NCBI GenBank assembly: GCA_947034895.1
Contig: OX344763.1
Coordinates: 75,721,093 to 75,785,092 of the forward strand
DNA from: Rhytidiadelphus loreus
Lineage: Eukaryota; Streptophyta; Bryopsida; Hypnales; Hylocomiaceae
Direction of reading: 5' to 3'
Length of the DNA: 64,000 nucleotides
Positions 1 through 64,000 of the stretch are shown in pieces; the first letter of the stretch is position 1, and the number at the start of each line of letters is the position of its first letter. The position numbers were made by a program, and so were the translations under genes. Under the pieces are notes generated by a model that saw only the letters and a list, made by a program, of their open reading frames with translations, was not told the DNA's origin and did no database searches.

Positions 1-3000
1 TGATGAGATTTCAAGCGGTGAGCAAGATTCTGCGAGCGTTAAGTTCAAAAATTTAAAGAAGTACTAAAAAATTAAGAATATTGCTAAAAATAAAAATCCA
101 TCTGAAATTTTTGATCAAAATCTTCTATTTTTAGTGGATTATCGTATCTATTACTATAGACCTATTGCCGTGAACCTATTACCGTGGTTTTGTAGAATTC
201 AAATGAAAATCAAAATTTCCAATGTTTCTTAAAATATTAGAAGTAGAAATTATAACAATCATGAACTCAATTGATGTGAAAGATGAATGGAGATGGAAAT
301 AAGTTCATATAGAATAATGATTGATTACGATCTTATAGCAACAAGGGTCCTCTTAGGATTGAATGGTTGATGGGAGGGTACTAATAATTTTCTCTTAATG
401 CATTGTTGTTAGACTTGTTTCGATTTTAGAAAAAAAACATGGTTGATAATAATTATTTTTATATCTAATGATCTTTATCACATTGAATTTTATTTTCGTT
501 GAACATTGTCTTATAGCATCATGGATCTTCTCCAAGTCAATGAAAGGGTATCAATACTTCCGTCTTGATTTGTAAGTCTGTAGACTTGTTTAGATTTTCG
601 AAACAAAAAATTGTTCATAACAAATAATTCATTATATGTAGAAATAGCTTAGGTGAAGCAAATTTCATTTTTGTTGGTGACTATTTTGTAGTAGCATGGA
701 TCTTCTTAGGGCTGATGGAAGGTATTTGTACGTTTGTCTTAATGAGCGTATAACTGAGCTTGTTCAAAATTTGAAAGAAAATTTTTGGTTTATTGTCGTA
801 TGTGCTATTTAAAATATCATGGTTATAAATCAATTGTTTAGCGTTCACATAAAAGCACAATATTCAAAATTCCTAGGTGTCAATAATATTTGAGCTACTA
901 ACAATGTCATGAACCCCTATAAGGTCTTAGTTAGTATAGATCCATTTTTCAAATCGTCAAGGTGTGATATAAATTGCAATTTTTTCTTTTCTATGATGGA
1001 ATCTCATTGTGTGTAGAATTTGTTAATGTAAGAGTCTAAGTCTGTGACGATTTGAAATTATTGTTCCATCTTCAAAAGATAGACAAAGTGAAGAAATTAA
1101 TATCAAATATCAAATATGATTCAAATGTCTCCTTCAACCTACATTTCATTCTTGAAATAGGATTATATATCAAATAGGGTATTGGAAAATCTCTTGATTT
1201 AAAAAAAATAGGAGATATGAATGCAATGGTGAATAAAATCGAAGAAGAGAAGAAATTAATTTGTGCATCATGGTACATTAATAGAATTGTGTAAGTTTCA
1301 ATTTTCATAAATGAAAGAATGGTGACAAGTTTAGAGAGCAAGCCATGTTGCATTCTTTGATATCCCAAATAGACTCACATAATTGTTGTGAAGTGTAGGA
1401 GGAACAACAACTTGGCCAGGTACAATTTCGGACACAGTTTCAGATGTTGGAAATTGAGAAGAGTTGGTACATTGATCTAAGTTAAAATACCTCCACTTCT
1501 AGAATAGCAACAACGAAACACAATAATTCAAACAAACAAATCAAGATAACAAAATCCCAAATTTAATAAACCATCCTAGTAAGTTCGTTATATTTCTAAG
1601 TACCCAGTATTGTGTTTTCAAATTATATATCAAGTATTTTTGGATTTAGTTCACAAGAAATATGATAGTTGCAAAATTCTAAATTCTTTTTTTTTCGTTT
1701 TAGAATAGTGTGTTATGAGTAGAAAAATATGTAACTATTTATGAACAGGATTGAGTACCAATTCTTCACGGTCGCATTTTGTGTTCTTTTTATCGCAGAC
1801 GCTGAAGTGATTATAACGTGGTTGCTTGACCATTAAATGGGATTATACAATACATGGAAGAAATGAAGCTCTAACCCTGCTAGCGCCAAGCATTAGTTGG
1901 CGGATGGACAAGTCAGTGGTGTAATATATGCTTTCATTGACCAAATCCCCCAACCTGTTGCTTTATCGGGGTAAGTACCCAAACACTCAAAGTTTGGGAT
2001 TTTCTTTTTACATAAAAGCTAGTTATGTACATCCAATTGTACCGAAAGATGACCAAATGAATTTGATTCTCCGAAGGATCCCTAGAAGTGCCATATCATT
2101 TGAATATTGCGAATAATTGAATAAGTACTTTAGAAATCAAAGTGACCACGTTTTGGTCACTAAGGAAGTTAACCCTTTAGTGACCGTGGTTGATTTGAGG
2201 GGCGGGCCTAGTTTTTCTAGAAACTGAATTTTGTGTCCATTCTAAAGATGCAGTCTTATATCAAACCGTACAAGGTGTTTCCATAAGGGAGATTCTTCAA
2301 CCTAACAAAATATGAAACTCATCCAACGGTACAAATTGCTATAAATGAGATAGGAGGTTCACAAATCAACCAATTCAAGGCTAAAATTGAAATTTGGGAA
2401 GTGAAACATTTTTAAATATTTTGTAGTAAATTTCCCTCAACAGACAAGTAGAATAGACATCTAACCGAAGTCACTTCCTATTTTTTCAAGCTTTGTAAAA
2501 TTAGTTACAAATTCTTGAAGTTCACAAAAAATGGTCATCAAAACAAAACCCCTTCTAAAATGGGTACATTGAAATGTACCTCTAAATCATGTTTGCTTCT
2601 AGAGCCTTGCTGGAGTTTGAGTTGCTTTCCTTAATTCTCAAAAATCAATGCCTTAAATGACCCTTTACAATTTATGCTACATAAATACCAATGCATAAGT
2701 TTATTGTGGACATTTATGAGGTTACAAAGCAACCCTTATGCCTTTTGTATTTTTTGTATTTTGGTTGAAGATTTCCCGTGTGAGTTGGTAAATACCTCGA
2801 TCTTCTGAAGTACATTTTAAATGATTGATTAAGAATAAGTAGAACTCCTAATCCTCTCCAATTAAGCAAATTCTTCCCCCTTCCAGAACTAAGCATAATA
2901 TACATGTTGTAATCGTTGATTTAATTTGTAGGCAGTGCACGAGTGCATGATCGTTGTGAGATTTGAATAAGAGTTAATGTACATATGGCCTATTTTGAGT

Positions 3001-3768
3001 ATGTTGCCAGTCCCTTTCATGTTTGTCCATCAGTGCCAAGTGCAAATGATCCAAATATTTTGGAAGTTCATTTTAGCATTCGAAATCCAATTTTGGAAAT
3101 GATTGATTATGATTTTGATGTTCCTAATTTTTTTCCATGCCCATCCCAAATCTTTATTTTCTAGGATTGAGGATTCATAGAAACGTGCCTCAAATATCCT
3201 AGAGCTTATTCAATATTGTACAACTTCCAAGAATTTAGGAAAAAGGGCTTTTGGGTGAATTGATTGAAAAAACTAGGGTTGATTTAAGGTCGACAATGTG
3301 TGTTCTAAGAGCACCCCTCTTCTTCAAACCACCCCTATTTTTAAGTGCAAAATAGAGATGGGGTGATTCTTCAACGAAGCACTGAGCTTTATCAATTGAA
3401 TTCATCGCCTGGAGGAAAAATTATTTTTGTATTGCAAGAGTGAATCATTGTCTTAGATTTCCTCACATTTCTGTACAAGTTGCAAGTGGACGTATTTTGG
3501 GAGACCTATGTCTACGAGTACGTGCTTATATCTTCTATCTTTGCTAATTTATAAGTAATTCAAAAACGCTTAGAAAAATACGAAACTACTTGTGTTAGGT
3601 TGCACATGTATTTTTCTTTTTGTGAACAACTCCATTTTTTATTTCTTTCCACGGATGCGTATGGAAAAAGGCAGAGTTGTCCTTCACTGGTCCCTTTTAA
3701 GCTTGCTTTTAAGTCTCATTCTTTTAACCCTAAACTGATGCTTAATCATGATTTCTTTGGGGCAGCTT
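1..3768. other. AT-rich stretch with no recognisable gene
   Basis: Only short random open frames (under 100 codons) occur on either strand, none with a recognisable motif. The only local structure I noticed is a small dyad near 2140-2160, where AGTGACC and GGTCACT flank a 7-base spacer, with a further AGTGACC at about 2179. This could be the end of an old MITE. No transposase, tRNA or array is visible. Confidence 0.5.
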
Positions 3769-4710
3769 TGTGTGGTGTGTGCAGGTTCGTGGGAGGCTCG
3801 GGTGTGCTTCGTGAGGCGCGTGCAGGTTCGGAGGAGCTCCGTACCAACTTGGCGGCTTGATGCAGGTTCGGGTTAGATTCGGTTATCGGGAGGTTCGGTT
3901 GGTCGTCTTCTCCGTGGGCCAGGGTTTCGCTGCACTCTTTCCTGTTTTTCGCGTTCCTTGCTTTTGCTCCGCTTTTCGTCAATTGTTGTCGCTGTTACTC
4001 CTTTTCGTGTGCGTTTTTGTTGTTGTTGTTTAGCGTTTTTATTGTTCCTCCTTCCTCCATCTTCCTCGCTCGTCATTTGCGACGTTGGTTTTGTATGCCG
4101 CGAAGGAGTTTGATTTCACTGATCGACGTCGCGTTCGGCTTTCTGGAGTAGTGTTTTCGTACTGCAGCGTTGTTTTCCCGCTGGAGCGTTGTCTTTCTGT
4201 TGGAGCTGCGTAGGTATGCTTCTGAACTCTTTTCGCTTGTTTCTCTCATGGTTGTGCATGGCTGATCTTCTTGTGACTGGTAACGTAGAAGTAGACCCAA
4301 TCGTTCCAGAATTTCTTGCACTGTTTTCATTGAAGTATAGTATTCTATCACGTAACATGGTAGGCATTGTATGGGTTTGTGCTCTAGTGATTGCAGTCTT
4401 TGTACTGTAGTGATTGCATTTGTGCTCTAGTGATTGCAGTGTTTGTGTTTTCATGATTGCATTCATATGTTTGTTCGTTCCATTGCCGAATTGTTAAGAT
4501 TGAATCTGCTGTCATTGGCGTCATCGAGGCACTGAGAATTTGCTTTCATTGGATTTCAGTATAATTGGCGTCATCGAATTGCTGAGAATCTGGTATCATT
4601 GGCGATCAGTGGCATTTGAACATTGTCGTGTTGCTGCTTTCATTGGAGTCACGACATTCAAGTTCCATCTGCCATCGTGCTTCCACAGCACTCCGAGCTG
4701 CACAATTGAG
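3769..4710 (+). other. Probable promoter and untranslated leader exon of module A
   Basis: Composition changes here from AT-rich to GC-richer. The stretch has no convincing coding frame. It ends at 4710 with a strong splice donor (GAG|GTAAGC) that would pair with an acceptor (GACAG) just before the P1-A start codon at 6310, making a leader intron of about 1.6 kb. Copy B has a comparable leader ending in GAAG|GTTAGT at about 37348 and a TGCAG acceptor one base before its start. The transcription start is not identified. The exon call is inference from splice signals and from the parallel with copy B. Confidence 0.4.
4377..4640 (+). repeat. Short imperfect tandem repeats in the module A leader
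   Basis: Two motifs are repeated in tandem. The first is TTTGTGCTCTAGTGATTGCA with variants (three copies, about 4377-4462). The second is ATTGGCGTCATCGA followed by CTGAGAAT (two full copies and a partial one, about 4514-4605). They lie upstream of the putative leader-intron donor. No function is evident. Confidence 0.55.
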
Positions 4711-4805
4711 GTAAGCTATCTGCAAAATCTATCCTCAGTCGTGAATGTTGCGGAAATTTAGAAGAGGCACCTATAACCGCGCAGTGTATGTGGCACCAGT
4801 CATGT

Positions 4806-6282
4806 TTCAGACCGCGCGGTCTGAAGTGTTCCGGCGTCCCTGAAATGGCCCGGAGTTGTCGACGTAGAAATTTCTGAGAACATTAGGTAAAATACTTTCA
4901 GACCGCGCGGTCTGAAGTGAATTCTTGATGCAATTTCCTCTAAATGTCGGACGAATTCTAGACCTACCCAACTTCATATCAATCAAGTTGAAGTAGTTTC
5001 AGACCACGCGGTCTGAAGTAATGAACAGTCCCCAAAATGACCTGGACTAATTGGAGATCGACTTTGTCAAGTTAGTATATATACAGGTTCAGACCGCGCG
5101 GTCTGAAGTGATGCAAGGCTCCGAAAATGTCCTGGACAAACTGCTGATCAAATTATGTCATGTTATTCTAGATATAGGATCAGACCGCGCGGTCAAAAGT
5201 GATAAAACGTCTACAGAATGTTAAGGACGAATTGCTGATCAAATTAGTCCATGTTGCTCTAGATACTGGTTCAGACCGCGCGGTCTGAATTGGTCCCCTG
5301 GCCATAAAATAGATGGGAACGGTCCGTTTAGACCGAGCGGCCAGAAGATTTCCTCAGTGGTAAATGCGATCATGTCATGTTGTCAAGACTGATCCATTAC
5401 CGACGCCTCTAATTATGTAGACCCATTGCCATGGGGTCTGCACTATATCAATGGGCACATCTGAGTAATAACCGAATGTTGGTAGATTCAGACCGTGCGG
5501 TCTAAACCATACCCAAATATGCATCTCGAATAGAAGGCCTCTCCATGTTCATCTAATCACGCACCATGAATGAGCAATACACATGGATCACTCAGCCTCC
5601 TAGAAACCTAACACTTTTAGTATTGTAGGATCGATTCAAGAGTGATTGGATACAAAGTAAAAAGAACTAGACGCCACGATGACTGGTAGCATTGTGCAGA
5701 GCCTCCAAAGGAGTAAATCAGACCGCGCGGTCAGATCCTCGACGGATGACGAATAAAGGACCACCAATCCCTGCCCAAGATAACAGAAGTAATGGTTGTC
5801 GACCCTGCGATCAGTATCTGTTAATTCTCGCCGCATACGTGGTAGACTAAGGAATGACAGGATCAGACCGCGCGGTCCGATCTAATAGATGAAGGACTGT
5901 TCCAGGTGATGGGCGAGACGACATTAATGTCGTTCGTAGGGTCCCTCAGCGAGGAGCATCGTCATCAGCCGAATAGAAAGGGAAGGCGTTTTAGACCGCG
6001 CGGTCAAAACCTCGAGCAGCAGTCATTGTAGAAATACCGTCATGCTAGCATGGTCTGTCTAGGCTATGAATCGTGTCCCTGGTTTAGACCGCGCGGTCAA
6101 AACCACGCCATGGACTCAATATAGCATGAAGGAGTATCGTCCTATCAAAAGTACGCTAGAATGCAATAGATTGTCAACGACCATAGGAAATGAATCCTCA
6201 ACTCGTTAGTGCATCGCATGACCACTGCATGCTGGGCGTGTAGCAATCTCCTGAGTCGTCCAATTTAGACCGCGCGGTCTGA
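4806..6282. repeat. Array of 13 A-type palindromes in the P1-A leader intron
   Basis: A 20-bp perfect dyad with core AGACCGCGCGGTCT recurs at 4806, 4897, 4998, 5088, 5179, 5270, about 5327, 5487, 5717, 5862, 5990, 6083 and 6263. Spacing is roughly 90 bp at first and irregular later. Several copies have changed the outer bases symmetrically (TTCA/TGAA, ATCA/TGAT, TTTA/CAAA), so only the central 12-14 bp are strongly kept. DNA between copies is not repeated, so this is not a simple tandem satellite and not a CRISPR array. The last copy ends 27 bp before the P1-A start codon. Three more lie in intron 1, three inside exon 3, and four near the downstream foldbacks. Clustered dyads beside a ParB-like gene suggest parS-like binding sites; RNA hairpins in an intron are the alternative. 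Confidence 0.85.
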
Positions 6283-6309
6283 TTTGAAGTACTGCTTGTG
6301 GACAGTGGC

Positions 6310-7992
6310 ATGGAGTCATTCCTGGAGAGCAGTCTGCCGCTTGCGGGCTACTTGAGGCCCATCTCGCCTGACCGAATCCACGAGTCCTGGAAGCTGCACA
6401 TCGAAAAGAAATTCCCCTTGGAGTTCGTCGCGTCCAAGTCATTGTGGACGATCGAACTGAATTTCCTGATGGGCTCCCCCATCTTCAATCTGGAGCTGGG
6501 ATTCACGAAGACGGGGGATCCCCGATGGAAATCCTTCTCCACTTTGGTACTCGTGAATGTCCATGTGATGAGGGAGGCCATTCTCGTCGACGTGGTCAAT
6601 GCTAGTTATAATGCATTCGGAGTCATCGCCATCCGTGTAGAAAATGAGATGACCTTCTGTAGCAAACGCCTCAAGAAGAATTACGCGTCCGTCCCTCGTG
6701 CATATCAACTCTTGATGGCCGAAACCCAATCGCACTACGAAGCCGTCTCTAGTGACTTCCACGAGACCGGAAAGGTAGCCAACTCGTACGTCGCCAAAGC
6801 GTTTGCCATTCACAACAAATCACTGAGTGTGTCGCCCTTGAACGTCTGCCAGGGTGAAGGAAGTCGACCAATGGCTTTGCCAGAGGGGTCCGCCAAGAAT
6901 GTCGCCAAGGCGTCGGGAGTGGGAACGCGCAGCTGGCCCCCCCCTGCGTCGGCCCTTGCTGGAGCGTCTGAGCGTACCGACCCACTCCCACTGGCGCGTG
7001 GACCCATCCAACGACCGCCACAGGTGACTCAGTCGGCGGGCCGAGCCACCACAGCGCCGACTTCTCGGTCTAAACAGAAGGCCGTGAAACGGAAGTCAGC
7101 GGGCCCGCCCGTGGCGACGCAAGCATCCTCGGAAGAAGATGCGGGGCGCTGGGTCCGGACGAGACGCGTGGCCGAGGAATCGCATGGCACCCCCAGCTCA
7201 TCGACCCACGAGGCCAACACGGAACCGGCAGAGGTGTCCGAGGAAGAGGCGCAGAAGATTGCGATCAAGAAGGTGAACGGGAAGTGGACCAAGAATCCAC
7301 GAACCCTGCCCTTCAATGCCGACGCCGTCCCGGCTAGCGTGTCCGTGCCCGCGGAGTACAAGCGCAATCCGCGACGCAGCGTCGAGTTGGAAACGCGGAC
7401 GCGCCTCAAGGCCGAAGCGGCGGCCAACAAGGTGTTCAAGGAACTGTCCTCGTACATGTACATATTCGGTCGGGGACAATACTTCGAGTTGGACGTGGCC
7501 GACATGGTGAATGCCCAGGAGGAGTCGGGAATCATCGTGAGGCCCCTCGAGAATGACGGCGTCTTGGCAGTCCTGGACAGGATGGTGAAGGTGAACTACG
7601 CCAAGCAAATCCTCACCGTCATGCCGGACACGCACACCAGACCGACATGCTGGGCGGATTGCTGGAAGGCGCGGCCGCTGCTCATCATCAACGGGCAGCA
7701 CACCTAGATGGCCGCCAAGGACATCATCTCCGGGAACACTACTGTCGACGATGAGAAGGTCGTCGCCAAAATGCACAGGTGGACGTGCGAAATCGTGTGG
7801 TCCCAGAACAAGGACCACCTCCACGCGTTGTCCTCCAAGTGCAACGACGGAAACGTCGCGGGCCCGTACCTATCGTCCCTATCGGCAACACTCATGCATG
7901 TTCGCCACCTCTGGGAAAACGCGGGCAAGCCTGCGCAACATCGGAAGAACGCGAAGGTCATCATTGAAGGGGAGGACCCGAAGGTCTATGAG
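6310..7992 (+). CDS. P1-A exon 1: N-terminal domain plus ParB/Srx-like domain
   Basis: 561 codons. The first ATG in the frame (6310) begins MESFLES, matching MEDQLES in copy B and MENQIEN in copy C, which supports the start. Residues 1-190 form a globular domain shared with B and C. Residues about 195-345 are Pro/Ser/Lys-rich and unlike the other copies. Residues about 380-560 are the ParB-like region, with the GQHT signature at 462-465 corresponding to GQHN in B and C. ParB/sulfiredoxin-fold proteins carry a comparable G-(N/Q)-H-R loop that binds nucleotide. A single in-frame TAG follows immediately (7705-7707), where B and C have Val; the frame then stays open to the splice donor GAG|GTACGC at 7993. 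Either a recent nonsense mutation or readthrough. GC-rich, unlike B and C. ParB assignment comes from motif and context, not from a search. Confidence 0.7.
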
Positions 7993-8250
7993 GTACGCAC
8001 GACTTCCCTACGCATTTCAGACCGTGCGGTCTGAATCCCAGTGATGCAATTCCGTCCCATTCCATATCGGTAGGCTCCCATTGTCCTTGTTACGCTCGTC
8101 ACCTTTCTGATTCATGGTCACTTCGGACCGCGCGGTCTGATCCCGCGATATTCCGACCGCGACGCCACTTGGTGTCGTGGATTGTTCGGGGACAGTTCAG
8201 ACCGCGCGGTCAGATCACGACACATACTCACCGCGTCGATGTGTGTCCAG
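7993..8250 (+). other. P1-A intron 1 carrying three A-type palindromes
   Basis: GTACGC donor at 7993 and TGTGTCCAG acceptor ending at 8250; both flanking exons are in phase 0. Dyads with the AGACCGCGCGGTCT core or one-base variants lie at 8016, 8122 and 8196. The intron at the homologous position of copy B (40358-40506) also carries one palindrome, of the B type. Copy C intron 1 has two degenerate C-type dyads. Confidence 0.7.
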
Positions 8251-9627
8251 GATTTCAAGGAGAAGGCGCACCAAAGCTTCGAGGCGGTGGGGAGCGCCAA
8301 GCACCGAAACGGGGGGGGGAGGACCTGGGACTTCGACAAGATGGGCGACCGGAAGATCGTCATGGCCTCGAATGCGACCTGGACCAGTTGGCAAGAGGTC
8401 TTCCAGAAGCACGAGTCCGGGGCGCTGCACGACATCGACACCGGCGTCCTGTTCAACCAAATTCCGGACGGGAAGGGGGGCTCCAAGATCTACAAGTTCA
8501 CGGCGATCAATCACAACCAGATGAAGAACCTTCTGGGGATGGATGACGCTGCCGTAGGCGAGCTCGCGAGCAGAATCCTGGAGAAGCCGCCCAAGGTCTA
8601 CCTGAAGAGGCCGACCAGTTGGACGGCGGCCATTCCCTTCGCCCAGTGGTGCACCAACAAGAAGCACAAGGCCGTGCTCATCTTCGAGATGAAGGAGAAG
8701 GCCGACGTCCTGGGCATCGACAAGGCCAAGGAGGTGATTTCCCAGGGGGAGGTCGTCCCTAAAGCCTGGCGGGAGTTCAAGGCGCTGCTGTGCATTCGGG
8801 GGCACAACATGTGGGCCGCCATGCACATTGGGCAGAAGTGGCTCAGGCACCAATGTGGCTCGGGGAAGAAAACGATGGTTGCTCCCTCGGACGTCGTCGC
8901 CATGATCCAGCGACTGCTCACCAACAACGAACGCTGCAACACCGTCAAGAAGTGTGCGCGGGCCACGGTCTGCCGGTGGGATTGCGTGAGGAGGGTGTTC
9001 GATCCCTTTGTCTACGTGAAGCAGATGCGCGAATGGGTGGAATACGTGGACGGACCCGCCAGCATTCGCTTCTGCGAGGTGGGGATTATGGATTTCCGCC
9101 TGTTCCCGGCGGTCGGGAATATGGAGATTCACTACGCGTACGAGAAAATCATCAAACAAGTCGCGCGGGTCTCCCAAAATACCATGGCCAAGGGGGTCCA
9201 CACGTGGATGCTCATCATGGGCGCCGAGAGGGTGGTGGCAGTGGAACAGGCGCTCGAGAAATTCTTCCCCGAGCATAACACTCGGCGCATCGCGACGTAC
9301 GTGTATTCCAAGGGCGAGCCGAACTATTATACCAGGGGGAAGGACAGGGTCATGTACATTCAGCGGACCACGAAGCATTTCACGAACTCCCCACTCGTCA
9401 ATGTCGGGGAACCGATTCCCCGACTCTCGGCTGCCGAGGACAAGCCTTTGGCGACGGATGACGTCAGGTACAAGACCCGGGAGCTCTGTCGCCACGATAA
9501 CCCCTGGATCTTGACGAATCGCGAACTGCGGTACGAAGTGTACCTCCGCTTCATCGACAAGTTCTGTAGGGACCAGGGAACGGTCATGCTCGTCTTTGCG
9601 GGATCCAAGCCCGTCTCCGCGTGCTCG
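8251..9627 (+). CDS. P1-A exon 2: central domain ending in a DNA-methylase-like motif
   Basis: 459 codons with no internal stop. It begins DFKEKAHQSF, aligning with EFEKAVYVRF in B and AFEKAMHKCF in C. Near the end, an N-x-ELR-(5-8)-I-x-KFC block is followed by VFAGSK (9592-9609) and then SACS at the splice site. B has PG..V..GFAGGK and C has PG..V..VFAGGK at the same place. This resembles the C-terminal part of beta-class N4/N6 DNA methylases (L-x2-LI-x3-C-x-PGD-x-VLDPFAGSGTT-x2-AA), but the Asp-Pro and second Gly are missing, so an active methylase is doubtful. Middle residues show no recognised motif. The exon ends SACS|GTAAGC. Intron 2 (9628-9734) follows and contains one degenerate A-type half site. 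Confidence 0.7.
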
Positions 9628-9734
9628 GTAAGCTCTCCACTCCTTCCCTTTCTCGCTTCCAATGTAGAGCTCATCTGACCGTCTGAATGCGTCATTCGGA
9701 GAATTCATGCCGTGTGCCTTGTTTGGCACTGCAG

Positions 9735-11897
9735 ATGTTGTGTCGGAGCTCCGTCTCCTTCGTGCACCCCACCGATAAGTGCCTCCTGCGCCAGAGCGTG
9801 CACGCTCGAATCGGTACACAGATGTGGCCCGACATCTTGGTGCCGCAGCCGCACACCCTCGACTTCATCTACGACCCCAAGTCTCAGACACGGAGGCTCC
9901 AGGACCCCGACCCCGTGGAGAGCGAGTCTTCGGATGATGAAAGAGAGGGCAAGGAGGAATCGCAAGAGGGCGCCCTCAACCTCCGCGATGGAAGCGACTC
10001 CGACTCGGAAGTGGAGAAGGAGAAGGACGAGGACGAGGACGAGGACGACGAGGACAAGGAAGAGGACAAGGACGACGAGGACAAGGACGAAGATGAAGAC
10101 GTCGACCGCGCGGGAGGGCGAGACGGCGAAGGCGACGATGTTTCAGACCACGGAGATGCCTCGGTGTCCGGCGTCCACTCTGTCCAGAGGGAGACGGATC
10201 AGACCGCGCGGCCTGATTCGACGCCAACCTCCCCGCGGAGCTCGAGTGCGCCTCCGCGCAGGAATCAGACCGCGCGGTCTGATATGCACCCGCACACTCC
10301 TCTCTCTCCCTCCAACCCCCCCTCTCCCTCCGCAAACCGACTACTGTCCCCTCCACCTCCACCTCCATCTCCTCGCACTCCCTCTGCTTCCCCCCGACCT
10401 GAAGATCCGGCCCTGCAGTCGGATCCCGTCACCCAATCTTCCAAGGATCGCCGCGCTCCAGTTCTGACCGCGCGGTCTGAAACACGGCCACATGTCTTCC
10501 GCGTTCCCACTCCCCGACCGCAGGCGGCTGCAGTGGAGGTGTCCACTCCTGCGGAGGAGTCTCTTCCGCCCCCTCCCCCGAGAATGCTCATTTAGGACCT
10601 GCAGGCTGATTTGGCTGCATTGCAGAGACTACTGTCTTCGGCCAGGCAGGCGGAGGTGGCGAGTGTGAGGACCAACCTCGCCGCCTCTCCCGCGAATCCC
10701 AGTGATGACTCCGTGGAATGTAGGATTCAGGCGTCGCAGGCGATTGTCCAGGAATTGAGGTCCATCCGCGATCCATCCGATCTCAATGGGGATGAGAACA
10801 TGATGAAGCTGATCGGTGCGCAGGTCAGCGTCGACATCCTGGAGTCGGAACTGCCTGCCGCCAGCGCAGGCGAGCTTCTGCTCATGGCCCATACGCGCGC
10901 CGTGTACCGGCAACTCGCCCTCAAGTCCACGAATACAAAGAGAAGCCCGATCGATCTGGACGATCTGGACGACGGAGACTTGGACAACCGACTGGCCTTG
11001 GCAGCAACCGGCAGAGACGAGTACAGCAAGATGGCCAAGGCCGCGGCGGAAGCGGCAACATTGGACGCGGGGACTTCCTCCGAGGCAGGAGGGACTCTGG
11101 CCGCGGTGGACATGGACGCCAAACCCATCCACATGGACGTCAAGGCAGGGATCAACCTCGCGTACGTGGAGATGATGCTCGAGCGGGAAAGGCAGAGGCA
11201 CTCGGGGGCGCTCGACAAGCGCAATGACGCCATCGACAACCTCGTGAGGGATTTAAGGGAGAAGGATCGGGAGCTCAAGAGGGAGAGGGAGGAGAGGGAG
11301 CGGGTGGAGGAGGAGAAGAAGGTGAAGCGGAAGGCCAAGAAGGCGTAGAAGGAGAAGGAACTCGCGGAGGAGTGAAGGCTGCAGGCCGAGAAGGAAATGG
11401 AGTACAGGAGGGATCGCGAGACGAACACTTTGTTGCTCAAGCAACTGCAGGAGCAGATTCTGGCGAAGCAGGCCGCGCAGACAAGTGCCCCTCCGATGGC
11501 TGCGACTCCCATTCCTGTGAGCGAGCTCCACAACGTCTCCGGAGTCTCCACCACGAATTCGATTTCCGCCGCCACGGCCACCGCAGCGTCCGGACTTCGA
11601 CAGCTGGGTTCAGGAGAGGCTGCAAATATTTCGGTGAGTGTCGTTGACGATCCAGACAGATTCGATGACCTAGCCCTCAGTCAATTTCCGTTTGTGCATG
11701 TCGCTGGGCCAGTGCATCGTCCGAGCATCCACGACGATGACCCTTACGACTTGGAAGTCGACTTGGGAGATATGGAGGTCTCCTTCACTAACTTGACCCA
11801 GCAGTATGCTCCCTTGCAGGCCCCAATCGCTCCGGCGCTGCCCTCTGCGAGGCACGAGGAGCATGCGCCAGTCGACTCACCCTCCGACGACGTCTAG
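9735..11897 (+). CDS. P1-A exon 3: acidic, Pro-rich and coiled-coil tail
   Basis: 721 codons after the acceptor CTGCAG at 9734. It starts with Met, as do exon 3 of B and C. Order: about 60 residues of globular sequence, a long Glu/Asp run (about 10015-10130), Ser/Pro-rich sequence (10200-10590), then a helical region ending in a charged coiled coil (about 11170-11460). In-frame stops are TAG 10593, TAG 11346 and TGA 11373; the frame and coiled-coil character continue through all three, and CAG or CGA would be the one-step precursors. Three A-type palindromes (10198, 10264, 10462) are read through in the single frame giving QTARSD-like peptides. A possible donor TCG|GTGAGT occurs at 11634, so the last 88 codons could be intron or coding. 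The tail probably mediates oligomerisation; that is inference. Confidence 0.6.
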
Positions 11898-12385
11898 ACT
11901 CTCACGGTGGGTAACCCCTCCACATAGCTCCCCATCTTTTGAATTGCGCTTCCAGGTGTGGAAGCTATGTGAGGGTGTTACGTCGGGCCGATCGAAGGTC
12001 GTCCCGACGGGTCCACCGTCCATGGAGCGACAAGCCCATAGATGTAGGAGCCCTTTTGGTGAGGCCTGTGACGATTTTAGTTGTACAGACGTGATTTTCG
12101 GATTGTTCGTGAAACACTGTTCGTAAAGTTTGTACAAACATTGTATTCTATTTGTAATATATCGGTTTCGTTTTTTGGCAATTCGTGTTTTCGGGAATTC
12201 TTGGCGTTGAGTGATGTGCAATGTAGAGTGTTGTGCATTGTGCTTTCTATCCCGAGTCCTCTTGGGCAATGTAGTTACGCTCTTGGCAATTGGCATTTGC
12301 GGTTCAGGGTGGCCATGCTCTTGGGTTGGGCGAAGAGTCTGCACTGGTACTCCGTCGACCGAGTTGCCCTCCTTGTCCGCCACCG

Positions 12386-12577
12386 ATGGCACTGGAGGCT
12401 CCCGCCATTGCTGAAGTCCCCCCTCCGGTCTCTGAGGTGGAACTCCCCCCTCCGCAAGCTGCACAGGTCATGTCTCCCATCGTCGCGGGTGTCCAGACTC
12501 GCACCGCCACGAGGCGTGCCACCACTCCCGTCGCGGCCACCACTCCCGTTGCAGCCACCACTCCGGATGTAACAAAG
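12386..12577 (+). CDS. P2-A exon 1 (probable), Pro/Ala/Thr-rich N-terminus
   Basis: An open frame with Pro-Pro-rich sequence and an ATTPVA-type repeat ends at AAAG|GTGAGG (12578). It is in phase 0 with the exon beginning at 12811 after GCATACGCAG. The first in-frame ATG is at 12386, but the frame is open further upstream to about 12290, so the start is uncertain. Copy C has an equivalent short first exon before its FCP1-like exon. The region between P1-A (11897) and here holds no other gene that I can support. Confidence 0.45.
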
Positions 12578-12810
12578 GTGAGGCTCGATCTCCCTGCATC
12601 CCTCTGCTCACTGCCTCCGTAGCGCTTGCCTAGATAGTTTGTAGGGATCGGACGTGGATCTCGTTTAGAAAGAGGATGATAATGGACAAGGATTCACGTC
12701 TCTGTGTTCAAGCCTCCCACACCTGTTGGGGGGGGGCGCATTTTCAATTGTGGACTCCCGTTTATTCAATTTTCAAATACTACTTTGAACAAGGGATTTC
12801 GCATACGCAG

Positions 12811-13773
12811 GCCTCGTTGCCGTTGCCTGCGCCACCGCCTCCCGTTGCTTTGCCCTTGTACAGTTATTTTGTTGTCTTGGAGTTGGAAGGAGTCCTATGC
12901 CAAGTTGAGCACGTCGGGCCCCTCGGATCCGGTTGCTCGCCCGCAACAAGCGCACCATCGGAGGACGATTACGATCCGACGAAACGCCACGTCTTCGGCG
13001 AGTTCTCCCTCTCGTGTCGTCCGGAAGTGCGCGAATTCCTCAGAGGCCTGGCGAAGAGGTTTCGCTTGTCTATGTGGACGAGGCTGCCGGCCGTCGTGGC
13101 CAATCCCATGATCGATTTCCTCTTCCGCGGCTTGGAGCGCTCGTCCATGCGCGTGCTCACGCTCGAGGACTGCACCTCCATCGTGGAGAGACGATCGTGG
13201 CGGTTGTGCAGGTGTAGGCCCCCCCCACACCTCCCCTCGTTGCCTTGTCCGGCGCACCCCTACCAACCCGAGTGGGATACCGACGTGGACGAGGACACGT
13301 ACGTTCAGTTCCCCGACCATCCCGAGGGGAGGCTGAGGCTCAAGGTTTTGCACAAGGCCGTCTGGGATGGAGATAGGTTCAAATCCGGCACGTTCAGGGC
13401 CAATTCCAGCAACACACTGCTCATCGATTCCTCCCCCGAGAGCAGCATCCTCAATCCCATGCACAATGCCATCTTCCCGTTGTCGTACATTGGCAGCCCG
13501 CACGATTCCACCCTGGACAGGACGTTGCGACTCTATCTCAAGGGCCTGCTAGAGTCCGGTCTTAGCGTGTCACAGTACGTGTCTCGGAATCCGTTTTTCG
13601 GAAACCTCACGACGCCCTTTTTCAAACTCAATGTGCGCGGGTTAGCTACATTGCAGGACAGGTCTCTCTTGCTGGAGTATCCAGAGTTCGTCGGCACGTA
13701 CAGTAGAGACGGGAACGATCATTTCGTCTGTCGAAGAGCGAAGCACGTGGTGCAAAAGAAAGAAAAGGGTTGA
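12811..13773 (+). CDS. P2-A exon 2: FCP1/SCP-like HAD phosphatase homologue, catalytically degenerate
   Basis: 320 codons and a TGA stop. A Pro-rich start leads into FVVLELEGVLC, which aligns with VVLDLNGILC (B) and VILDLNDILC (C), and with motif I of FCP1/SCP phosphatases (LVLDLDETL). The nucleophile Asp is Glu here and the second Asp is also Glu. A CRPEVREFL...RLSMWTR block matches the RPG..EFL...VWTA region of the family, and NTLLIDSSP matches the conserved NxIIxDNSP motif. An acidic insert (about 13270-13330) separates them. The fold is therefore likely kept while the standard Asp-based chemistry is lost; a binding or pseudo-enzyme role, perhaps with RNA polymerase II CTD-like peptides, is inference. 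It follows P1 in the same orientation, as in B and C. Confidence 0.65.
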   Translation, partial: ASLPLPAPPPPVALPLYSYFVVLELEGVLCQVEHVGPLGSGCSPATSAPSEDDYDPTKRHVFGEFSLSCRPEVREFLRGLAKRFRLSMWTRLPAVVANPMIDFLFRGLERSSMRVLTLEDCTSIVERRSWRLCRCRPPPHLPSLPCPAHPYQPEWDTDVDEDTYVQFPDHPEGRLRLKVLHKAVWDGDRFKSGTFRANSSNTLLIDSSPESSILNPMHNAIFPLSYIGSPHDSTLDRTLRLYLKGLLESGLSVSQYVSRNPFFGNLTTPFFKLNVRGLATLQDRSLLLEYPEFVGTYSRDGNDHFVCRRAKHVVQKKEKG

Positions 13774-14078
13774 TGCACCAAGCAGAAATGGATGGGTGTG
13801 CAGGGGCTGCGCCGCTTTCGCGCTTTCGGCGGGCACTTCGTCGACAGTGTGCAAAGGGGCCCTCGACGGATGAAGCGACGGCGGACCCAGACGACGGAAG
13901 GAGTGGGCTCCTCCGACAGTTGCGAGGCGCCGGGCGAGGCGGGCGAGGACGTGACCTCGACTTCCCTATAAGAAGACATCACTGCTAACGAGCGCGTGGT
14001 GCGACGGTGTACGTATGTGGTAAGGTGGGTTGTTTGCTCCCTTGGGATGAATTGAGGTACGCAGGGGACGACGGATGA

Positions 14079-14155
14079 GTTTGATGGAGAAACAATTTTT
14101 TCCCGCCCTACACTAGGTTGTAGTCTAGGATGGGGTGAAATTGTTTGTCCATCGA
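14079..14155. repeat. Inverted repeat of about 28 bp downstream of module A
   Basis: TTGATGGAGAAACAATTTTT and the following CCCGCCCT are mirrored by AGGATGGGGTGAAATTGTTT and GTCCATCGA, with a spacer of about 20 bp. It could be a small MITE or an RNA hairpin at the end of the module. No flanking duplication was established. Confidence 0.5.
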
Positions 14156-14715
14156 ATACTCTGTTGCTCCTCTTTTCCCACTCTAAACTTTGTCTTTCCG
14201 AAGCTCGTCCAGAAAATCGCAATCACGTTTGCACGGTCGTGACCATTGTCTTCGTTGTGCAGGATCCCTCCGGGCAGTCACCTCCCCAAGTGGCCGACGC
14301 GACGAAGGTTGGAGTGTCAGCGCCTGCAGTTCAGACCGCGCGGTCTGAACCGTAGGCAGCATCCTCAACTCGTCTGCGAAGGTTACGACGGAAGGCTGCA
14401 CAGTCGCGTTCCAAGTCCAAAGTCCGGTCTACCCTTCATTGCTTTTAGTAATAGCTCCACACTAACATTGCTGAACGTGGACTCATGGTGAGCCACGGAT
14501 GACTTTCCCATACAACATAAATGACATTTACAGATGCATCTCATTAGAGATATTTTAGAAACATTTTCAAAATTTTAGAAACATTTTCAGTTCATCATTC
14601 TTGTCAACAATATACTGTTTCCCACATTGGATAGACTAATACAAATACCCGCATTTTTTTAACACAAGTCCCCGATCCCATAGAGCGTGGTTCCCTTCGT
14701 CGTAACATCATTTCA

Positions 14716-15700
14716 CCAACGCCAGTAGGCATCTATTTGCCGATCATATCGTCTGGGTGGTCGTTGTAGGGCACCTTGAGAAGGTCCGGAAAATATTCGT
14801 CCATTGTAGTGCTGACCAATTCGAACGTGCTGGATGGATCGTTGTTGAACTCGTCTCTTGTGTGGAGCGGATGCGCCTTGCGTTCACGGGACTTCCAAGA
14901 GCAACCATCGTTGGAGGTACACCAAGAGAGCCACCGTCATGCGTCCCCCTCCGCCACATCCTCGCGTTCTCCGTGGGCTTCGACCGCAGCCGGTCTACCA
15001 TTGCCGGGATGGGGACTGCCATGGACAGGGTGCCTATCAACGCACTTGTTGGCTGCTCACAATGCCCTCGAGTGAGAGTGGAGCAATGATATCCAACTCT
15101 GTTCATTCCTCGGAAAATGCACAGGAGCATGTGTTCGATGATTGCGCATTGTTGGATATGAGTGTTCCAATCTCACTTGAAGGCATTTGTTATCAGCAGC
15201 CAACAGGTGCGTTGATATGCACCTTTCACGGCAGTCCCCATCCCGGCAATGGTAGACCGGCTGCGGTCGAAGCCCACGGAGAACGCGAGGATGTGGCGGA
15301 GGGAGACGACGGTCGCACGGATGGGGTGCCCTTGAACGGTTGGAGGAGGGCGTTCATGACAACGCCTCCCCTAGTTGTGCACTGGAAGTCTTGTGAACAC
15401 AAGACGTACTCCGCTAGGCGGTGGGTTCCGGGATGTGAAGAGGACGTTCTTGACGTGACCGTGGATGGGGTATCCATGTCCTTGCCTCTTCTCATTACAA
15501 GAGCGGGTTCAGTAATGATCCATCCGGCAAAGGGACGACACCAGCATGGGTCCGCACTACAGTGGACGAGCATTTGACCGCGAACCTCGGAGTGCCGTGC
15601 GAGGACCTCACGATGATGTGATCGGCGAATAGACTCTTGCTGGTGTTGATCAAGCTGGAGAGTCATCACGAAGAGACGATGGTTGGAGCATCGGTGCCTG
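14716..15700. repeat. Long foldback (inverted repeat) unit 1
   Basis: The left arm begins with CACCAACGCCAGTAGGCATC. The right arm ends with the mirrored GCGAATAGACTCTTGCTGGT at about 15640. Near the centre, GGTCTACCATTGCCGGGATG (about 14992) is mirrored at about 15239-15258, with a loop around 15105-15150. A transcript would fold into a long imperfect hairpin. No protein frame is convincing. The same unit recurs at 16130, about 17155 (partial) and, more diverged, at 17936 and 19370. Confidence 0.7.
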
Positions 15701-16129
15701 TAGTTCAAACCGCGCGGTCTGAACTGTGGGCAGCATCATCAGCTTGCACGCGGAGAACTCGGTAGGCATTGCTCCTTGCGCTCACGGGAATTGGATGCGC
15801 CTTGCGTCATCACGAGGCGACGGAGGTTGGAACGTCGGCGCCTGCGGTTCAGACCGCGCGGTCTGAAACGTGGGCAACATCCTCAACTCGTCTGCGAAGG
15901 TCACATTGACATTGCTGAACATTGCTACAACATAAATGACATTTACAGATGCATCTCATTTATTAGAGAATTGTAGAGACATTTTCAGTTCATTCTTGTC
16001 AACAATATACTCATTCCCACATTGGATACACTAATACAAATATTCTCACTTTTTTAACACGAGTCCCCGACCCCGTAGAGTAGGCTTCTGTACATCGTAG
16101 CACGCAGATGAAAGGTCCTCGCAACATCA

Positions 16130-17040
16130 TTTCACCAACGCCAGTAGGCATCTATTTGCCGATCATATCGTTTGGGTGGTCGTTGCACGGCACACTAAGA
16201 AGGTCCGGAAAATATTCGTCCATTGTAGTACTGACCAATTCGAACGATGTCAACGTGCTGGATGGATCGTTGTTGAACGCGTCTCTTGTGTGGAGCGGAT
16301 GCGCCTTGCGTTCACGGGACTTCCAAGGGCAACCACGGGAGGCGTTGTTATGAACCCCTCCCTCTGTCATCGTTGGAGGTACACCAGGAGAGCCACCAGC
16401 CTGCGTCGTCCTCCTCCGCGACTTCTTGCGTCTCCGTGGGCTTCGACCGTAGCCGGTCTACCATTGCCGGGATGGGGACTGCCGTGGATGGGGCCTATCA
16501 ACGCACCTGTTGGCTGCTCACAATGCGAGCCCTCGAGTGAGAGTGGAGCAATGATATCCAACTCTGCTCATTCCTCGGAAAATGCATAGGAGCATGTGTT
16601 CGATGATTGCGCATTGTTGGATATGACTGTTCGACTCTCACTTGAGGGCACTTGTTATGAGCAAACAACAGGTGCGTTGATAGGCACCTTTTCGCGGAAG
16701 TCCCCATCCCGGCAAAGGTTGACCGGTTTCGGTGCCAACCCTCGATAACGGTGCCCTTGAACGATGCGAGGAGTGCATCCATGCCAACGCCTCCCGTCGT
16801 TGCGCACTGGAAGTCCCGTGAATACAAGGCGCACTTTGTTACGGGGTGGGTTCTCGTAAACACAAGAGCGGGTTCAGCAATGATCCATCCAGCTATGGGA
16901 TGACGACTGCATGGGTCTGCACTGCAGTGGACAAGCATTTGACTGCGAACCTCGGAGTGCCGTGCGAGGACCTCACGACGATGTGATCGGCAAATAGACT
17001 CTTGCTGGTGTTGATCAAGCTGGAGAATCATCACGAAGCG
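16130..17040. repeat. Long foldback unit 2
   Basis: A copy of the 14716 unit in direct orientation. The same left-arm start (CACCAACGCCAGTAGGCATC), the same GTGTGGAGCGGATGCGCCTT block, the central arms at about 16454 and 16690, and the right-arm end GCAAATAGACTCTTGCTGGT are present. It is somewhat shortened and carries small insertions relative to unit 1. Confidence 0.7.
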
Positions 17041-17154
17041 ACGATGGTTGGAGCGTCGGCGCCTGCAGTTTAGACCGTGCGGTCTGAACCGTGGGCAGCA
17101 TCATCAGCTCGCACGTGGAGAACTCGGAAGGCATTGCTCCTTGCGTTCACAGGA

Positions 17155-17640
17155 ATTGGATGCGCCTTGCGTTCACGGGAATGGCAAGGGCAACGACGGG
17201 AGGCGTTGCCATGAACCCCTCCCTCCGTCATCATTCGAGGTACACCATGAGAGCCACCGTCATGCGTCGTCCTCCTCCGCGACATCCTTCCGTCTCCGTG
17301 GGCTTTGACTGCAGCCGCTCTACCATTGTCGGGATGGGGACTATTGTGGACAGGGGGCGTATCGACGCACCTGTTCGCTGCTCACAATGCGAGCCCTCAA
17401 GTGGGAGTGGAGCAATGATATCCAGCTCTGCTCATTCCTCGAAAAATGCATAACAGCATGTGTTCGATGATTGCGCATTGTTGGATATGAATGTTCCACT
17501 CCCACTTGAAGGTCCTTGTTCTGAGCAGCCAACAGGTGTGCTGATAGGCACCCTGTTCACAATAGTCCCCATCCCGGCAATGGTGTCACAATACTTGTCC
17601 ACCAACCCCTTCTCTTGGGGCCTCGACATTCATCACAGGC
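17155..17640. repeat. Partial foldback unit 3
   Basis: Starts inside the left arm (GGATGCGCCTTGCGTTCACG), runs through the central arms (about 17310-17580) and is lost after CCCCATCCCGGCAATGGT at about 17582. DNA from 17640 to 17930 is not clearly repeated and contains no gene that I can support. Confidence 0.55.
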
Positions 17641-17935
17641 AGACGAAGGTGGGACTCAGAGTGCTCTGGCTTCGGCTTCGTGGCCCCAAAGGAGGAAGGC
17701 CTGGACGTCACCCTGGTGCGATTGTAATGAGGTTGAGGACTCCGTATATCATAAGGTGGGCTTATCAGTACCCTACGTGGTCTTTGAGTGCGTTGTTTTG
17801 CCCCCCCAAGTCCGGAATTGACCGTTGGCCTTTTTGTACAGGATACTTGCTCTCTCCAACAGCAAGGCGATCTAGTTTTCGGGTGTCGACCACGTCCCCA
17901 CGTTGCTTACACCCCCTCTAGTTTGCAAAACTGTA

Positions 17936-19061
17936 GATTGTCAGCGGACCACCATTTCACCAACACCAGCGGGTGTTTATTTGCTATTCATGTTGCTTGT
18001 GAGGACCTTACAGGGCATTCGGAGACACGCGGACAAATGCCCGTCAAGTGCGGTGTGGATCCATTCGGGCGTTGTTATCGTGCTGGCTCGTTCATGGTTG
18101 AACTTGCTGACTCGGTGTAGAGCAAAAAAGTAGGGACGCTCGCGGCCCATCTTCTGTCCGAACACCAATATGCATAGGGGATTCATGGCACAAGAATCCA
18201 TGGCCCTGATCTTCGTAGGGTGTCACTTGCATTCAAGGAGCTCCTCGGCGCAAGGAAGGACGACGTTGTCATGCACATTCTCCTCCTGTTGTTCTAAGGT
18301 ACTTGGTAGCAGCAACGTCCATCCACCGTCCTTCTCCCGGCATCCGGGGTTTCTGTGGACATGTGCCAGATGCGGTCTACTATTCTCGGGGCGATGGATC
18401 GGTGTGGGGAGGGTGTCCATCGAAATATGTATTGACTGCTCATAACTCAAGCTGTCGAGTGCATGTGTGTCGTCGTAAACCAACTTGGCTCTCACTATGC
18501 ACCGTGGTATTCGGACGACGGCACATCCGCTTGACGGATTGAGTTATGAGCAGCCAATAGGTACTCCGATGGGCACTCTCTTCACACCAGTGCACTTCCC
18601 GGGAAAAGTCGACCGTTTTTGGTTCTCACCCTCCCAAACTCCGGATGCTAGGACGTGGACGGTGGATGGCCGTCGCTGCTACCAAGTACACTCGAACAAC
18701 TTGGGGAGAATGTGTATCACAGCGTCGTCCTTCCTTGCGCCCAGGAGCTCCTTGAATGCAAGTGACGCCCTGTTTGCGAGGTGGGTCTTGGTGTGCTTCA
18801 TGGGTGACCATGTGTCACCATCTTTCGAGGAAGAAGTTGACTTCCCCTATGAACGTGGATGGGTTGTGAGTGCTCTTGCTTTTACCTCTCCCGGTCGACC
18901 GGTTCAACCATGATGTATTCGGCAAAGAGGCGACGCCGGAAGTGGTCCATGTCGCAATTGACGAGCATTTGTCCGGGAATCTCCGAATGCCCTGTAAAGG
19001 CTTCCCGACGACATGATTGGCAAATAGGCACTTGCTTTTGTTCATGAAGCTCAAGACCCTT
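17936..19061. repeat. Long foldback unit 4, diverged family
   Basis: The left arm (CACCAACACCAGCGGGTGTT onward, about 17952) pairs with a right arm ending about 19040. Arms are about 0.5 kb: for example GTCACTTGCATTCAAGGAGC (18226) is mirrored at about 18753, and ACTGCTCATAACTCAA (18432) at about 18540. The left end resembles that of units 1-3, so the families are related. It is duplicated in direct orientation as the 19370 unit; the arm end of this copy is followed by a MITE. Confidence 0.7.
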
Positions 19062-19239
19062 CACTAGAAGAAACTGTGTTAGAATCCCTGAAAACACATC
19101 ACCTTGTTTTTGTTAAGTTCCCGTTTCAAAATGCAGGCAAAATGCGGAAGTCAAAACATTTTTCTACGTTTTGAAACGAGAACTTCACGAAAACAAGGTG
19201 ACGTGTTTTCAGGGATTCTAACACAGTTTTCTTCTAGTG
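19062..19239. mobile_element. CACTA-type MITE, 178 bp, CTT target duplication
   Basis: The ends are CACTAGAAGAAA...TTTCTTCTAGTG with an almost continuous hairpin of about 75 bp per arm. A CTT triplet flanks both ends (19059-19061 and 19240-19242). The second copy of the surrounding repeat (about 20480-20510) reads straight through, from GACCCTT into CACTCAAAG, and so shows the empty site. CACTAG termini and 3-bp duplications are typical of CACTA/EnSpm elements. There is no coding capacity. Confidence 0.85.
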
Positions 19240-19369
19240 CTTCATTCAAAGTTGTCTGCATGCGGTTTTGGAGGCGCAATTTCAGAATGTGGAGTGGGCG
19301 ACCTAGTTTCCGGGTGTCAACCACTTCCCCACGTTGCTTACTGCCCCTCTAGTTTGCAAAATTGTAGAT

Positions 19370-20505
19370 TGTCAGTGGACCACCATTTCACCAACACCAG
19401 CGGGTGTTGATTTGCTATTCATGTCGCTTGTGAGGACCTTGCAGGGCATTCGGAGACACGCGGACAAATGCTTGTCAAGTGCGGTGTGGATCCATTCTAG
19501 CGTTGTTATCGTGCTGACTCGTTCATGGTTGAACTTGTTGACTGTGTAGAGCAAAAGTAGGGACGCCCAGCGGCCCATCTTCTATCCGAACATGAATATG
19601 CATAGGGGATTCATGGCACTGGAATCGAGGGCCCTCTTCTTCGTAGGGCATCACCGGCATACAAGGTGCTCATCGGCGCAAGGAAGGACAACGTTGTCAT
19701 GCAGATTTTCCTCGAGCTGTTCGAGTGTACCTGGTGGGAGTGACCGCCATCCACCTTCCTTCTCCCGGCATCCGGGGTTTTTGTGGGCATGTGCGAGATG
19801 CGGTCTACTATTCTCGGGACGGTGGATCGGTGTGGTGAGGGTGTCGATCGGATTACCTATTGGCTGCTCATAACTCAAGCCGCCGAGTGGATGCACATGG
19901 GTCTTTCATATCCAACTTGACTCTCAGTGTGCAAGGTTGGATGCGGACGACCCGCCATCCGCTGGACGGCTTGAGTTATGAGCAGCCAATAGGTATTCCG
20001 ATCAACAGCCTCATCACACCGGTGCACTTCCCGAGAAAAGTCAACCGTTTTTGGTTCTCACCCTCAAAAACTCCGGATGCTAGGACACGGACGGTGGATG
20101 GCGATCGCTCCCACCAGGTACACTCGAACTACTGTCAGAAAATGTGGATGACAACGCCGTCCTTCCTTGCGTCGATGAGTTCCTTGTATGCCGGCGACGC
20201 CCTTTTCGCGAGGTGGGTCCTGTTGTGTTTCAAAGGTGACCATGTGTCAACCTCTTCCGACGAGGAAGTTGACTTCCCCTATGAACGTGGATGGGTTGTG
20301 AGTGCTCTTGCTTTTACCTCTCCCGGTCGACCGGTTGAACCATGATGTATTTGGCAAAGAGGCGATGCCGGAAGTGGTCCATGTCGCAATTGACGAGCAT
20401 TTGTCTGGGAATCTGCGAATGCCCTGTAAAGACTTCCCAACGACATGGTTGGCCAATAAGCGCTTGCTTTTGTTCATGAAGCTCAAGACCCTTCACTCAA
20501 AGATG
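19370..20505. repeat. Long foldback unit 5, duplicate of unit 4
   Basis: A direct duplicate of 17936-19061 without the MITE. Left-arm start at about 19384, centre around 19880-19980 (GCTCATAACTCAAGC mirrored by GCTTGAGTTATGAGC), right-arm end at about 20465. The two copies keep matched arms, so each can still fold. Short open frames in the arms are by-products of the inverted sequence. Confidence 0.7.
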
Positions 20506-20756
20506 GTTGCATGCGGTTTAGGAGGCGCGACTTGAGAATGCGGAGTGCAGATTCACCCCTCTGCGTCGGCGAATGAAAAACGAGTCGTGCGTCCCGGCGT
20601 GAACTTAGAATGGTATAGTTCAGATTGTACCTTCCTCCATTTTTGAGTTTGTCCTGCAGCACATGGTCCCCAAAAGTTGGGCGTAAATAGTTTCTTCTTG
20701 GACTGCACCTTCTCCCGTAGAAGAGAGCTAGAAATGATGTAAGCGGGTTGGGATCC

Positions 20757-21391
20757 CTATGCAAAATCCACTATAATTACCCTATTCAATAAAGACTGTC
20801 TTCTTTAAACCGAGGCCGCGCTTTCATTTGCGCCCCTCTTCTCCCCGTGCATGGCCGCGCATCCCGATCCGTGAATTGTTTTCCTCTTGGCCACTTTGCC
20901 CCAAACCCAAGTGGCCATGTGATGTGTCTTTGTGATCCCCCACAAACTGTAAGAGTCATCCACGCCTCGCACAACAAATGGCGCTTAGAGTTGTTTTCCT
21001 TCTACTCCCCGTGCATGGCCACGCATGCAGATCCAGACATTGTTTTTTTCTTGGCCACTTTGCCCAAAACCCGAGTGGCCAATTGAATGTTATGTGTGTG
21101 TGTGTGATCCACCCCAACTATTGGATGTAAGCAGGTTCGGATCCCTATGCAAAAACCACTATAATTACCTTTACTATTGAATGTAGACTGTCTTCTTTAC
21201 ACCGAGGCCGTGCTTTCATTTGCACCGCCCCCTCTTCTCCCGTGCATGGCCGCGCATCCAGATCCGTGAATTGTTTTCCTCTCGGCCACTTTGCCCCACA
21301 CCCAAGTGGCCATGTGATGTGTCTTTGTGATCCACCCCAAATTGTAAGAGTCATGCACGCCTCGCACAACAAATGGCGCTTAGAGTTGTTT
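20757..21391 (+). repeat. Direct duplication, about 240 bp per copy and 390 bp apart
   Basis: The block running from ATGCAAA(A)(T/A)CCACTATAATT to AATGGCGCTTAGAGTTGTTT occurs at 20759-20998 and 21147-21392 with few differences. Between them, 21000-21090 is a shortened third copy (CCGTGCATGGCC(A)CGCAT...TTGGCCACTTTGCC). It contains no gene. It may be the remains of an LTR or a local tandem duplication. Confidence 0.6.
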
Positions 21392-21595
21392 TGGAACTTT
21401 CTTTCAGGTAGCTTGCTCTAAGAAGGCACGGAATGGATATGATTTCGTCCTGAACTGGACCCCTCCAACTTTGATTGAATCGAGGAAAAGGTGTTTTTAT
21501 CACAGGAACCCATCATTGTTGCAGGATTTCATCCCCCCGGCTACCATTTTCGGTCGGATTTCATTCAGACTTGGGAGCTCTGAACCGCCATTTTA

Positions 21596-22292
21596 ATGGA
21601 ATACCGCCATTTTAACGAAATTCCCCATGAATGGAATTTGGCGTTGTTAGTGAAGCAAGAGCGGCAGAAGAAGGCATTCATCAAGACATTGGAGGAAGAA
21701 GGCAAAGATGTATTCAAGGAAATGATCAAGATGGAAGGAATTCAAGAGCAAATGCAAGAGGACGCTATGAAGGTGAAGACCGCAAAAGAAGAGGTGGACA
21801 AAGCTGAAGCTGCCATGGCATCATTGACAAGAGGATTTGAAACTAGTCAGTTGTAGTTTGATGCCTTAGCAGCGGAGAAATTTCAGCTCAAGGCCGGAAG
21901 GAGTAGTTCGAATATCTTGCCATGGCCCATGGTGTATTCTCCCGCGGATCCTCCTTCACCATCACGTGATTTCTTGGATGAGAGCAAGTTCTTTAGAATT
22001 ACAGCTTGTAGTTTGTGTTCATTTCCATTTCTTCAGAATGACATTGTAGTATCCTTGTGTAAGCATTTGTACCATGATCCCTTCTATGCTTTAGTAGTTC
22101 TTGCCCGAAATTGCAAGTGTATAGTAGAAGGCTGCTAATACTTATTTCATCCAGAGTGGCATCGAAGCTTTGGTTGGGGAGAGCCGAATGCCGAGCTATC
22201 ACAGAGGGAGTTAACACTTGGGTTGGCTGAAGAGAGGAGGAGAATTATAAAGGAAAGAATAGACCAAGCTAGGTCAAGGTTAGCAGCAATTG
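21596..22292 (+). pseudogene. Decayed coiled-coil plus RING-like zinc-finger gene, first exon
   Basis: The ATG at 21596 opens a frame with a charged coiled coil (residues about 15-85). After TAG 21854 the same frame continues into a Cys/His cluster, C-x2-C-x10-C-x-H-x2-H followed by C-x-C and C, reminiscent of a degenerate RING finger. After TAA 22136 the frame goes on through HPEWHRSFGWG and a basic helical stretch to a donor G|GTAAGT at 22293. I recall similar RING-like modules ending in HP-W-x-SxG in mobile-element proteins of early land plants, but this is only a family resemblance. Two in-frame stops make it a pseudogene unless TAG and TAA are tolerated. The intron would run to about 23105 with further coding at 23101-24330. 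Confidence 0.45.
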
Positions 22293-22845
22293 GTAAGTTC
22301 ACGTTCTAAGTCATGCCATGTCTTGTGATTCAAATTGTGTGCATGATTGTAAATCTGTAGTTTGTGTCTTCAAGGTTTGCACTTCCTAAATCTCCTCGTG
22401 GTCTGCCATTGCTATGTACTTTACTACTTTTACATGTAGTGTGTTAGATAATTAGAGGCATTTTCTATTCACTGATGTCCTAAAAGTCTACACATGATGC
22501 ATTGTTTGCACCTTATGTAACGAGTAGTACTTCTTGGTATTTGTTACACACGTTTGTTCTCTAGAGATACTTTGAGGACTTTGCTTGTATTTCATTGATG
22601 TAGTACTGATGACAAGGTCCGCCGACGAGAATGTACTAGGAGGACCTACAACGTGTATTTTTTTTGTTTTTTATGCTTGTTTCTAAGGTGCTCAAGACAA
22701 AACAATACTGAACGATTGGTTTATGAGTATAAAAGGTACTTTAGGTTACCTCGGGCTAGTACTATTAAACCACTAGTTTCATGAAATAGAAACACTATAG
22801 AATTTTTTGTACTAGTTGTACGCTTTCTATTCTTAGTTTATTGGT

Positions 22846-23075
22846 ATTTCAAGTACATTGGTATTCTTAGTACATTGGTATCCTAAGTACGTTCCCGTAT
22901 ATCTAGTACATTGGTATTCTGAGTACATTTGGAATATTGGGGGGGTACATTTATATTCTTTTTACATTCTTTTGGTTGTTCTTTATACATTTGTATTATT
23001 TGTACAACCATTTTTTATTTCATTTGTGTTCTTGTACATTTCTGTGCTGAGGGTTCTCATAGTAGGGGTACAGTA
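22846..23075 (+). repeat. Degenerate AGTACATTGGTATT tandem repeat
   Basis: The motif (C/T)(A/T)AGTACATTGGTATTC recurs with variants at about 22850, 22868, 22900 and 22918, grading into TACATTT-rich sequence up to 23070. It lies in the putative intron between the RING-like exon and the 23101 frame. Confidence 0.5.
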
Positions 23076-23100
23076 AGTACTCTTCTATCATGTGTTTGCT

Positions 23101-24330
23101 ATGACAGTCACTAATCTTCTATATGTTATGGTAGACTCCTCCCTAAAACGGGACCCTCATGCTTCAGCGTTCCATATCCCACTTCATTTAGTCAAGGGAG
23201 AGATAAGTCAAGGGACTTCCTCGGAAAGGGATGTTGACGTTTCAGGTGGAGTTCCTCGTCAAATCCACAAGCAGAGCAGTCCTCGATTGGTTGAACAAGA
23301 GAAGCCACGCAACTCAGCTGATAATGTTGTCATAGAGTGCTTTGCTGATGATAAGAGCGGCCAGGCTTATGAACCTAATCTGGGTTCAGAGTTAGATTCA
23401 TCAGATGATGAAAGAGATACCACGATGCCTAGTCTGCGTTCAACCTTGGGCACCACCATTTCAGATGTCAATGAGGAGAATGATGTTGATTCTGAGGATG
23501 CTGCACGAAAGAGAATGGACGTCATCAAGTCGTTAGATTTGGGTCTGAAAACCCCCAAGCTACAAAACCAAGAGGGTCCTCAACCAGAAGTTGCAATATG
23601 TGAGGGGGCGAAGTTGAAAGAATGTGGCGTGACCTCAAAAGAGAGCAACCCTGCTGGCGGAGGATTTCACATTCACGAGCTTCCTAGGCTAAAGTCAAGA
23701 CTTCCGAGTGCTCTTTCTGGGGAAGAAGAGGGATTGGTGATTGGGAAGGCATTGGAGCCCAAAGATGGAGGTAGAAGGTCAGTGGTGACCAAGCTGGGGT
23801 CACAATGCTTGGTAGGGCAGCGAGGAAAAGGTATGGAGGTTGGAAGCAATGAGAACTACATGGAGTGTAGTAGAAAAGGTTCGGAGGATAAGGTGGGGGT
23901 TGTGGCTAAAGAAGTGGAGGTTTGTGAGCGGATTGTGGACCCTGTGACACAACAGGTGGAAGTTGGGATGAAGCTGGTGCACGATGGAGTAATGGCAGTA
24001 GAGTTTGAAGCTACCACTATAGAGGTGCAGAACACAGCAGTGGCAGTGGAGGACGTGGGAGTAGAGCCTGTGGAGCCCGGAGCTCTTGAGATGGGAGCTA
24101 TGGTTGTGCAGGCGGGAATAGAGGCAAGATCACCATTCAAGAAGAAGGCGAGGAGGGCCAAAGGTTCGACAGTGTTGGATGACTTGGAGGTGGCAAATGT
24201 GTCCGCCCCCGAGAATGTGTGCTCTGCAAATAAGAGGACTTTGAAGGAATTATCAGAGCTTGTTGGAGTTACTGACAGTTTGGTTCTTGTTCCAGAGAGC
24301 ATTGTTCGGACCAGAGCACGTGCTGCTAAC
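23101..24330 (+). pseudogene. Hypothetical protein frame, 3' truncated by a MULE-like repeat
   Basis: About 410 open codons from ATG 23101. The composition is Val/Glu/Lys-rich with a Ser/Asp/Glu segment near 23395-23500 and a KKKARRAKG basic stretch (about 24140-24160) that could be a nuclear-localisation signal. The end reads VRTRARAAN before sequence belonging to the repeat at 24331 takes over, so the native C-terminus is lost. No domain is recognised. It may be exon 2 of the RING-like gene upstream, since same-strand splice signals fit, but this is not proven. Composition is plain coding-like, without stops. Confidence 0.45.
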
Positions 24331-26395
24331 AGGGTTGACAAATTGCAACGACCAGGGCAAAATCATGTCCATTTTTTGGACGTTCGAACGTCCGAACGTC
24401 CGAATTTTCCAGACGCGCGGACGATGTGGACGGCGTCCATCGGACGGCACCCGTTGGACGTTTAGATGGTGCGGACGAGCGGTCGGCGTGGACAAGCGGA
24501 TGGCCATCTTGGACGGGTAGACGGTGCGATCAGCGCGGACGGCCATCACGAACGGGCGGATGGCCATCGCAGACAAGAGGACGACGCAGTTGGCGTGGAC
24601 GACCATCGCAAACGGGCAGATGGCGCAGTTAGCGCGGACGGCCATCGCGGATAGGCGGACGGCCCGACCAGAGTAAAATGTCATAAAACATGATATTTAG
24701 ACCTCTTTTACACATAGTAAAATGTCTTTTTTCAAAAAACTTTGAACTACAAAAAGGTTGGAAATGAAGTCAAGTTTCACCTCAAAGAATCCGTTTCAAA
24801 TTCCAACCTTCCAACAAAAAGTTATGAACCATTTTCTAAGGTTGTGCTTGAAAATGGTCAAAAAATTGCCGTCCGCTCCTCCGATGGCCCGTCCACTCCT
24901 CCGACCCACCATCTGCCTTTTTGGACAGCCCAACCGACCCTCTAACGACCTTAGTAAAATGTCATAAAACATGATTTTTAGACCTCTTTTACGCATAATA
25001 AAATATCTTTTTTCAAAAAACTTTGAACTACAAAAAGGTTGGAAATGAAGCCAAGTTTCACCTCCAAGAATCATTTTCAAGTTTTGACCTTCCAACAAAA
25101 AATTATGAACCATTTTCTAAAGCTATGTTTGAAATCGGCCAAAAAAACGCCGTCCTCCCCTCCGACTTCCATCCACCCATCTCACCACCCAAAGGACCCT
25201 TTGAGTCTCCAATCCGCCATCCGCCCTTCCCACCCGCCGTCCACTCCTCTGACCCGCCGTCTCCCCTTTCAACGGCCCGTCCGACCCTCTGTCGACCGCA
25301 GTAAAATGTCTTAAAACATGATTTTTAGACCTCTTTTACGCATAGTAAAATGTCTTTTTCCAAAAAACTTTGAACTACAAAAACGTTGGAAATGAAGCCA
25401 AGTTCCACCTCCAACAATCCGTTTCAAGTTTTGACCTTCCAGCAAAAAGTAATAGACCATTTTCTAAGGTTGTTTTTTATAATGGCCAAAAAAACGTTGT
25501 CTTCTACTCCTCTCCTCCAACCCCCTGTTTGCCATCTAACCACTCGTCCGCCTATTGTACCCTCCATCCAGCTGTATTGTATTAATGAATTTTTAAAAGT
25601 ACAGATTCGCTTTTCAAGGCTTCTATTTAATACTACAAAGTACAAACATCCTATATAGCATTTATGTATACAAAGGAAGGATAATCCAAGTTAAACTTTC
25701 ACACATTGAAATATGCACTATAATTGTTATACCTTAAACCCTAAATCTTAAACCCTAAATCCTAGATCCTAGACCCTAAACCTTGAATTTTACATTAGTG
25801 AACAAACACATTGCTTTAATGTGCAAAATATGTTTGACTTCTAATTCCCTTAAAATGTGATTATCATGATGTACTACATATGGATTTTTGCATAGTTCAT
25901 AAGCTTATTCATATATGTTGTCAACATGTTCTTGGTATTTTCTACATCAATTATGATGTGCCAATTTACAAATGTCAAACATACAATTGTAATTTGAAGT
26001 TTTTTTTCTTTAAGTTTTGTTGTAAAATGCATTAATAGTTTGAAACATCAAAGTATACATAGTACAAGCAATTATATTATTTTATAATTGTATTACAAGA
26101 TGCTACAAAAAATGCTTTAAATATTTTAATGTAATTTAATGTTGTTCAAGATTAAATATTGCATTTATACAACAAAAATATTATTGAAGTTATTTTCCTA
26201 CATCCTTATACCTATAAATTGTAAATTGTCAATTATATATCTCATATGAAAAATATTGGTGCTTGAATAGTTTAAAACATAACCGACTTTTGTCGAACCT
26301 GATGGCCCCTTATATGATTCCTTCAACACTTTTGGGTTCCTTATTTTTACTTAAGAAGATTGAATTGATCATTATTTAATTAGACAAGAGATTTG
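24331..26395 (+). mobile_element. MULE-like non-autonomous element, copy 1 (3' end unresolved)
   Basis: Begins AGGGTTGACAAATTGCAACG, almost identical to the start of the element at 56389, and cuts an open frame. Inside: a GC-rich minisatellite of GGACGGCCATCGC-like units (about 24480-24665), then two or three diverged tandem blocks that begin AGTAAAATGTC and run about 280-350 bp (24675, 24953, 25302), then AT-rich DNA with CCCTAAA-like runs at 25735-25790. Similarity to the inverted arm of the 56389 element stops at about 26395. I could not find the matching right end or target duplication. There is no transposase frame. Confidence 0.6.
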
Positions 26396-27219
26396 TTAAA
26401 AAGAAAATTCTCATCCAACCTTCATCCACAACAACATTACATATTTTGTGCAAACCATACTATACTAACCTTAATCATAATTATATATGAATAAAATTAG
26501 ATGAATGCAAAATTTTAAAAGCAGATGACATCCAAGCCTTGGATTCCAAATTTTGAAAATGAATTGAAAAGCTTAAGCATGATACCTATTTGGGCCTTGT
26601 CATCAATTTTGGAACTTCTCATGGACAGGTGGCAGATTGTGAATGGCTTGAGCTCAGAAATTTCAAAGCCAAAATGGCGGGTTGTGAATGGTAGGTTGTA
26701 AGTGGCTATGAATTGGGCTAGCATTTCAACACACCGGCTAATCTTAATGGGTCACCAGCTATTTCAATACATTAATTCAGGGGGCCTTATCACAACGACC
26801 ATGCTGTCAATTAAAAAAGCATCAACAATATGTTTAAACTTGGTGCTCCAGATTTCCATTGTCAGATAATTGCATCCCATTCGTATATCAAAGCTATCAA
26901 AGCTATTTATGTATTTTATTTAAGGCTTCATAATCAATCAACAATACTTTTGATTTAAATAAGGATTTACAGCTTGGTTCTCACTGTTGCTAAAGAACCC
27001 CATTGTCAGAGGACCGCTTCCCATTGGTGGATTCAAATCCATCCTTTAATTCCAATGGGATGGCAAAAATAGAAACCCTAATCCCAAATTGAATACATGT
27101 GAGTACTTACTGGTAGTGCTAGTACTCCCAAATTCTGCCACAAGTATAGGGGGTCTAGTATACTTACAACCCTTGATTCGGATGTGTGTGTTGTTTAGGG
27201 GTTGATGTGTGTGTAACTT
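26396..27219. other. AT-rich spacer, no gene seen
   Basis: No coding frame longer than about 70 codons and no repeat that I recognise. It separates the MULE-like copy 1 from the LTR-like remnant beside P1-D. Confidence 0.4.
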
Positions 27220-27654
27220 GAGTGGCGATATTCCCTACCCCTCGGAAAGAGCAAGTGAAGACCCTCTGAGGGTAAAACAGAGGTACCAAAAACCGGATAG
27301 TAGGAGTGGAAATCCGGATCAAGTTGGATCCGGATTAGATTCTAGAAGGTAGTAATTCTGAAACCTAGTGTATGTGTGCACTAGTAGAAAATCCTGCCCA
27401 ATCTGTTGTTTTGATCGCGTTGATCATCAACAAAAATTTGTTGATGATCAACGCGACCAAAACAACAGATTGGGCAGGATTTTCTACTAGTGGTGAGAAC
27501 GGATCCTACAACAAAGTGTTAAGTTCCGGGTAGATCCAAACTCCGGAAACCTAACTATTTAGACAATGTCTGGAATTCCCTGGGACGATAACTCGTGTCA
27601 TCTTAATGCATTTGTTGTGTTAAAGATACCTACGTCTAGACTGCGCGTACGACA
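27220..27654 (+). mobile_element. LTR-like remnant inserted in P1-D
   Basis: Parallels the last 300 bp of the element inside P1-B (45948-46243): ACCCCTC(G/C)GAAA, GACCCTCTGA(G/A)GGTAAAACAGAGG, TTCCCTGGGACGATA, CGTGTCATCTT and the terminal GCGTACGACA are shared in the same order. It ends abutting the P1-D coding sequence. Probably a solo or truncated terminal repeat. A MITE is nested in it at 27379. Confidence 0.5.
27379..27492. mobile_element. CACTA-type hairpin MITE, 114 bp, GTG target duplication
   Basis: Starts CACTAGTAGAAAATCC and ends GGATTTTCTACTAGTG. The arms are near-perfect complements over about 55 bp with almost no loop. GTG flanks both sides (27376-27378, 27493-27495). Near-perfect arms suggest recent insertion. 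If transcribed it would make a miRNA-precursor-like hairpin. Confidence 0.85.
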
Positions 27655-28139
27655 AGACAGAGCTAGCGTCAGCTCAAATGAGAGCTGATAACGCAAACGA
27701 GCGGATGCTCAACATGGAATTGCACCAACGCAATATGGATTGGATGAAGGAGGAGTCTCGGAAGAACAAGGAACTCATTCACTTGTTGATGGGGAGGGTT
27801 GGAATCCAACCTGTTGCTGAACTGCAGCCTTCGACACAATCGCCACCGCTGATGCTACAAGGCCAGCCATCGAGCTCCAACATCAGCAATGCCTCCAGTC
27901 CTGTGCATTCGAAGAATGCACCTCCACCTCTTCCTCGTGCCGATCCTGTCCCGGTCCCACTCTTGCTAGCAGAAGAAGCTCCAAACTCCATTGAACGGAG
28001 TGCTAGCGACGCCAACGAGAGAGACACCGCCATGGAAGACGTTGAGATTGGGCACAACCTGCCAGTCGATGCTTCCAAGCCAGCTCAAGCTGGTGCTGAC
28101 CAACCCAACAAAGAACCACCTGCAGGTTGTGCCCATTGA
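27655..28139 (+). pseudogene. P1-D: C-terminal fragment of a fourth P1 copy
   Basis: An uninterrupted frame from about 27657 to TGA 28137. It begins TELASAQMRADNANER and continues LNMELHQRNMDWM. This aligns without gaps to the P1-B stretch that reads RTELILATLRAEQAEQ, then LNM-stop-MHKSTQQWM-stop, so the two TAG codons of B at 42606 and 42636 face Glu and Lys codons here. It is a coiled coil, then a Ser/Pro-rich linker, ending with the VEIGHNLPVD block also found at the end of P1-B (VVVGHNLTVD) and P1-C (VEIGHNLQVE). Upstream parts are missing, replaced by the LTR-like remnant. Downstream DNA at 28340-28460 resembles the start of P2-B (AGGCC(T/C)CTGAATCT), so a P2-D once followed. Confidence 0.65.
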
Positions 28140-28513
28140 CCATTTAGTGTCCTTTGTATAGTTGCGACTCGCGCTGAACTGTATTGCAGTGTATGGACTA
28201 GAGATTTAATTGTAGAGCCTTTTCTAGGTTGGAGCTCCACCTCGAGTGGAAGGAATAGTTTTGTAAAATGCAGGAACGGTTTTGTAAAAGAAAACTCATT
28301 TTATGAAATTGTAATATATGGATTTTTCATGGAGATTGTTTTTCCTCATTCTTGAATCGTAGGCCTCCTGAATCTCAAATGCTTGCTTGAAAAAGGACCT
28401 TCTATCGTCGCACATTCTCTTCCACCAATGCCTATATCCCTCCCAAACATAGATGAGTCACTGAGCGATGGGTACCTTCTAGTCCTACATAGGACAACAA
28501 AAACAGTATTTTA
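28140..28513 (+). other. P1-D 3' flank with probable remnant of P2-D exon 1
   Basis: After the P1-D stop, about 200 bp of non-coding DNA leads to GTAGGCCTCCTGAATCTC at about 28360, matching GTAGGCCCTCTGAATCTT at 46706 (P2-B start). A short open stretch follows and is lost at 28514, where an unrelated element begins. No HAD motif remains. Confidence 0.35.
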
Positions 28514-28779
28514 TGACTACAAAAAACGACTGCAGTAAGTCTTAAAATCAAAAAATATGACTCGCGCAAAAATCACTATAGATAACTTGGAATATGACTG
28601 ACTGCAGTCGTTTAGAAGCAGTCGCTTCAGACATCAGTCACATTGATAGTTATATAAATTGAGGGGTATAAATACCCATAATTAGCCATAGTATGCCAAC
28701 AAGGCGTATATTTTGAATTTCTTTGATTTTTTCTTGAGCTGCCCGAGTAAATGAAAAAATCCTACGTAGAATATAACTG

Positions 28780-29090
28780 CGTTGAGTCATATTTTTTGAT
28801 GACGTGGAATATGACTGTAGTCAGTCATATTTTTTGATGATGTGGAATATGACTGTAGTTAGTCATATTTTTTATTGCTATGAAATATAACTGCATTTGG
28901 TTATATTTTTTGATGACTTGAAATATGACTGCGGTGAGTCATATTTTGCAGTCATGTGGAATATGACTACAGTGAGTCATATTTTGCAGTCATGTGGAAT
29001 ATGATTGCAATGAGTCATATTTTTTGATGATTTGTAAAATGACTCTTCTCAGTCATATTTTTCAGTCATATTGAGAGCACCTAGTCATTT
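28780..29090. repeat. Tandem GTCATATTTT...GGAATATGACTGCAGT dyad repeats
   Basis: A unit of about 50 bp (AGTCATATTTTTTGATGA(C/T)(G/T)TGGAATATGACTG) is repeated about six times, with dyad symmetry between AGTCATATT and AATATGACT. Related copies lie at the other end of the element (30465-30555). Such subterminal repeats are typical binding arrays of DNA transposons. Confidence 0.6.
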
Positions 29091-29829
29091 TTTGGAAATT
29101 ATTATAATCATTTTGTGACTCCAAGTAGTCATTTTTTTATTGATATGTATTTTGAATTATGAATTGAACAAATTGTACAACGGTTGTAGGATACCTAAGC
29201 ATATTTGCAATCATACATTAAAATGATTTAATAATTGAATAAAAGATTTTATGTAGTTAAAAACAAATACATATGATTTTAAAGATATACAAGAAACAAT
29301 TATATTGAAGAGGGGATATATAAGAAGGAATGTGACTCCTTTCAATGACATTTATAATTTATTAGTCACAAATACAAAATATGTATATCACAATGAATTA
29401 TTTACACAAGTCAATAGAGAATATATTTCTTACAATAATATGAAGTGAGTTGCAAGTAGCTTCCAACGACTTTGTTCCAATTTTGTTGCTTGCATATACA
29501 ATTAAAGAAATAGGAGGTTAGTTTTTAATGAATATACAACAAAGCTCAATCTTCAAAAGTTTACAACAATAGAAAATATGTAATACAAATTTAGGATAAG
29601 AAGAAAAACAATGGTGATGCAAGGAACAAGAAGAAAAAAGGCAACAAGTGCTAAAAGATAACAACAAATACAAGTTAAGATGCACAAGAAACAATAAGGA
29701 GCAACTACTAAGAGGTAACAAGAAACAACAAAAAAGATTAAGATGCAACAAAAAGAAAGAAAGAAAATAAATAAATAAAGATACAAGAAGAAAAAAACAA
29801 GAAGCAAGAGTGAAGATGTAACAAAAAAC

Positions 29830-30245
29830 AACAACTCTAAGAAGTAAGAGTAACTCAAGATGCAACAAAAAACAACTAAGAAGCAAGAGTGAATTCAAGA
29901 TGCAACAAAACACAACAACTAAGAAGCAAAAGTGAACTCAAGATGCAACAAAACACAACAATTAAGAAACAAGAGTGAACTCAAAATGCAACAAAATACA
30001 ATAACTAAGAAACAAGGGTGAACTCACAAAAAACAAGAGACAAGAGACAACAAAAGGTAAGGAAGAAGAGTCAAAAGAAGTAGTGGCTAGGATTTCAAAA
30101 CCCTAAAAAAATGATGGCTAGGGTTTCAAAACCCTAAAAAGTGGTGGCTAAGGTTTCAAAACCCTAAAAAAATGACTGCTAGGGTTTCAAAACCCTAAAA
30201 AGTGGTGGCTAGGGTTTCAAAACCCTTAAAAAGTGGTGATTAGGT
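29830..30245 (+). repeat. Two tandem repeats: 43-bp and 30-bp units
   Basis: From 29830 to about 30020 a unit of about 43 bp with AGAGTGAACTCAAGATGCAA and CAAAACACAACAACTAAGAA is repeated four times. From 30085 to 30245 a 30-bp unit GTGGTGGCTAGGGTTTCAAA plus ACCCTAAAAA is repeated about six times; each 30-bp unit contains a small dyad (GGGTTT...AAACCC). Confidence 0.7.
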
Positions 30246-30546
30246 TTCAAAATTTTAAACAATGGCTTCTCTATATTTTTTTTGATTGCCCATATTTTTC
30301 TTAGGTTGCCCAAAAACAAAAAAATATTACTACCATGAAAATATGACTAATAATATAACTCAATGTTCTCAAATGAGTTCCCTACCATTCCCTATGAAAT
30401 ACTTTGGTGTTTCCAACAGATGTATAATATACTCTCGTGAAGTACAAGGCCCAAAAACGACTGGTAGTCATATTTTGCAGTCATATTTCTCCGCAAGATA
30501 TTGACTTCCAAGAATATGATTGTGAGTAGTCGCCAATCATCCTTAG

Positions 30547-32415
30547 TCATATTTTTGCAATCATAAAACATTGTCGTTGTTGTAGTGTCATGATTGGACA
30601 CCCAGTTGAATCTAGGTAGAACTTAATTTGGTGTGGCTTGGTGTGTCCAATGAGTCTGTCATCACCATCAAGAAATGATCCTTCAATAAATCCCTTGAAA
30701 TCAAGCACCTCTTCTATAAAGTGAGGGATAATGGGAATGGATTCCACATCCATGAAGGACTTCATGAGAGTAGGGATTGTTGGGAAACTCTCCTTCTTCA
30801 ATAGCATGCTCCATCTTCCAAACAACGCATCAATGTCATTATGTGTGTGGCCAACAATCATAAAATTTACATACACTTCATGAAAGATTTTGTTTGCCAC
30901 AAGTAGAGACCAAAAACCAAAAACAAATTTGTTTTTATTGTTCCCTATGGCGTTATCCATTTGTACATTAAGAATGGGTGGCAACGGTGTTGCAAGAACC
31001 AATGTGTCCGTTGGTGGGGGTAGCGAGGCTTCACACATCCTTGCGCCTTTCAAGACCGCATCAGACAAAGAGGTAGACCTCGAATTCATGAACAACTGCC
31101 GAGAAGAAGACTTTGGTGGTTGTTCGAGGTCCCGCAACAACTTTGCCATTGAATTAATGGTGTAATTTGAATCATGAGGGAAAAGGTCTAAGCCGTAATG
31201 TGCATACCGCACATTAGCATGACCATGTGCAATTATGCTAGTTACAAACAAAGGCAACTTCATAAGGCTATCCAACTCTTTACTCTTACGAGAGAAGACC
31301 GGAGAAGTTGTTTTGGCATGATCCATCTTGTCATGCATAATTGTTAAGCACTCGTGTGGAAAATTATACGATTGATATCGATTTGCATAATACAACTCCC
31401 TATGTGCTTGAGCAATAGCCAGATGTTTATCAAGTAACATCTGCCACTTCAAACAAGTTTGTGATCTAGCTAAAGTACCCTTAATAAGCTCTTGTAGTTT
31501 GCCACATTTTGCACAACAGGCAAAATTATCTCTAGGCTTCTTTACATCGTACATTGGAAACCTGGAAGATCTAATCTTGCTCAAGTTTGATGAAGAGACC
31601 TCCTTGAGTTCGAAAGCAGCATTGATTTCGTTAATTTTTGCCATCTGACCCTTCCATTGAAAAGTTGCCAAGAGAATCATGGAGACAACCTTGTCTCTTG
31701 ACTTGAGAGTCCGAGTACGATGTGGCATGTGATCCGCCTCCTTCTCAAGAATGCACTTTAACGTAGCTGTAGCTTGTTGAGTAGGCATCCTAGTCTTTAC
31801 GAGCCCAATATTGCCATAAACCGTTGCTTCACAACCGTCCTTCTTATATGCTTGGTAGCGGTAGAAGGTAGACTCTGGGACCCCAAAAATGAACATCCAT
31901 GCTCGCATGCAAACATCTATTCCATCAATAATCACCATCTTTCTCCCTAAAAAGTCACGATGCATTTGTCTATGCACCTCAGTCTTCATGAAAGCTCTGT
32001 GCTTGAATGTAGAATTCTGATACATGCGTTTGCGAAAGGCTCGAATTTTCTCTCTCGGAAACGGCTACACACAATTTCTGCTACAACAAACCTTGCTTGA
32101 AATCGCATTGATAGAGTCTTGAGTGAGTAGGCCTCTCGTTTTTATACGTGTCTCACGTAGCGGGTTCTGAATGTCACTTGTATACGGTCGAACACATGTT
32201 CTCGATGGTGGGTTCAAAAGACTCGCTTGCAAACGATTATAATTATTCCAAGCTTCATAGTCAAATAGAGTTGCTCCACGGCAATGCACAAGTTTAATTG
32301 GCCAAACTATCAATGAGTACACGTGCTCTTTGGGGATGTCCTCCTCAGAATATGATTTACAGAGGTGCACAGCCACATGATCATCACCAAGTGGACCATT
32401 TGCACCAAGCACCAA
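30547..32415 (-). pseudogene. DUF7869-type transposase-like gene
   Basis: Reads from about 32415 (possibly from an ATG at about 32614, across a TAA and a frame change) down to about 30590, where an inserted element takes over the last codons. One in-frame TAG (32065-32067) splits otherwise continuous coding: CCSRNC, stop, PFPREKIRAFRKR. Family features: a Cys pair before an F-x3-(E/K)I-x3-R segment, an IDGIDVCMRAWM...GVPESTFYRY helix-turn-helix-like block, a second Cys cluster (CCAKCGK, about 31500), then the catalytic-looking QMDNAIGNNKNKFVFGF (about 30930) and VGHTHNDIDALFGRW (about 30835). The NKN and GHTH-x-DID pair is diagnostic of DUF7869 proteins, widespread transposon-borne proteins of early land plants and oomycetes. 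The role in transposition is family inference. Confidence 0.75.
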
Positions 32416-32733
32416 GTCCGACTTGACGCTATGACAGGTACCTTCACCAACAAGTACTCCTTCCTAGTTGTATAGAGTTACACACTTTGTGATCCAAAGT
32501 CAACATGGAAGACCTTCGTAGTCGGGAACATCCACAACTGCTCCTTGAGGCACTTGTACTTCAACGTCCAAAAGTGCATATCACTAACATCCTCAGCCGT
32601 GGAATTCATGATATCTGTATATTACAGTGTCAATGAATAATGATAAGAATTCAATTCATATAAAAATTCATAAGAACAAAGATAGCAGTACGATCAATTC
32701 AGCTGAAATAAAACAGGATTCAATCGAGGGACA

Positions 32734-33467
32734 AATCAACTCAAGTCGAGTTGATCTGTAGATCTCCCAAATTATCAAGTCTTCTTGTCATATTCGAAAT
32801 TAACATATTCATGTTGCCTCCTGATCAGATTCCAAAACACCTTACTCAATTACAGATAAGTTCATGATGGGATATTTAAGCAGAAGGAGAATAGATAGGC
32901 AACCAAGACACATGGAAACGTAATGTAAGTATCAAGGCCTATCAGACAGATTAAAGTATGGAGTTATGAAGTGTATCGAATATTGCACCCACATTGATGG
33001 TGTATTGCATATCAGCTCGAGTCGAGCTGATATGCATGGACAATATATCAACTCTATTCATATTCCGGTAACTGCGTATTAGCTCGAGTCGAGTTGATAT
33101 GTATGGACAATATATTAGTTTCATTGAACTTCAATATGCATAAGGCCGATTTGCATTGATTTGCGTATCAGATCAACTCGAGCTCATTTACACCATCACA
33201 TTCAAGTTCATTGTATATAAGAGTTTATATATTTAAACCATAGTCATTCAATATACACACAAAGTCTCTCAAGTTAAAATGAATCATGAGTCCATGGAGA
33301 TGATACATTATGACTTGCCAACGTAAAGTATATATTGAGATTTGCAAATCAGCTCGAGTCGAGCTGATTAGCAAGACCGATTACTATTCTCGAAATTTAA
33401 TATTCTTTCATCATGGGATTCAGATATGAATAAACTACACATCAGCTTGAATAGAGCTGATATGCTG
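32734..33467. repeat. Cluster of B-type palindromes
   Basis: The dyad ATCAGCTCGAGTCGAGCTGAT or close variants occurs at about 32734, 33009, 33077, 33168, 33345 and 33437, with non-repeated AT-rich DNA between. The perfect form at 33009-33033 extends to ATATCAGCTCGAG/CTCGAGCTGATAT-like arms around an odd central base. It lies several kb upstream of the P1-B start, beyond tandem repeats, so it may be part of the same module or a displaced piece. No gene is seen between 32620 and 34000. Confidence 0.75.
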
Positions 33468-33875
33468 TCCCACTAGATTATGATTCTATTAATAGTATCC
33501 GAGGTTTGCGGCGCAATCATCGGAGTTGACTCCACACTACAATAATTCGATTCTGGAGATATGTGCTTGGAGAGACAACCTGTTGAAGAGGACATCAAAA
33601 TGCCTTGCACAATGAATGCAACATCATAATCGTTCTTGAAATGCACAGATTGAATAGAAGTATGCACATCAATATGAATACAAATTCAATTAACACAAAT
33701 CTCAAAAATAAGTCTGCGAATTGTATAAACGTAGACCAGTGCAGTGGCTAAGGAATTGGGTCTGACTTACAGTAATCGAAGTGCGGTGAAGCACCTCCTC
33801 TTTGAATGTGATGGTACACAAAGCAACGTCCTCCTAAAGACCTCCTTCTAGCCTCCTCAAGCATGCACAAAACTA

Positions 33876-34014
33876 ATCATTACAAGCTGAATACAATCTA
33901 GAAAGAAGAATCATTACAAACTAAATACAATCCAGAAAGAAGAATCATTACAAACTAAATACAATCCAGAAAGAAGAATCATTACAAGCTGAATACAATC
34001 CAAAAAGAAGAAAT
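33876..34014 (+). repeat. 34-bp tandem repeat, four copies
   Basis: The unit AGAATCATTACAA(A/G)CT(A/G)AAT plus ACAATCCAGAAAGA is repeated four times with very few changes. A simple minisatellite in non-coding DNA. Confidence 0.8.
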
Positions 34015-34029
34015 GCGCACAAAGGTTCA

Positions 34030-35090
34030 TACAATTGAAGAAGAAGGGGGAAATGAGGTTTGGAATTCGGGTGACAACGTACACCTCAATGTATGGCGGG
34101 AAGAAAAAAGCACCATCTTCAAGAACGTTTTGAAATGAGAATTTCTGAAAGTCGGGAATCCCTGAATACCGTGGGCCTGCCCACCTTTACCCCAGGAAAC
34201 GACATAAAATGTTGAATACAGTAGTTGACTCCACAAAAATTGTGGTGTCAGCAAGGTTGATGAGATTCTTTTTAAAAGAAAATGGTGACTTTCCTAACTA
34301 TCGTGGCTCTACTTTGGGTCCGCGGACTCTCGGTTATCTACAACGTCAATATCACGGGATCTTCAAATTACATGTATTAAAAGAAATATTGCAGTTGCCT
34401 AGGAGAGCCTTTTCAATTTTTAGTAAGCTGGAATATCTTTGTGCCTAGTTTTTAAAAAATGAGTAACTTTTGGGATACCCCCCCCCAAAAGAAGGCAATC
34501 CAAATCTTCCACAAATAAATTGATAATGAAGGATTCACAGTAACTTTTACTAGTTGTTGGATTAGGGTATAGGGTTTAGGGTTTAGAGGTAGGGCTTCTC
34601 ATTGTTTTGGATTGGCTTTGGGAATCATCAAAACACTTGCATACTCCAATAAAAACAGGATTTAGGGGTTTAAAAAAATTAGAATTTGAGTGAGAAATGC
34701 TTTGAAACAAATAAATGCAAAAATTACTCCTTGTTTTCAATAGTCAAACTTCATTTTCACTTCTTTCATTACAATTAGTTTATCAATAAAGCATTGCAGA
34801 AAGTTGGCTCAGTGCTCATGCATCAAAAACATTTGCATTATTAGAAATTTCAATTTGGAAGCCATCACATTTTTGCTTCTCTTTATCCAATGATTTTCTG
34901 AACATGGAATTCTACAAATTTCAATCATAGATAGAGAAGAAGATTCACTATTCAATTTCATATGTAGCCAAAACTAATGACAAAGCTTCTATGCAAATAA
35001 ACAAGTGTTTTCATTATTGATTATTTTCCTCTAAAATAGTGTAAAAAGATAAACCAACGAACTTATGGAATACAAAGCAACCAACTCAAG
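34030..35090. other. AT-rich non-coding stretch
   Basis: No gene is supported. It contains a short TTTAGGG-like run at 34565-34595 and a C-run at about 34480. Short open frames here show no motif. Confidence 0.4.
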
Positions 35091-35096
35091 AACTCC

Positions 35097-35650
35097 AAAA
35101 AATATGCACTTGGTGGTCACTTTAAATGATTTTGTACATGAAACTAGAAATTGGGGCAACGGTCTTGCCCTATACTTTAATGTCCAAAAAAATATAAAGT
35201 CATGAAATGCACGTAAAGAAAAATGAGAAACATGTTGTGCAAGTTGCAATTATTCATAAACTCATGAATTCAAAAAAATATGCACTTGGTGGTCACTTTC
35301 AATGACCTTCTACGCAAAATGAATAGCGTGGGCAAGAACCTGGGCGTGTACTTCAATGACCAAAATAATATAATGTCACGAAATTCACGTAAAAAAAATG
35401 GAAAAATATGTTGTGCAAGTTGCAAGTATTCATAAATTCATGAACTCAAAAAAATATGCACTTGGTGGACACTTTGAATGATTTTGTACGTGAAACTAGA
35501 AATTGGGGCAATAGTCTTGTCCTGTACTTTAATGTCCAAAAAAATATAAAGTCATGAAATTCACGTAAAAAAAAAATGGGAAACATGGTGTGCAAGTTGC
35601 AATTTTTCATAAACTCATGAATTCAAAAAAAATATGTGATTTATTTCATT
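35097..35650 (+). repeat. About 177-bp tandem repeat, roughly three copies
   Basis: The block starting AAAAAATATGCACTTGGTGG recurs at about 35097, 35273 and 35450, with a decayed fourth start at about 35625. The period is about 176-177 bp. Each unit also holds TGTGCAAGTTGCAA and TCATAAA(C/T)TCATGAA. The period falls in the range of many plant satellite monomers, but there are only a few copies here. Nothing coding follows until the module B leader (35650-36600). Confidence 0.65.
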
Positions 35651-36666
35651 GGTGGTTATTTTGATCTTATATGTTAAATTATAATTTATAGGTATGAATC
35701 GGTCATTGTACATAATATCCTAAACCCTTAACCCTAAAACAACCTAAACTCTAAATATGAAATTCATGTGAAACGCTACTACGTGAAAACTAAGTGGCTT
35801 CGACTACTAAAACCGTGTACTAGTTGCAATGATGCCAAATGAATGATGTTTATTAAATGACATTATTTAATGTTACACAATATGAAACCCAAAATTGATT
35901 TCTGAAGTCTCAAACCAATGAGCTTTTTAATTGTGTCATAATAACGTGGTTGCCTTTGTCACAAGAAAGTTAAATATCGCCCAACTGCTTCTCTGATATG
36001 TGAAATCTCATTGTGTACAAAGAATAGTGAAGTTAGTCATTAAACCTCCCTTGTGTAGTGCATCTTTACAGTAAAACATACAAAGCATGTAGAGAATGAT
36101 TTTCGGTTCATGAAAGGTTGACAAAAAAACAATCCATGCAAGAGAAAAGTGCAACTATGCGTCTTACTTCCAAATTTGGTGTAAGAAGTAAATGATTTCT
36201 ACAGTATTATGACATTCAACCAATGTTTAATGTTTTAGGATTATAAGGTTAAATTAAAGAAAAAGGATTCATTGACCCAAAATTTTATGCTTCAAACTAT
36301 GCATTGTACTATTACTTGCTTGAATTAAAGTTTATTTGTATCTTCCAGAAGGTCAGTGTAGGTATTGAACAAAGGGTATTCACGAAGGTGGTCTACAAAT
36401 ATCGGACCGAGTATATACAGGTCCGGAGTAGCCAATTGAAGTCTAGGTATTATATTGGACAGGTCTGGATATTCTGGACACATCCAGGTATGCCAGACAG
36501 GTCCAGGTATACGTAGGTCCAAGTACACGCCCATATCCGGGCACCTGCATTTCAGTGACGGAGCTAGGATTTTGAAATCTTATGTTTTTTTCTTCTTGAT
36601 TTGTTGCGCATTGTTTTCATGCTGTTGTTTGTTTTCTCTTTCCCTTGCGTTGCCGTAAAGCGTCGT

Positions 36667-37348
36667 ATATGCTTGCGAGCGTTAGGGTTTGGTTTGGTTT
36701 CTTGTGCTTGCAAATCAGGGTTTGCTGTGGTTTCTTCTGCTTGCGAGCATAAGGGTTTGGCTTCTTTTGCTTGCATTTGGATTTGCAAGATTGAAGAGGG
36801 CTTCTGTGCAAGCATTTGGATTTCCGAGATTGAAGAGGGCTTCTACTGCGAGTGTTCGGGTTCGTGACATTGAGGAGGGCTCTTGTTTCTATGCTTGCGA
36901 ATTAGGGTTTGTTGTGGTTTCTTTTGCTTGTGAGCGTAAGGATTCAGCTTCTTCTACTTGCATTTGGATTTCCGAGATTAAAGAGGGCTTCTACTGCAAG
37001 CGTTCGGGTTTGTGAGATTGAGGTGGGCTCTTATTTTTGTGCTTTGGGAAGCTCTTGGGAGCAGGTTGGAGGGGGGTTTCTATTGCGAGCGTTAGGGTTT
37101 GTGCGATTGAGGAGATTCTGGGCTTTTGCTGCTAGCGTTACATTTTGAGAGATTGAGGAGATCATGGCTTCTGCTAGAAGCGTTAGGGTTTGATTGCAAG
37201 ATTGAGGCGGAGCTTGCCCACGGTGTCGACTTCAGCAGGACCTCGCTCGACTTCAAAGCTTGCCCACGGTGTCAACTTCACGGAGCAAGATTGAGGCGGA
37301 GATTAAGGCTCGTCCAACTTCAGGAGCTCACAGGAACATTTGAGGAAG
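36667..37348 (+). other. Probable leader exon of module B with imperfect tandem repeats
   Basis: A GC-richer leader in which GCGAGCGTTAGGGTTTG and GAGATTGAGGAGGGCTTCT alternate about six times (36670-37190) with variable spacing. It ends with a donor GAAG|GTTAGT at about 37348; the matching acceptor TGCAG lies one base before the P1-B start (38906). The frames through the repeats have no conserved product. The placement corresponds to 3769-4710 in module A. Confidence 0.45.
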
Positions 37349-38423
37349 GTTAGTTTCTTTGCTGGGCTCTTTCCTTCAATTCTTGGACGTTGGGGTTCTA
37401 TTTCAGTTGTTGCTCGCTTGGTTTCATTTGCTGGGCGCTAGCTGTGACCGTTTTCTACAATTTGGGATTGCTTTTGATTCTTTAGGGTTTAGAGTGAAGC
37501 TTTAGTTTTCAGTGTGACCATGTACTACAATGCGGAGTTGCTTTGAAGCTTACAGTGACGTTGTAATTTCCTGTAACTACCAATTTAATGGTTTTGAAAA
37601 TTCTGTGACTTAGTGAATGTGTGAGTTTCAAAATGTTTGAGTGTTTGATTATGTGAGTTTGTTAGGTGTGAGTGTGTGAGATCCTTTATACATGTTGAAT
37701 TGCTTGTTTCCTGTTTCCTGTGTTGTTGGTTTGTTTGCTGATATTTTTTTGTTTTTTTTGAATTGTTTACTATTTTGGCTTTTTCTGGCTTTTTTATTGG
37801 CTTTGTATATTGTAGTCTGCAGTTTGAAGTAGGAGTGTAACTTTTGGTGACTCTCACTTCCTTGTTTGCGAATTTGTATGAGTTTGTGAATGTTTTTTTT
37901 TTGTAAATGTGTGAGTTTCTTTGTGAATTTAAAGTTGTTATTTGCAAATGTTGTGCGTACTTTGAAATTGCGCAAGTGCTCATGTGAGCTTGTGTATGTC
38001 TTAATTTAGCAATTTCTTACAAATGTTGAGTGCTGAATTTGTTGTGGATCTTGAAAATGTTGCGGGATTTGGAGCTCCATTCGTCTTGTGCGTATTAGAA
38101 TTTTGACAGTCAAGGTTATCACTTCTGAAATTTGCAAGTGAGTTTCAATTCTCATTTTTCCAGCAAATGTATAGGTTCTACTAGACTTAGGGTTCAATGT
38201 CCAAGGTTCAGCTTGCCATTTAGGGTCTCCAACTTAAGACTTAGGGTTTAGGGTTTAGCGATTAGAGTTTCCAACGGGATAGAAGCTGAAGTCAGAAATC
38301 GTCTCCGAACCCTAATTAAATCAAAGAATTCAATGCAACAAGTACATACACTCATATTCAGCTTTGAGGAGTCACTCCATAATCCACCCAAAAAACACCT
38401 TCAAACAAACTCATACACCAATA

Positions 38424-38868
38424 ATTGCAGATCAGCTCGATTCGAATTGATCTGCAATGACAAGTTAGTTCTAATTTTCACCTAAATACTAACACCAGAT
38501 ATTTTCTTATTTATTAACCAAAATAGTTAAAATTTTTTAACCACGCGGATCAATTCGAGTCGAGCTCATCCGCAGCGACAAGTCAGTTCTAGTTTTCTCC
38601 TAAAACTAATGCCCGATATTGTATTATTTATTTAAAATTGTTAAAAAATTTAACCATGCGGATTAAACCAACACCGACTACTTTAAAATCAAAGTAAATA
38701 CATCCACATGTCTTACTGAACTAGGATCCTGTGGTCTCCAAATATGCGAGTAGCAGTAAGTATAGCTTAAAGAAAATTAAAACACTTAATTTGCAAATAG
38801 GCTGTCCTTTCATTCGAGAAATTGAGAGATGCTGAAAACAAGCAAATTAGCTCGAATCGAGCTAAATA
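38424..38868. repeat. Three B-type palindromes just upstream of P1-B
   Basis: Dyads centred on CTCGATTCGAATTGATC-like sequence at 38424-38458 (arms extend to ATTGCAGATCA/TGATCTGCAAT), 38545-38573 (GCGGATCA...TCATCCGC) and 38843-38868 (AATTAGCTCGAATCGAGCTAA). The outer arms differ between copies yet remain complementary within each copy, which indicates selection or a mechanism for dyad symmetry. The last ends 37 bp before the start codon, inside the putative leader intron. This mirrors the A-type array before P1-A and the C-type array before P1-C. Confidence 0.8.
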
Positions 38869-38905
38869 ACCATATTCACTAATTATTGACAATTGATCAT
38901 GCAGG

Positions 38906-40357
38906 ATGGAAGATCAACTAGAGAGTTTGAACATATACTTCCAGAAATCGGAAGTTCAATTTTCCGAAGAATAGCAAGGACTTGATGAAATCCTAATTGA
39001 AGGCAAATATTGGGAATTTAAAGAGCCCAACATGGTGGAATCCTAGAGTTTATCCATGGTGCCCTTTACAAATTTGATCATCTTCTCCTACAAGTTCAAG
39101 AACGCCCAAATCTTCATCCAGTTGTCGTTCGAGGAGAAAGTAAAGGATGTTGAAGTAGATGCCCATCCAATCGTGAAAATCAAGTGTGTCACAGCAAAAC
39201 CTGGGATTCCAAGTGCCGAGCAATACCACTTCACAATTTGTGTGAACTCTCTCCTCATTCCAGTTTCCATGACCCCCTTCTTCCGGAGCCTTGAGCCCAC
39301 TTCATTTTGTGACAAAATAAAGGAGCTCGAAAAAAAAATAGACAGAAGGAAATACCAGAACGGTGACGAGACACCCCTCAATGGAAAAAGACTCTACTCC
39401 AAAATTTGAGCCCTATACAATGACTTCAACACTCTAAAAGGGAAGCTCGAAATGCAGACAACTATGAATAAACCGCGGTCAGTATCTATTGACATCGTGA
39501 GCGGAGGTGGTAGTGAAGCCTCCCGTAGGAACGCTCCGCAAGCATCTGGTTTTGGTCGCGGTAAGAGGAAATCCTTGGTGCAAGAGAGACCACCACCGCG
39601 AAAAGGCGGAAAGAGGAATGAGGCGTCCCCTTCAACGAACAAGCCATTGGAGAGAGCTTCAGATCAATTTGGATTGGCTGAGAGAAGTTATGTAGAGGAA
39701 ATGATGAATGTCCCCCACTCTCGAGCCATAGATAGAAAACCAGATTATAAGCTTGTGAGCGAAGCGTACAAGTGCTTTTGGACAACCTGTGAGGACGCAT
39801 ATGTCTTCAAGGTGGACAACAAGAAAGAAATACCGATCGAACAACTTATTGGAGCTCCGGCAACGTTCAATATTCGATCGAAGGAGAATAGACTTGCTGA
39901 GGATATGGTAACTTACTTGGTCAACATGCCAGACATGTCATCAAAGCAAACACTATGTGTTATGCCAGTAGGCGTCAGCATTAAGCCATCTGGCTGGGAT
40001 GAAATCAAAAACGGAAAGTTCTACATAATAAGTGGACAGCACAACGTAGATGCAAGCAAAGAAATTGTGGCTGAAGAAAGTGAATTTCCTGATGACATCA
40101 AAGATCAATTTTGGAAATGGAACTGCTTCATTGTCTGGTCCATTGACGGAGAGAAACTACAAAATATCTTGGCCTATTACAACCGGGTAAACCATTTCGT
40201 CGTAGCTAAGCCGTCGTGGGCAACAAACATATTGGGCGTGCGAATAGTGTGGATGGAGATGGGATGTCCCAAGAATCCCATGCAAGCTCAGTCCGTGGGG
40301 ACAGTGACAGCCACGAGGCGGATTGTTGAAAACTCGCGGAACGCAGCAAAATTCCAT
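38906..40357 (+). CDS. P1-B exon 1: N-terminal domain plus ParB/Srx-like domain
   Basis: 484 codons from ATG 38906 to TTCCAT|GTAAGT. In-frame stops: TAG 38972, TAG 39044 and TGA 39407; otherwise open. The TGA faces CGA (Arg) in copy C. The TAG at 39044 is shared with copy C and faces AAG (Lys) in copy A. The N-terminal domain (residues 50-190) and a Lys/Arg/Ser linker precede the ParB-like part, with RKPDYKLVSEAYKCFW shared with C and the signature ISGQHNVDASK (GQHN at residues 377-380). The following FWKWNCFIVW...YYNRVNHF...PSWATNILGVRIVW block is almost the same in C. The ParB/Srx fold is inferred from the GQH loop and its beta-strand context. Confidence 0.65.
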
Positions 40358-40506
40358 GTAAGTAAATCAACTCGATTCAACTTGAAATGCATTCCTAGCA
40401 ATTGTTATTGAATTCGTTGAATGAAAATCATCCACATTGAATGCAGATTAGATCGACTCGAGCTAATATGCAATTGTTGATCCCCTTTTGTTCCTATTGT
40501 TCGCAG
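40358..40506 (+). other. P1-B intron 1 with one B-type palindrome
   Basis: GTAAGT donor and TTCGCAG acceptor; phase 0 on both sides. A dyad around ATTAGATCGACTCGAGCTAAT sits at about 40445-40466. Same position as intron 1 of copies A and C. Confidence 0.7.
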
Positions 40507-41853
40507 GAGTTTGAAAAGGCTGTATACGTTCGGTTCTCCGTAATCGATGTCAACAAAAGCTTAAAAATGTCCAAGAAGAAAGACAAAGAGGAGAAGCTAA
40601 AACTTACAAATGAGTTGAAGTTGATAACAGCTCCTGAAGACGTCTATAAACTTTGGAGCGATGTTATCACAAATGCCGCATATAGAGAGCTCATCAACGC
40701 AGACACGGAGAAGCAGTTCAACGCAAGGATAGATTGGAATCCCGAGAACTATATGTTGACGAGAGAATTCTTTAAGTTTCTTGGGAATTTGAGTAATGAT
40801 GAACTTGGGAAGCTCGCAATGCATATTTTGAACCAATCGGGTGGGAAGCGCACTCTACCATATCCGAAGGTGACTATCAAGGCGATCTCAATGGTCCTCG
40901 ATAGTTGCTATACAACAAAAGAGTGGGCAGAGCGACGAAAATGCAAGCATTTGGTCAAGAAGGAGTTGCATACAATCAATCCGGATCTCAGTCTACTGAA
41001 CGCTAGAAATGAAATTATAACTGAAAATTGGAAGGCGTTCAAGAAGGACTGGTGCATTACGAAGGCCACCATGGATGTTCTTCTTGACCAGCCTAGAGAG
41101 GCATACTTTGCTCAAGCAAAGCAAGTCAAATTGAAGAACAAGAGCTGTACAGAACTATCGGAGCACGCCTATGAATTCTTCAAGGTCTTCCTAGAGCACT
41201 GGAAGAACTTTGTGAAGCCTACGGCTTCAAGAAACTACCGCCCGTACGAAACCGAGAAGAATACTCACTCCGAATGGATGAAGTACGCCTAGGTGTTGGA
41301 TACACCTAGGAGAATGGCCCTCGGTGTGATTGATTTTCGGAACTTGCCAGGGATTGAGAAGAAGGACAAATCAACTATCGATAATCCTTTCTTCATCAAA
41401 GTTATTACATCCTTGTGCAAAGAAAAGAAGCCGGCATTTGAGGAAGTTCCGTCATGGCTCTTCATCTGCATAGATGAAAAAGAGCAAGTTCAAATACTAA
41501 GCTTCGTAGAATCGAACGAGGTGTTGAGCTCGTATACTACTGATTTTGCATTGTATAGTGCGGGCAAGAACGATCGATTGTGTAATCTTCCAGTGTCAAA
41601 AACTTCAAAGAAAGTGTTGTTCATGTTTTTACAATGCCCTAGCAATACGAATCTTGTTGAAATTCCAAAAGAATTCGGGTGCACTGAAATTGCTCGTTAC
41701 ATAAAGGCAAGGGCATACAACGAGCTTAAGTACCGTATTTACAATACGGAATTACGGATGGAATTTTATCTATGGCTCATTAAAAAGTTCTGCAATCCGG
41801 GCATGTGTGTATTCTTAGGATTTGCAGGAGGCAAATTTACATGCATTGCTATG
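40507..41853 (+). CDS. P1-B exon 2: central domain with methylase-like motif
   Basis: 449 codons with one in-frame TAG (41290-41292), which faces Trp in the alignment to copy C. It starts EFEKAVYVRF. Conserved with C: NELKLITAPEDVYKLWS, AMHILNQSG, YPKVTIK, LDSCYTTKEWAERRK, LGVIDFR, and the terminal ELRMEFYLWLIKKFC followed by NPGMCVFLGFAGGK (about 41812-41835). The last block recalls motif I at the C-terminal end of beta-class DNA methylases, with the catalytic-context Asp missing. The exon ends IAM|GTACGA. Intron 2 (41854-42014) has a B-type dyad at about 41941-41968. Role unknown. Confidence 0.65.
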
Positions 41854-42014
41854 GTACGAACTAGTCCTGAAATAATGGTCGCATCCAATTCTGTCATGGT
41901 GATTGTATTGACTTATGATCATTGTTGTTGTTTCATATGTATAATCAACTCGACTCGAGCTGATTCGGTACGTGATTCTACCCTTCGTCTCACATTTGGT
42001 GTTCGGTTGTGCAG

Positions 42015-42832
42015 ATGAGTTCAGTTGATGTTTACGCATCAGGTCCATCAGAGCTCGGATCATGGTGGTAGGATATCTGTACCAAGGCATTGACTTTAGA
42101 CAAGTCGGATTTCTTGGAGAGTGGATATCTTGTGAAATCATCCATCATTCCTCCAAGATCCTAGACCCCTTCATCGTCATGCCATATATTGCGATCTAGT
42201 CAGGAGTCGCCTCGCACTCACCTGAAGAAGCCACCTACTCCAGTAGTCGATGATGTTGAGGAGTTATCCTCAGATGACGCAGACAATGGGGAAGGCATTG
42301 ATTTGATGGAAGTCGAGTAGCTGGATGATATGCCAATGCCTACAAGTTGCATGCTTGGCAATGTCCCCGGATCCTCTGGTTCCTCGATGCTGCCACCTTC
42401 GTCATAGACTCCATCTGGGGGGGCGCAGAAGAGACAGAAACGTGATACCATGGCCAGCATCATAAAGCAACTGGCAGATATTAACCAGGGAAATGCCAAA
42501 GCCATCGCAAGAATGCAGGAGCAGAATGAATTGTCGCAGAAGCGAACAGAGCTCATTCTTGCGACATTGCGAGCGGAACAAGCGGAACAACAAGTACTCA
42601 ACATGTAGATGCATAAGAGTACGCAACAGTGGATGTAGAACGAGTCTCAGACGAACAGGGACTTCTTTCAGGCCCTATTGACGAGAAATGTGATTCTGCC
42701 GATAGCTTCAATTGCACCACCAGAGTCGTCACCACAGTTGTTGCTCGGGGAACATCCGACTACGTCCAACGTTAGCGGAGCATCAAGCCATCTGGAGCCG
42801 GTGAGCCAATGCCCACCTCTACCTGCTGTCGA
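42015..42832 (+). CDS. P1-B exon 3, first part: coiled-coil tail with six in-frame TAGs
   Basis: Begins MSSVDVYAS after TTGTGCAG, matching MSSMNVYAS in C. In-frame stops are TAG at 42069, 42162, 42318, 42405, 42606 and 42636, with no TGA, TAA or frameshift in 272 codons. Facing residues in paralogues include Ser (C), Glu and Lys (D). Content: Ser/Asp/Glu-rich linker, KRQKR basic stretch, Gln/Glu coiled coil and Pro-rich end. The exon is cut after PLPAV by a 3.4-kb insertion and resumes in the same frame at 46251. Confidence 0.6.
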
Positions 42833-43141
42833 AATCCGTAATAGCTTAGAATGGACCTTAATAGACTAAGAAAAATTAAAATAGATCAAAATTGAAAAAA
42901 ATTAGTTTAGGCATAGACTAGCGGAAACAAATAAATACTTAGAATTAATTTAGACTTCGTTCCGGAACCAGTACGGAAGCATGACGGAACTTGACATCCG
43001 GGTGGACGGATTCAGGAGCTGGAACGCAGGAAACCGGAACGCAGTCATTAAATTCAGTAGCTTGCGGCGGTAGACTAGGGATACGTTACGGCGTACCGTA
43101 GCCTGCGTTCCCGTTACAGTGAACGTTGGGCGCAGGATTTC

Positions 43142-43149
43142 TATATAAA
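43142..43149 (+). promoter_or_regulatory. TATA-like box of the inserted element
   Basis: TATATAAA lies about 110 bp before the first ATG of the 43256 frame. The sequence after it is pyrimidine-rich, as in plant core promoters. A second TATAAAAG occurs at 45329-45336 in the distal part. Confidence 0.4.
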
Positions 43150-43255
43150 CCTAGTTCCTCCTCATTTCTCGCCCTCTTTCAGTTGCTCCGCATCTGGCTG
43201 ATAGTGAGAGAAAGTGTGGTGAGTTAGGGTTACGGCGATAGGAGAGGTGAGACGG

Positions 43256-45091
43256 ATGGCAGGGGTTAGTACATGGTATATAGTACCGGCCCGGAAGATT
43301 AGTCCGGTATATCCGGAAGATCCGTTGCACTTGCGGCAGTTAGAGGACGACTTGATCGTCTTGGGGTGTACAGGTCTGCTGAAGAAACCTTGGAACGTCC
43401 AGAGTGACCAGGTCCTCCGGGAGTTGGCGGCAGGTGCTCCAAATCAGTACGATCAGACCGTACGTGGGCATCCGGACCAGTGGACGGAGGGGTTGTGGGC
43501 GGAGGTGTACGGGTTCTCGCAAACCGGAAGCGGATTCGCTGCCCGGACGGACCAGTACCACTAGCACAAGTTCGTGAACCCACCACATGCGAAGGAGGGC
43601 TATATGATCAAGGACTGCCGGGACGAGAGGCACAGGCGACTGCTCCGGTTTCTGCTACCAATCCTATATCCGAATAAGAGTTCCTGGGTTACGGTAACCA
43701 TGGCCAACACGATCTTTGGGGCGTTTCAGGACCGGGTCGTGAACTAGGGCCGGATCGTGGCGAGCGTGGTGGGGCGCTGCACCGAAAACTTGGCGAAGAA
43801 CAAGCCGAATCCGCTCAGCACGTACCTGCTCCACCTGTACCAGCACCGGGAACTGCTGACGGAAGACGAGGCGACGGATTATGAGACCGGGCTCATCATG
43901 CTCCAATGCAACTACTCTGATGATGAGGAGCAGGAGACGCAGGAGTCTGAGGATGAGGAGGAGGAAGCCAAGCCGGAAGTCAAGCCAGAAGTCAAGGAAG
44001 AGAAGCCGGATCCGGAGCCGAGGCAGACATAGAGGGAGAAGGAGGAACGGGAGCAACCATCGGGAAGCAAAAGACAGAAGTCTACGATTCCAGCAGCCAG
44101 AGGTAAATTCCCGGGTCCCTTTCTCACCCAAGATAAACAAGAGTGGGAAGGACCACGCTTCTTCGAGTGCGGAGAAGAGTGGATCCGAACCGCGAAGGAT
44201 TACCACGACAGGCTTACGGAGATCGTACTCCGGTCCGCGGAAGTCGTGAAATGCGAACCGAAAAACTTGGTGGACGCACTGAAGGCATTACTGGCCGAGT
44301 CAGAATGGAACGAGATGAGGACGGAAATCCGGAACTTGAAGACAGAACGGGACGAGCTCAAGGGGAAGCTGACCTGGACGGAAGGAGAGCTGCACCAGTC
44401 TCAAGGGGCGACGCAGAAGGCATATCAAGCGTTCCAGACCTTCCAGAAATGGATGGTCAGTCCGGCGGACCTCTATCACAAGGCGGAACTTTACGATGAG
44501 ATGCAGAAGACGTCCGCGGCCCTTACCAACACGAAGATAGTCCGGGTCATGGTGGAGATGTCGGGCAGAATGGAGGCATCGTTGAAGGAGTTCCGGTCCA
44601 TGATGACGAACATGGATCCGAACAAGCCTCTCGACTTCGGGGGATTTCCGGAAGTTCCGGATGTCATCGCAACTCCGGCAACTCAACCTCCCATCTCGCC
44701 CATCAAATGGACAGGTCAGTTTGGGTCACTGATCCACATCGTCACTCAAGGGGGGCACTCATCCGGATTTCTGGGTCAGGATATGCCGGTCCGGAGCAGT
44801 TTGGATGCCCGGATCGACCTTGTCCAGAATCCGGCGCGGACGCATCCGGAGCAGTTCGAGGATATCGAACCACCTCCACCGATGCCTTTACCTACACCGG
44901 ATCCCATCGAGATATCGGAGGAAGCAGAAGTGGAGGAGGCAGAAGTGGAGGAGGATCCGAAGTCATTGGAGGAGGGGGACCGGTCTCTAGTCCATACGGA
45001 CGAGACGGATTCTGACAGTCCACCTGTCCGGAAGACGTCAATCATCACCCGGGCGTCCCTCCGTACACCCCAAGGCAAGACCAGCACCTAG
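43256..45091 (+). CDS. Gag-like coiled-coil protein frame with three in-frame TAGs
   Basis: A single frame of 611 codons interrupted only by TAG at 43562, 43745 and 44030; no TGA, TAA or frameshift. Local sequence around the stops (YH-stop-HKF, VN-stop-GRI, QT-stop-REKEER) would read naturally with Gln (CAG). The N-terminal third is globular; an acidic Glu/Asp/Lys-Pro region (about 43915-44030) is followed by a coiled coil (about 44310-44410) and a Pro/Glu-rich acidic tail with a repeated EEAEVEEAEVEED. It may be a gag-type structural protein of the inserted element; no zinc knuckle, protease or polymerase was seen. Codon use is GC-richer than the surrounding P1-B exons. Confidence 0.5.
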
Positions 45092-46250
45092 GGATAGTTA
45101 GGATTTGACAGTAGTTCGAAGAAACAGCGGAAGGGAAAGTAGGTAGTTAGACTGATAGTGTTTTCAGTTAACATTTTGTTAGACTTGGAGTTCCGGGTCT
45201 CAGTCAGAACCCGGATTCCGGATTTTCAGGGGTAAGTTTCAGTTAAACTTATCCGCCCGGACTTTTAGGGCAGTAGGGATAGTGTTTAGTGGCACTTTCC
45301 GCGGGTTTTCCGGCATGTTGTTTTGCTTATAAAAGGAAGGGACCGCTTGTGGTCCTTCATTCCTTTTCTTGCTATTCCTTATTTTGAGCAGTAAATATAT
45401 GTTTGCATTTTTATTGTCTTTTTACTCATTGCCTTAGTTTTCTTTGTGGGTCCTTGGTTTCCTTTTCCTTGGGAGTTTTAAGGTTGCTTGACACTTGCTT
45501 GAAGGTTGTGGCTAAAGAGTAGAGAGGTGGTAAAGAGGAGTCCGGATTCAGGGTTTCCCGGGTCTGTGAACTGTGTGTTGTCCAGGGAAGCGGTTTTAGC
45601 GTGTGTAGGAAGTTGTGCGGAGTCCGGCGTTGGTGGTGTGGGTGCGAGTCCGGAAGGTCAAGGAGGGTTCCGTGCGGAGATAAGCAACCGTCTGTGGAAA
45701 AAACCCGCTCACCCGGAAAGTTCCATCCGTCTGCAAAACACAAGTTGGAGTGCTAGTACCGGACCCCGTCTCAGTTTCCGGGTAAGTCTTGTATTTGTCG
45801 TTGTAGCAAGGGGAGTCGGGTTGTATTCTGAGTGACCTGCTTCTGGAGAAATCCGAAGTTGTGAGGGTCAGCCAGTCTGTTCCTTGTTTGTGACGGAAAG
45901 ATCTTTGGGTACGTGTCATTAGGAAGTTAGAGTTAGTGAAATACAAGGAGTGGCGTTGTCCTTACCCCTCCGAAAAAGTCAGTGAGGACCCTCTGAAGGT
46001 AAAACAGAGGTATCGAAAACCGTGTGTTAAAGTTACGGATCTGGTGTTTGTGATAATCCGGATCCGGTAGAGAGTCCGGATAGAGATAGAATCCGGTTGG
46101 GGAGTGAAAATTGAAGTTGTTACATTAAACCGGATTAGACGGAATTTAGAACACCCTCTGGGGTTCCCTGGGACGATATTCCGTGTCATCTTGCCACGTT
46201 GTTGTGGTTAAGAGCGCTTACTACAGTATTACGCGTACGACATCTGTCGA

Positions 46251-46473
46251 TGCACCACATTCTCCACCTCTTCCTCCTACGGATGATCCGTCGGAATTGG
46301 CTACTATACATGACTCACCATCAAATGAGCCCCTAGGTGAATTGGAAGTGGCATCATCGTCTGCGGCAAAAGTTGTTGTGGTTGGGCACAACCTGACTGT
46401 GGATACTTCCGACGTGGAAGTCGGAAGTGGTGTGCAACCCACTGATGTTCCACCAACAAATTGTGCCCAATGA
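46251..46473 (+). CDS. P1-B exon 3, last part
   Basis: Continues the exon 3 frame after the insertion (VDAPHSPPLPP) to a TGA at 46471-46473. It ends with the conserved VVVGHNLTVD block and CAQ, like P1-D (GCAH). A B-type dyad (TCAGCTCAAATCGAGTTGATT) lies just after the stop at about 46498-46519. Confidence 0.6.
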
Positions 46474-46702
46474 TCACCCGTTCATTGTTTTGTAGTTTCA
46501 GCTCAAATCGAGTTGATTTGAGTGGTTGTGCGGCAAGTGTAGAGTTTTGTAGATATAGCATTCATTTTTGGCGGACCACCATTCCCAAGGGGTGTAGGCT
46601 ATAGAGTTCAAATTTTTTTATCTCACTTTTGTATCCTAAAACTCATTTTAAGAGCATGTAATATATGATATTCTCACAGACCGTTATGTACTCTACGTTC
46701 AA

Positions 46703-46918
46703 TGGTAGGCCCTCTGAATCTTCCAATTGTGAATGATATTTTTCAATCCCCCTGCATTCACTCTTGTATGCAAGCCCCACCACATCTATTGATCATCAAT
46801 GACATTTCTGCTCCTACTAACTGCTCCAATGAACATATCGCCAAGCCTCTGATTTGGATACAACACCTACTAGACTTGTAGATGCGGATCACTCATCGAG
46901 TTCCACAGAGAGAAAGGT
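46703..46918 (+). pseudogene. P2-B exon 1 (probable, frameshifted)
   Basis: ATG 46703 follows the CGTTCAATGGTAGGCC stretch shared with the D locus. The frame carries IINDIS, comparable with TINDIP in copy C, then runs into a TAG at about 46877; a shifted frame continues SSSSTERK to a donor AAAG|GTACGA at about 46918. The frame change suggests decay. The acceptor for the next exon is TTAGCAG at 47075. Confidence 0.35.
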
Positions 46919-47075
46919 ACGATAATCTTGTACAATTTTATCATCTCCTAGGATATTTTGGCATCGCATTATGTTTTCGTTCACCATTGATTTCTTGAAT
47001 GATCTGTTTCTCGTGGACGTAATAAGCCAATACTTTGATTGTAACTAGTTCCGCAATTTGTCCGTTTCTTAGCAG

Positions 47076-47402
47076 GAATGCATCCTGTCGTAGCTCTTGA
47101 GGGAACCTCTGATACCATCCATCGTTCATTGAGGTCCAGGGTGGTGGAAAAGTGGGTCAATGTCGTCCTGGACCTCAATGGGATTCTATGTGTAGCCGAA
47201 GATTGGAAGTCCAAGGGGCCGGTGGCACAGTTCAACTTCTACTCTGAGCCGCATTCTGCGACTGTTGCCGCAATTGTGGGGCCGAAGGCTGTGTATGTCC
47301 GGCCCAATTGCTCTACGTTCCTAATTGAATTAAAGATGATTGCATTTATTTCAATGTGGAGCTCCATGAAGAAATCCACCACTGATGAGATTTCCAAGTA
47401 AA
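47076..47402 (+). pseudogene. P2-B exon 2 fragment: FCP1-like N-terminal half
   Basis: SRVVEKWVNVVLDLNGILC matches copy C (SRVADKWVNVILDLNDILC) and the FCP1/SCP motif I, with the second Asp replaced by Asn. The VYVRPNCSTFLIEL...ISMWSSMKKSTTDE block corresponds to the RPG..EFL...VWTA region. The frame stops at a TAA right after EISK, where copy C continues, so the C-terminal half (with the DNSP motif) is missing. A C-terminal P2-like piece lies close by in opposite orientation (47575-47913). Confidence 0.6.
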
Positions 47403-47404
47403 CA

Positions 47405-47977
47405 CTATATTCATTAAAATGAGAGTTTTCCAAGAAAATGAGAGTCTTAGCAATCACAGAAATTCTAAACTTACAGAATAATTTCTCTCATGAAAATAGA
47501 AATGCAATGGAGTGACATACAAAACACGTAAATGAAAGCAAAAATCACAATGACTTGGAAAGAATTCAGAAATATTAACACATATCATGTATAAAAGAAG
47601 AAAAGTGCCACAACAAAGACCAAGAATGATATATATACAACGTATTGTGGACAAGGTTCATGGACATACTTCTACCCAATATGTATCCAAGACTACCAAT
47701 CGGGATTCTACTATAGTCATTTGTCAACAATTCGAGGTAGTCCTCAATTTCTCCATGGGACCATGGCCTTTCGAATCTTAGGTCCTCGACTATAAGATTT
47801 GTTAGAACCTCCCTCTTGGCGGAATTGTTCCCTCCGTTGCGCTTGCAAAGACCTCTATTCCCAAGAATCCCAACCACGATTAGAGCTCTAGCTAGTACAT
47901 GATCGTCCATCATGTCTTCTTCTGAACCTCTTCACGTGAGACGGTCCACTAACATCATATTCATTAAAATGGGAGTT
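47405..47977 (+). repeat. Two direct copies of an ATTCATTAAAATG motif flanking an inverted P2-like piece
   Basis: ATATTCATTAAAATGAGAGT TTTCC at about 47409-47433 recurs as ATATTCATTAAAATGGGAGT TTTCC at about 47950-47974. They flank the minus-strand fragment 47575-47913 and sit exactly at the B/C junction. They may be remnants of one element involved in the rearrangement. Confidence 0.55.
47575..47913 (-). pseudogene. P2-like C-terminal fragment on the minus strand
   Basis: An open frame whose VGILGNRGLCKRNGGN stretch resembles LHALGNQGLKSFRENG at the end of the FCP1-like domain of copy C. It continues ERPWSHGEIEDYLELL before becoming non-descript. It could be the lost C-terminal half of P2-B after an inversion, or part of a further copy. 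Similarity is short, so confidence is low. Confidence 0.35.
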
Positions 47978-48378
47978 TTCCACTGAAATGAGTGTTTTAA
48001 GAGACACTACAATCCAAAAATTGAAGAGAAATTTGTTGCTGTAAATACAAAATAAGCAATGCAATGTCATATGAAGCATGCATATAATAACAATATGACC
48101 AAATATCATGCATTTATTAAATTTTAAATATCCATTTACTAAAAGGAGCCAATGGATGTACATATATGTAATCTATAAATGTATAATCACAATGAAATGC
48201 AACTTTGTATAAGAAAATGTACCATTAAAGTGTTCCAATTTATGAGTACGCAATAAATTGGCAACCACCATTTTCAGTCAAGTGCTATTGAAATGGAAGC
48301 CTATGTGTTTGAACTACAAAATATCTCTAAACCATTATTATTGGTCTACGTAAATCTAGTGAATTATATGAACAAGTC

Positions 48379-48996
48379 TCATGTGTGAGATTTACTCTTT
48401 AGCTTCTGTAGTGCCTTCAAAATTTCCGGTCCTCTACTATATCCATTGTCCATCTTCTGGTATTCACGATTGAATTGTCGCCGTTGCAATTTCAATGACT
48501 TCCGCTCCCATGCATCCCATGTTGGAATAGAGCAACAACTACGGGAGACTTCGCCATGTGAACGCTTCATTTGATACCCTTCAGACAATGCTCGTTGATG
48601 TGGAAGCAATGGTGCAATAGGAGGGAGTTTCGGGCATGTACGCACTGGTACCTCGGACTTCAATGTTGCTGAATGGAATGAACAATCAATATCCCCGTAA
48701 AGTTTCCTTGGAGTCACTCTATCAGAGGGCAACGAAGAAGTAGGATAGCTTGTAGACCTCAAAGGAGACGAGGAGCAAGAAAGTGGCGGACGTGGCCTTC
48801 TACTTGGGGGATTGTCCACCATGTTATCATCTATAGGCTTTGTTGAAAAGTCCATTGTGGAATCTGTTGTAGCTGCTGAGCAAAGAAAGTTTCCGGTGCT
48901 CAATATTACGTATTGTCCATAGTCCATAATAGAATTCACGGATGCTGCGCAAGCAAGGCCACCTTCTACAGCATGGGTTGATGTGGTGCTCATGAT
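48379..48996 (-). CDS. P2-C exon 3 (probable): Ser/Pro-rich C-terminal tail
   Basis: Open frame of about 205 codons starting after a good acceptor (TTTTTTTTAG|ATCATG) about 220 bp downstream of the HAD exon on the same strand. It has Ser-Pro/Arg-Pro-rich sequence (RRPRPPLSCSSSP) and ends in a basic helix (KALQKLKSKSHT). No recognised domain and no counterpart seen in A or B. It may be a tail exon of P2-C or an unrelated gene. Confidence 0.4.
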   Translation of the reverse strand: MMSTTSTHAVEGGLACAASVNSIMDYGQYVILSTGNFLCSAATTDSTMDFSTKPIDDNMVDNPPSRRPRPPLSCSSSPLRSTSYPTSSLPSDRVTPRKLYGDIDCSFHSATLKSEVPVRTCPKLPPIAPLLPHQRALSEGYQMKRSHGEVSRSCCSIPTWDAWERKSLKLQRRQFNREYQKMDNGYSRGPEILKALQKLKSKSHT

Positions 48997-49215
48997 CTAA
49001 AAAAAATTCCATATTCAAATGAAAGGTCATGAAGTGCAAACATGAATAAAACACAATGTACTAGAGCCAAATTGAATCCAGCTGCACAATTGAAGTTGTT
49101 CACCAAGAACAAAATTTTCATTCATACTTATATAATCAGCAATGTACATATCAGGTTGTGCCGAGCTAAAACGGCAAATTGGTCCCATGTCAACTATACA
49201 CGTCAAAGCCCTAGC

Positions 49216-50020
49216 CTAACTAGCACAAGAGGATGCACGAATTGCATCTATGATTCTGTCATATTCCTTTCGATTCCTCTCGTCGCAAAGCATCCGCCGT
49301 CCAATTCTTCTAGGACCATTTTCCCTAAATGATTTCAACCCTTGATTGCCCAAAGCGTGAAGACATTGAAACCAGGGAAGCAATACATCAAACAAAAACG
49401 TGTCTTTAAAACCGTTTCCCCTGTAGCTCCATGACTCTAGTAGTACTACATTATTAGGCTTGTTCGTTATGTGTTTTGTTGGGCTATTGTCGACTACAAC
49501 AGTATTGTCACTTGCAAAGCTTCTTCTAGAGCCCTTGAACAATGTATCTAGATTCTTAAGAAACAAGTCTTTATCAATCCTTGCCTCCTTGAAAGTGGTC
49601 CACCTTCCTGATTTATCTCTGTGTTTAATTGTGTCACATGCATCCTGTTCAAGAATGAGAAAGGGTTCATGTATGTCTTGGAAGAGATACTTGCATATCA
49701 ATTCAGTAGTGGACTTCTTCATGGAGCTCCACACTGAGATGACTGCAATTTTTCCTATCTAGCTCTGAAAGAAATTTGGAGCAATTGGGTCGCACCCACA
49801 CAACCTTGGGTCCCACTAGAGCGGGTTCGGTTGCTGAGTGCAATTCCGAGGAGTTCTTGAGTTTATTGTAAGACAACCCCTTTGACTTCCAATCTTCGCA
49901 AATACATAGAATGTCATTTAGGTCCAGGATAACATTGACCCACTTGTCCGCAACCCTGGACCTAAATGGCCGATTGACAACCTCCGAAGATCCTTCATAA
50001 CGAGATGGAGGGCCAAATCC
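49216..50020 (-). pseudogene. P2-C exon 2: FCP1/SCP-like HAD domain
   Basis: Starts after GATAGCAG at 50021. Motif I reads VILDLNDILC (about 49910); RPNCSKFLSEL and ISVWSSMKKSTT follow across a one-base frameshift near 49745. Then HEPFLILEQDAC, NTVVVDNSPTKH (about 49490; FCP1 motif DNSP kept), NNVVLLESW and LLPWFQCLHALGNQGL, a full-length match to the FCP1/SCP fold order. The first Asp of the DxDx(T/V) nucleophile motif is kept and the second is Asn, so it is likely inactive or altered as a phosphatase. Together with copies A and B this shows that P2 is a constant partner of P1. Confidence 0.65.
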
Positions 50021-50164
50021 CTGCTATCAAACGGACAAATGTGGAAGCAGTTACGATCGTCTACATGACATCATAGAGAACAAAATCCATGAGAATTATA
50101 TGAGTACAAACAACAAAGTACACCTACAAAATGTAGGATAGATAGAATAAGAATCAAACCATAC

Positions 50165-50296
50165 TTGCTTCTGGGAGGATTCACCAGTAGCTAGGGAATT
50201 ATCATGCAATGTTGTTATCAATTTGGAAGGATTGACCTTCTTCTTTTCTTCACGTGATGCATTTTCAAAGTTATGAGGAATATCATTGATTGTCAT
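50165..50296 (-). CDS. P2-C exon 1 (probable)
   Basis: A short frame MTINDIPHNFENASREEKKK..., ending at CAA|GTATGG (50164). The TINDI start is similar to P2-B exon 1. The intron 50021-50164 ends in AGCAG. The start codon is uncertain because the frame is open further upstream. Confidence 0.4.
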
Positions 50297-50539
50297 ATGT
50301 GGAAGGGATGACGAATGTGAACTGTGAAGGTGAGGTGGGATCAGATAAATTTGTCAAACTCACAACCTTGCGATTCAGTAAATATGAAATGATATTTTGT
50401 AAGAAATCAATATATAACTGCCTCAAGAAAATGAGTTTGGTCATACAAAAATGAGTTTTCAACCTCAAAATAAAATAGTTGAATGTCCTAGAAGTTCATC
50501 TTACAAAACATGATTCTACTATCTATGCTCTATATACAT

Positions 50540-50563
50540 CGAATCAGCTCGAGTCGAGCTAAA
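50540..50563. repeat. Isolated B-type palindrome inside module C
   Basis: AATCAGCTCGAGTCGAGCT followed by AAAAC lies between the end of P1-C and P2-C. It is of the B family, not the C family, and corresponds in position to the B-type dyad after P1-B (46498). Either B and C shared this site before diverging or a patch was exchanged. Confidence 0.65.
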
Positions 50564-50602
50564 ACAAATGACATCGAGTGATTACAAGGCACAACCTACT
50601 TG

Positions 50603-51495
50603 TTAATCGTCGGTGGAAACGCCTTCACTTTCTTGTACTACTTCAATTATTTCCACCTGCAGGTTGTGCCCTATCTCAACCACCTCTGCCGTCTTTGTTG
50701 GTACTTGGACGTTAGCACCTATACTCTCTTCTACCATGGCATTTGCATGTTTGTCCTCCAAGAGGAAGAGGAGGCACTATTGCTTCAACGCCCTGCGGAA
50801 TGGAAATTGCACCGTCATTTGACACGGAGGGGTGATTCTAGAGAAGAAGTACTTGGGAAGTTGAGGCGGGATCCAACGTTGCTATTGGTGTGGCTTGCCT
50901 ACCGAAAATATAACTCTGCCAAATTTCCTTGTTTTGCTTCTGCTCGTCCACAAAACTCTTTGTAAGGCATTCGATCCTCTTGTTTGACTCCTCGTGGAGC
51001 CTCCTATTTTCCGCCCGTTCATTCAAATTCTCAAGTCGAATGTTCTCTTGCTGCTGAATTACAAACGTCAAGGTCTGCACAAGGGCATCTATTGGGTCTA
51101 CCCTTCTCTTTTTTGCCAGGGGTTTTCGAATCACAGGAGAGGGTGGAGTTGGAGCCTCAATAGTTGGTGGAGGCAAACCTGATGAAGTTGATGAGCCCGG
51201 CATGTCTTGTGATGAACGTGCACGGGCGTGGGCATTGCATCGAGACCGTCATTTTCTTCCTCGTCATCTTCATCAACTACCACTTGTCTTTTGCTTGTGC
51301 AGCTACTTGGGGAACCTATAGCTGGTTTTCTATTTATCGTTCTTGACGTTGTTTGTGACGCTGGAACCGTAGGATACTGTACCTCATCGACGTGATATCC
51401 TGTTGCCAAGAAATCGTCTTTGCCTTAGTAGTAATGTCGCTCCATATATCTGATTCAATATCAGGAACTGATGCATACACATTCATACTGCTCAT
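50603..51495 (-). pseudogene. P1-C exon 3: coiled-coil tail, frameshifted
   Basis: ATG 51495 (MSSMNVYASVPD) after a GCATGCAG-type acceptor, as in A and B. The frame shifts within about 100 bp, is picked up as KDDFLATGY (matching KSDFLESGY in B), shifts again near 51200, then gives a basic KKRRVDPIDAL segment and a Gln/Glu/Asn-rich coiled coil. A TAG follows LLL (about 50838), and the conserved VEIGHNLQVE block is found in another frame (about 50665). It ends with TAA at 50603. At least three lesions; clearly decaying. Confidence 0.55.
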
Positions 51496-51721
51496 CTGCA
51501 TGGCGTTGATATGAACTGGCGTTTAGTGATTTAAGCAATCAAATACATTATTTGAATTTTTCTAGAAATCATTAAAATAACGTGCAATTTAGGTGGTTGC
51601 AACCTGAAATGCATTTCAAAGGAAATAATACTAGTAAAACTAAAGCAGAGATTCATAAGCAATGGTGTGCAATTCAGGTGGGAGCACCCTAAAATGCAAA
51701 ATGTCACTTACCAATGCTGCA
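51496..51721 (-). other. P1-C intron 2 with two C-type palindromes
   Basis: The donor (GCATTG|GTAAGTG) and the GCATGCAG-type acceptor are at the same position as intron 2 of A and B. Dyads GTGCAATTTAGGTGGTTGCA plus ACCTGAAATGCA (51582-51613) and GTGCAATTCAGGTGGGAGCA plus CCCTAAAATGCA (51667-51698) belong to the family clustered upstream of P1-C. Confidence 0.7.
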
Positions 51722-52964
51722 CATGTCAATTTTCCTCCAGCAAACACCGAGAGCACACTCGACCCGGGATGGCAAAACATCTGCACTACCCAAAGATAGA
51801 ATTCCATCCTAAGCTCCATGTTATACATGCAAAATGGAAGCTCATTATACTTTCTTGCATCTCTATGTACAGTGGTATTAGGAGCTACAAACTCTGCTTG
51901 TATTTTGGCCTTCATATTGTTGTTTGGACTCTAAAGGAATATCAAAAGCACTTTCTTCAACACCTTGGCGCTGTTTGCGGGCAAGTCCATCAATCTCTCA
52001 TTTTTGGCCGGATAGTAGTCGGCAAAATTCAAGCTAAAGGTTTTGAGGACCTCATTTTTCTCCACGTATGCCAACACTTGTCTCTGATCTACTTCGTCAG
52101 AACAAATAAATAGCCAGGACTTGATATCTTCAAGTAGAGGACTCTTCTCATTCTGCATGGAGGTGAGGACTACGTTGAAGAAAGAATTCTCGATATTGGA
52201 CTTCTCTTTCTTTAAGGCCCCTAGAATACTTCTGAAGTCAATGACGCCTAGTATTATCTGGTTTCGGGTCTCCGCGTTCCATGAAATTTGTGGCCAGTTG
52301 GACCACTTGTTGTCGGCAATGCTATAGGGCCTCATATATGCAATCCCAATTTGCGTTTTAAAGTTTTTTTCCTCTGCAGGAAAACCTTGAAGAACTATGC
52401 CGCTCGTGGTGATATCTGCTCCGCAAACTTGTTTTTGGCCCTAAGTTGCTTTCTTGTTCCAAAGAATTTATCCCCGGGCCTCTCTATGAGGTGATTCATT
52501 GTCGCACTTGTAATGCAGTGAATTTGCTTGAATTCCCTCCAGTTTGCAACAATGAATTCACCATTCGCGCTGAATAATCCAAGGTCAAGGTCAATTTTGT
52601 AGAGTGCTCTTTTCACTAGCTACTTCCGTTTGCGCCTTTCGACCCACTCCTTTGTATTGTAGCAACTGTCAAGCACCAAAGTTGTAGTCTTGATAGTCAC
52701 CTTTGGATATGCAATAGTGCACTTGGGTCCGGATTGGTTGAGGATGTGTTTTGCCAGCTTCTCGAGGTGATTGTAGTTGAGATTTCTGAGAGGCTTAAAG
52801 AAGTTGCGGCTAAGGGTGCAGCTCTCTTGTTTCTAGTTCTCTTTCTCGTTGAACTTCATAAACGTATTAAGATCAAAGAGCTCCCAATGTACAGCATTCA
52901 GAATGACTTCGCTCCACAAATTGTAAACTTCGTCCGGTGCGGTTATAATTTTGAGTTCGTTGAT
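51722..52964 (-). pseudogene. P1-C exon 2, main part
   Basis: Resumes after the 2.5-kb insertion with INELKIITAPDEVYNLWSEV and follows P1-B through AKHILNQSG, YPKVTIK, LDSCYNTKEWVERRK and LGVIDFR to ELRMEFYLWVVQMFC and the methylase-like VFAGGK (51740-51757). The four in-frame stops (about 52830, 52619, 52393 and 51933) are all TAG. They face Trp, His, Glu and Gln in P1-B. One frameshift lies near 52350-52385. The Gln position (KVLLIFL-stop-SP versus KVLFMFLQCP) directly fits CAG-to-TAG. Confidence 0.6.
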
Positions 52965-55492
52965 CAACGACGCTAGTTTGTGAGCATAAAAGCATGAGCT
53001 TAGGAGCTGTGAGCATACATTTTGTGAGCCTAGAGCATCAATTGAAAAAAACTTGAAATTTTTGAAGCTAACAAAGAAAAAATGAAGACATTTCAAAATT
53101 TTGATTTTGATTTTTATCCCTATGACCGTGGACCTATGACCGTGGGGCCTTGCTGGCATATGTACCGTGCTTGGCTTGGCACGTTGACAGACAACAACTT
53201 TAATCCACCTCGAGGCCTATTTTTGTTCTTCTTGTGAAAATATTTGTTCATGGTCAAGCTTTGAAAAAATTCCAAGGGAAAACAAATATTTTGGACAATT
53301 GATAGAGGCTCATGTAGTAAACACCATCTCGTAAAAATGAATTTTTTTTTAGAATGTCTTACCCCCCAAACCTCCAAAGGGACTTCTTAGTGCCTAAAGT
53401 TTTTTTTGGAAGTGATGGGGTTGTGACACGTTCACACATTCAAAAAGAAAATTTGAAAATTATAAAAAAGAAAGTGCTTTCAAAGTCCCCTCCTCCAAAA
53501 TTTGCAAGACGATTCTTGAGATGGCGAAGTTGTGGAAACAAACAAATAATAGATTTTTTTTAGTTTTTAATTTTTAATTTTGAGAGTACAAAACTGTAGA
53601 TTCTATAAGGAGTCCTTCGGTAACAAAATAGGGTTTTAAGGTGTTACAAAGTTGTGATAAGGAAAAAATAAATAAAAGTAAAATCTTTTAATTATTCTTT
53701 TTTTTAAGAGTCCCAAACCCAAAACCCCACAAGGGATTTATTAATACTGAAAGGGATATCTAGGGGTGATTAAGTTGTAGAAAAAATACAATAAAAAAAC
53801 ACTTGAGAGTCCTAAAGTTTCAACTCCACAAGAGGTCTCTTTGAACCAAGAAGGGTTTCTTGGGGTGACAGTCCCAAAAAGAAAACTTAAGAGAAAAAGA
53901 TTTTTTTTTTTTTCTAAATTTAATTTTTTTTTAAATGAAAGTCCCCAATCCCCAAACCTTGGCAGGGGTCTCTCGTTACCGAGAGGTTTTTTATGAGATG
54001 ACAAAGTCGCAAAAAAAAAATTTGAAAAAAAAAAAAAAAAAAAAAAATTTTTTTTTTTTTTTTAATTGAAAGTCTCAAACCCCCAAATCCAGCCAAGGGT
54101 CTCTCTATACCGAGAGGTTTTCTTGAGGTGGCAAAGTTGCCAAAAAAATTGAAAAAAAATAAAAATTTGGTTGAAAAATCCAAACTCCAAACCTTGCTAA
54201 GGGTCTCTCTGTACCGAGAGGGTTTTTTGGGGGGTGATGAAGTCACAAAAGAAATTCAATCATTTTCAATAATTTTAAAAAATCTCTTTTTTTATTATTT
54301 TCCCCTGAGATTCCCAATCCCCAAACTCCGCAAGGGGTTTCTTGGTACCAAGAGACCCTTGACAGGGTTTGAAGTTTGGAACTTTCAACCCAAAATGAGT
54401 ATTTTTTTGTTTTGTTTTTAATTTTTTGTTGCGATTTTGTTACCCTCCAAAACCCCTCTCGGTACAGAGACGTCTAGTAGGGTTTGGGATTTGGGACTTC
54501 CAACCAAAATTTAAAAATTAAATTTTTAAAAAAAAATTTATTTCTTAAATTCAACTTTGTCACCTCAAAAAAAAACTCTCGATATAGAGAGACGCCTTGT
54601 GGATTTGGGAGTTTGGGACTTTTATAAAAAAACAAAACAAAAACAAATCAACACTTTTTTTTTAATTTTTTAATTTTTTTGCAACTTTCAGAAGTTTGGA
54701 GTTTGGGACTTTCAACAAGTAAAATAAATAAAAAATAAAAAGTAATTATTATTTAATTTGAGGGTTACAAACCCTAACACACGCAAAAGATATCTCGGTA
54801 CCAAAAGGGGTATGAGGGTGCCAAAGTTGGAGAAAAATTAATTATTATATATATATTTTTTATTATTTTAAATTCTTTTTTGAGAGTGTCAAATCTGAAA
54901 GTCTCCAATAGTTCCTTCGGTACCAAGATAAGTTTGTAGAAGTAATGAAGTCAGAAAAAAATTGAAAATATTTTTGAAAAAAAAATAGAAAAAAAATGTT
55001 TTTTTTAATTTTTTTGAGTCCCACACTATAAAATCCCTGAGGGATCTCTCGGTACCGAGAGGGGTTTCTAGATGTGACAAAGTCATGGAAAAAAAATTTG
55101 AAAAAATAAAAATAAAAATTTTGAGAGCTTCAAATCCAAAGGACCACTAGATATCAAGAGGGGTTTCTAGGGTGATGGAGTTGTGAAATAATAATATTAG
55201 TATTAATAAAAATAATAGATTTTTTTTTTTTAAATTTGAATTTTTTGAAAGTTCCAAATCCTTGCCCTTTCAAAAAATCTCTTAATATATATAATATTCC
55301 TTGTTGTATTTTGTTATCAAGAATTTTCCATTTCCATAATTTTTTTCAAAATCAGCCTCCAAAACACCCTCATTCTAATCCACGGTAATAGGTCCTAATC
55401 CAAAAAATTCCCTTCCAAAAATTCTAAAATCGGAGGCTCATAAGCTCACAGCTCTTGGGCTCCTGCTCCAAGGCTCATAAAATAGCACCCCC
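52965..55492. mobile_element. 2.5-kb MULE-like TIR element inserted in P1-C exon 2
   Basis: Flanked by an exact 10-bp duplication GTTCGTTGAT (52955-52964 and 55493-55502). Its ends are imperfect inverted repeats of about 50 bp; both contain GCTA(G/T)TTT(G/A)TGAGC and GAGCTGTGAGC. The interior has no gene. It is a series of roughly 110-130 bp repeats with CTCTC(G/T)GTACCGAGAGG and AAAGT(T/C)GCAAAAAA, present in both orientations with a turn near 54340, plus long A and T runs. TIRs with 9-11 bp duplications are typical of Mutator-like elements; assignment beyond that is inference. Confidence 0.7.
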
Positions 55493-55600
55493 GTTCGTTG
55501 ATGAGTTTTAGCTTCTCCTTTGCACCTTTTCTCTTAGCAACGATGTGATTTTTATTGACATTGATCATTGCAAAACATTTGTGCATTGCTTTTTCAAAAG
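55493..55600 (-). pseudogene. P1-C exon 2, first part
   Basis: AFEKAMHKCFAMINVNK...KEKLKLINE matches EFEKAVYVRFSVIDVNK...EEKLKLTNE in P1-B and stops exactly at the 10-bp target duplication of the 52965-55492 element. The acceptor before it reads TGCAAG rather than the expected CAG, so splicing may be weakened. Intron 1 (55601-55785) holds two degenerate C-type dyads (GCAATT(T/C)AGCTCT...GAC(C)TTG(A/T)). Confidence 0.55.
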
Positions 55601-55785
55601 CTTGCATGAAGTTTAGCACTTGAGAATCAAATGTCAAGTTTTAAAGAAGACTAAAATGTAGTAAAAAACAATTACAAAGCAGAAAGCAATTGAGCAATTT
55701 AGCTCTAATGGACCTGACTTGTACACCTAATTACAATGCAAAAAACAATCAAGCAATTCAGCTCTTTGGGACTTGATCTACACAC

Positions 55786-56388
55786 CCTGAATTTTGTTGT
55801 CTCTTGCATTGATTCTCTAGTCCTTTTTTCAATTTGCACTGTCCCCATTGCAACGGCCTCTTTTGGATTCTTTGGACTCCCCATCTTCACCCACACTATT
55901 CGAGCTCTGAGAATGTTTGTTGCCCATGATGGTTGGATCGCTTGGAAGTGATTAGTGCGGTTATAGTAAGCCGAAATTGACCGCAACTGCTCAACATTAT
56001 CAGACCAGACAATGAAGCAATTCCACTTCTCAAATTGCTCGCTAGTGTCTCTGTCAATTCTGCTTTCTTCATCCAACATCAACCTACTCGCCGCAACGTT
56101 GTGTTGACCATTGATGATGTAGAATTGACCATCTGCAATGTCTTCCCACCTCTTCGGCTTTTGCACTTGATTAACGGGCATGGCACAGAGGGTTTGCTTA
56201 GCACTCTTGTCAGGAATGTTGACAAGCCAATTCATCAAGTCCCTCACCATTTTGTCTTCAAGTACCCGTATGTTGAACTCTGGTAGTGCTTGAATGAGTT
56301 GCTTTAGTGGAAGTTCTTTCTTCACATCAACAGGAAGAACGTACGCGCTTGAGCATGTTTCCCAATACCTTCGGTACACCGCACTAAC
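55786..56388 (-). pseudogene. P1-C exon 1, second part: ParB/Srx-like domain
   Basis: An open frame of 201 codons from the MULE junction (VSAVYRRYWETC) to TTCAGG|GTGTGT at 55785. It has INGQHNVAASR (GQHN at 56098-56109), then FEKWNCFIVW, YYNRTNHF, PSWATNILRARIVWVKMGSPKNP, nearly block-for-block the same as P1-B. No stop in this part. ParB-type signature as in B; copy A has GQHT. Separated from its first part by the 4.6-kb element. Confidence 0.65.
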
Positions 56389-59300
56389 AGGGTTGACGAA
56401 TTGCAACGTCCAGGGCAAAATCACGTCCATTTTTCAGACGTCCAAACGTCCAGATTTTCCAGACGCGCGGACAATGTGGACGGCGTCCATCGGACGGCAC
56501 CCATTGGATGTTTAGACGATGCAGACGGGCGGTCAGCGCGGACAAGCGAACGGCCATCGCGGACGGGTGGACGGTGCGGTCGGCGCGGATGGCCATCATA
56601 GACGGGCGGACGACACGGTCGGCGCGGACGACCATCGCAGATAGGCAGTCGGTGCAGTCGGCGATGACGGGCGGACGGCCATCGCAGACGGGCAGGCCGG
56701 GCGGTCGACGCGGACGGCCATTACGGACAGGCGGACGACGCTATCTGCGCAGACGGCCATCGCGGATAGGTAGTCGGTGCAGTCGGCGCGGAGGGGCGGA
56801 CAGCCATCGCAGACGAGCGGACGGTGCAATCGACGCGGACGGGCGGACGGCCCGACCAGAGTAAAATGTCATAAAACATGATTTTTAGACCTCTTTTACA
56901 CATAATAAAATGTCTTTTTTCAAAAAACTTTGAACTACAAAAAGGTTGGAAATGAAGCTAAGTTTTTCCTCCAAGAATCCTTTTCAAGTTTGACCTTCCA
57001 ACAAAAAATTATGAACCATTTTCTAAGGCTGTATTTGAAAATGGCCAAAGAAATGTTGTCTTCTCCTCCAACCCCTGTCCATCCATCTTACCACCTAATT
57101 GACGCTCCGAGTCTCCAATCCGCCATCCACCTTTCCGATCTGCCGTTTGCTGGGTGTAAGTATGCTAGACCTTATACTTTTTCAAGTCACAAAGCAATTT
57201 TTTAGGACATGACTTTGTGCTTGTTATTATTTGAATTTAAAAGCTTGTCTTGTATGTTTTCTTTGTTTTTCTAGACATTATACATGTGAAGATCCTATAG
57301 GCTTTATTGATTTCTTTGAATAACTAAGTTCAGAGTGAGAAATTTGTACTTTTTGGATTGTTAGTAAAGAATCACATGGTACTAATTAAAATAAAAGTAT
57401 AAATATCTTGATCATATAGAGTTGAAGTGCTAGGGTTTTTTGGAGAAAAAATAAGGAAGGGCAATGTTTTGGAATCTATTTTCAATTTAATATTTACAAT
57501 CCATATTTGGCAAAATCTTAGAAATAAATTAGTTTTGATTTGCAACGAATATATGGTGGAAAAATAAACTTTTTTCCATTTGATTGAAGATTCTGAATGG
57601 CTGCAACTAGTTTTCGAATGGCATCAAGTCAAATAAAGAAAAATATCAATTCTTCATCAAACATATTGTGGTGCTTTTTTGTACAAAGACTACTCTTAAT
57701 ACATTTTTTATTTTTTGTGGAGGAATATTTCATATGTGCATGGCTTTGGATCTTAGTGACATGTTTGGTAAACCCCCTATATACTTAATGATTGATCTAC
57801 AACAATTAATTCCTCCCTCACAATCACTCACTAGTCACAAACATCAATCCTAAATCCAAGTACACAAAGCACAATTCAATGCTCTAAGTTCTCATAAGTA
57901 CAATGGAGCATTCCCGAAAATGCATGGGTCTAACGTACATACGCCCCGCCCTTCTGACCCACCATCCGCCCTTCTGACCCGTTGTCTGTTCCTTAGACCC
58001 GCCGTCCGGCCTTCTAACTATCCGTCCGACCCTCTGCCGACCGCAGTAAAATGTTTTAAAATATGATTTTTAGACCTCTTTTACGCATAGTAAAATGTCT
58101 TTTTTCAAAAAACTTTGAACTACAAAAACGTTGAAAATGAAGCCAAGTTTCACCTCCATGAATCCGTTTTAAGTTTCAACCTTTCAACAGAAAGTTATAG
58201 ACCATTTTCTAAGGCTGTTTTTGATAATGGCCAAAAAAACGTTGTCTTCTACTCCTCTCCTCCGACCCCCGTTTGCCATCTAACCACTCATCCGCCTATT
58301 GTACCCTCCATCCAGCTGTATTGTATTAATGAATTTTTAAAAGTACAGATTCGCTTTTCAAGGCTTCTATTTAATACTACAAAGTAAAAACATCCTATAT
58401 AGCATTTATGTATACAAAGGAAGGATAATCCAAGTTAAACTTTCACACATTGAAATATGCACTATAATTGTTATACCCTAAATCCTAAATCTTAAACCCT
58501 AAATCCTAGACCCTAGACCCTAAACCTTGAATTTCACATTAGTGAACAAACACATTGCTTTAATGTGCAAAATATGTTTGACTTCTAATTCCCTTAAAAT
58601 GTGATTATCATGATGTACTACATATGGATTTTTGCATAGTTCATAAGCTTATTCATATATGTTGTCAACATGTTCTTGGTATTTTCTACATCAATTATGA
58701 TGTGCCAATTTACAAATGTCAAACATACAATTATAATTTAGAGAAGTATCTTAGTATCTTTACAAATATTAGACATCATCTCAAAAAATAGTCTTTTAAC
58801 TTTCCCCAAAAAATTCAATACTACTATTAATATAAATTAACAAAACCGAAGAAATTAGTACAAATAGAAATATAAATGTATACCACAGACTTATAACCAA
58901 AGAATTGCAGAAACACTATAAAATAATGCATTTACAAATGATTTTATAGAAAACTCCGTAATTTAAAACCTTGAAGAATACAATATTGATTGGATTGAAA
59001 GACAAAAAACTATATAGTTTGACTTTTAGTAATATATATAATTAACCAAGCATGCTAGATCTCCCACAATATAATTGCAAGAAAATCTCTTGTCTAATTA
59101 AATAATGATCAATTCAATCTTCTTAAGTAAAAATAAGGAACCCAAAAGTGTTGAAGGGATCATATAAGGGGCCATCATGTTCGACAAAGGTCGGTTATGT
59201 TTTAATCTATTCAAGCACCAATATTTTTCATATAAGATATATAGTTGACAATTTACAATTTATAGGTATAACGGTGTAGGAAAACAACTTCAATAATATT

Positions 59301-60997
59301 TTTGTTGTATAAATGCAATATTTAATCTTGAACAACATTAAATTACATTAAAATATTTAAAGCATTTTTTGTAGCATCTTGTAATACAATTATAAAATAA
59401 TATAATTGCTTGTACTATGTATACTTTGATGTTTCAAACTATTAATGCATTTTACAACAAAACTTAAAGAAAAAAAACTTCAAATTACAATTGTATGTTT
59501 GACATTTGTAAATTGGCACATCATAATTGATGTAGAAAATACCAAGAACATGTTGACAACATATATGAATAAGCTTATGAACTATGCAAAAATCCATATG
59601 TAGTACATCATGATAATCACATTTTAAAGGAATTAGAAGTCAAACATTTTTGCACATTAAAGCAATGTGTTTGTTCACTAATGTGAAATTCAAGGTTTAG
59701 GGTCTAGGGTCTAGGATTTAGGGTTAAAGATTTAGGGTTTAGGATATAATAATTATAGTGCATATTTCAATGTGTAAAAGTTTAACTTGGATTATCCTTC
59801 CTTTGTATACATAAATGCTATATAGGATGTTTTTACTTTGTAGTATTAAATAGAAGCCTTGAAAAGCGAATCTGTACTTTTTAAAATTCATTAATACAAT
59901 ACAACTGGATGGAGGGTACAATAGGCGGACGAGTGGTTAGATGGCAAACAGGGGGTCGGAGGAGAGGAGTAGAAGAAAACGTTTTTTTGGCCATTATCAA
60001 AAACAACCTTAGAAAATGGTGTATAACTTTTTGCTGGAAGGTTGAAACTTGAAACGGATTGTTGGAGGTGAAACTTGGCTTCATTTTCAACCTTTTTGTA
60101 GTTCAAAGTTTTTTGAAAAAAGACATTTTACTATGCGTAAAAGAGGTCTAAAAATCATGTTTTAAGACATTTTACTGCGGTCGGCAGAGAGTCGGACGGG
60201 CCGTCGGAAGGACAGACGGCTGGTCAGAGGAGCGGACGGTAATTTTTTGGTCATTTTCAAAAACAACCTTAGAAAATGTTTCATAACTTTTTTTTGGAAG
60301 GTTGAAATTGGAAATGGATTCCTGGAGGTAAAACTTGGCTTCATTTCCAACGTTTTTGTAGTTCAAAGTTTTTTGGAAAAAGACATTTTACTATGCGTAA
60401 AAGTGATCTGAAAATCATGTTTTATGTCATTTTACTGCAATCGGATGGAGGACTAAGAAGATTGCAATCTTTGGAGATGTCCCATAGTTGGAGTTTTTGT
60501 CCAAATTGAATGTATTATATACGATTGGAAAGCTATGAATGATATCTTTCCAATGGTATCTTATGGTGCACATGAATGTAGATAGAGCGTCCGGTGGTCA
60601 GGCGTTTGGCTAGATGAGCGAATGGTATTGATTCATTTGTTTTGCCGTCCTTCTGCACCGACTGCAAAGCCGACCTCATGGCCGTCCACATGGCCAGTCG
60701 ACCGTGTGGCCGTTCGCCGTGTCGATTTCATGGCCGTCCGCCCAGCTGACCGCATGTGCGTTAGTCCGTCAAAAATCCCGGTCAGCCCATCCGCTCTCCG
60801 CTATCTGTCGAAAGTTTCGGTTGGCCCGTCCGCGATCTGCTCGTCCGCTCAATGCCGTCGGAAGTTTTGGCCGTCCACCCATCCAACGGTCGGACGATAG
60901 TCACCGCCAAGTATATCAAAAGACGTCCTGGAGTCAGCGCCTGTAGACTTTGGACGTCCGGTCATCCAACGTCACGCCCGGACGCCCTATCAACCCT
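56389..60997. mobile_element. 4.6-kb MULE-like element inserted in P1-C exon 1
   Basis: Starts AGGGTTGACGAATTGCAACG and ends CCCTATCAACCCT, giving a short terminal inverted match AGGGTTGA/TCAACCCT. CCGCACTAAC (56379-56388) and CCACACTAAC (60998-61007) form a 10-bp target duplication with one difference; joining them restores the P1-C reading (KPNYKVVS-x-VYRRYWETC versus KPDYKLVSEAYKCFW in B). GC-rich subterminal repeats of GGACGGCCATCGC type (56500-56860) and GTCCG/GGCCGTCC type (60640-60990) lie inside each end. The interior has a large inverted repeat: 58020-58740 is mirrored by 59500-60430. No transposase, so non-autonomous; related to 24331-26395. Confidence 0.75.
58020..60430. repeat. 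Large inverted repeat within the 4.6-kb element
   Basis: The block AGTAAAATGT...CCCTAAA-like run...AATTTACAAATGTCAAACAT on the plus strand (58045-58735) returns on the minus strand between 60430 and 59495; the minus arm extends further to about 59090 and matches 24960-26395 of the other copy. Short frames in the arms are repeat artefacts. The loop (58740-59090) is AT-rich and unrelated. Confidence 0.7.
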
Positions 60998-61007
60998 CCA
61001 CACTAAC

Positions 61008-61839
61008 GACCTTGTAATTTGGTTTCCGCTCGATATTTAATGCCTGTGGAACATTAAACATCATGTCCGCTTAGCTCAACTCTCCTTGTCCAAATTGTTC
61101 TGATGTCCAGTCTATATGCTTTTTGGCAGACGTTGACGCTAGGGGATTCCCTCATGCTCTATGTGTTAGTGGAGTTTTTTGTTCCTTGTACCTCGACCTT
61201 GTGATCCAGCCCCTTGGTTCCCTATGGAGAGTTGACTTCACGCTTGGCTTGCTATTTCCATTGAGATTGTGCGAGAAGCCATGAAAGACTTTTGCATGGT
61301 GTGCTTTTCCTTAAGGACCTCGAAGGAGTTGAACAACAATCGTAATTTTGCACATAGTCTCTTCCCAATTAGCGGTGATCCATCCTAATTGCAATAATAC
61401 CCTTCGTCCACCTTCTTCTCTAGTTGTTTAATTTCATTGCTATATGGGGTGGGCTCCAAATTCTTGAGAAGGGGCATCATGTTGAAGGTGATTTTGTCAG
61501 AGTTTACAAGAATGATGAAGTGATATTGTTCAGTGCTTGGCACCCCGTCTTTGTTGTGACACATCGTATCAGAATAAACGGATAAATATTGTGGATGGCG
61601 TCCTTCACTCTCTTGTCAAACAAGATTGGAATATAAATTTGAGCGTTTGTGTACTTCATATTAAAGTGGAAGTAGTCCGTGAGGGGAATCATTGTCAGAC
61701 CCTAAGATTCCACTTGCTTAGGGTCCTTGAACTCCCAGTAATCTCCATCGTTCATCATCTCATCTTCGTCATCGACTTCAAGAGCCTTGGTTGTGCTCTT
61801 TTTGAAGTAGGCGTTTAGATTTTCAATTTGGTTCTCCAT
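61008..61839 (-). pseudogene. P1-C exon 1, first part: N-terminal domain
   Basis: ATG 61839 after TTTTGTAGC, a likely leader-intron acceptor. MENQIENLNAYF and YWEFKDPKQVES match P1-B. TAG at 61702-61704 is at the same alignment position as TAG 39044 in P1-B. It then follows P1-B (MIPLTDYFHFNMKYTNAQIYI, PLIGKRLCAKLR). Further TAG, TGA and TAA codons and a frame change in the linker (61060-61430) show decay. The KLRLLFN reading gives the ancestral Arg where P1-B has TGA. It stops at the target duplication of the 4.6-kb element after KPNYKVVS. Confidence 0.6.
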
Positions 61840-61973
61840 GCTACAAAATAAATAGAAATTACAGTTTATTTTACTAACCATCTATGAACATGCTTTTGTT
61901 TTGATAGATTTATTGAGCTTTGTTGAAGGGAGTTTTTAATTACAACCTATTTTTTTCTAGAGAATATTTACGT

Positions 61974-63279
61974 GTGCAATTTAGGTGGGTGCAACCTGAA
62001 TTACTCGCTTAGGACATGTTGTTGAATTGTTTTTTCTCTTGTCTATTTATGAATAAATTATCAATTGAATGTGAGTTGTTAGAGTCTTTGTATGTGGTTT
62101 CTATTAGAGGTGTCCTCTAGTCTATGAAGAATGAGTATTATATTATTGCAACTGATATTTTTTTGTGCATATTAGGTCTTTACTACCTGAATTGCACACT
62201 AGCTATGTGACCCTTATTGTGATCTTTTTTGCTATGGCTTTTTTTTTTTTTTTTAGGCAATTGCTACATAGTTTATATTGTAAATGTATTTATTGAATAG
62301 CGCTTTTCTATGCTTGTGAAGTTTAGGTTGATGCCACCTGAATTACCGAAGGCTTGAAACCTTTTTGTGGTGCTCCTTCATTTATCCTCGTTATTTTTTT
62401 AATAAAAATGCTAGAGTGTAGTTTGTACTACTCACTCGAGACCTAATGATTGTTAGTTTTTTCTCTTGTTTATTAATGAATAAATGAACAATTAATGTGG
62501 GTCGTTAGAGTCTTTGTATGTGGTTGCTATTGGATGTGTCCTCTAATCTGTGACGGATGAGCATGAAATTATTGCAATTGATATTTTATGCTATGCATAT
62601 TAGGTCTATGCTACCTAAATTGCACAATGCCACCTAAACGTTGTATTGATTATTTGAGCACAATTAAGGATTCCAGACTAACAGTGTGATTTCTAATGGA
62701 CTCCATAAATCCTTACGTGAGAGACCATATAGAAGGAAGAATGGGTCTTGACAATTTAGAGATCAACTAATATCACCCAATCAAAATTATGAGTCGGATT
62801 ATTGATATCATGCAAATCAGGTAGGGATGACCTAAATTGCACAGTGGCCCTTACTGTTTCCAACTTTTCTATGATTCAATGTTTCGTCTTTTCATATTTG
62901 TGATTTATTATGTTTCTTTGTTGTCAATATTAACGATCTATTGTACTTGTGCAATTCAGGTGGCATAAGCTTGAATTACACATGGGATGAATATTGTTGT
63001 TGACTGCTTCTATTATCTTAAATATATTAATAGAAATTTGCTAGAGTTTATATTTTCTGCAGTTTAGATTGAATAGACTTGAACTTCACAAGGGAACTTA
63101 TTACTTGGATTTTACAAGACAACTTGTAACGCATGCGTGTTTTGTTCAGGTGGCAGCAACCTGAATGACACAAAGGAGGAAAATTGTTGTACTGCTACTT
63201 TTGTTTTCTATATGATTTTTTCTAACAATTCCTAGAATATAGATTGTGCAATTCAGGTCGAGCAGACTTGATTTGCACA
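61974..63279. repeat. Array of nine C-type palindromes upstream of P1-C
   Basis: Interrupted dyads of form GTGCAATTCAGGT, 5-8 bp spacer, ACCTGAATTGCAC occur at 61974, 62165, 62316, 62594, 62811, 62949, 63058, 63144 and 63245. Arms vary between copies (AATTTAGG, TATTAGG, AATTCAGG) but remain complementary. Intervening DNA is unique and AT-rich. The first lies 135 bp upstream of the P1-C start, in the same position relative to P1 as the A- and B-type arrays. Two more are in P1-C intron 2 and two degenerate ones in intron 1. Confidence 0.85.
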
Positions 63280-64000
63280 AGACAACAACACATTTGTGCT
63301 CATTTCTATTTTTATCCATAGAATAGGGACAACTAAATCCTACCATGTTGTTGCTTTAGACCCTACTGTTAATGTTGGACCAACCTTGTTGGCATTAGTA
63401 TTTACCTAGTCAATTGTTAATGTTGAAACAATACTCGGAATGGGCGAGTTCTATTGAAACCAATTAGAAGTTCCACTTCACTTTTGTGTTTGAAAATTTC
63501 TTGAGAAATCAGCACTCTGCAAGACGTTCAAGAAGACAAATTCAGATGGATGTTATTCAATAAATAAGCAATTACAACAAGAACTGCAACATGAAATCCT
63601 ACATGCTAAATCCATATCGCTAGAGAAATCAATTCCAATCCGTCATGGTGAATCCCACAAAGCTCTCAAGTTGAACCCCAATACTACTTGCTAAATCCAA
63701 AGGTACGTGGCAATTTCCAGAACAGGATTAGAGGGCGGGAAGTGACTGACTGAATCTTCAAATGCAGATAGACAAAAAAATGCAAACAACAAGAAATTGA
63801 AGATCACGCTCTCCCACTCCCTTTAAGCACACTTAAATCTTGTTCCTCACAATCTCAAATGCGAAACTCCTATCTGCATATAGAACAATTAATTCATAGT
63901 TCTTGCAATTCTACCCAGCTTTGGTACTCCTAACTCAAGTGGGTTTACGATCATAAGTTTGGTTTCCACTGTGAAACTATCTAATTCCAATTGTTCTTAT
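63280..64000. other. Window end, no gene seen
   Basis: AT-rich DNA with only short open frames. It may hold the leader exon and promoter of module C on the minus strand, by analogy with A and B, but I could not identify a convincing minus-strand donor here. Confidence 0.35.

Follow-up and report, generated by a model that had tools for sequence, protein, structure and literature searches.

What a ParB-like protein, an FCP1-like protein and clusters of palindromes are doing together, several times over, in a moss chromosome is the question raised by the window considered here, that is, the whole stretch of 64,000 nucleotides of Rhytidiadelphus loreus DNA that was analysed. The window contains three modules, A, B and C, having the gene order and the intron positions in common, each with a ParB-like P1 region, an FCP1-like P2 region and palindromes of 18-33 bp (dyads). 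The modules are best explained as copies of large moss DNA transposons with terminal inverted repeats, mobility proper being demonstrated for A. In the following, strand is given for the coding segments and the terminal repeat, the other features being given without strand.

The initial annotation had described a mobile module, which is confirmed for A by its inverted repeats, its target duplications and a second copy. The right part of copy 1 occupies positions 1..21628, with the left end about 11.9 kb before the window and a total of about 33.5 kb, and the two copies are 33.5-34.7 kb long. The terminal inverted repeats are identical at 31/31 bp at both ends of both copies, the right-end one of copy 1 lying at 21598..21628 (-), and the 4-bp target duplications read from the sequence are GAAT at copy 1, directly after this repeat, and TCAT at copy 2. 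In copy 1, P1 consists of exon 1 with the ParB-like domain (6310..7992, +, one in-frame stop), exon 2 (8251..9627, +) and exon 3 (9737..11897, +), which has low-complexity and coiled-coil parts, followed by P2 with an FCP1/NIF-like domain (12634..13773, +; PF03031, E 7.7e-11). Twelve A-type dyads precede P1 (4807..6282, where 4998-5289 is a 91-bp tandem repeat), three lie in intron 1 (8017..8214), three within exon 3 (10199-10480) and four towards its 3' side (14331..17087). Copy 2 is 98-99% identical to copy 1.

The other modules are less complete, and thus of the three full-length copies described initially the shared gene order and intron positions stand, while only A is near full length; no terminal ends of the B and C elements were found. 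In module B, three B-type dyads (38432..38865) precede P1 exon 1 (38906..40357, +), one lies in intron 1 (40448..40466), one lies between exon 2 (40507..41853, +) and exon 3 (42015..42835, +), in intron 2 (41945..41963), and one (46498..46516) precedes P2-B (47099..47398, +), which is cut short, with an inserted element interrupting the module at about 42.8-46.2 kb. Module C, interrupted at about 53-55.5 kb and 56.4-61 kb, is read on the opposite strand, with nine C dyads (61974..63278) before P1, then the N-terminal part (61011..61839, -) and the ParB-like part (55789..56406, -) of exon 1, two degenerate C dyads in intron 1 (55692..55783), the main part of exon 2 (51712..52985, -), two C dyads in intron 2 (51582..51699) and the FCP1-like P2-C (49240..50002, -). 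The three modules do not stand alone: a relic of P1 exon 3 at 27624..28136 (+) marks a fourth copy, and further modules are present outside the window, one of which, at 75-84 kb, has all three of its B dyads at places corresponding to the first and second introns and to the interval between P1 and P2. A 38-bp palindromic tandem repeat, AATATGACT...AGTCATATT, at most a possible part of the fourth copy, is located at 28769..29062.

A further gene belongs to this architecture. The DUF7869 gene adjoining module B (30550..32568, -; PF25273, 1.6e-42), which had been left unlinked initially, is preceded by six B-type dyads (32736..33460), and a DUF7869 gene also lies inside both A copies, where it is again preceded by the same dyads as P1; in A and B the P1-P2 gene is divergent from it. 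We presume its product to be the transposase, and one source gives that name to a relative (P0087). Among the matches with a curated cut-off shown, DUF7869 and NIF alone pass it.

The clustering of dyads near P1 is borne out by counts far above expectation. The A dyad, TCAGACCGCGCGGTCTGA, occurs at 22 places in the window at ≤3 mismatches (0.01 expected), the B dyad, TCAGCTCGASTCGAGCTGA, at 13 places in the window (0.00 expected), and the C dyad, GTGCAATTYAGGT-N7-ACCTRAATTGCAC, at 13 places in 47.4-63.95 kb versus one in the other 47.4 kb; with a stricter score, C dyads number 11 in 264 kb, all 11 in module C. The distances from array to P1 start given initially hold exactly for A (27 bp) and approximately for C (about 134 against 135) and B (about 40 against 37). 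It had also been held that the palindrome differs in each copy, which is right, but comparison of the half-sites shows these to be in-register variants of one half-site and not unrelated palindromes: the half-sites agree in register at 10/12 positions for B-C (P 4e-5), 7/11 for A-C (P 0.008) and 7/12 for A-B (P 0.014), these P values being uncorrected. Moreover, the dyads do lie upstream of P1 as first described, without being confined there, since they also occur in the first two introns of P1 and in the P1-P2 interval. Non-coding DNA holds 16/19 dyads in A, 6/6 in B, and 8/8 in each of L001 and L002, two loci fetched by P1 homology alone that have dyads at the predicted places. In six tandem units, chosen by their dyads, 15/18 dyad columns are invariant, against a mean column identity of 65%.

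As to the protein, structure prediction shows P1 to have the ParB/Srx fold that had been suspected, with a block of pLDDT 82-96 over residues 281-410. The best three Foldseek matches have a probability of 1.00, and each of the top 30 VIA rows is ParB, Noc, KorB, PadC, SerK, SbnI, Srx or Atu1540. Like sulfiredoxin, P1 combines the ParB fold with the His of the GxH motif. The sulfiredoxin motif with its catalytic Cys is GCHR; by contrast, P1 has Gln at the Cys position in 104/106 sequences. As we read the placement of Box II in the alignment, the Box-II arginine is absent from P1 in the 106 sequences, where the residue following NGQH is Ser in 94, Asn in 10, Ile in one and Thr in one. According to PMC12704722 this arginine serves nucleotide binding in ParB relatives, and nucleotide-driven clamping as in ParB is thus doubtful for P1. 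No HTH domain was identified in P1, a sub-threshold HTH_Tnp_Mu_2 match in exon 2 of L001 (E 0.069) being the only one. A profile of beta-class N6/N4 DNA methyltransferases gives a tentative match over 43 columns (prob 65, and 54 in a separate comparison) with a score of 42.9, versus ≤19.4 in 40 shuffles and 13.9 for the reversed sequence. The Pfam methyltransferase matches to P1 are below cut-off (best E 0.0038), and none of the 24 annotated relatives has this family among its matches. In place of the FxGxG motif of this class stands AGSK, AGGK, AGTK or GGGK, and at the likely place of DPPY, by our own reading, a DFRxxP-like sequence.

P1 and P2, initially described as separate genes, are probably one gene, since the FCP1 domain is carried by 13/24 relatives in a precomputed listing and by 18/24 at the loose limit of E≤10. 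As in the FCP1/SCP (NIF) CTD phosphatases, PF03031 matches above its cut-off (53.8 bits for P2 of L002 against 21.8; A and C likewise), and the DDSP motif is present in P0003 and P0011. Unlike these phosphatases, P2 is fused to a transposon protein and its motifs vary, DDSP becoming DNSP in C, DDSA in L002 and DSSP in A. The canonical phosphatase motif is DxDx(T/V), instead of which we find DLNG in P0003, P0011 and L002 and ELEG in A; the domain is probably non-catalytic. We infer that the whole product comprises a weak PH-like domain, the ParB-CTPase fold, a degenerate methyltransferase-like segment, the coiled coil and the FCP1-like domain.

We propose that the P1-P2 protein is a VANC-like self-recognising anti-silencing factor of moss TIR transposons, acting via its own dyads, a proposal that we consider about evenly balanced between right and wrong. 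In the proposal, which is modelled on the VANC proteins of the VANDAL transposons of Arabidopsis, the protein would recognise as a dimer the dyads of its own element, which cluster upstream of the two genes and inside introns, with the specificity arising from the many dyads per copy; the FCP1-like and coiled-coil parts would counter DNA methylation and silencing, so that the element genes stay open and transcribed; and dyads and protein would diverge from one element type to the next, each type thereby serving itself alone. According to PMC5735166 and PMC10398659, VANC sites are family-specific, lie in introns and upstream regions and form tandem repeats. As far as these published descriptions extend, the likeness is that a DNA transposon would carry an accessory protein, and that the moss motifs are likewise clustered in their own non-coding regions, differ by type and sit in tandem repeats. 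The moss system differs in its presumed DUF7869 transposase and 4-bp target duplication, in the ParB fold and FCP1-like domain of its protein, and in its sites, 18-33-bp palindromes versus, in the same descriptions, short motifs arrayed in one orientation in VANDAL. Besides the missing Box-II arginine and the failure to identify an HTH, several results count against the proposal. Coding sequence contains three of the A dyads; in A copy 2, P1 has, at the corresponding places, seven stops in exon 1 and nine in exon 2; and, with a divergence between the A copies of 2.7% in dyads, 2.57% in other non-coding DNA and 1.33% in coding DNA, the dyads are conserved no better than the non-coding DNA. The dyad type is also out of step with overall P1 similarity: L002 has the B dyad while its P1 exon 1 is 36% identical to B and 38% to C, and exon 1 of B and C is 53.5% identical, yet their dyads differ, so that the simple co-divergence of protein and dyad first suggested is not supported. 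A B-type dyad inside module C, between P1-C and P2-C (50544..50562), also counts against the proposal.

A more far-reaching version, which we put forward tentatively and consider rather unlikely as a whole, is that a captured phage-type ParB-methyltransferase fusion became a dyad-directed anti-silencing machine in a land-plant DNA transposon. P1 would load at parS-like sites in promoters and introns and spread over or bridge the 34-kb element, the FCP1-like pseudo-phosphatase would tether the transcription machinery, and repeated splits of site and protein specificity would leave one genome with several systems blind to one another. P1 resembles ParB-CTPase proteins in fold, nearby palindromes and mobile-element association, and, as PMC12704722 describes them, phage ParB-N6_N4 methyltransferase fusions in the possible order of ParB fold and then methyltransferase-like segment. 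Unlike ParB fusions, P1 is eukaryotic, intron-bearing and located in a TIR transposon, lacks the Box-II Arg and has degenerate methyltransferase motifs. In that survey Srx is the most common eukaryotic form of the fold, and its main text has no words beginning with plant, moss or transpos.

That the dyads are ordinary promoter or enhancer sites, serving a host transcription factor or P1 autoregulation without anti-silencing, would agree with their location upstream of the two genes and inside introns, but we consider it unlikely: the dyad sequence differs by element type within one genome, and for a host factor one would expect sites in other places too, while in 280 kb 69/69 A dyads lie inside the two A elements. 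Of the two refutations named initially, neither the absence of a ParB/Srx fold nor a spread of dyads without relation to P1 copies was observed, the latter over these 280 kb and by spacing. The tracking of the module by its dyads, supported over this distance, is also seen in the spacing of the first 50 listed of the 818 exact A dyads in the whole genome (0 for the reversed pattern), which are sequence matches taken apart from P1 positions. All 50 are on C1; for 48/50 a second listed place is no more than 35 kb away, and 20/36 neighbour spacings agree to within 2 bp with spacings in the element (19.5% expected), the same test being weak at a 12-bp tolerance (29/36 against 61% expected).

It is quite unlikely, in our estimate, that the dyads are internal binding sites of the DUF7869 transposase for a transposition complex, with P1-P2 doing something else. 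Many transposases bind repeated sites, and the dyads are part of the element and stand upstream of its DUF7869 gene; against this, in A copy 1 even the dyads nearest the element ends are about 3.9 kb and 4.5 kb away from them, outside the inverted repeats, and dyads stand before genes and in introns, in L001 and L002 as well. An action in RNA, as intronic hairpins for splicing control or as small-RNA sources, is very improbable: many dyads are intronic and strongly self-complementary, but dyads also occur upstream of genes that are read from opposite strands, and A has some in exon 3. Finally, the ParB fold and clustered 18-33-bp palindromes recall parS, but a partition or retention role, as raised initially, can hardly be believed and is not supported, since the element that holds the sites, in its promoters and introns, is a chromosomal transposon bounded by inverted repeats and target duplications, and its P1 is without the Box-II Arg.

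If the anti-silencing proposal holds, plants would have evolved sequence-specific anti-silencing at least twice, starting from unrelated proteins, and the ParB fold would work in eukaryotes beyond sulfiredoxin. Several orthogonal pairs of protein and site within a single moss genome, if real, would make the evolution of DNA recognition testable by swapping proteins and dyads, and self-recognition, if real, might help to explain the abundance of such large elements. Among the matches listed, relatives are present in Physcomitrium patens, a moss that is easy to transform.

With regard to sequence decay, CAG is depleted and TAG and CAA are raised, as expected for a scar of CHG methylation, and 9/10 in-frame stops of P1-B are, by our reading, TAG. 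Reading TAG as glutamine was rejected, since the CAG depletion and TAG excess are found in non-coding DNA too, making CHG-methylation decay the simpler cause of the stops. The idea that the window comes from a bacterium or virus was likewise rejected, the organism-named relatives being all mosses among the matches listed (120 of 290). Against a moss origin, one relative (P0146; among the matches listed, 120 of 131) is filed under uncultured Leptolyngbya, and the contigs of L001 and L002 are filed in a Synechococcales bin; the GT-AG introns of these two loci and their P1 matches of 31-44% suggest that all three records are moss contamination. Note also that, among the matches listed, many Ceratodon relatives have the gene tags UG or VG, which are taken as sex chromosomes.

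In the window together with 100 kb on each side, with genes placed by tblastn and the flanks numbered below zero or above 64,000, two copies of the A element, a terminal-inverted-repeat DNA transposon, are present. In the first, DUF7869, the presumed transposase gene, lies at -10896 to -8274 (minus strand), ahead of P1-A, the gene for the ParB-like protein of module A; in the second set, DUF7869 lies at 138618-141240 (minus strand), P1 at 155709-159024 and the FCP1-like P2 at 162033-163172. Aligned with each other, the copies (-11898 to 21628 and 137616 to 172274, about 33.5 and 34.7 kb) are 98.3-98.9% identical over four long blocks that add up to 33.5 kb; a stretch at about 3.9-5.0 kb is divergent. 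Both copies end in an identical 31-bp inverted repeat and are flanked by GAAT/GAAT and TCAT/TCAT. All 69 A dyads, the palindromic sites of this module type, in 280 kb fall inside the two copies (36 + 33). That this is a mobile element carrying dyads of its own is almost certain. In copy 1, P1 has a single stop, which is in exon 1, and exon 2 is free of stops; the corresponding places of copy 2 have seven and nine, so that copy 2 looks dead. Another module of type B, at 75.1-83.8 kb, has three dyads, at the intron 1, intron 2 and P1-P2 gap positions. The ends of the B and C elements were not found.

In the window, the A-type dyad TCAGACCGCGCGGTCTGA occurs at 22 places with up to three mismatches versus 0.01 expected; the B-type dyad occurs at 13 versus 0.00, and the gapped C-type dyad at 13 in its own module versus one, at the same score, in the remaining 47.4 kb. 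An unbiased palindrome scan recovers the three families, all lumped into one cluster; it also picks up the array at 28.77-29.06 kb, plus a number of groups that are smaller or of low complexity. The dyads lie 5' of P1, in P1 introns 1 and 2 and in the P1-P2 gap, and in module B they also precede DUF7869. With exon limits set partly by eye, 16 of 19 are non-coding in module A (P 1e-5) and 6 of 6 in module B (up to four mismatches, the inserted element treated as coding; P 0.002). Genome-wide (407 Mb, 489 contigs; the window is C3:75721093-75785092), 818 exact A dyads, counted by dyad sequence alone, are found versus none for the reversed control pattern. Among the first 50 of these places listed, all on C1, 48 have another of the 50 within 35 kb, and 20 of 36 distances between neighbours agree to within 2 bp with a spacing seen in the element, versus 19.5% expected; the excess is smaller at 12-bp tolerance (29/36 versus 61%).

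Independent loci come from a scan of genome contigs with the moss P1 alignment, where 82 pattern matches led to two loci, L001 and L002, selected by P1 homology with the dyads playing no part. Each has eight B-type dyads, located in GT-AG introns or the P1-P2 gap, and all are non-coding (8/8 in both, P 5e-6 and 6e-5, respectively; exon limits partly by eye); the first three of L001 seem to lie in the intron behind a tiny first exon. The 11 exact dyads of the whole source record are confined to L001 and L002, which, the bin being mostly non-moss, has little bearing on genome-wide spread. It is noted that these spliced, moss-type genes are filed within the cyanobacterial genome bin AVDCRST_MAG81, likely as moss contamination, which is worth reporting to the database. 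All 24 annotated P1 relatives belong to Physcomitrium patens or Ceratodon purpureus.

Read toward the centre, the consensus half-sites are ..CGGTTCAGACCGC (A), TGCAnATCAGCTCGA (B), TGTGCAATTCAGGTnGn (C) and CAnATTCAGCTCGA (L001/L002, here L). In-register matches are 10/12 for B-C (P 4e-5), 9/12 for B-L (P 4e-4), 8/12 for C-L (P 0.003), 7/11 for A-C (P 0.008) and 7/12 each for A-B and A-L (P 0.014), all uncorrected. Judged by these matches, the families seem to be diverged versions of a single site in which TCAG is conserved and the core variable; for A the case is weak. The initial annotation suggested that protein and dyads diverge together, which in its simple form is not supported: L002 has the B-type core with an exon 1 no closer to B (36% identity) than to C (38%), and exon 1 of B and C is 53.5% identical, yet their dyads differ. 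A few residues, rather than overall divergence, would have to set the specificity.

In Arabidopsis VANDAL transposons, the target motifs of the anti-silencing protein VANC are described (PMC5735166, PMC10398659) as family-specific, tandemly repeated and located within introns and ahead of the genes of the element. VANDAL/VANC is the nearest functional parallel. Judged by its component parts alone, the moss element looks unlike a VANDAL. P1 probably binds the element's dyads; anti-silencing as the outcome is possible but somewhat doubtful, and for the explanation as a whole (mobile element, P1 binding its own dyads, anti-silencing) we consider the balance even.

CAG is depleted and TAG/CAA are raised; of the 740 substitutions that separate the two A copies, C/T or A/G changes make up 522. 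Both are consistent with methylated, silenced copies. Divergence between the copies is 1.33% in coding DNA and 2.57% in the rest; with 2.7% in the dyads, this comparison does not demonstrate recent selection on single dyads. Tandem amplification with dyads kept and spacers diverged is seen in units chosen by their dyads. In P1-B (38906-42835), nine of ten in-frame stops are TAG, with one TAG position common to copy C; CHG-methylation decay is a likelier cause than a changed code.

An insertion in B at 42838-46205, with a gag-like frame (by eye), is a probable retroelement, and is probably young because the CAG depletion is absent there (1.07 versus 0.73 for the window). P1-C is interrupted by a second repeat family (24326-26394 and 56384-60444), whose copies occur in direct and inverted orientation and reach 96.5% identity; tandem blocks rich in G+C lie at the edge of this family. 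A 56-nt inverted repeat, close to perfect and with 2 nt between its arms (27379-27492), lies directly ahead of a P1 exon-3 relic, and nearby 27220-27295 is related to 45948-46022. Near the relic, 28769-29062 is a 38-bp tandem repeat made of 24-bp palindromes (AATATGACT..AGTCATATT), which could represent either a fourth family of dyads or a piece of another transposon.
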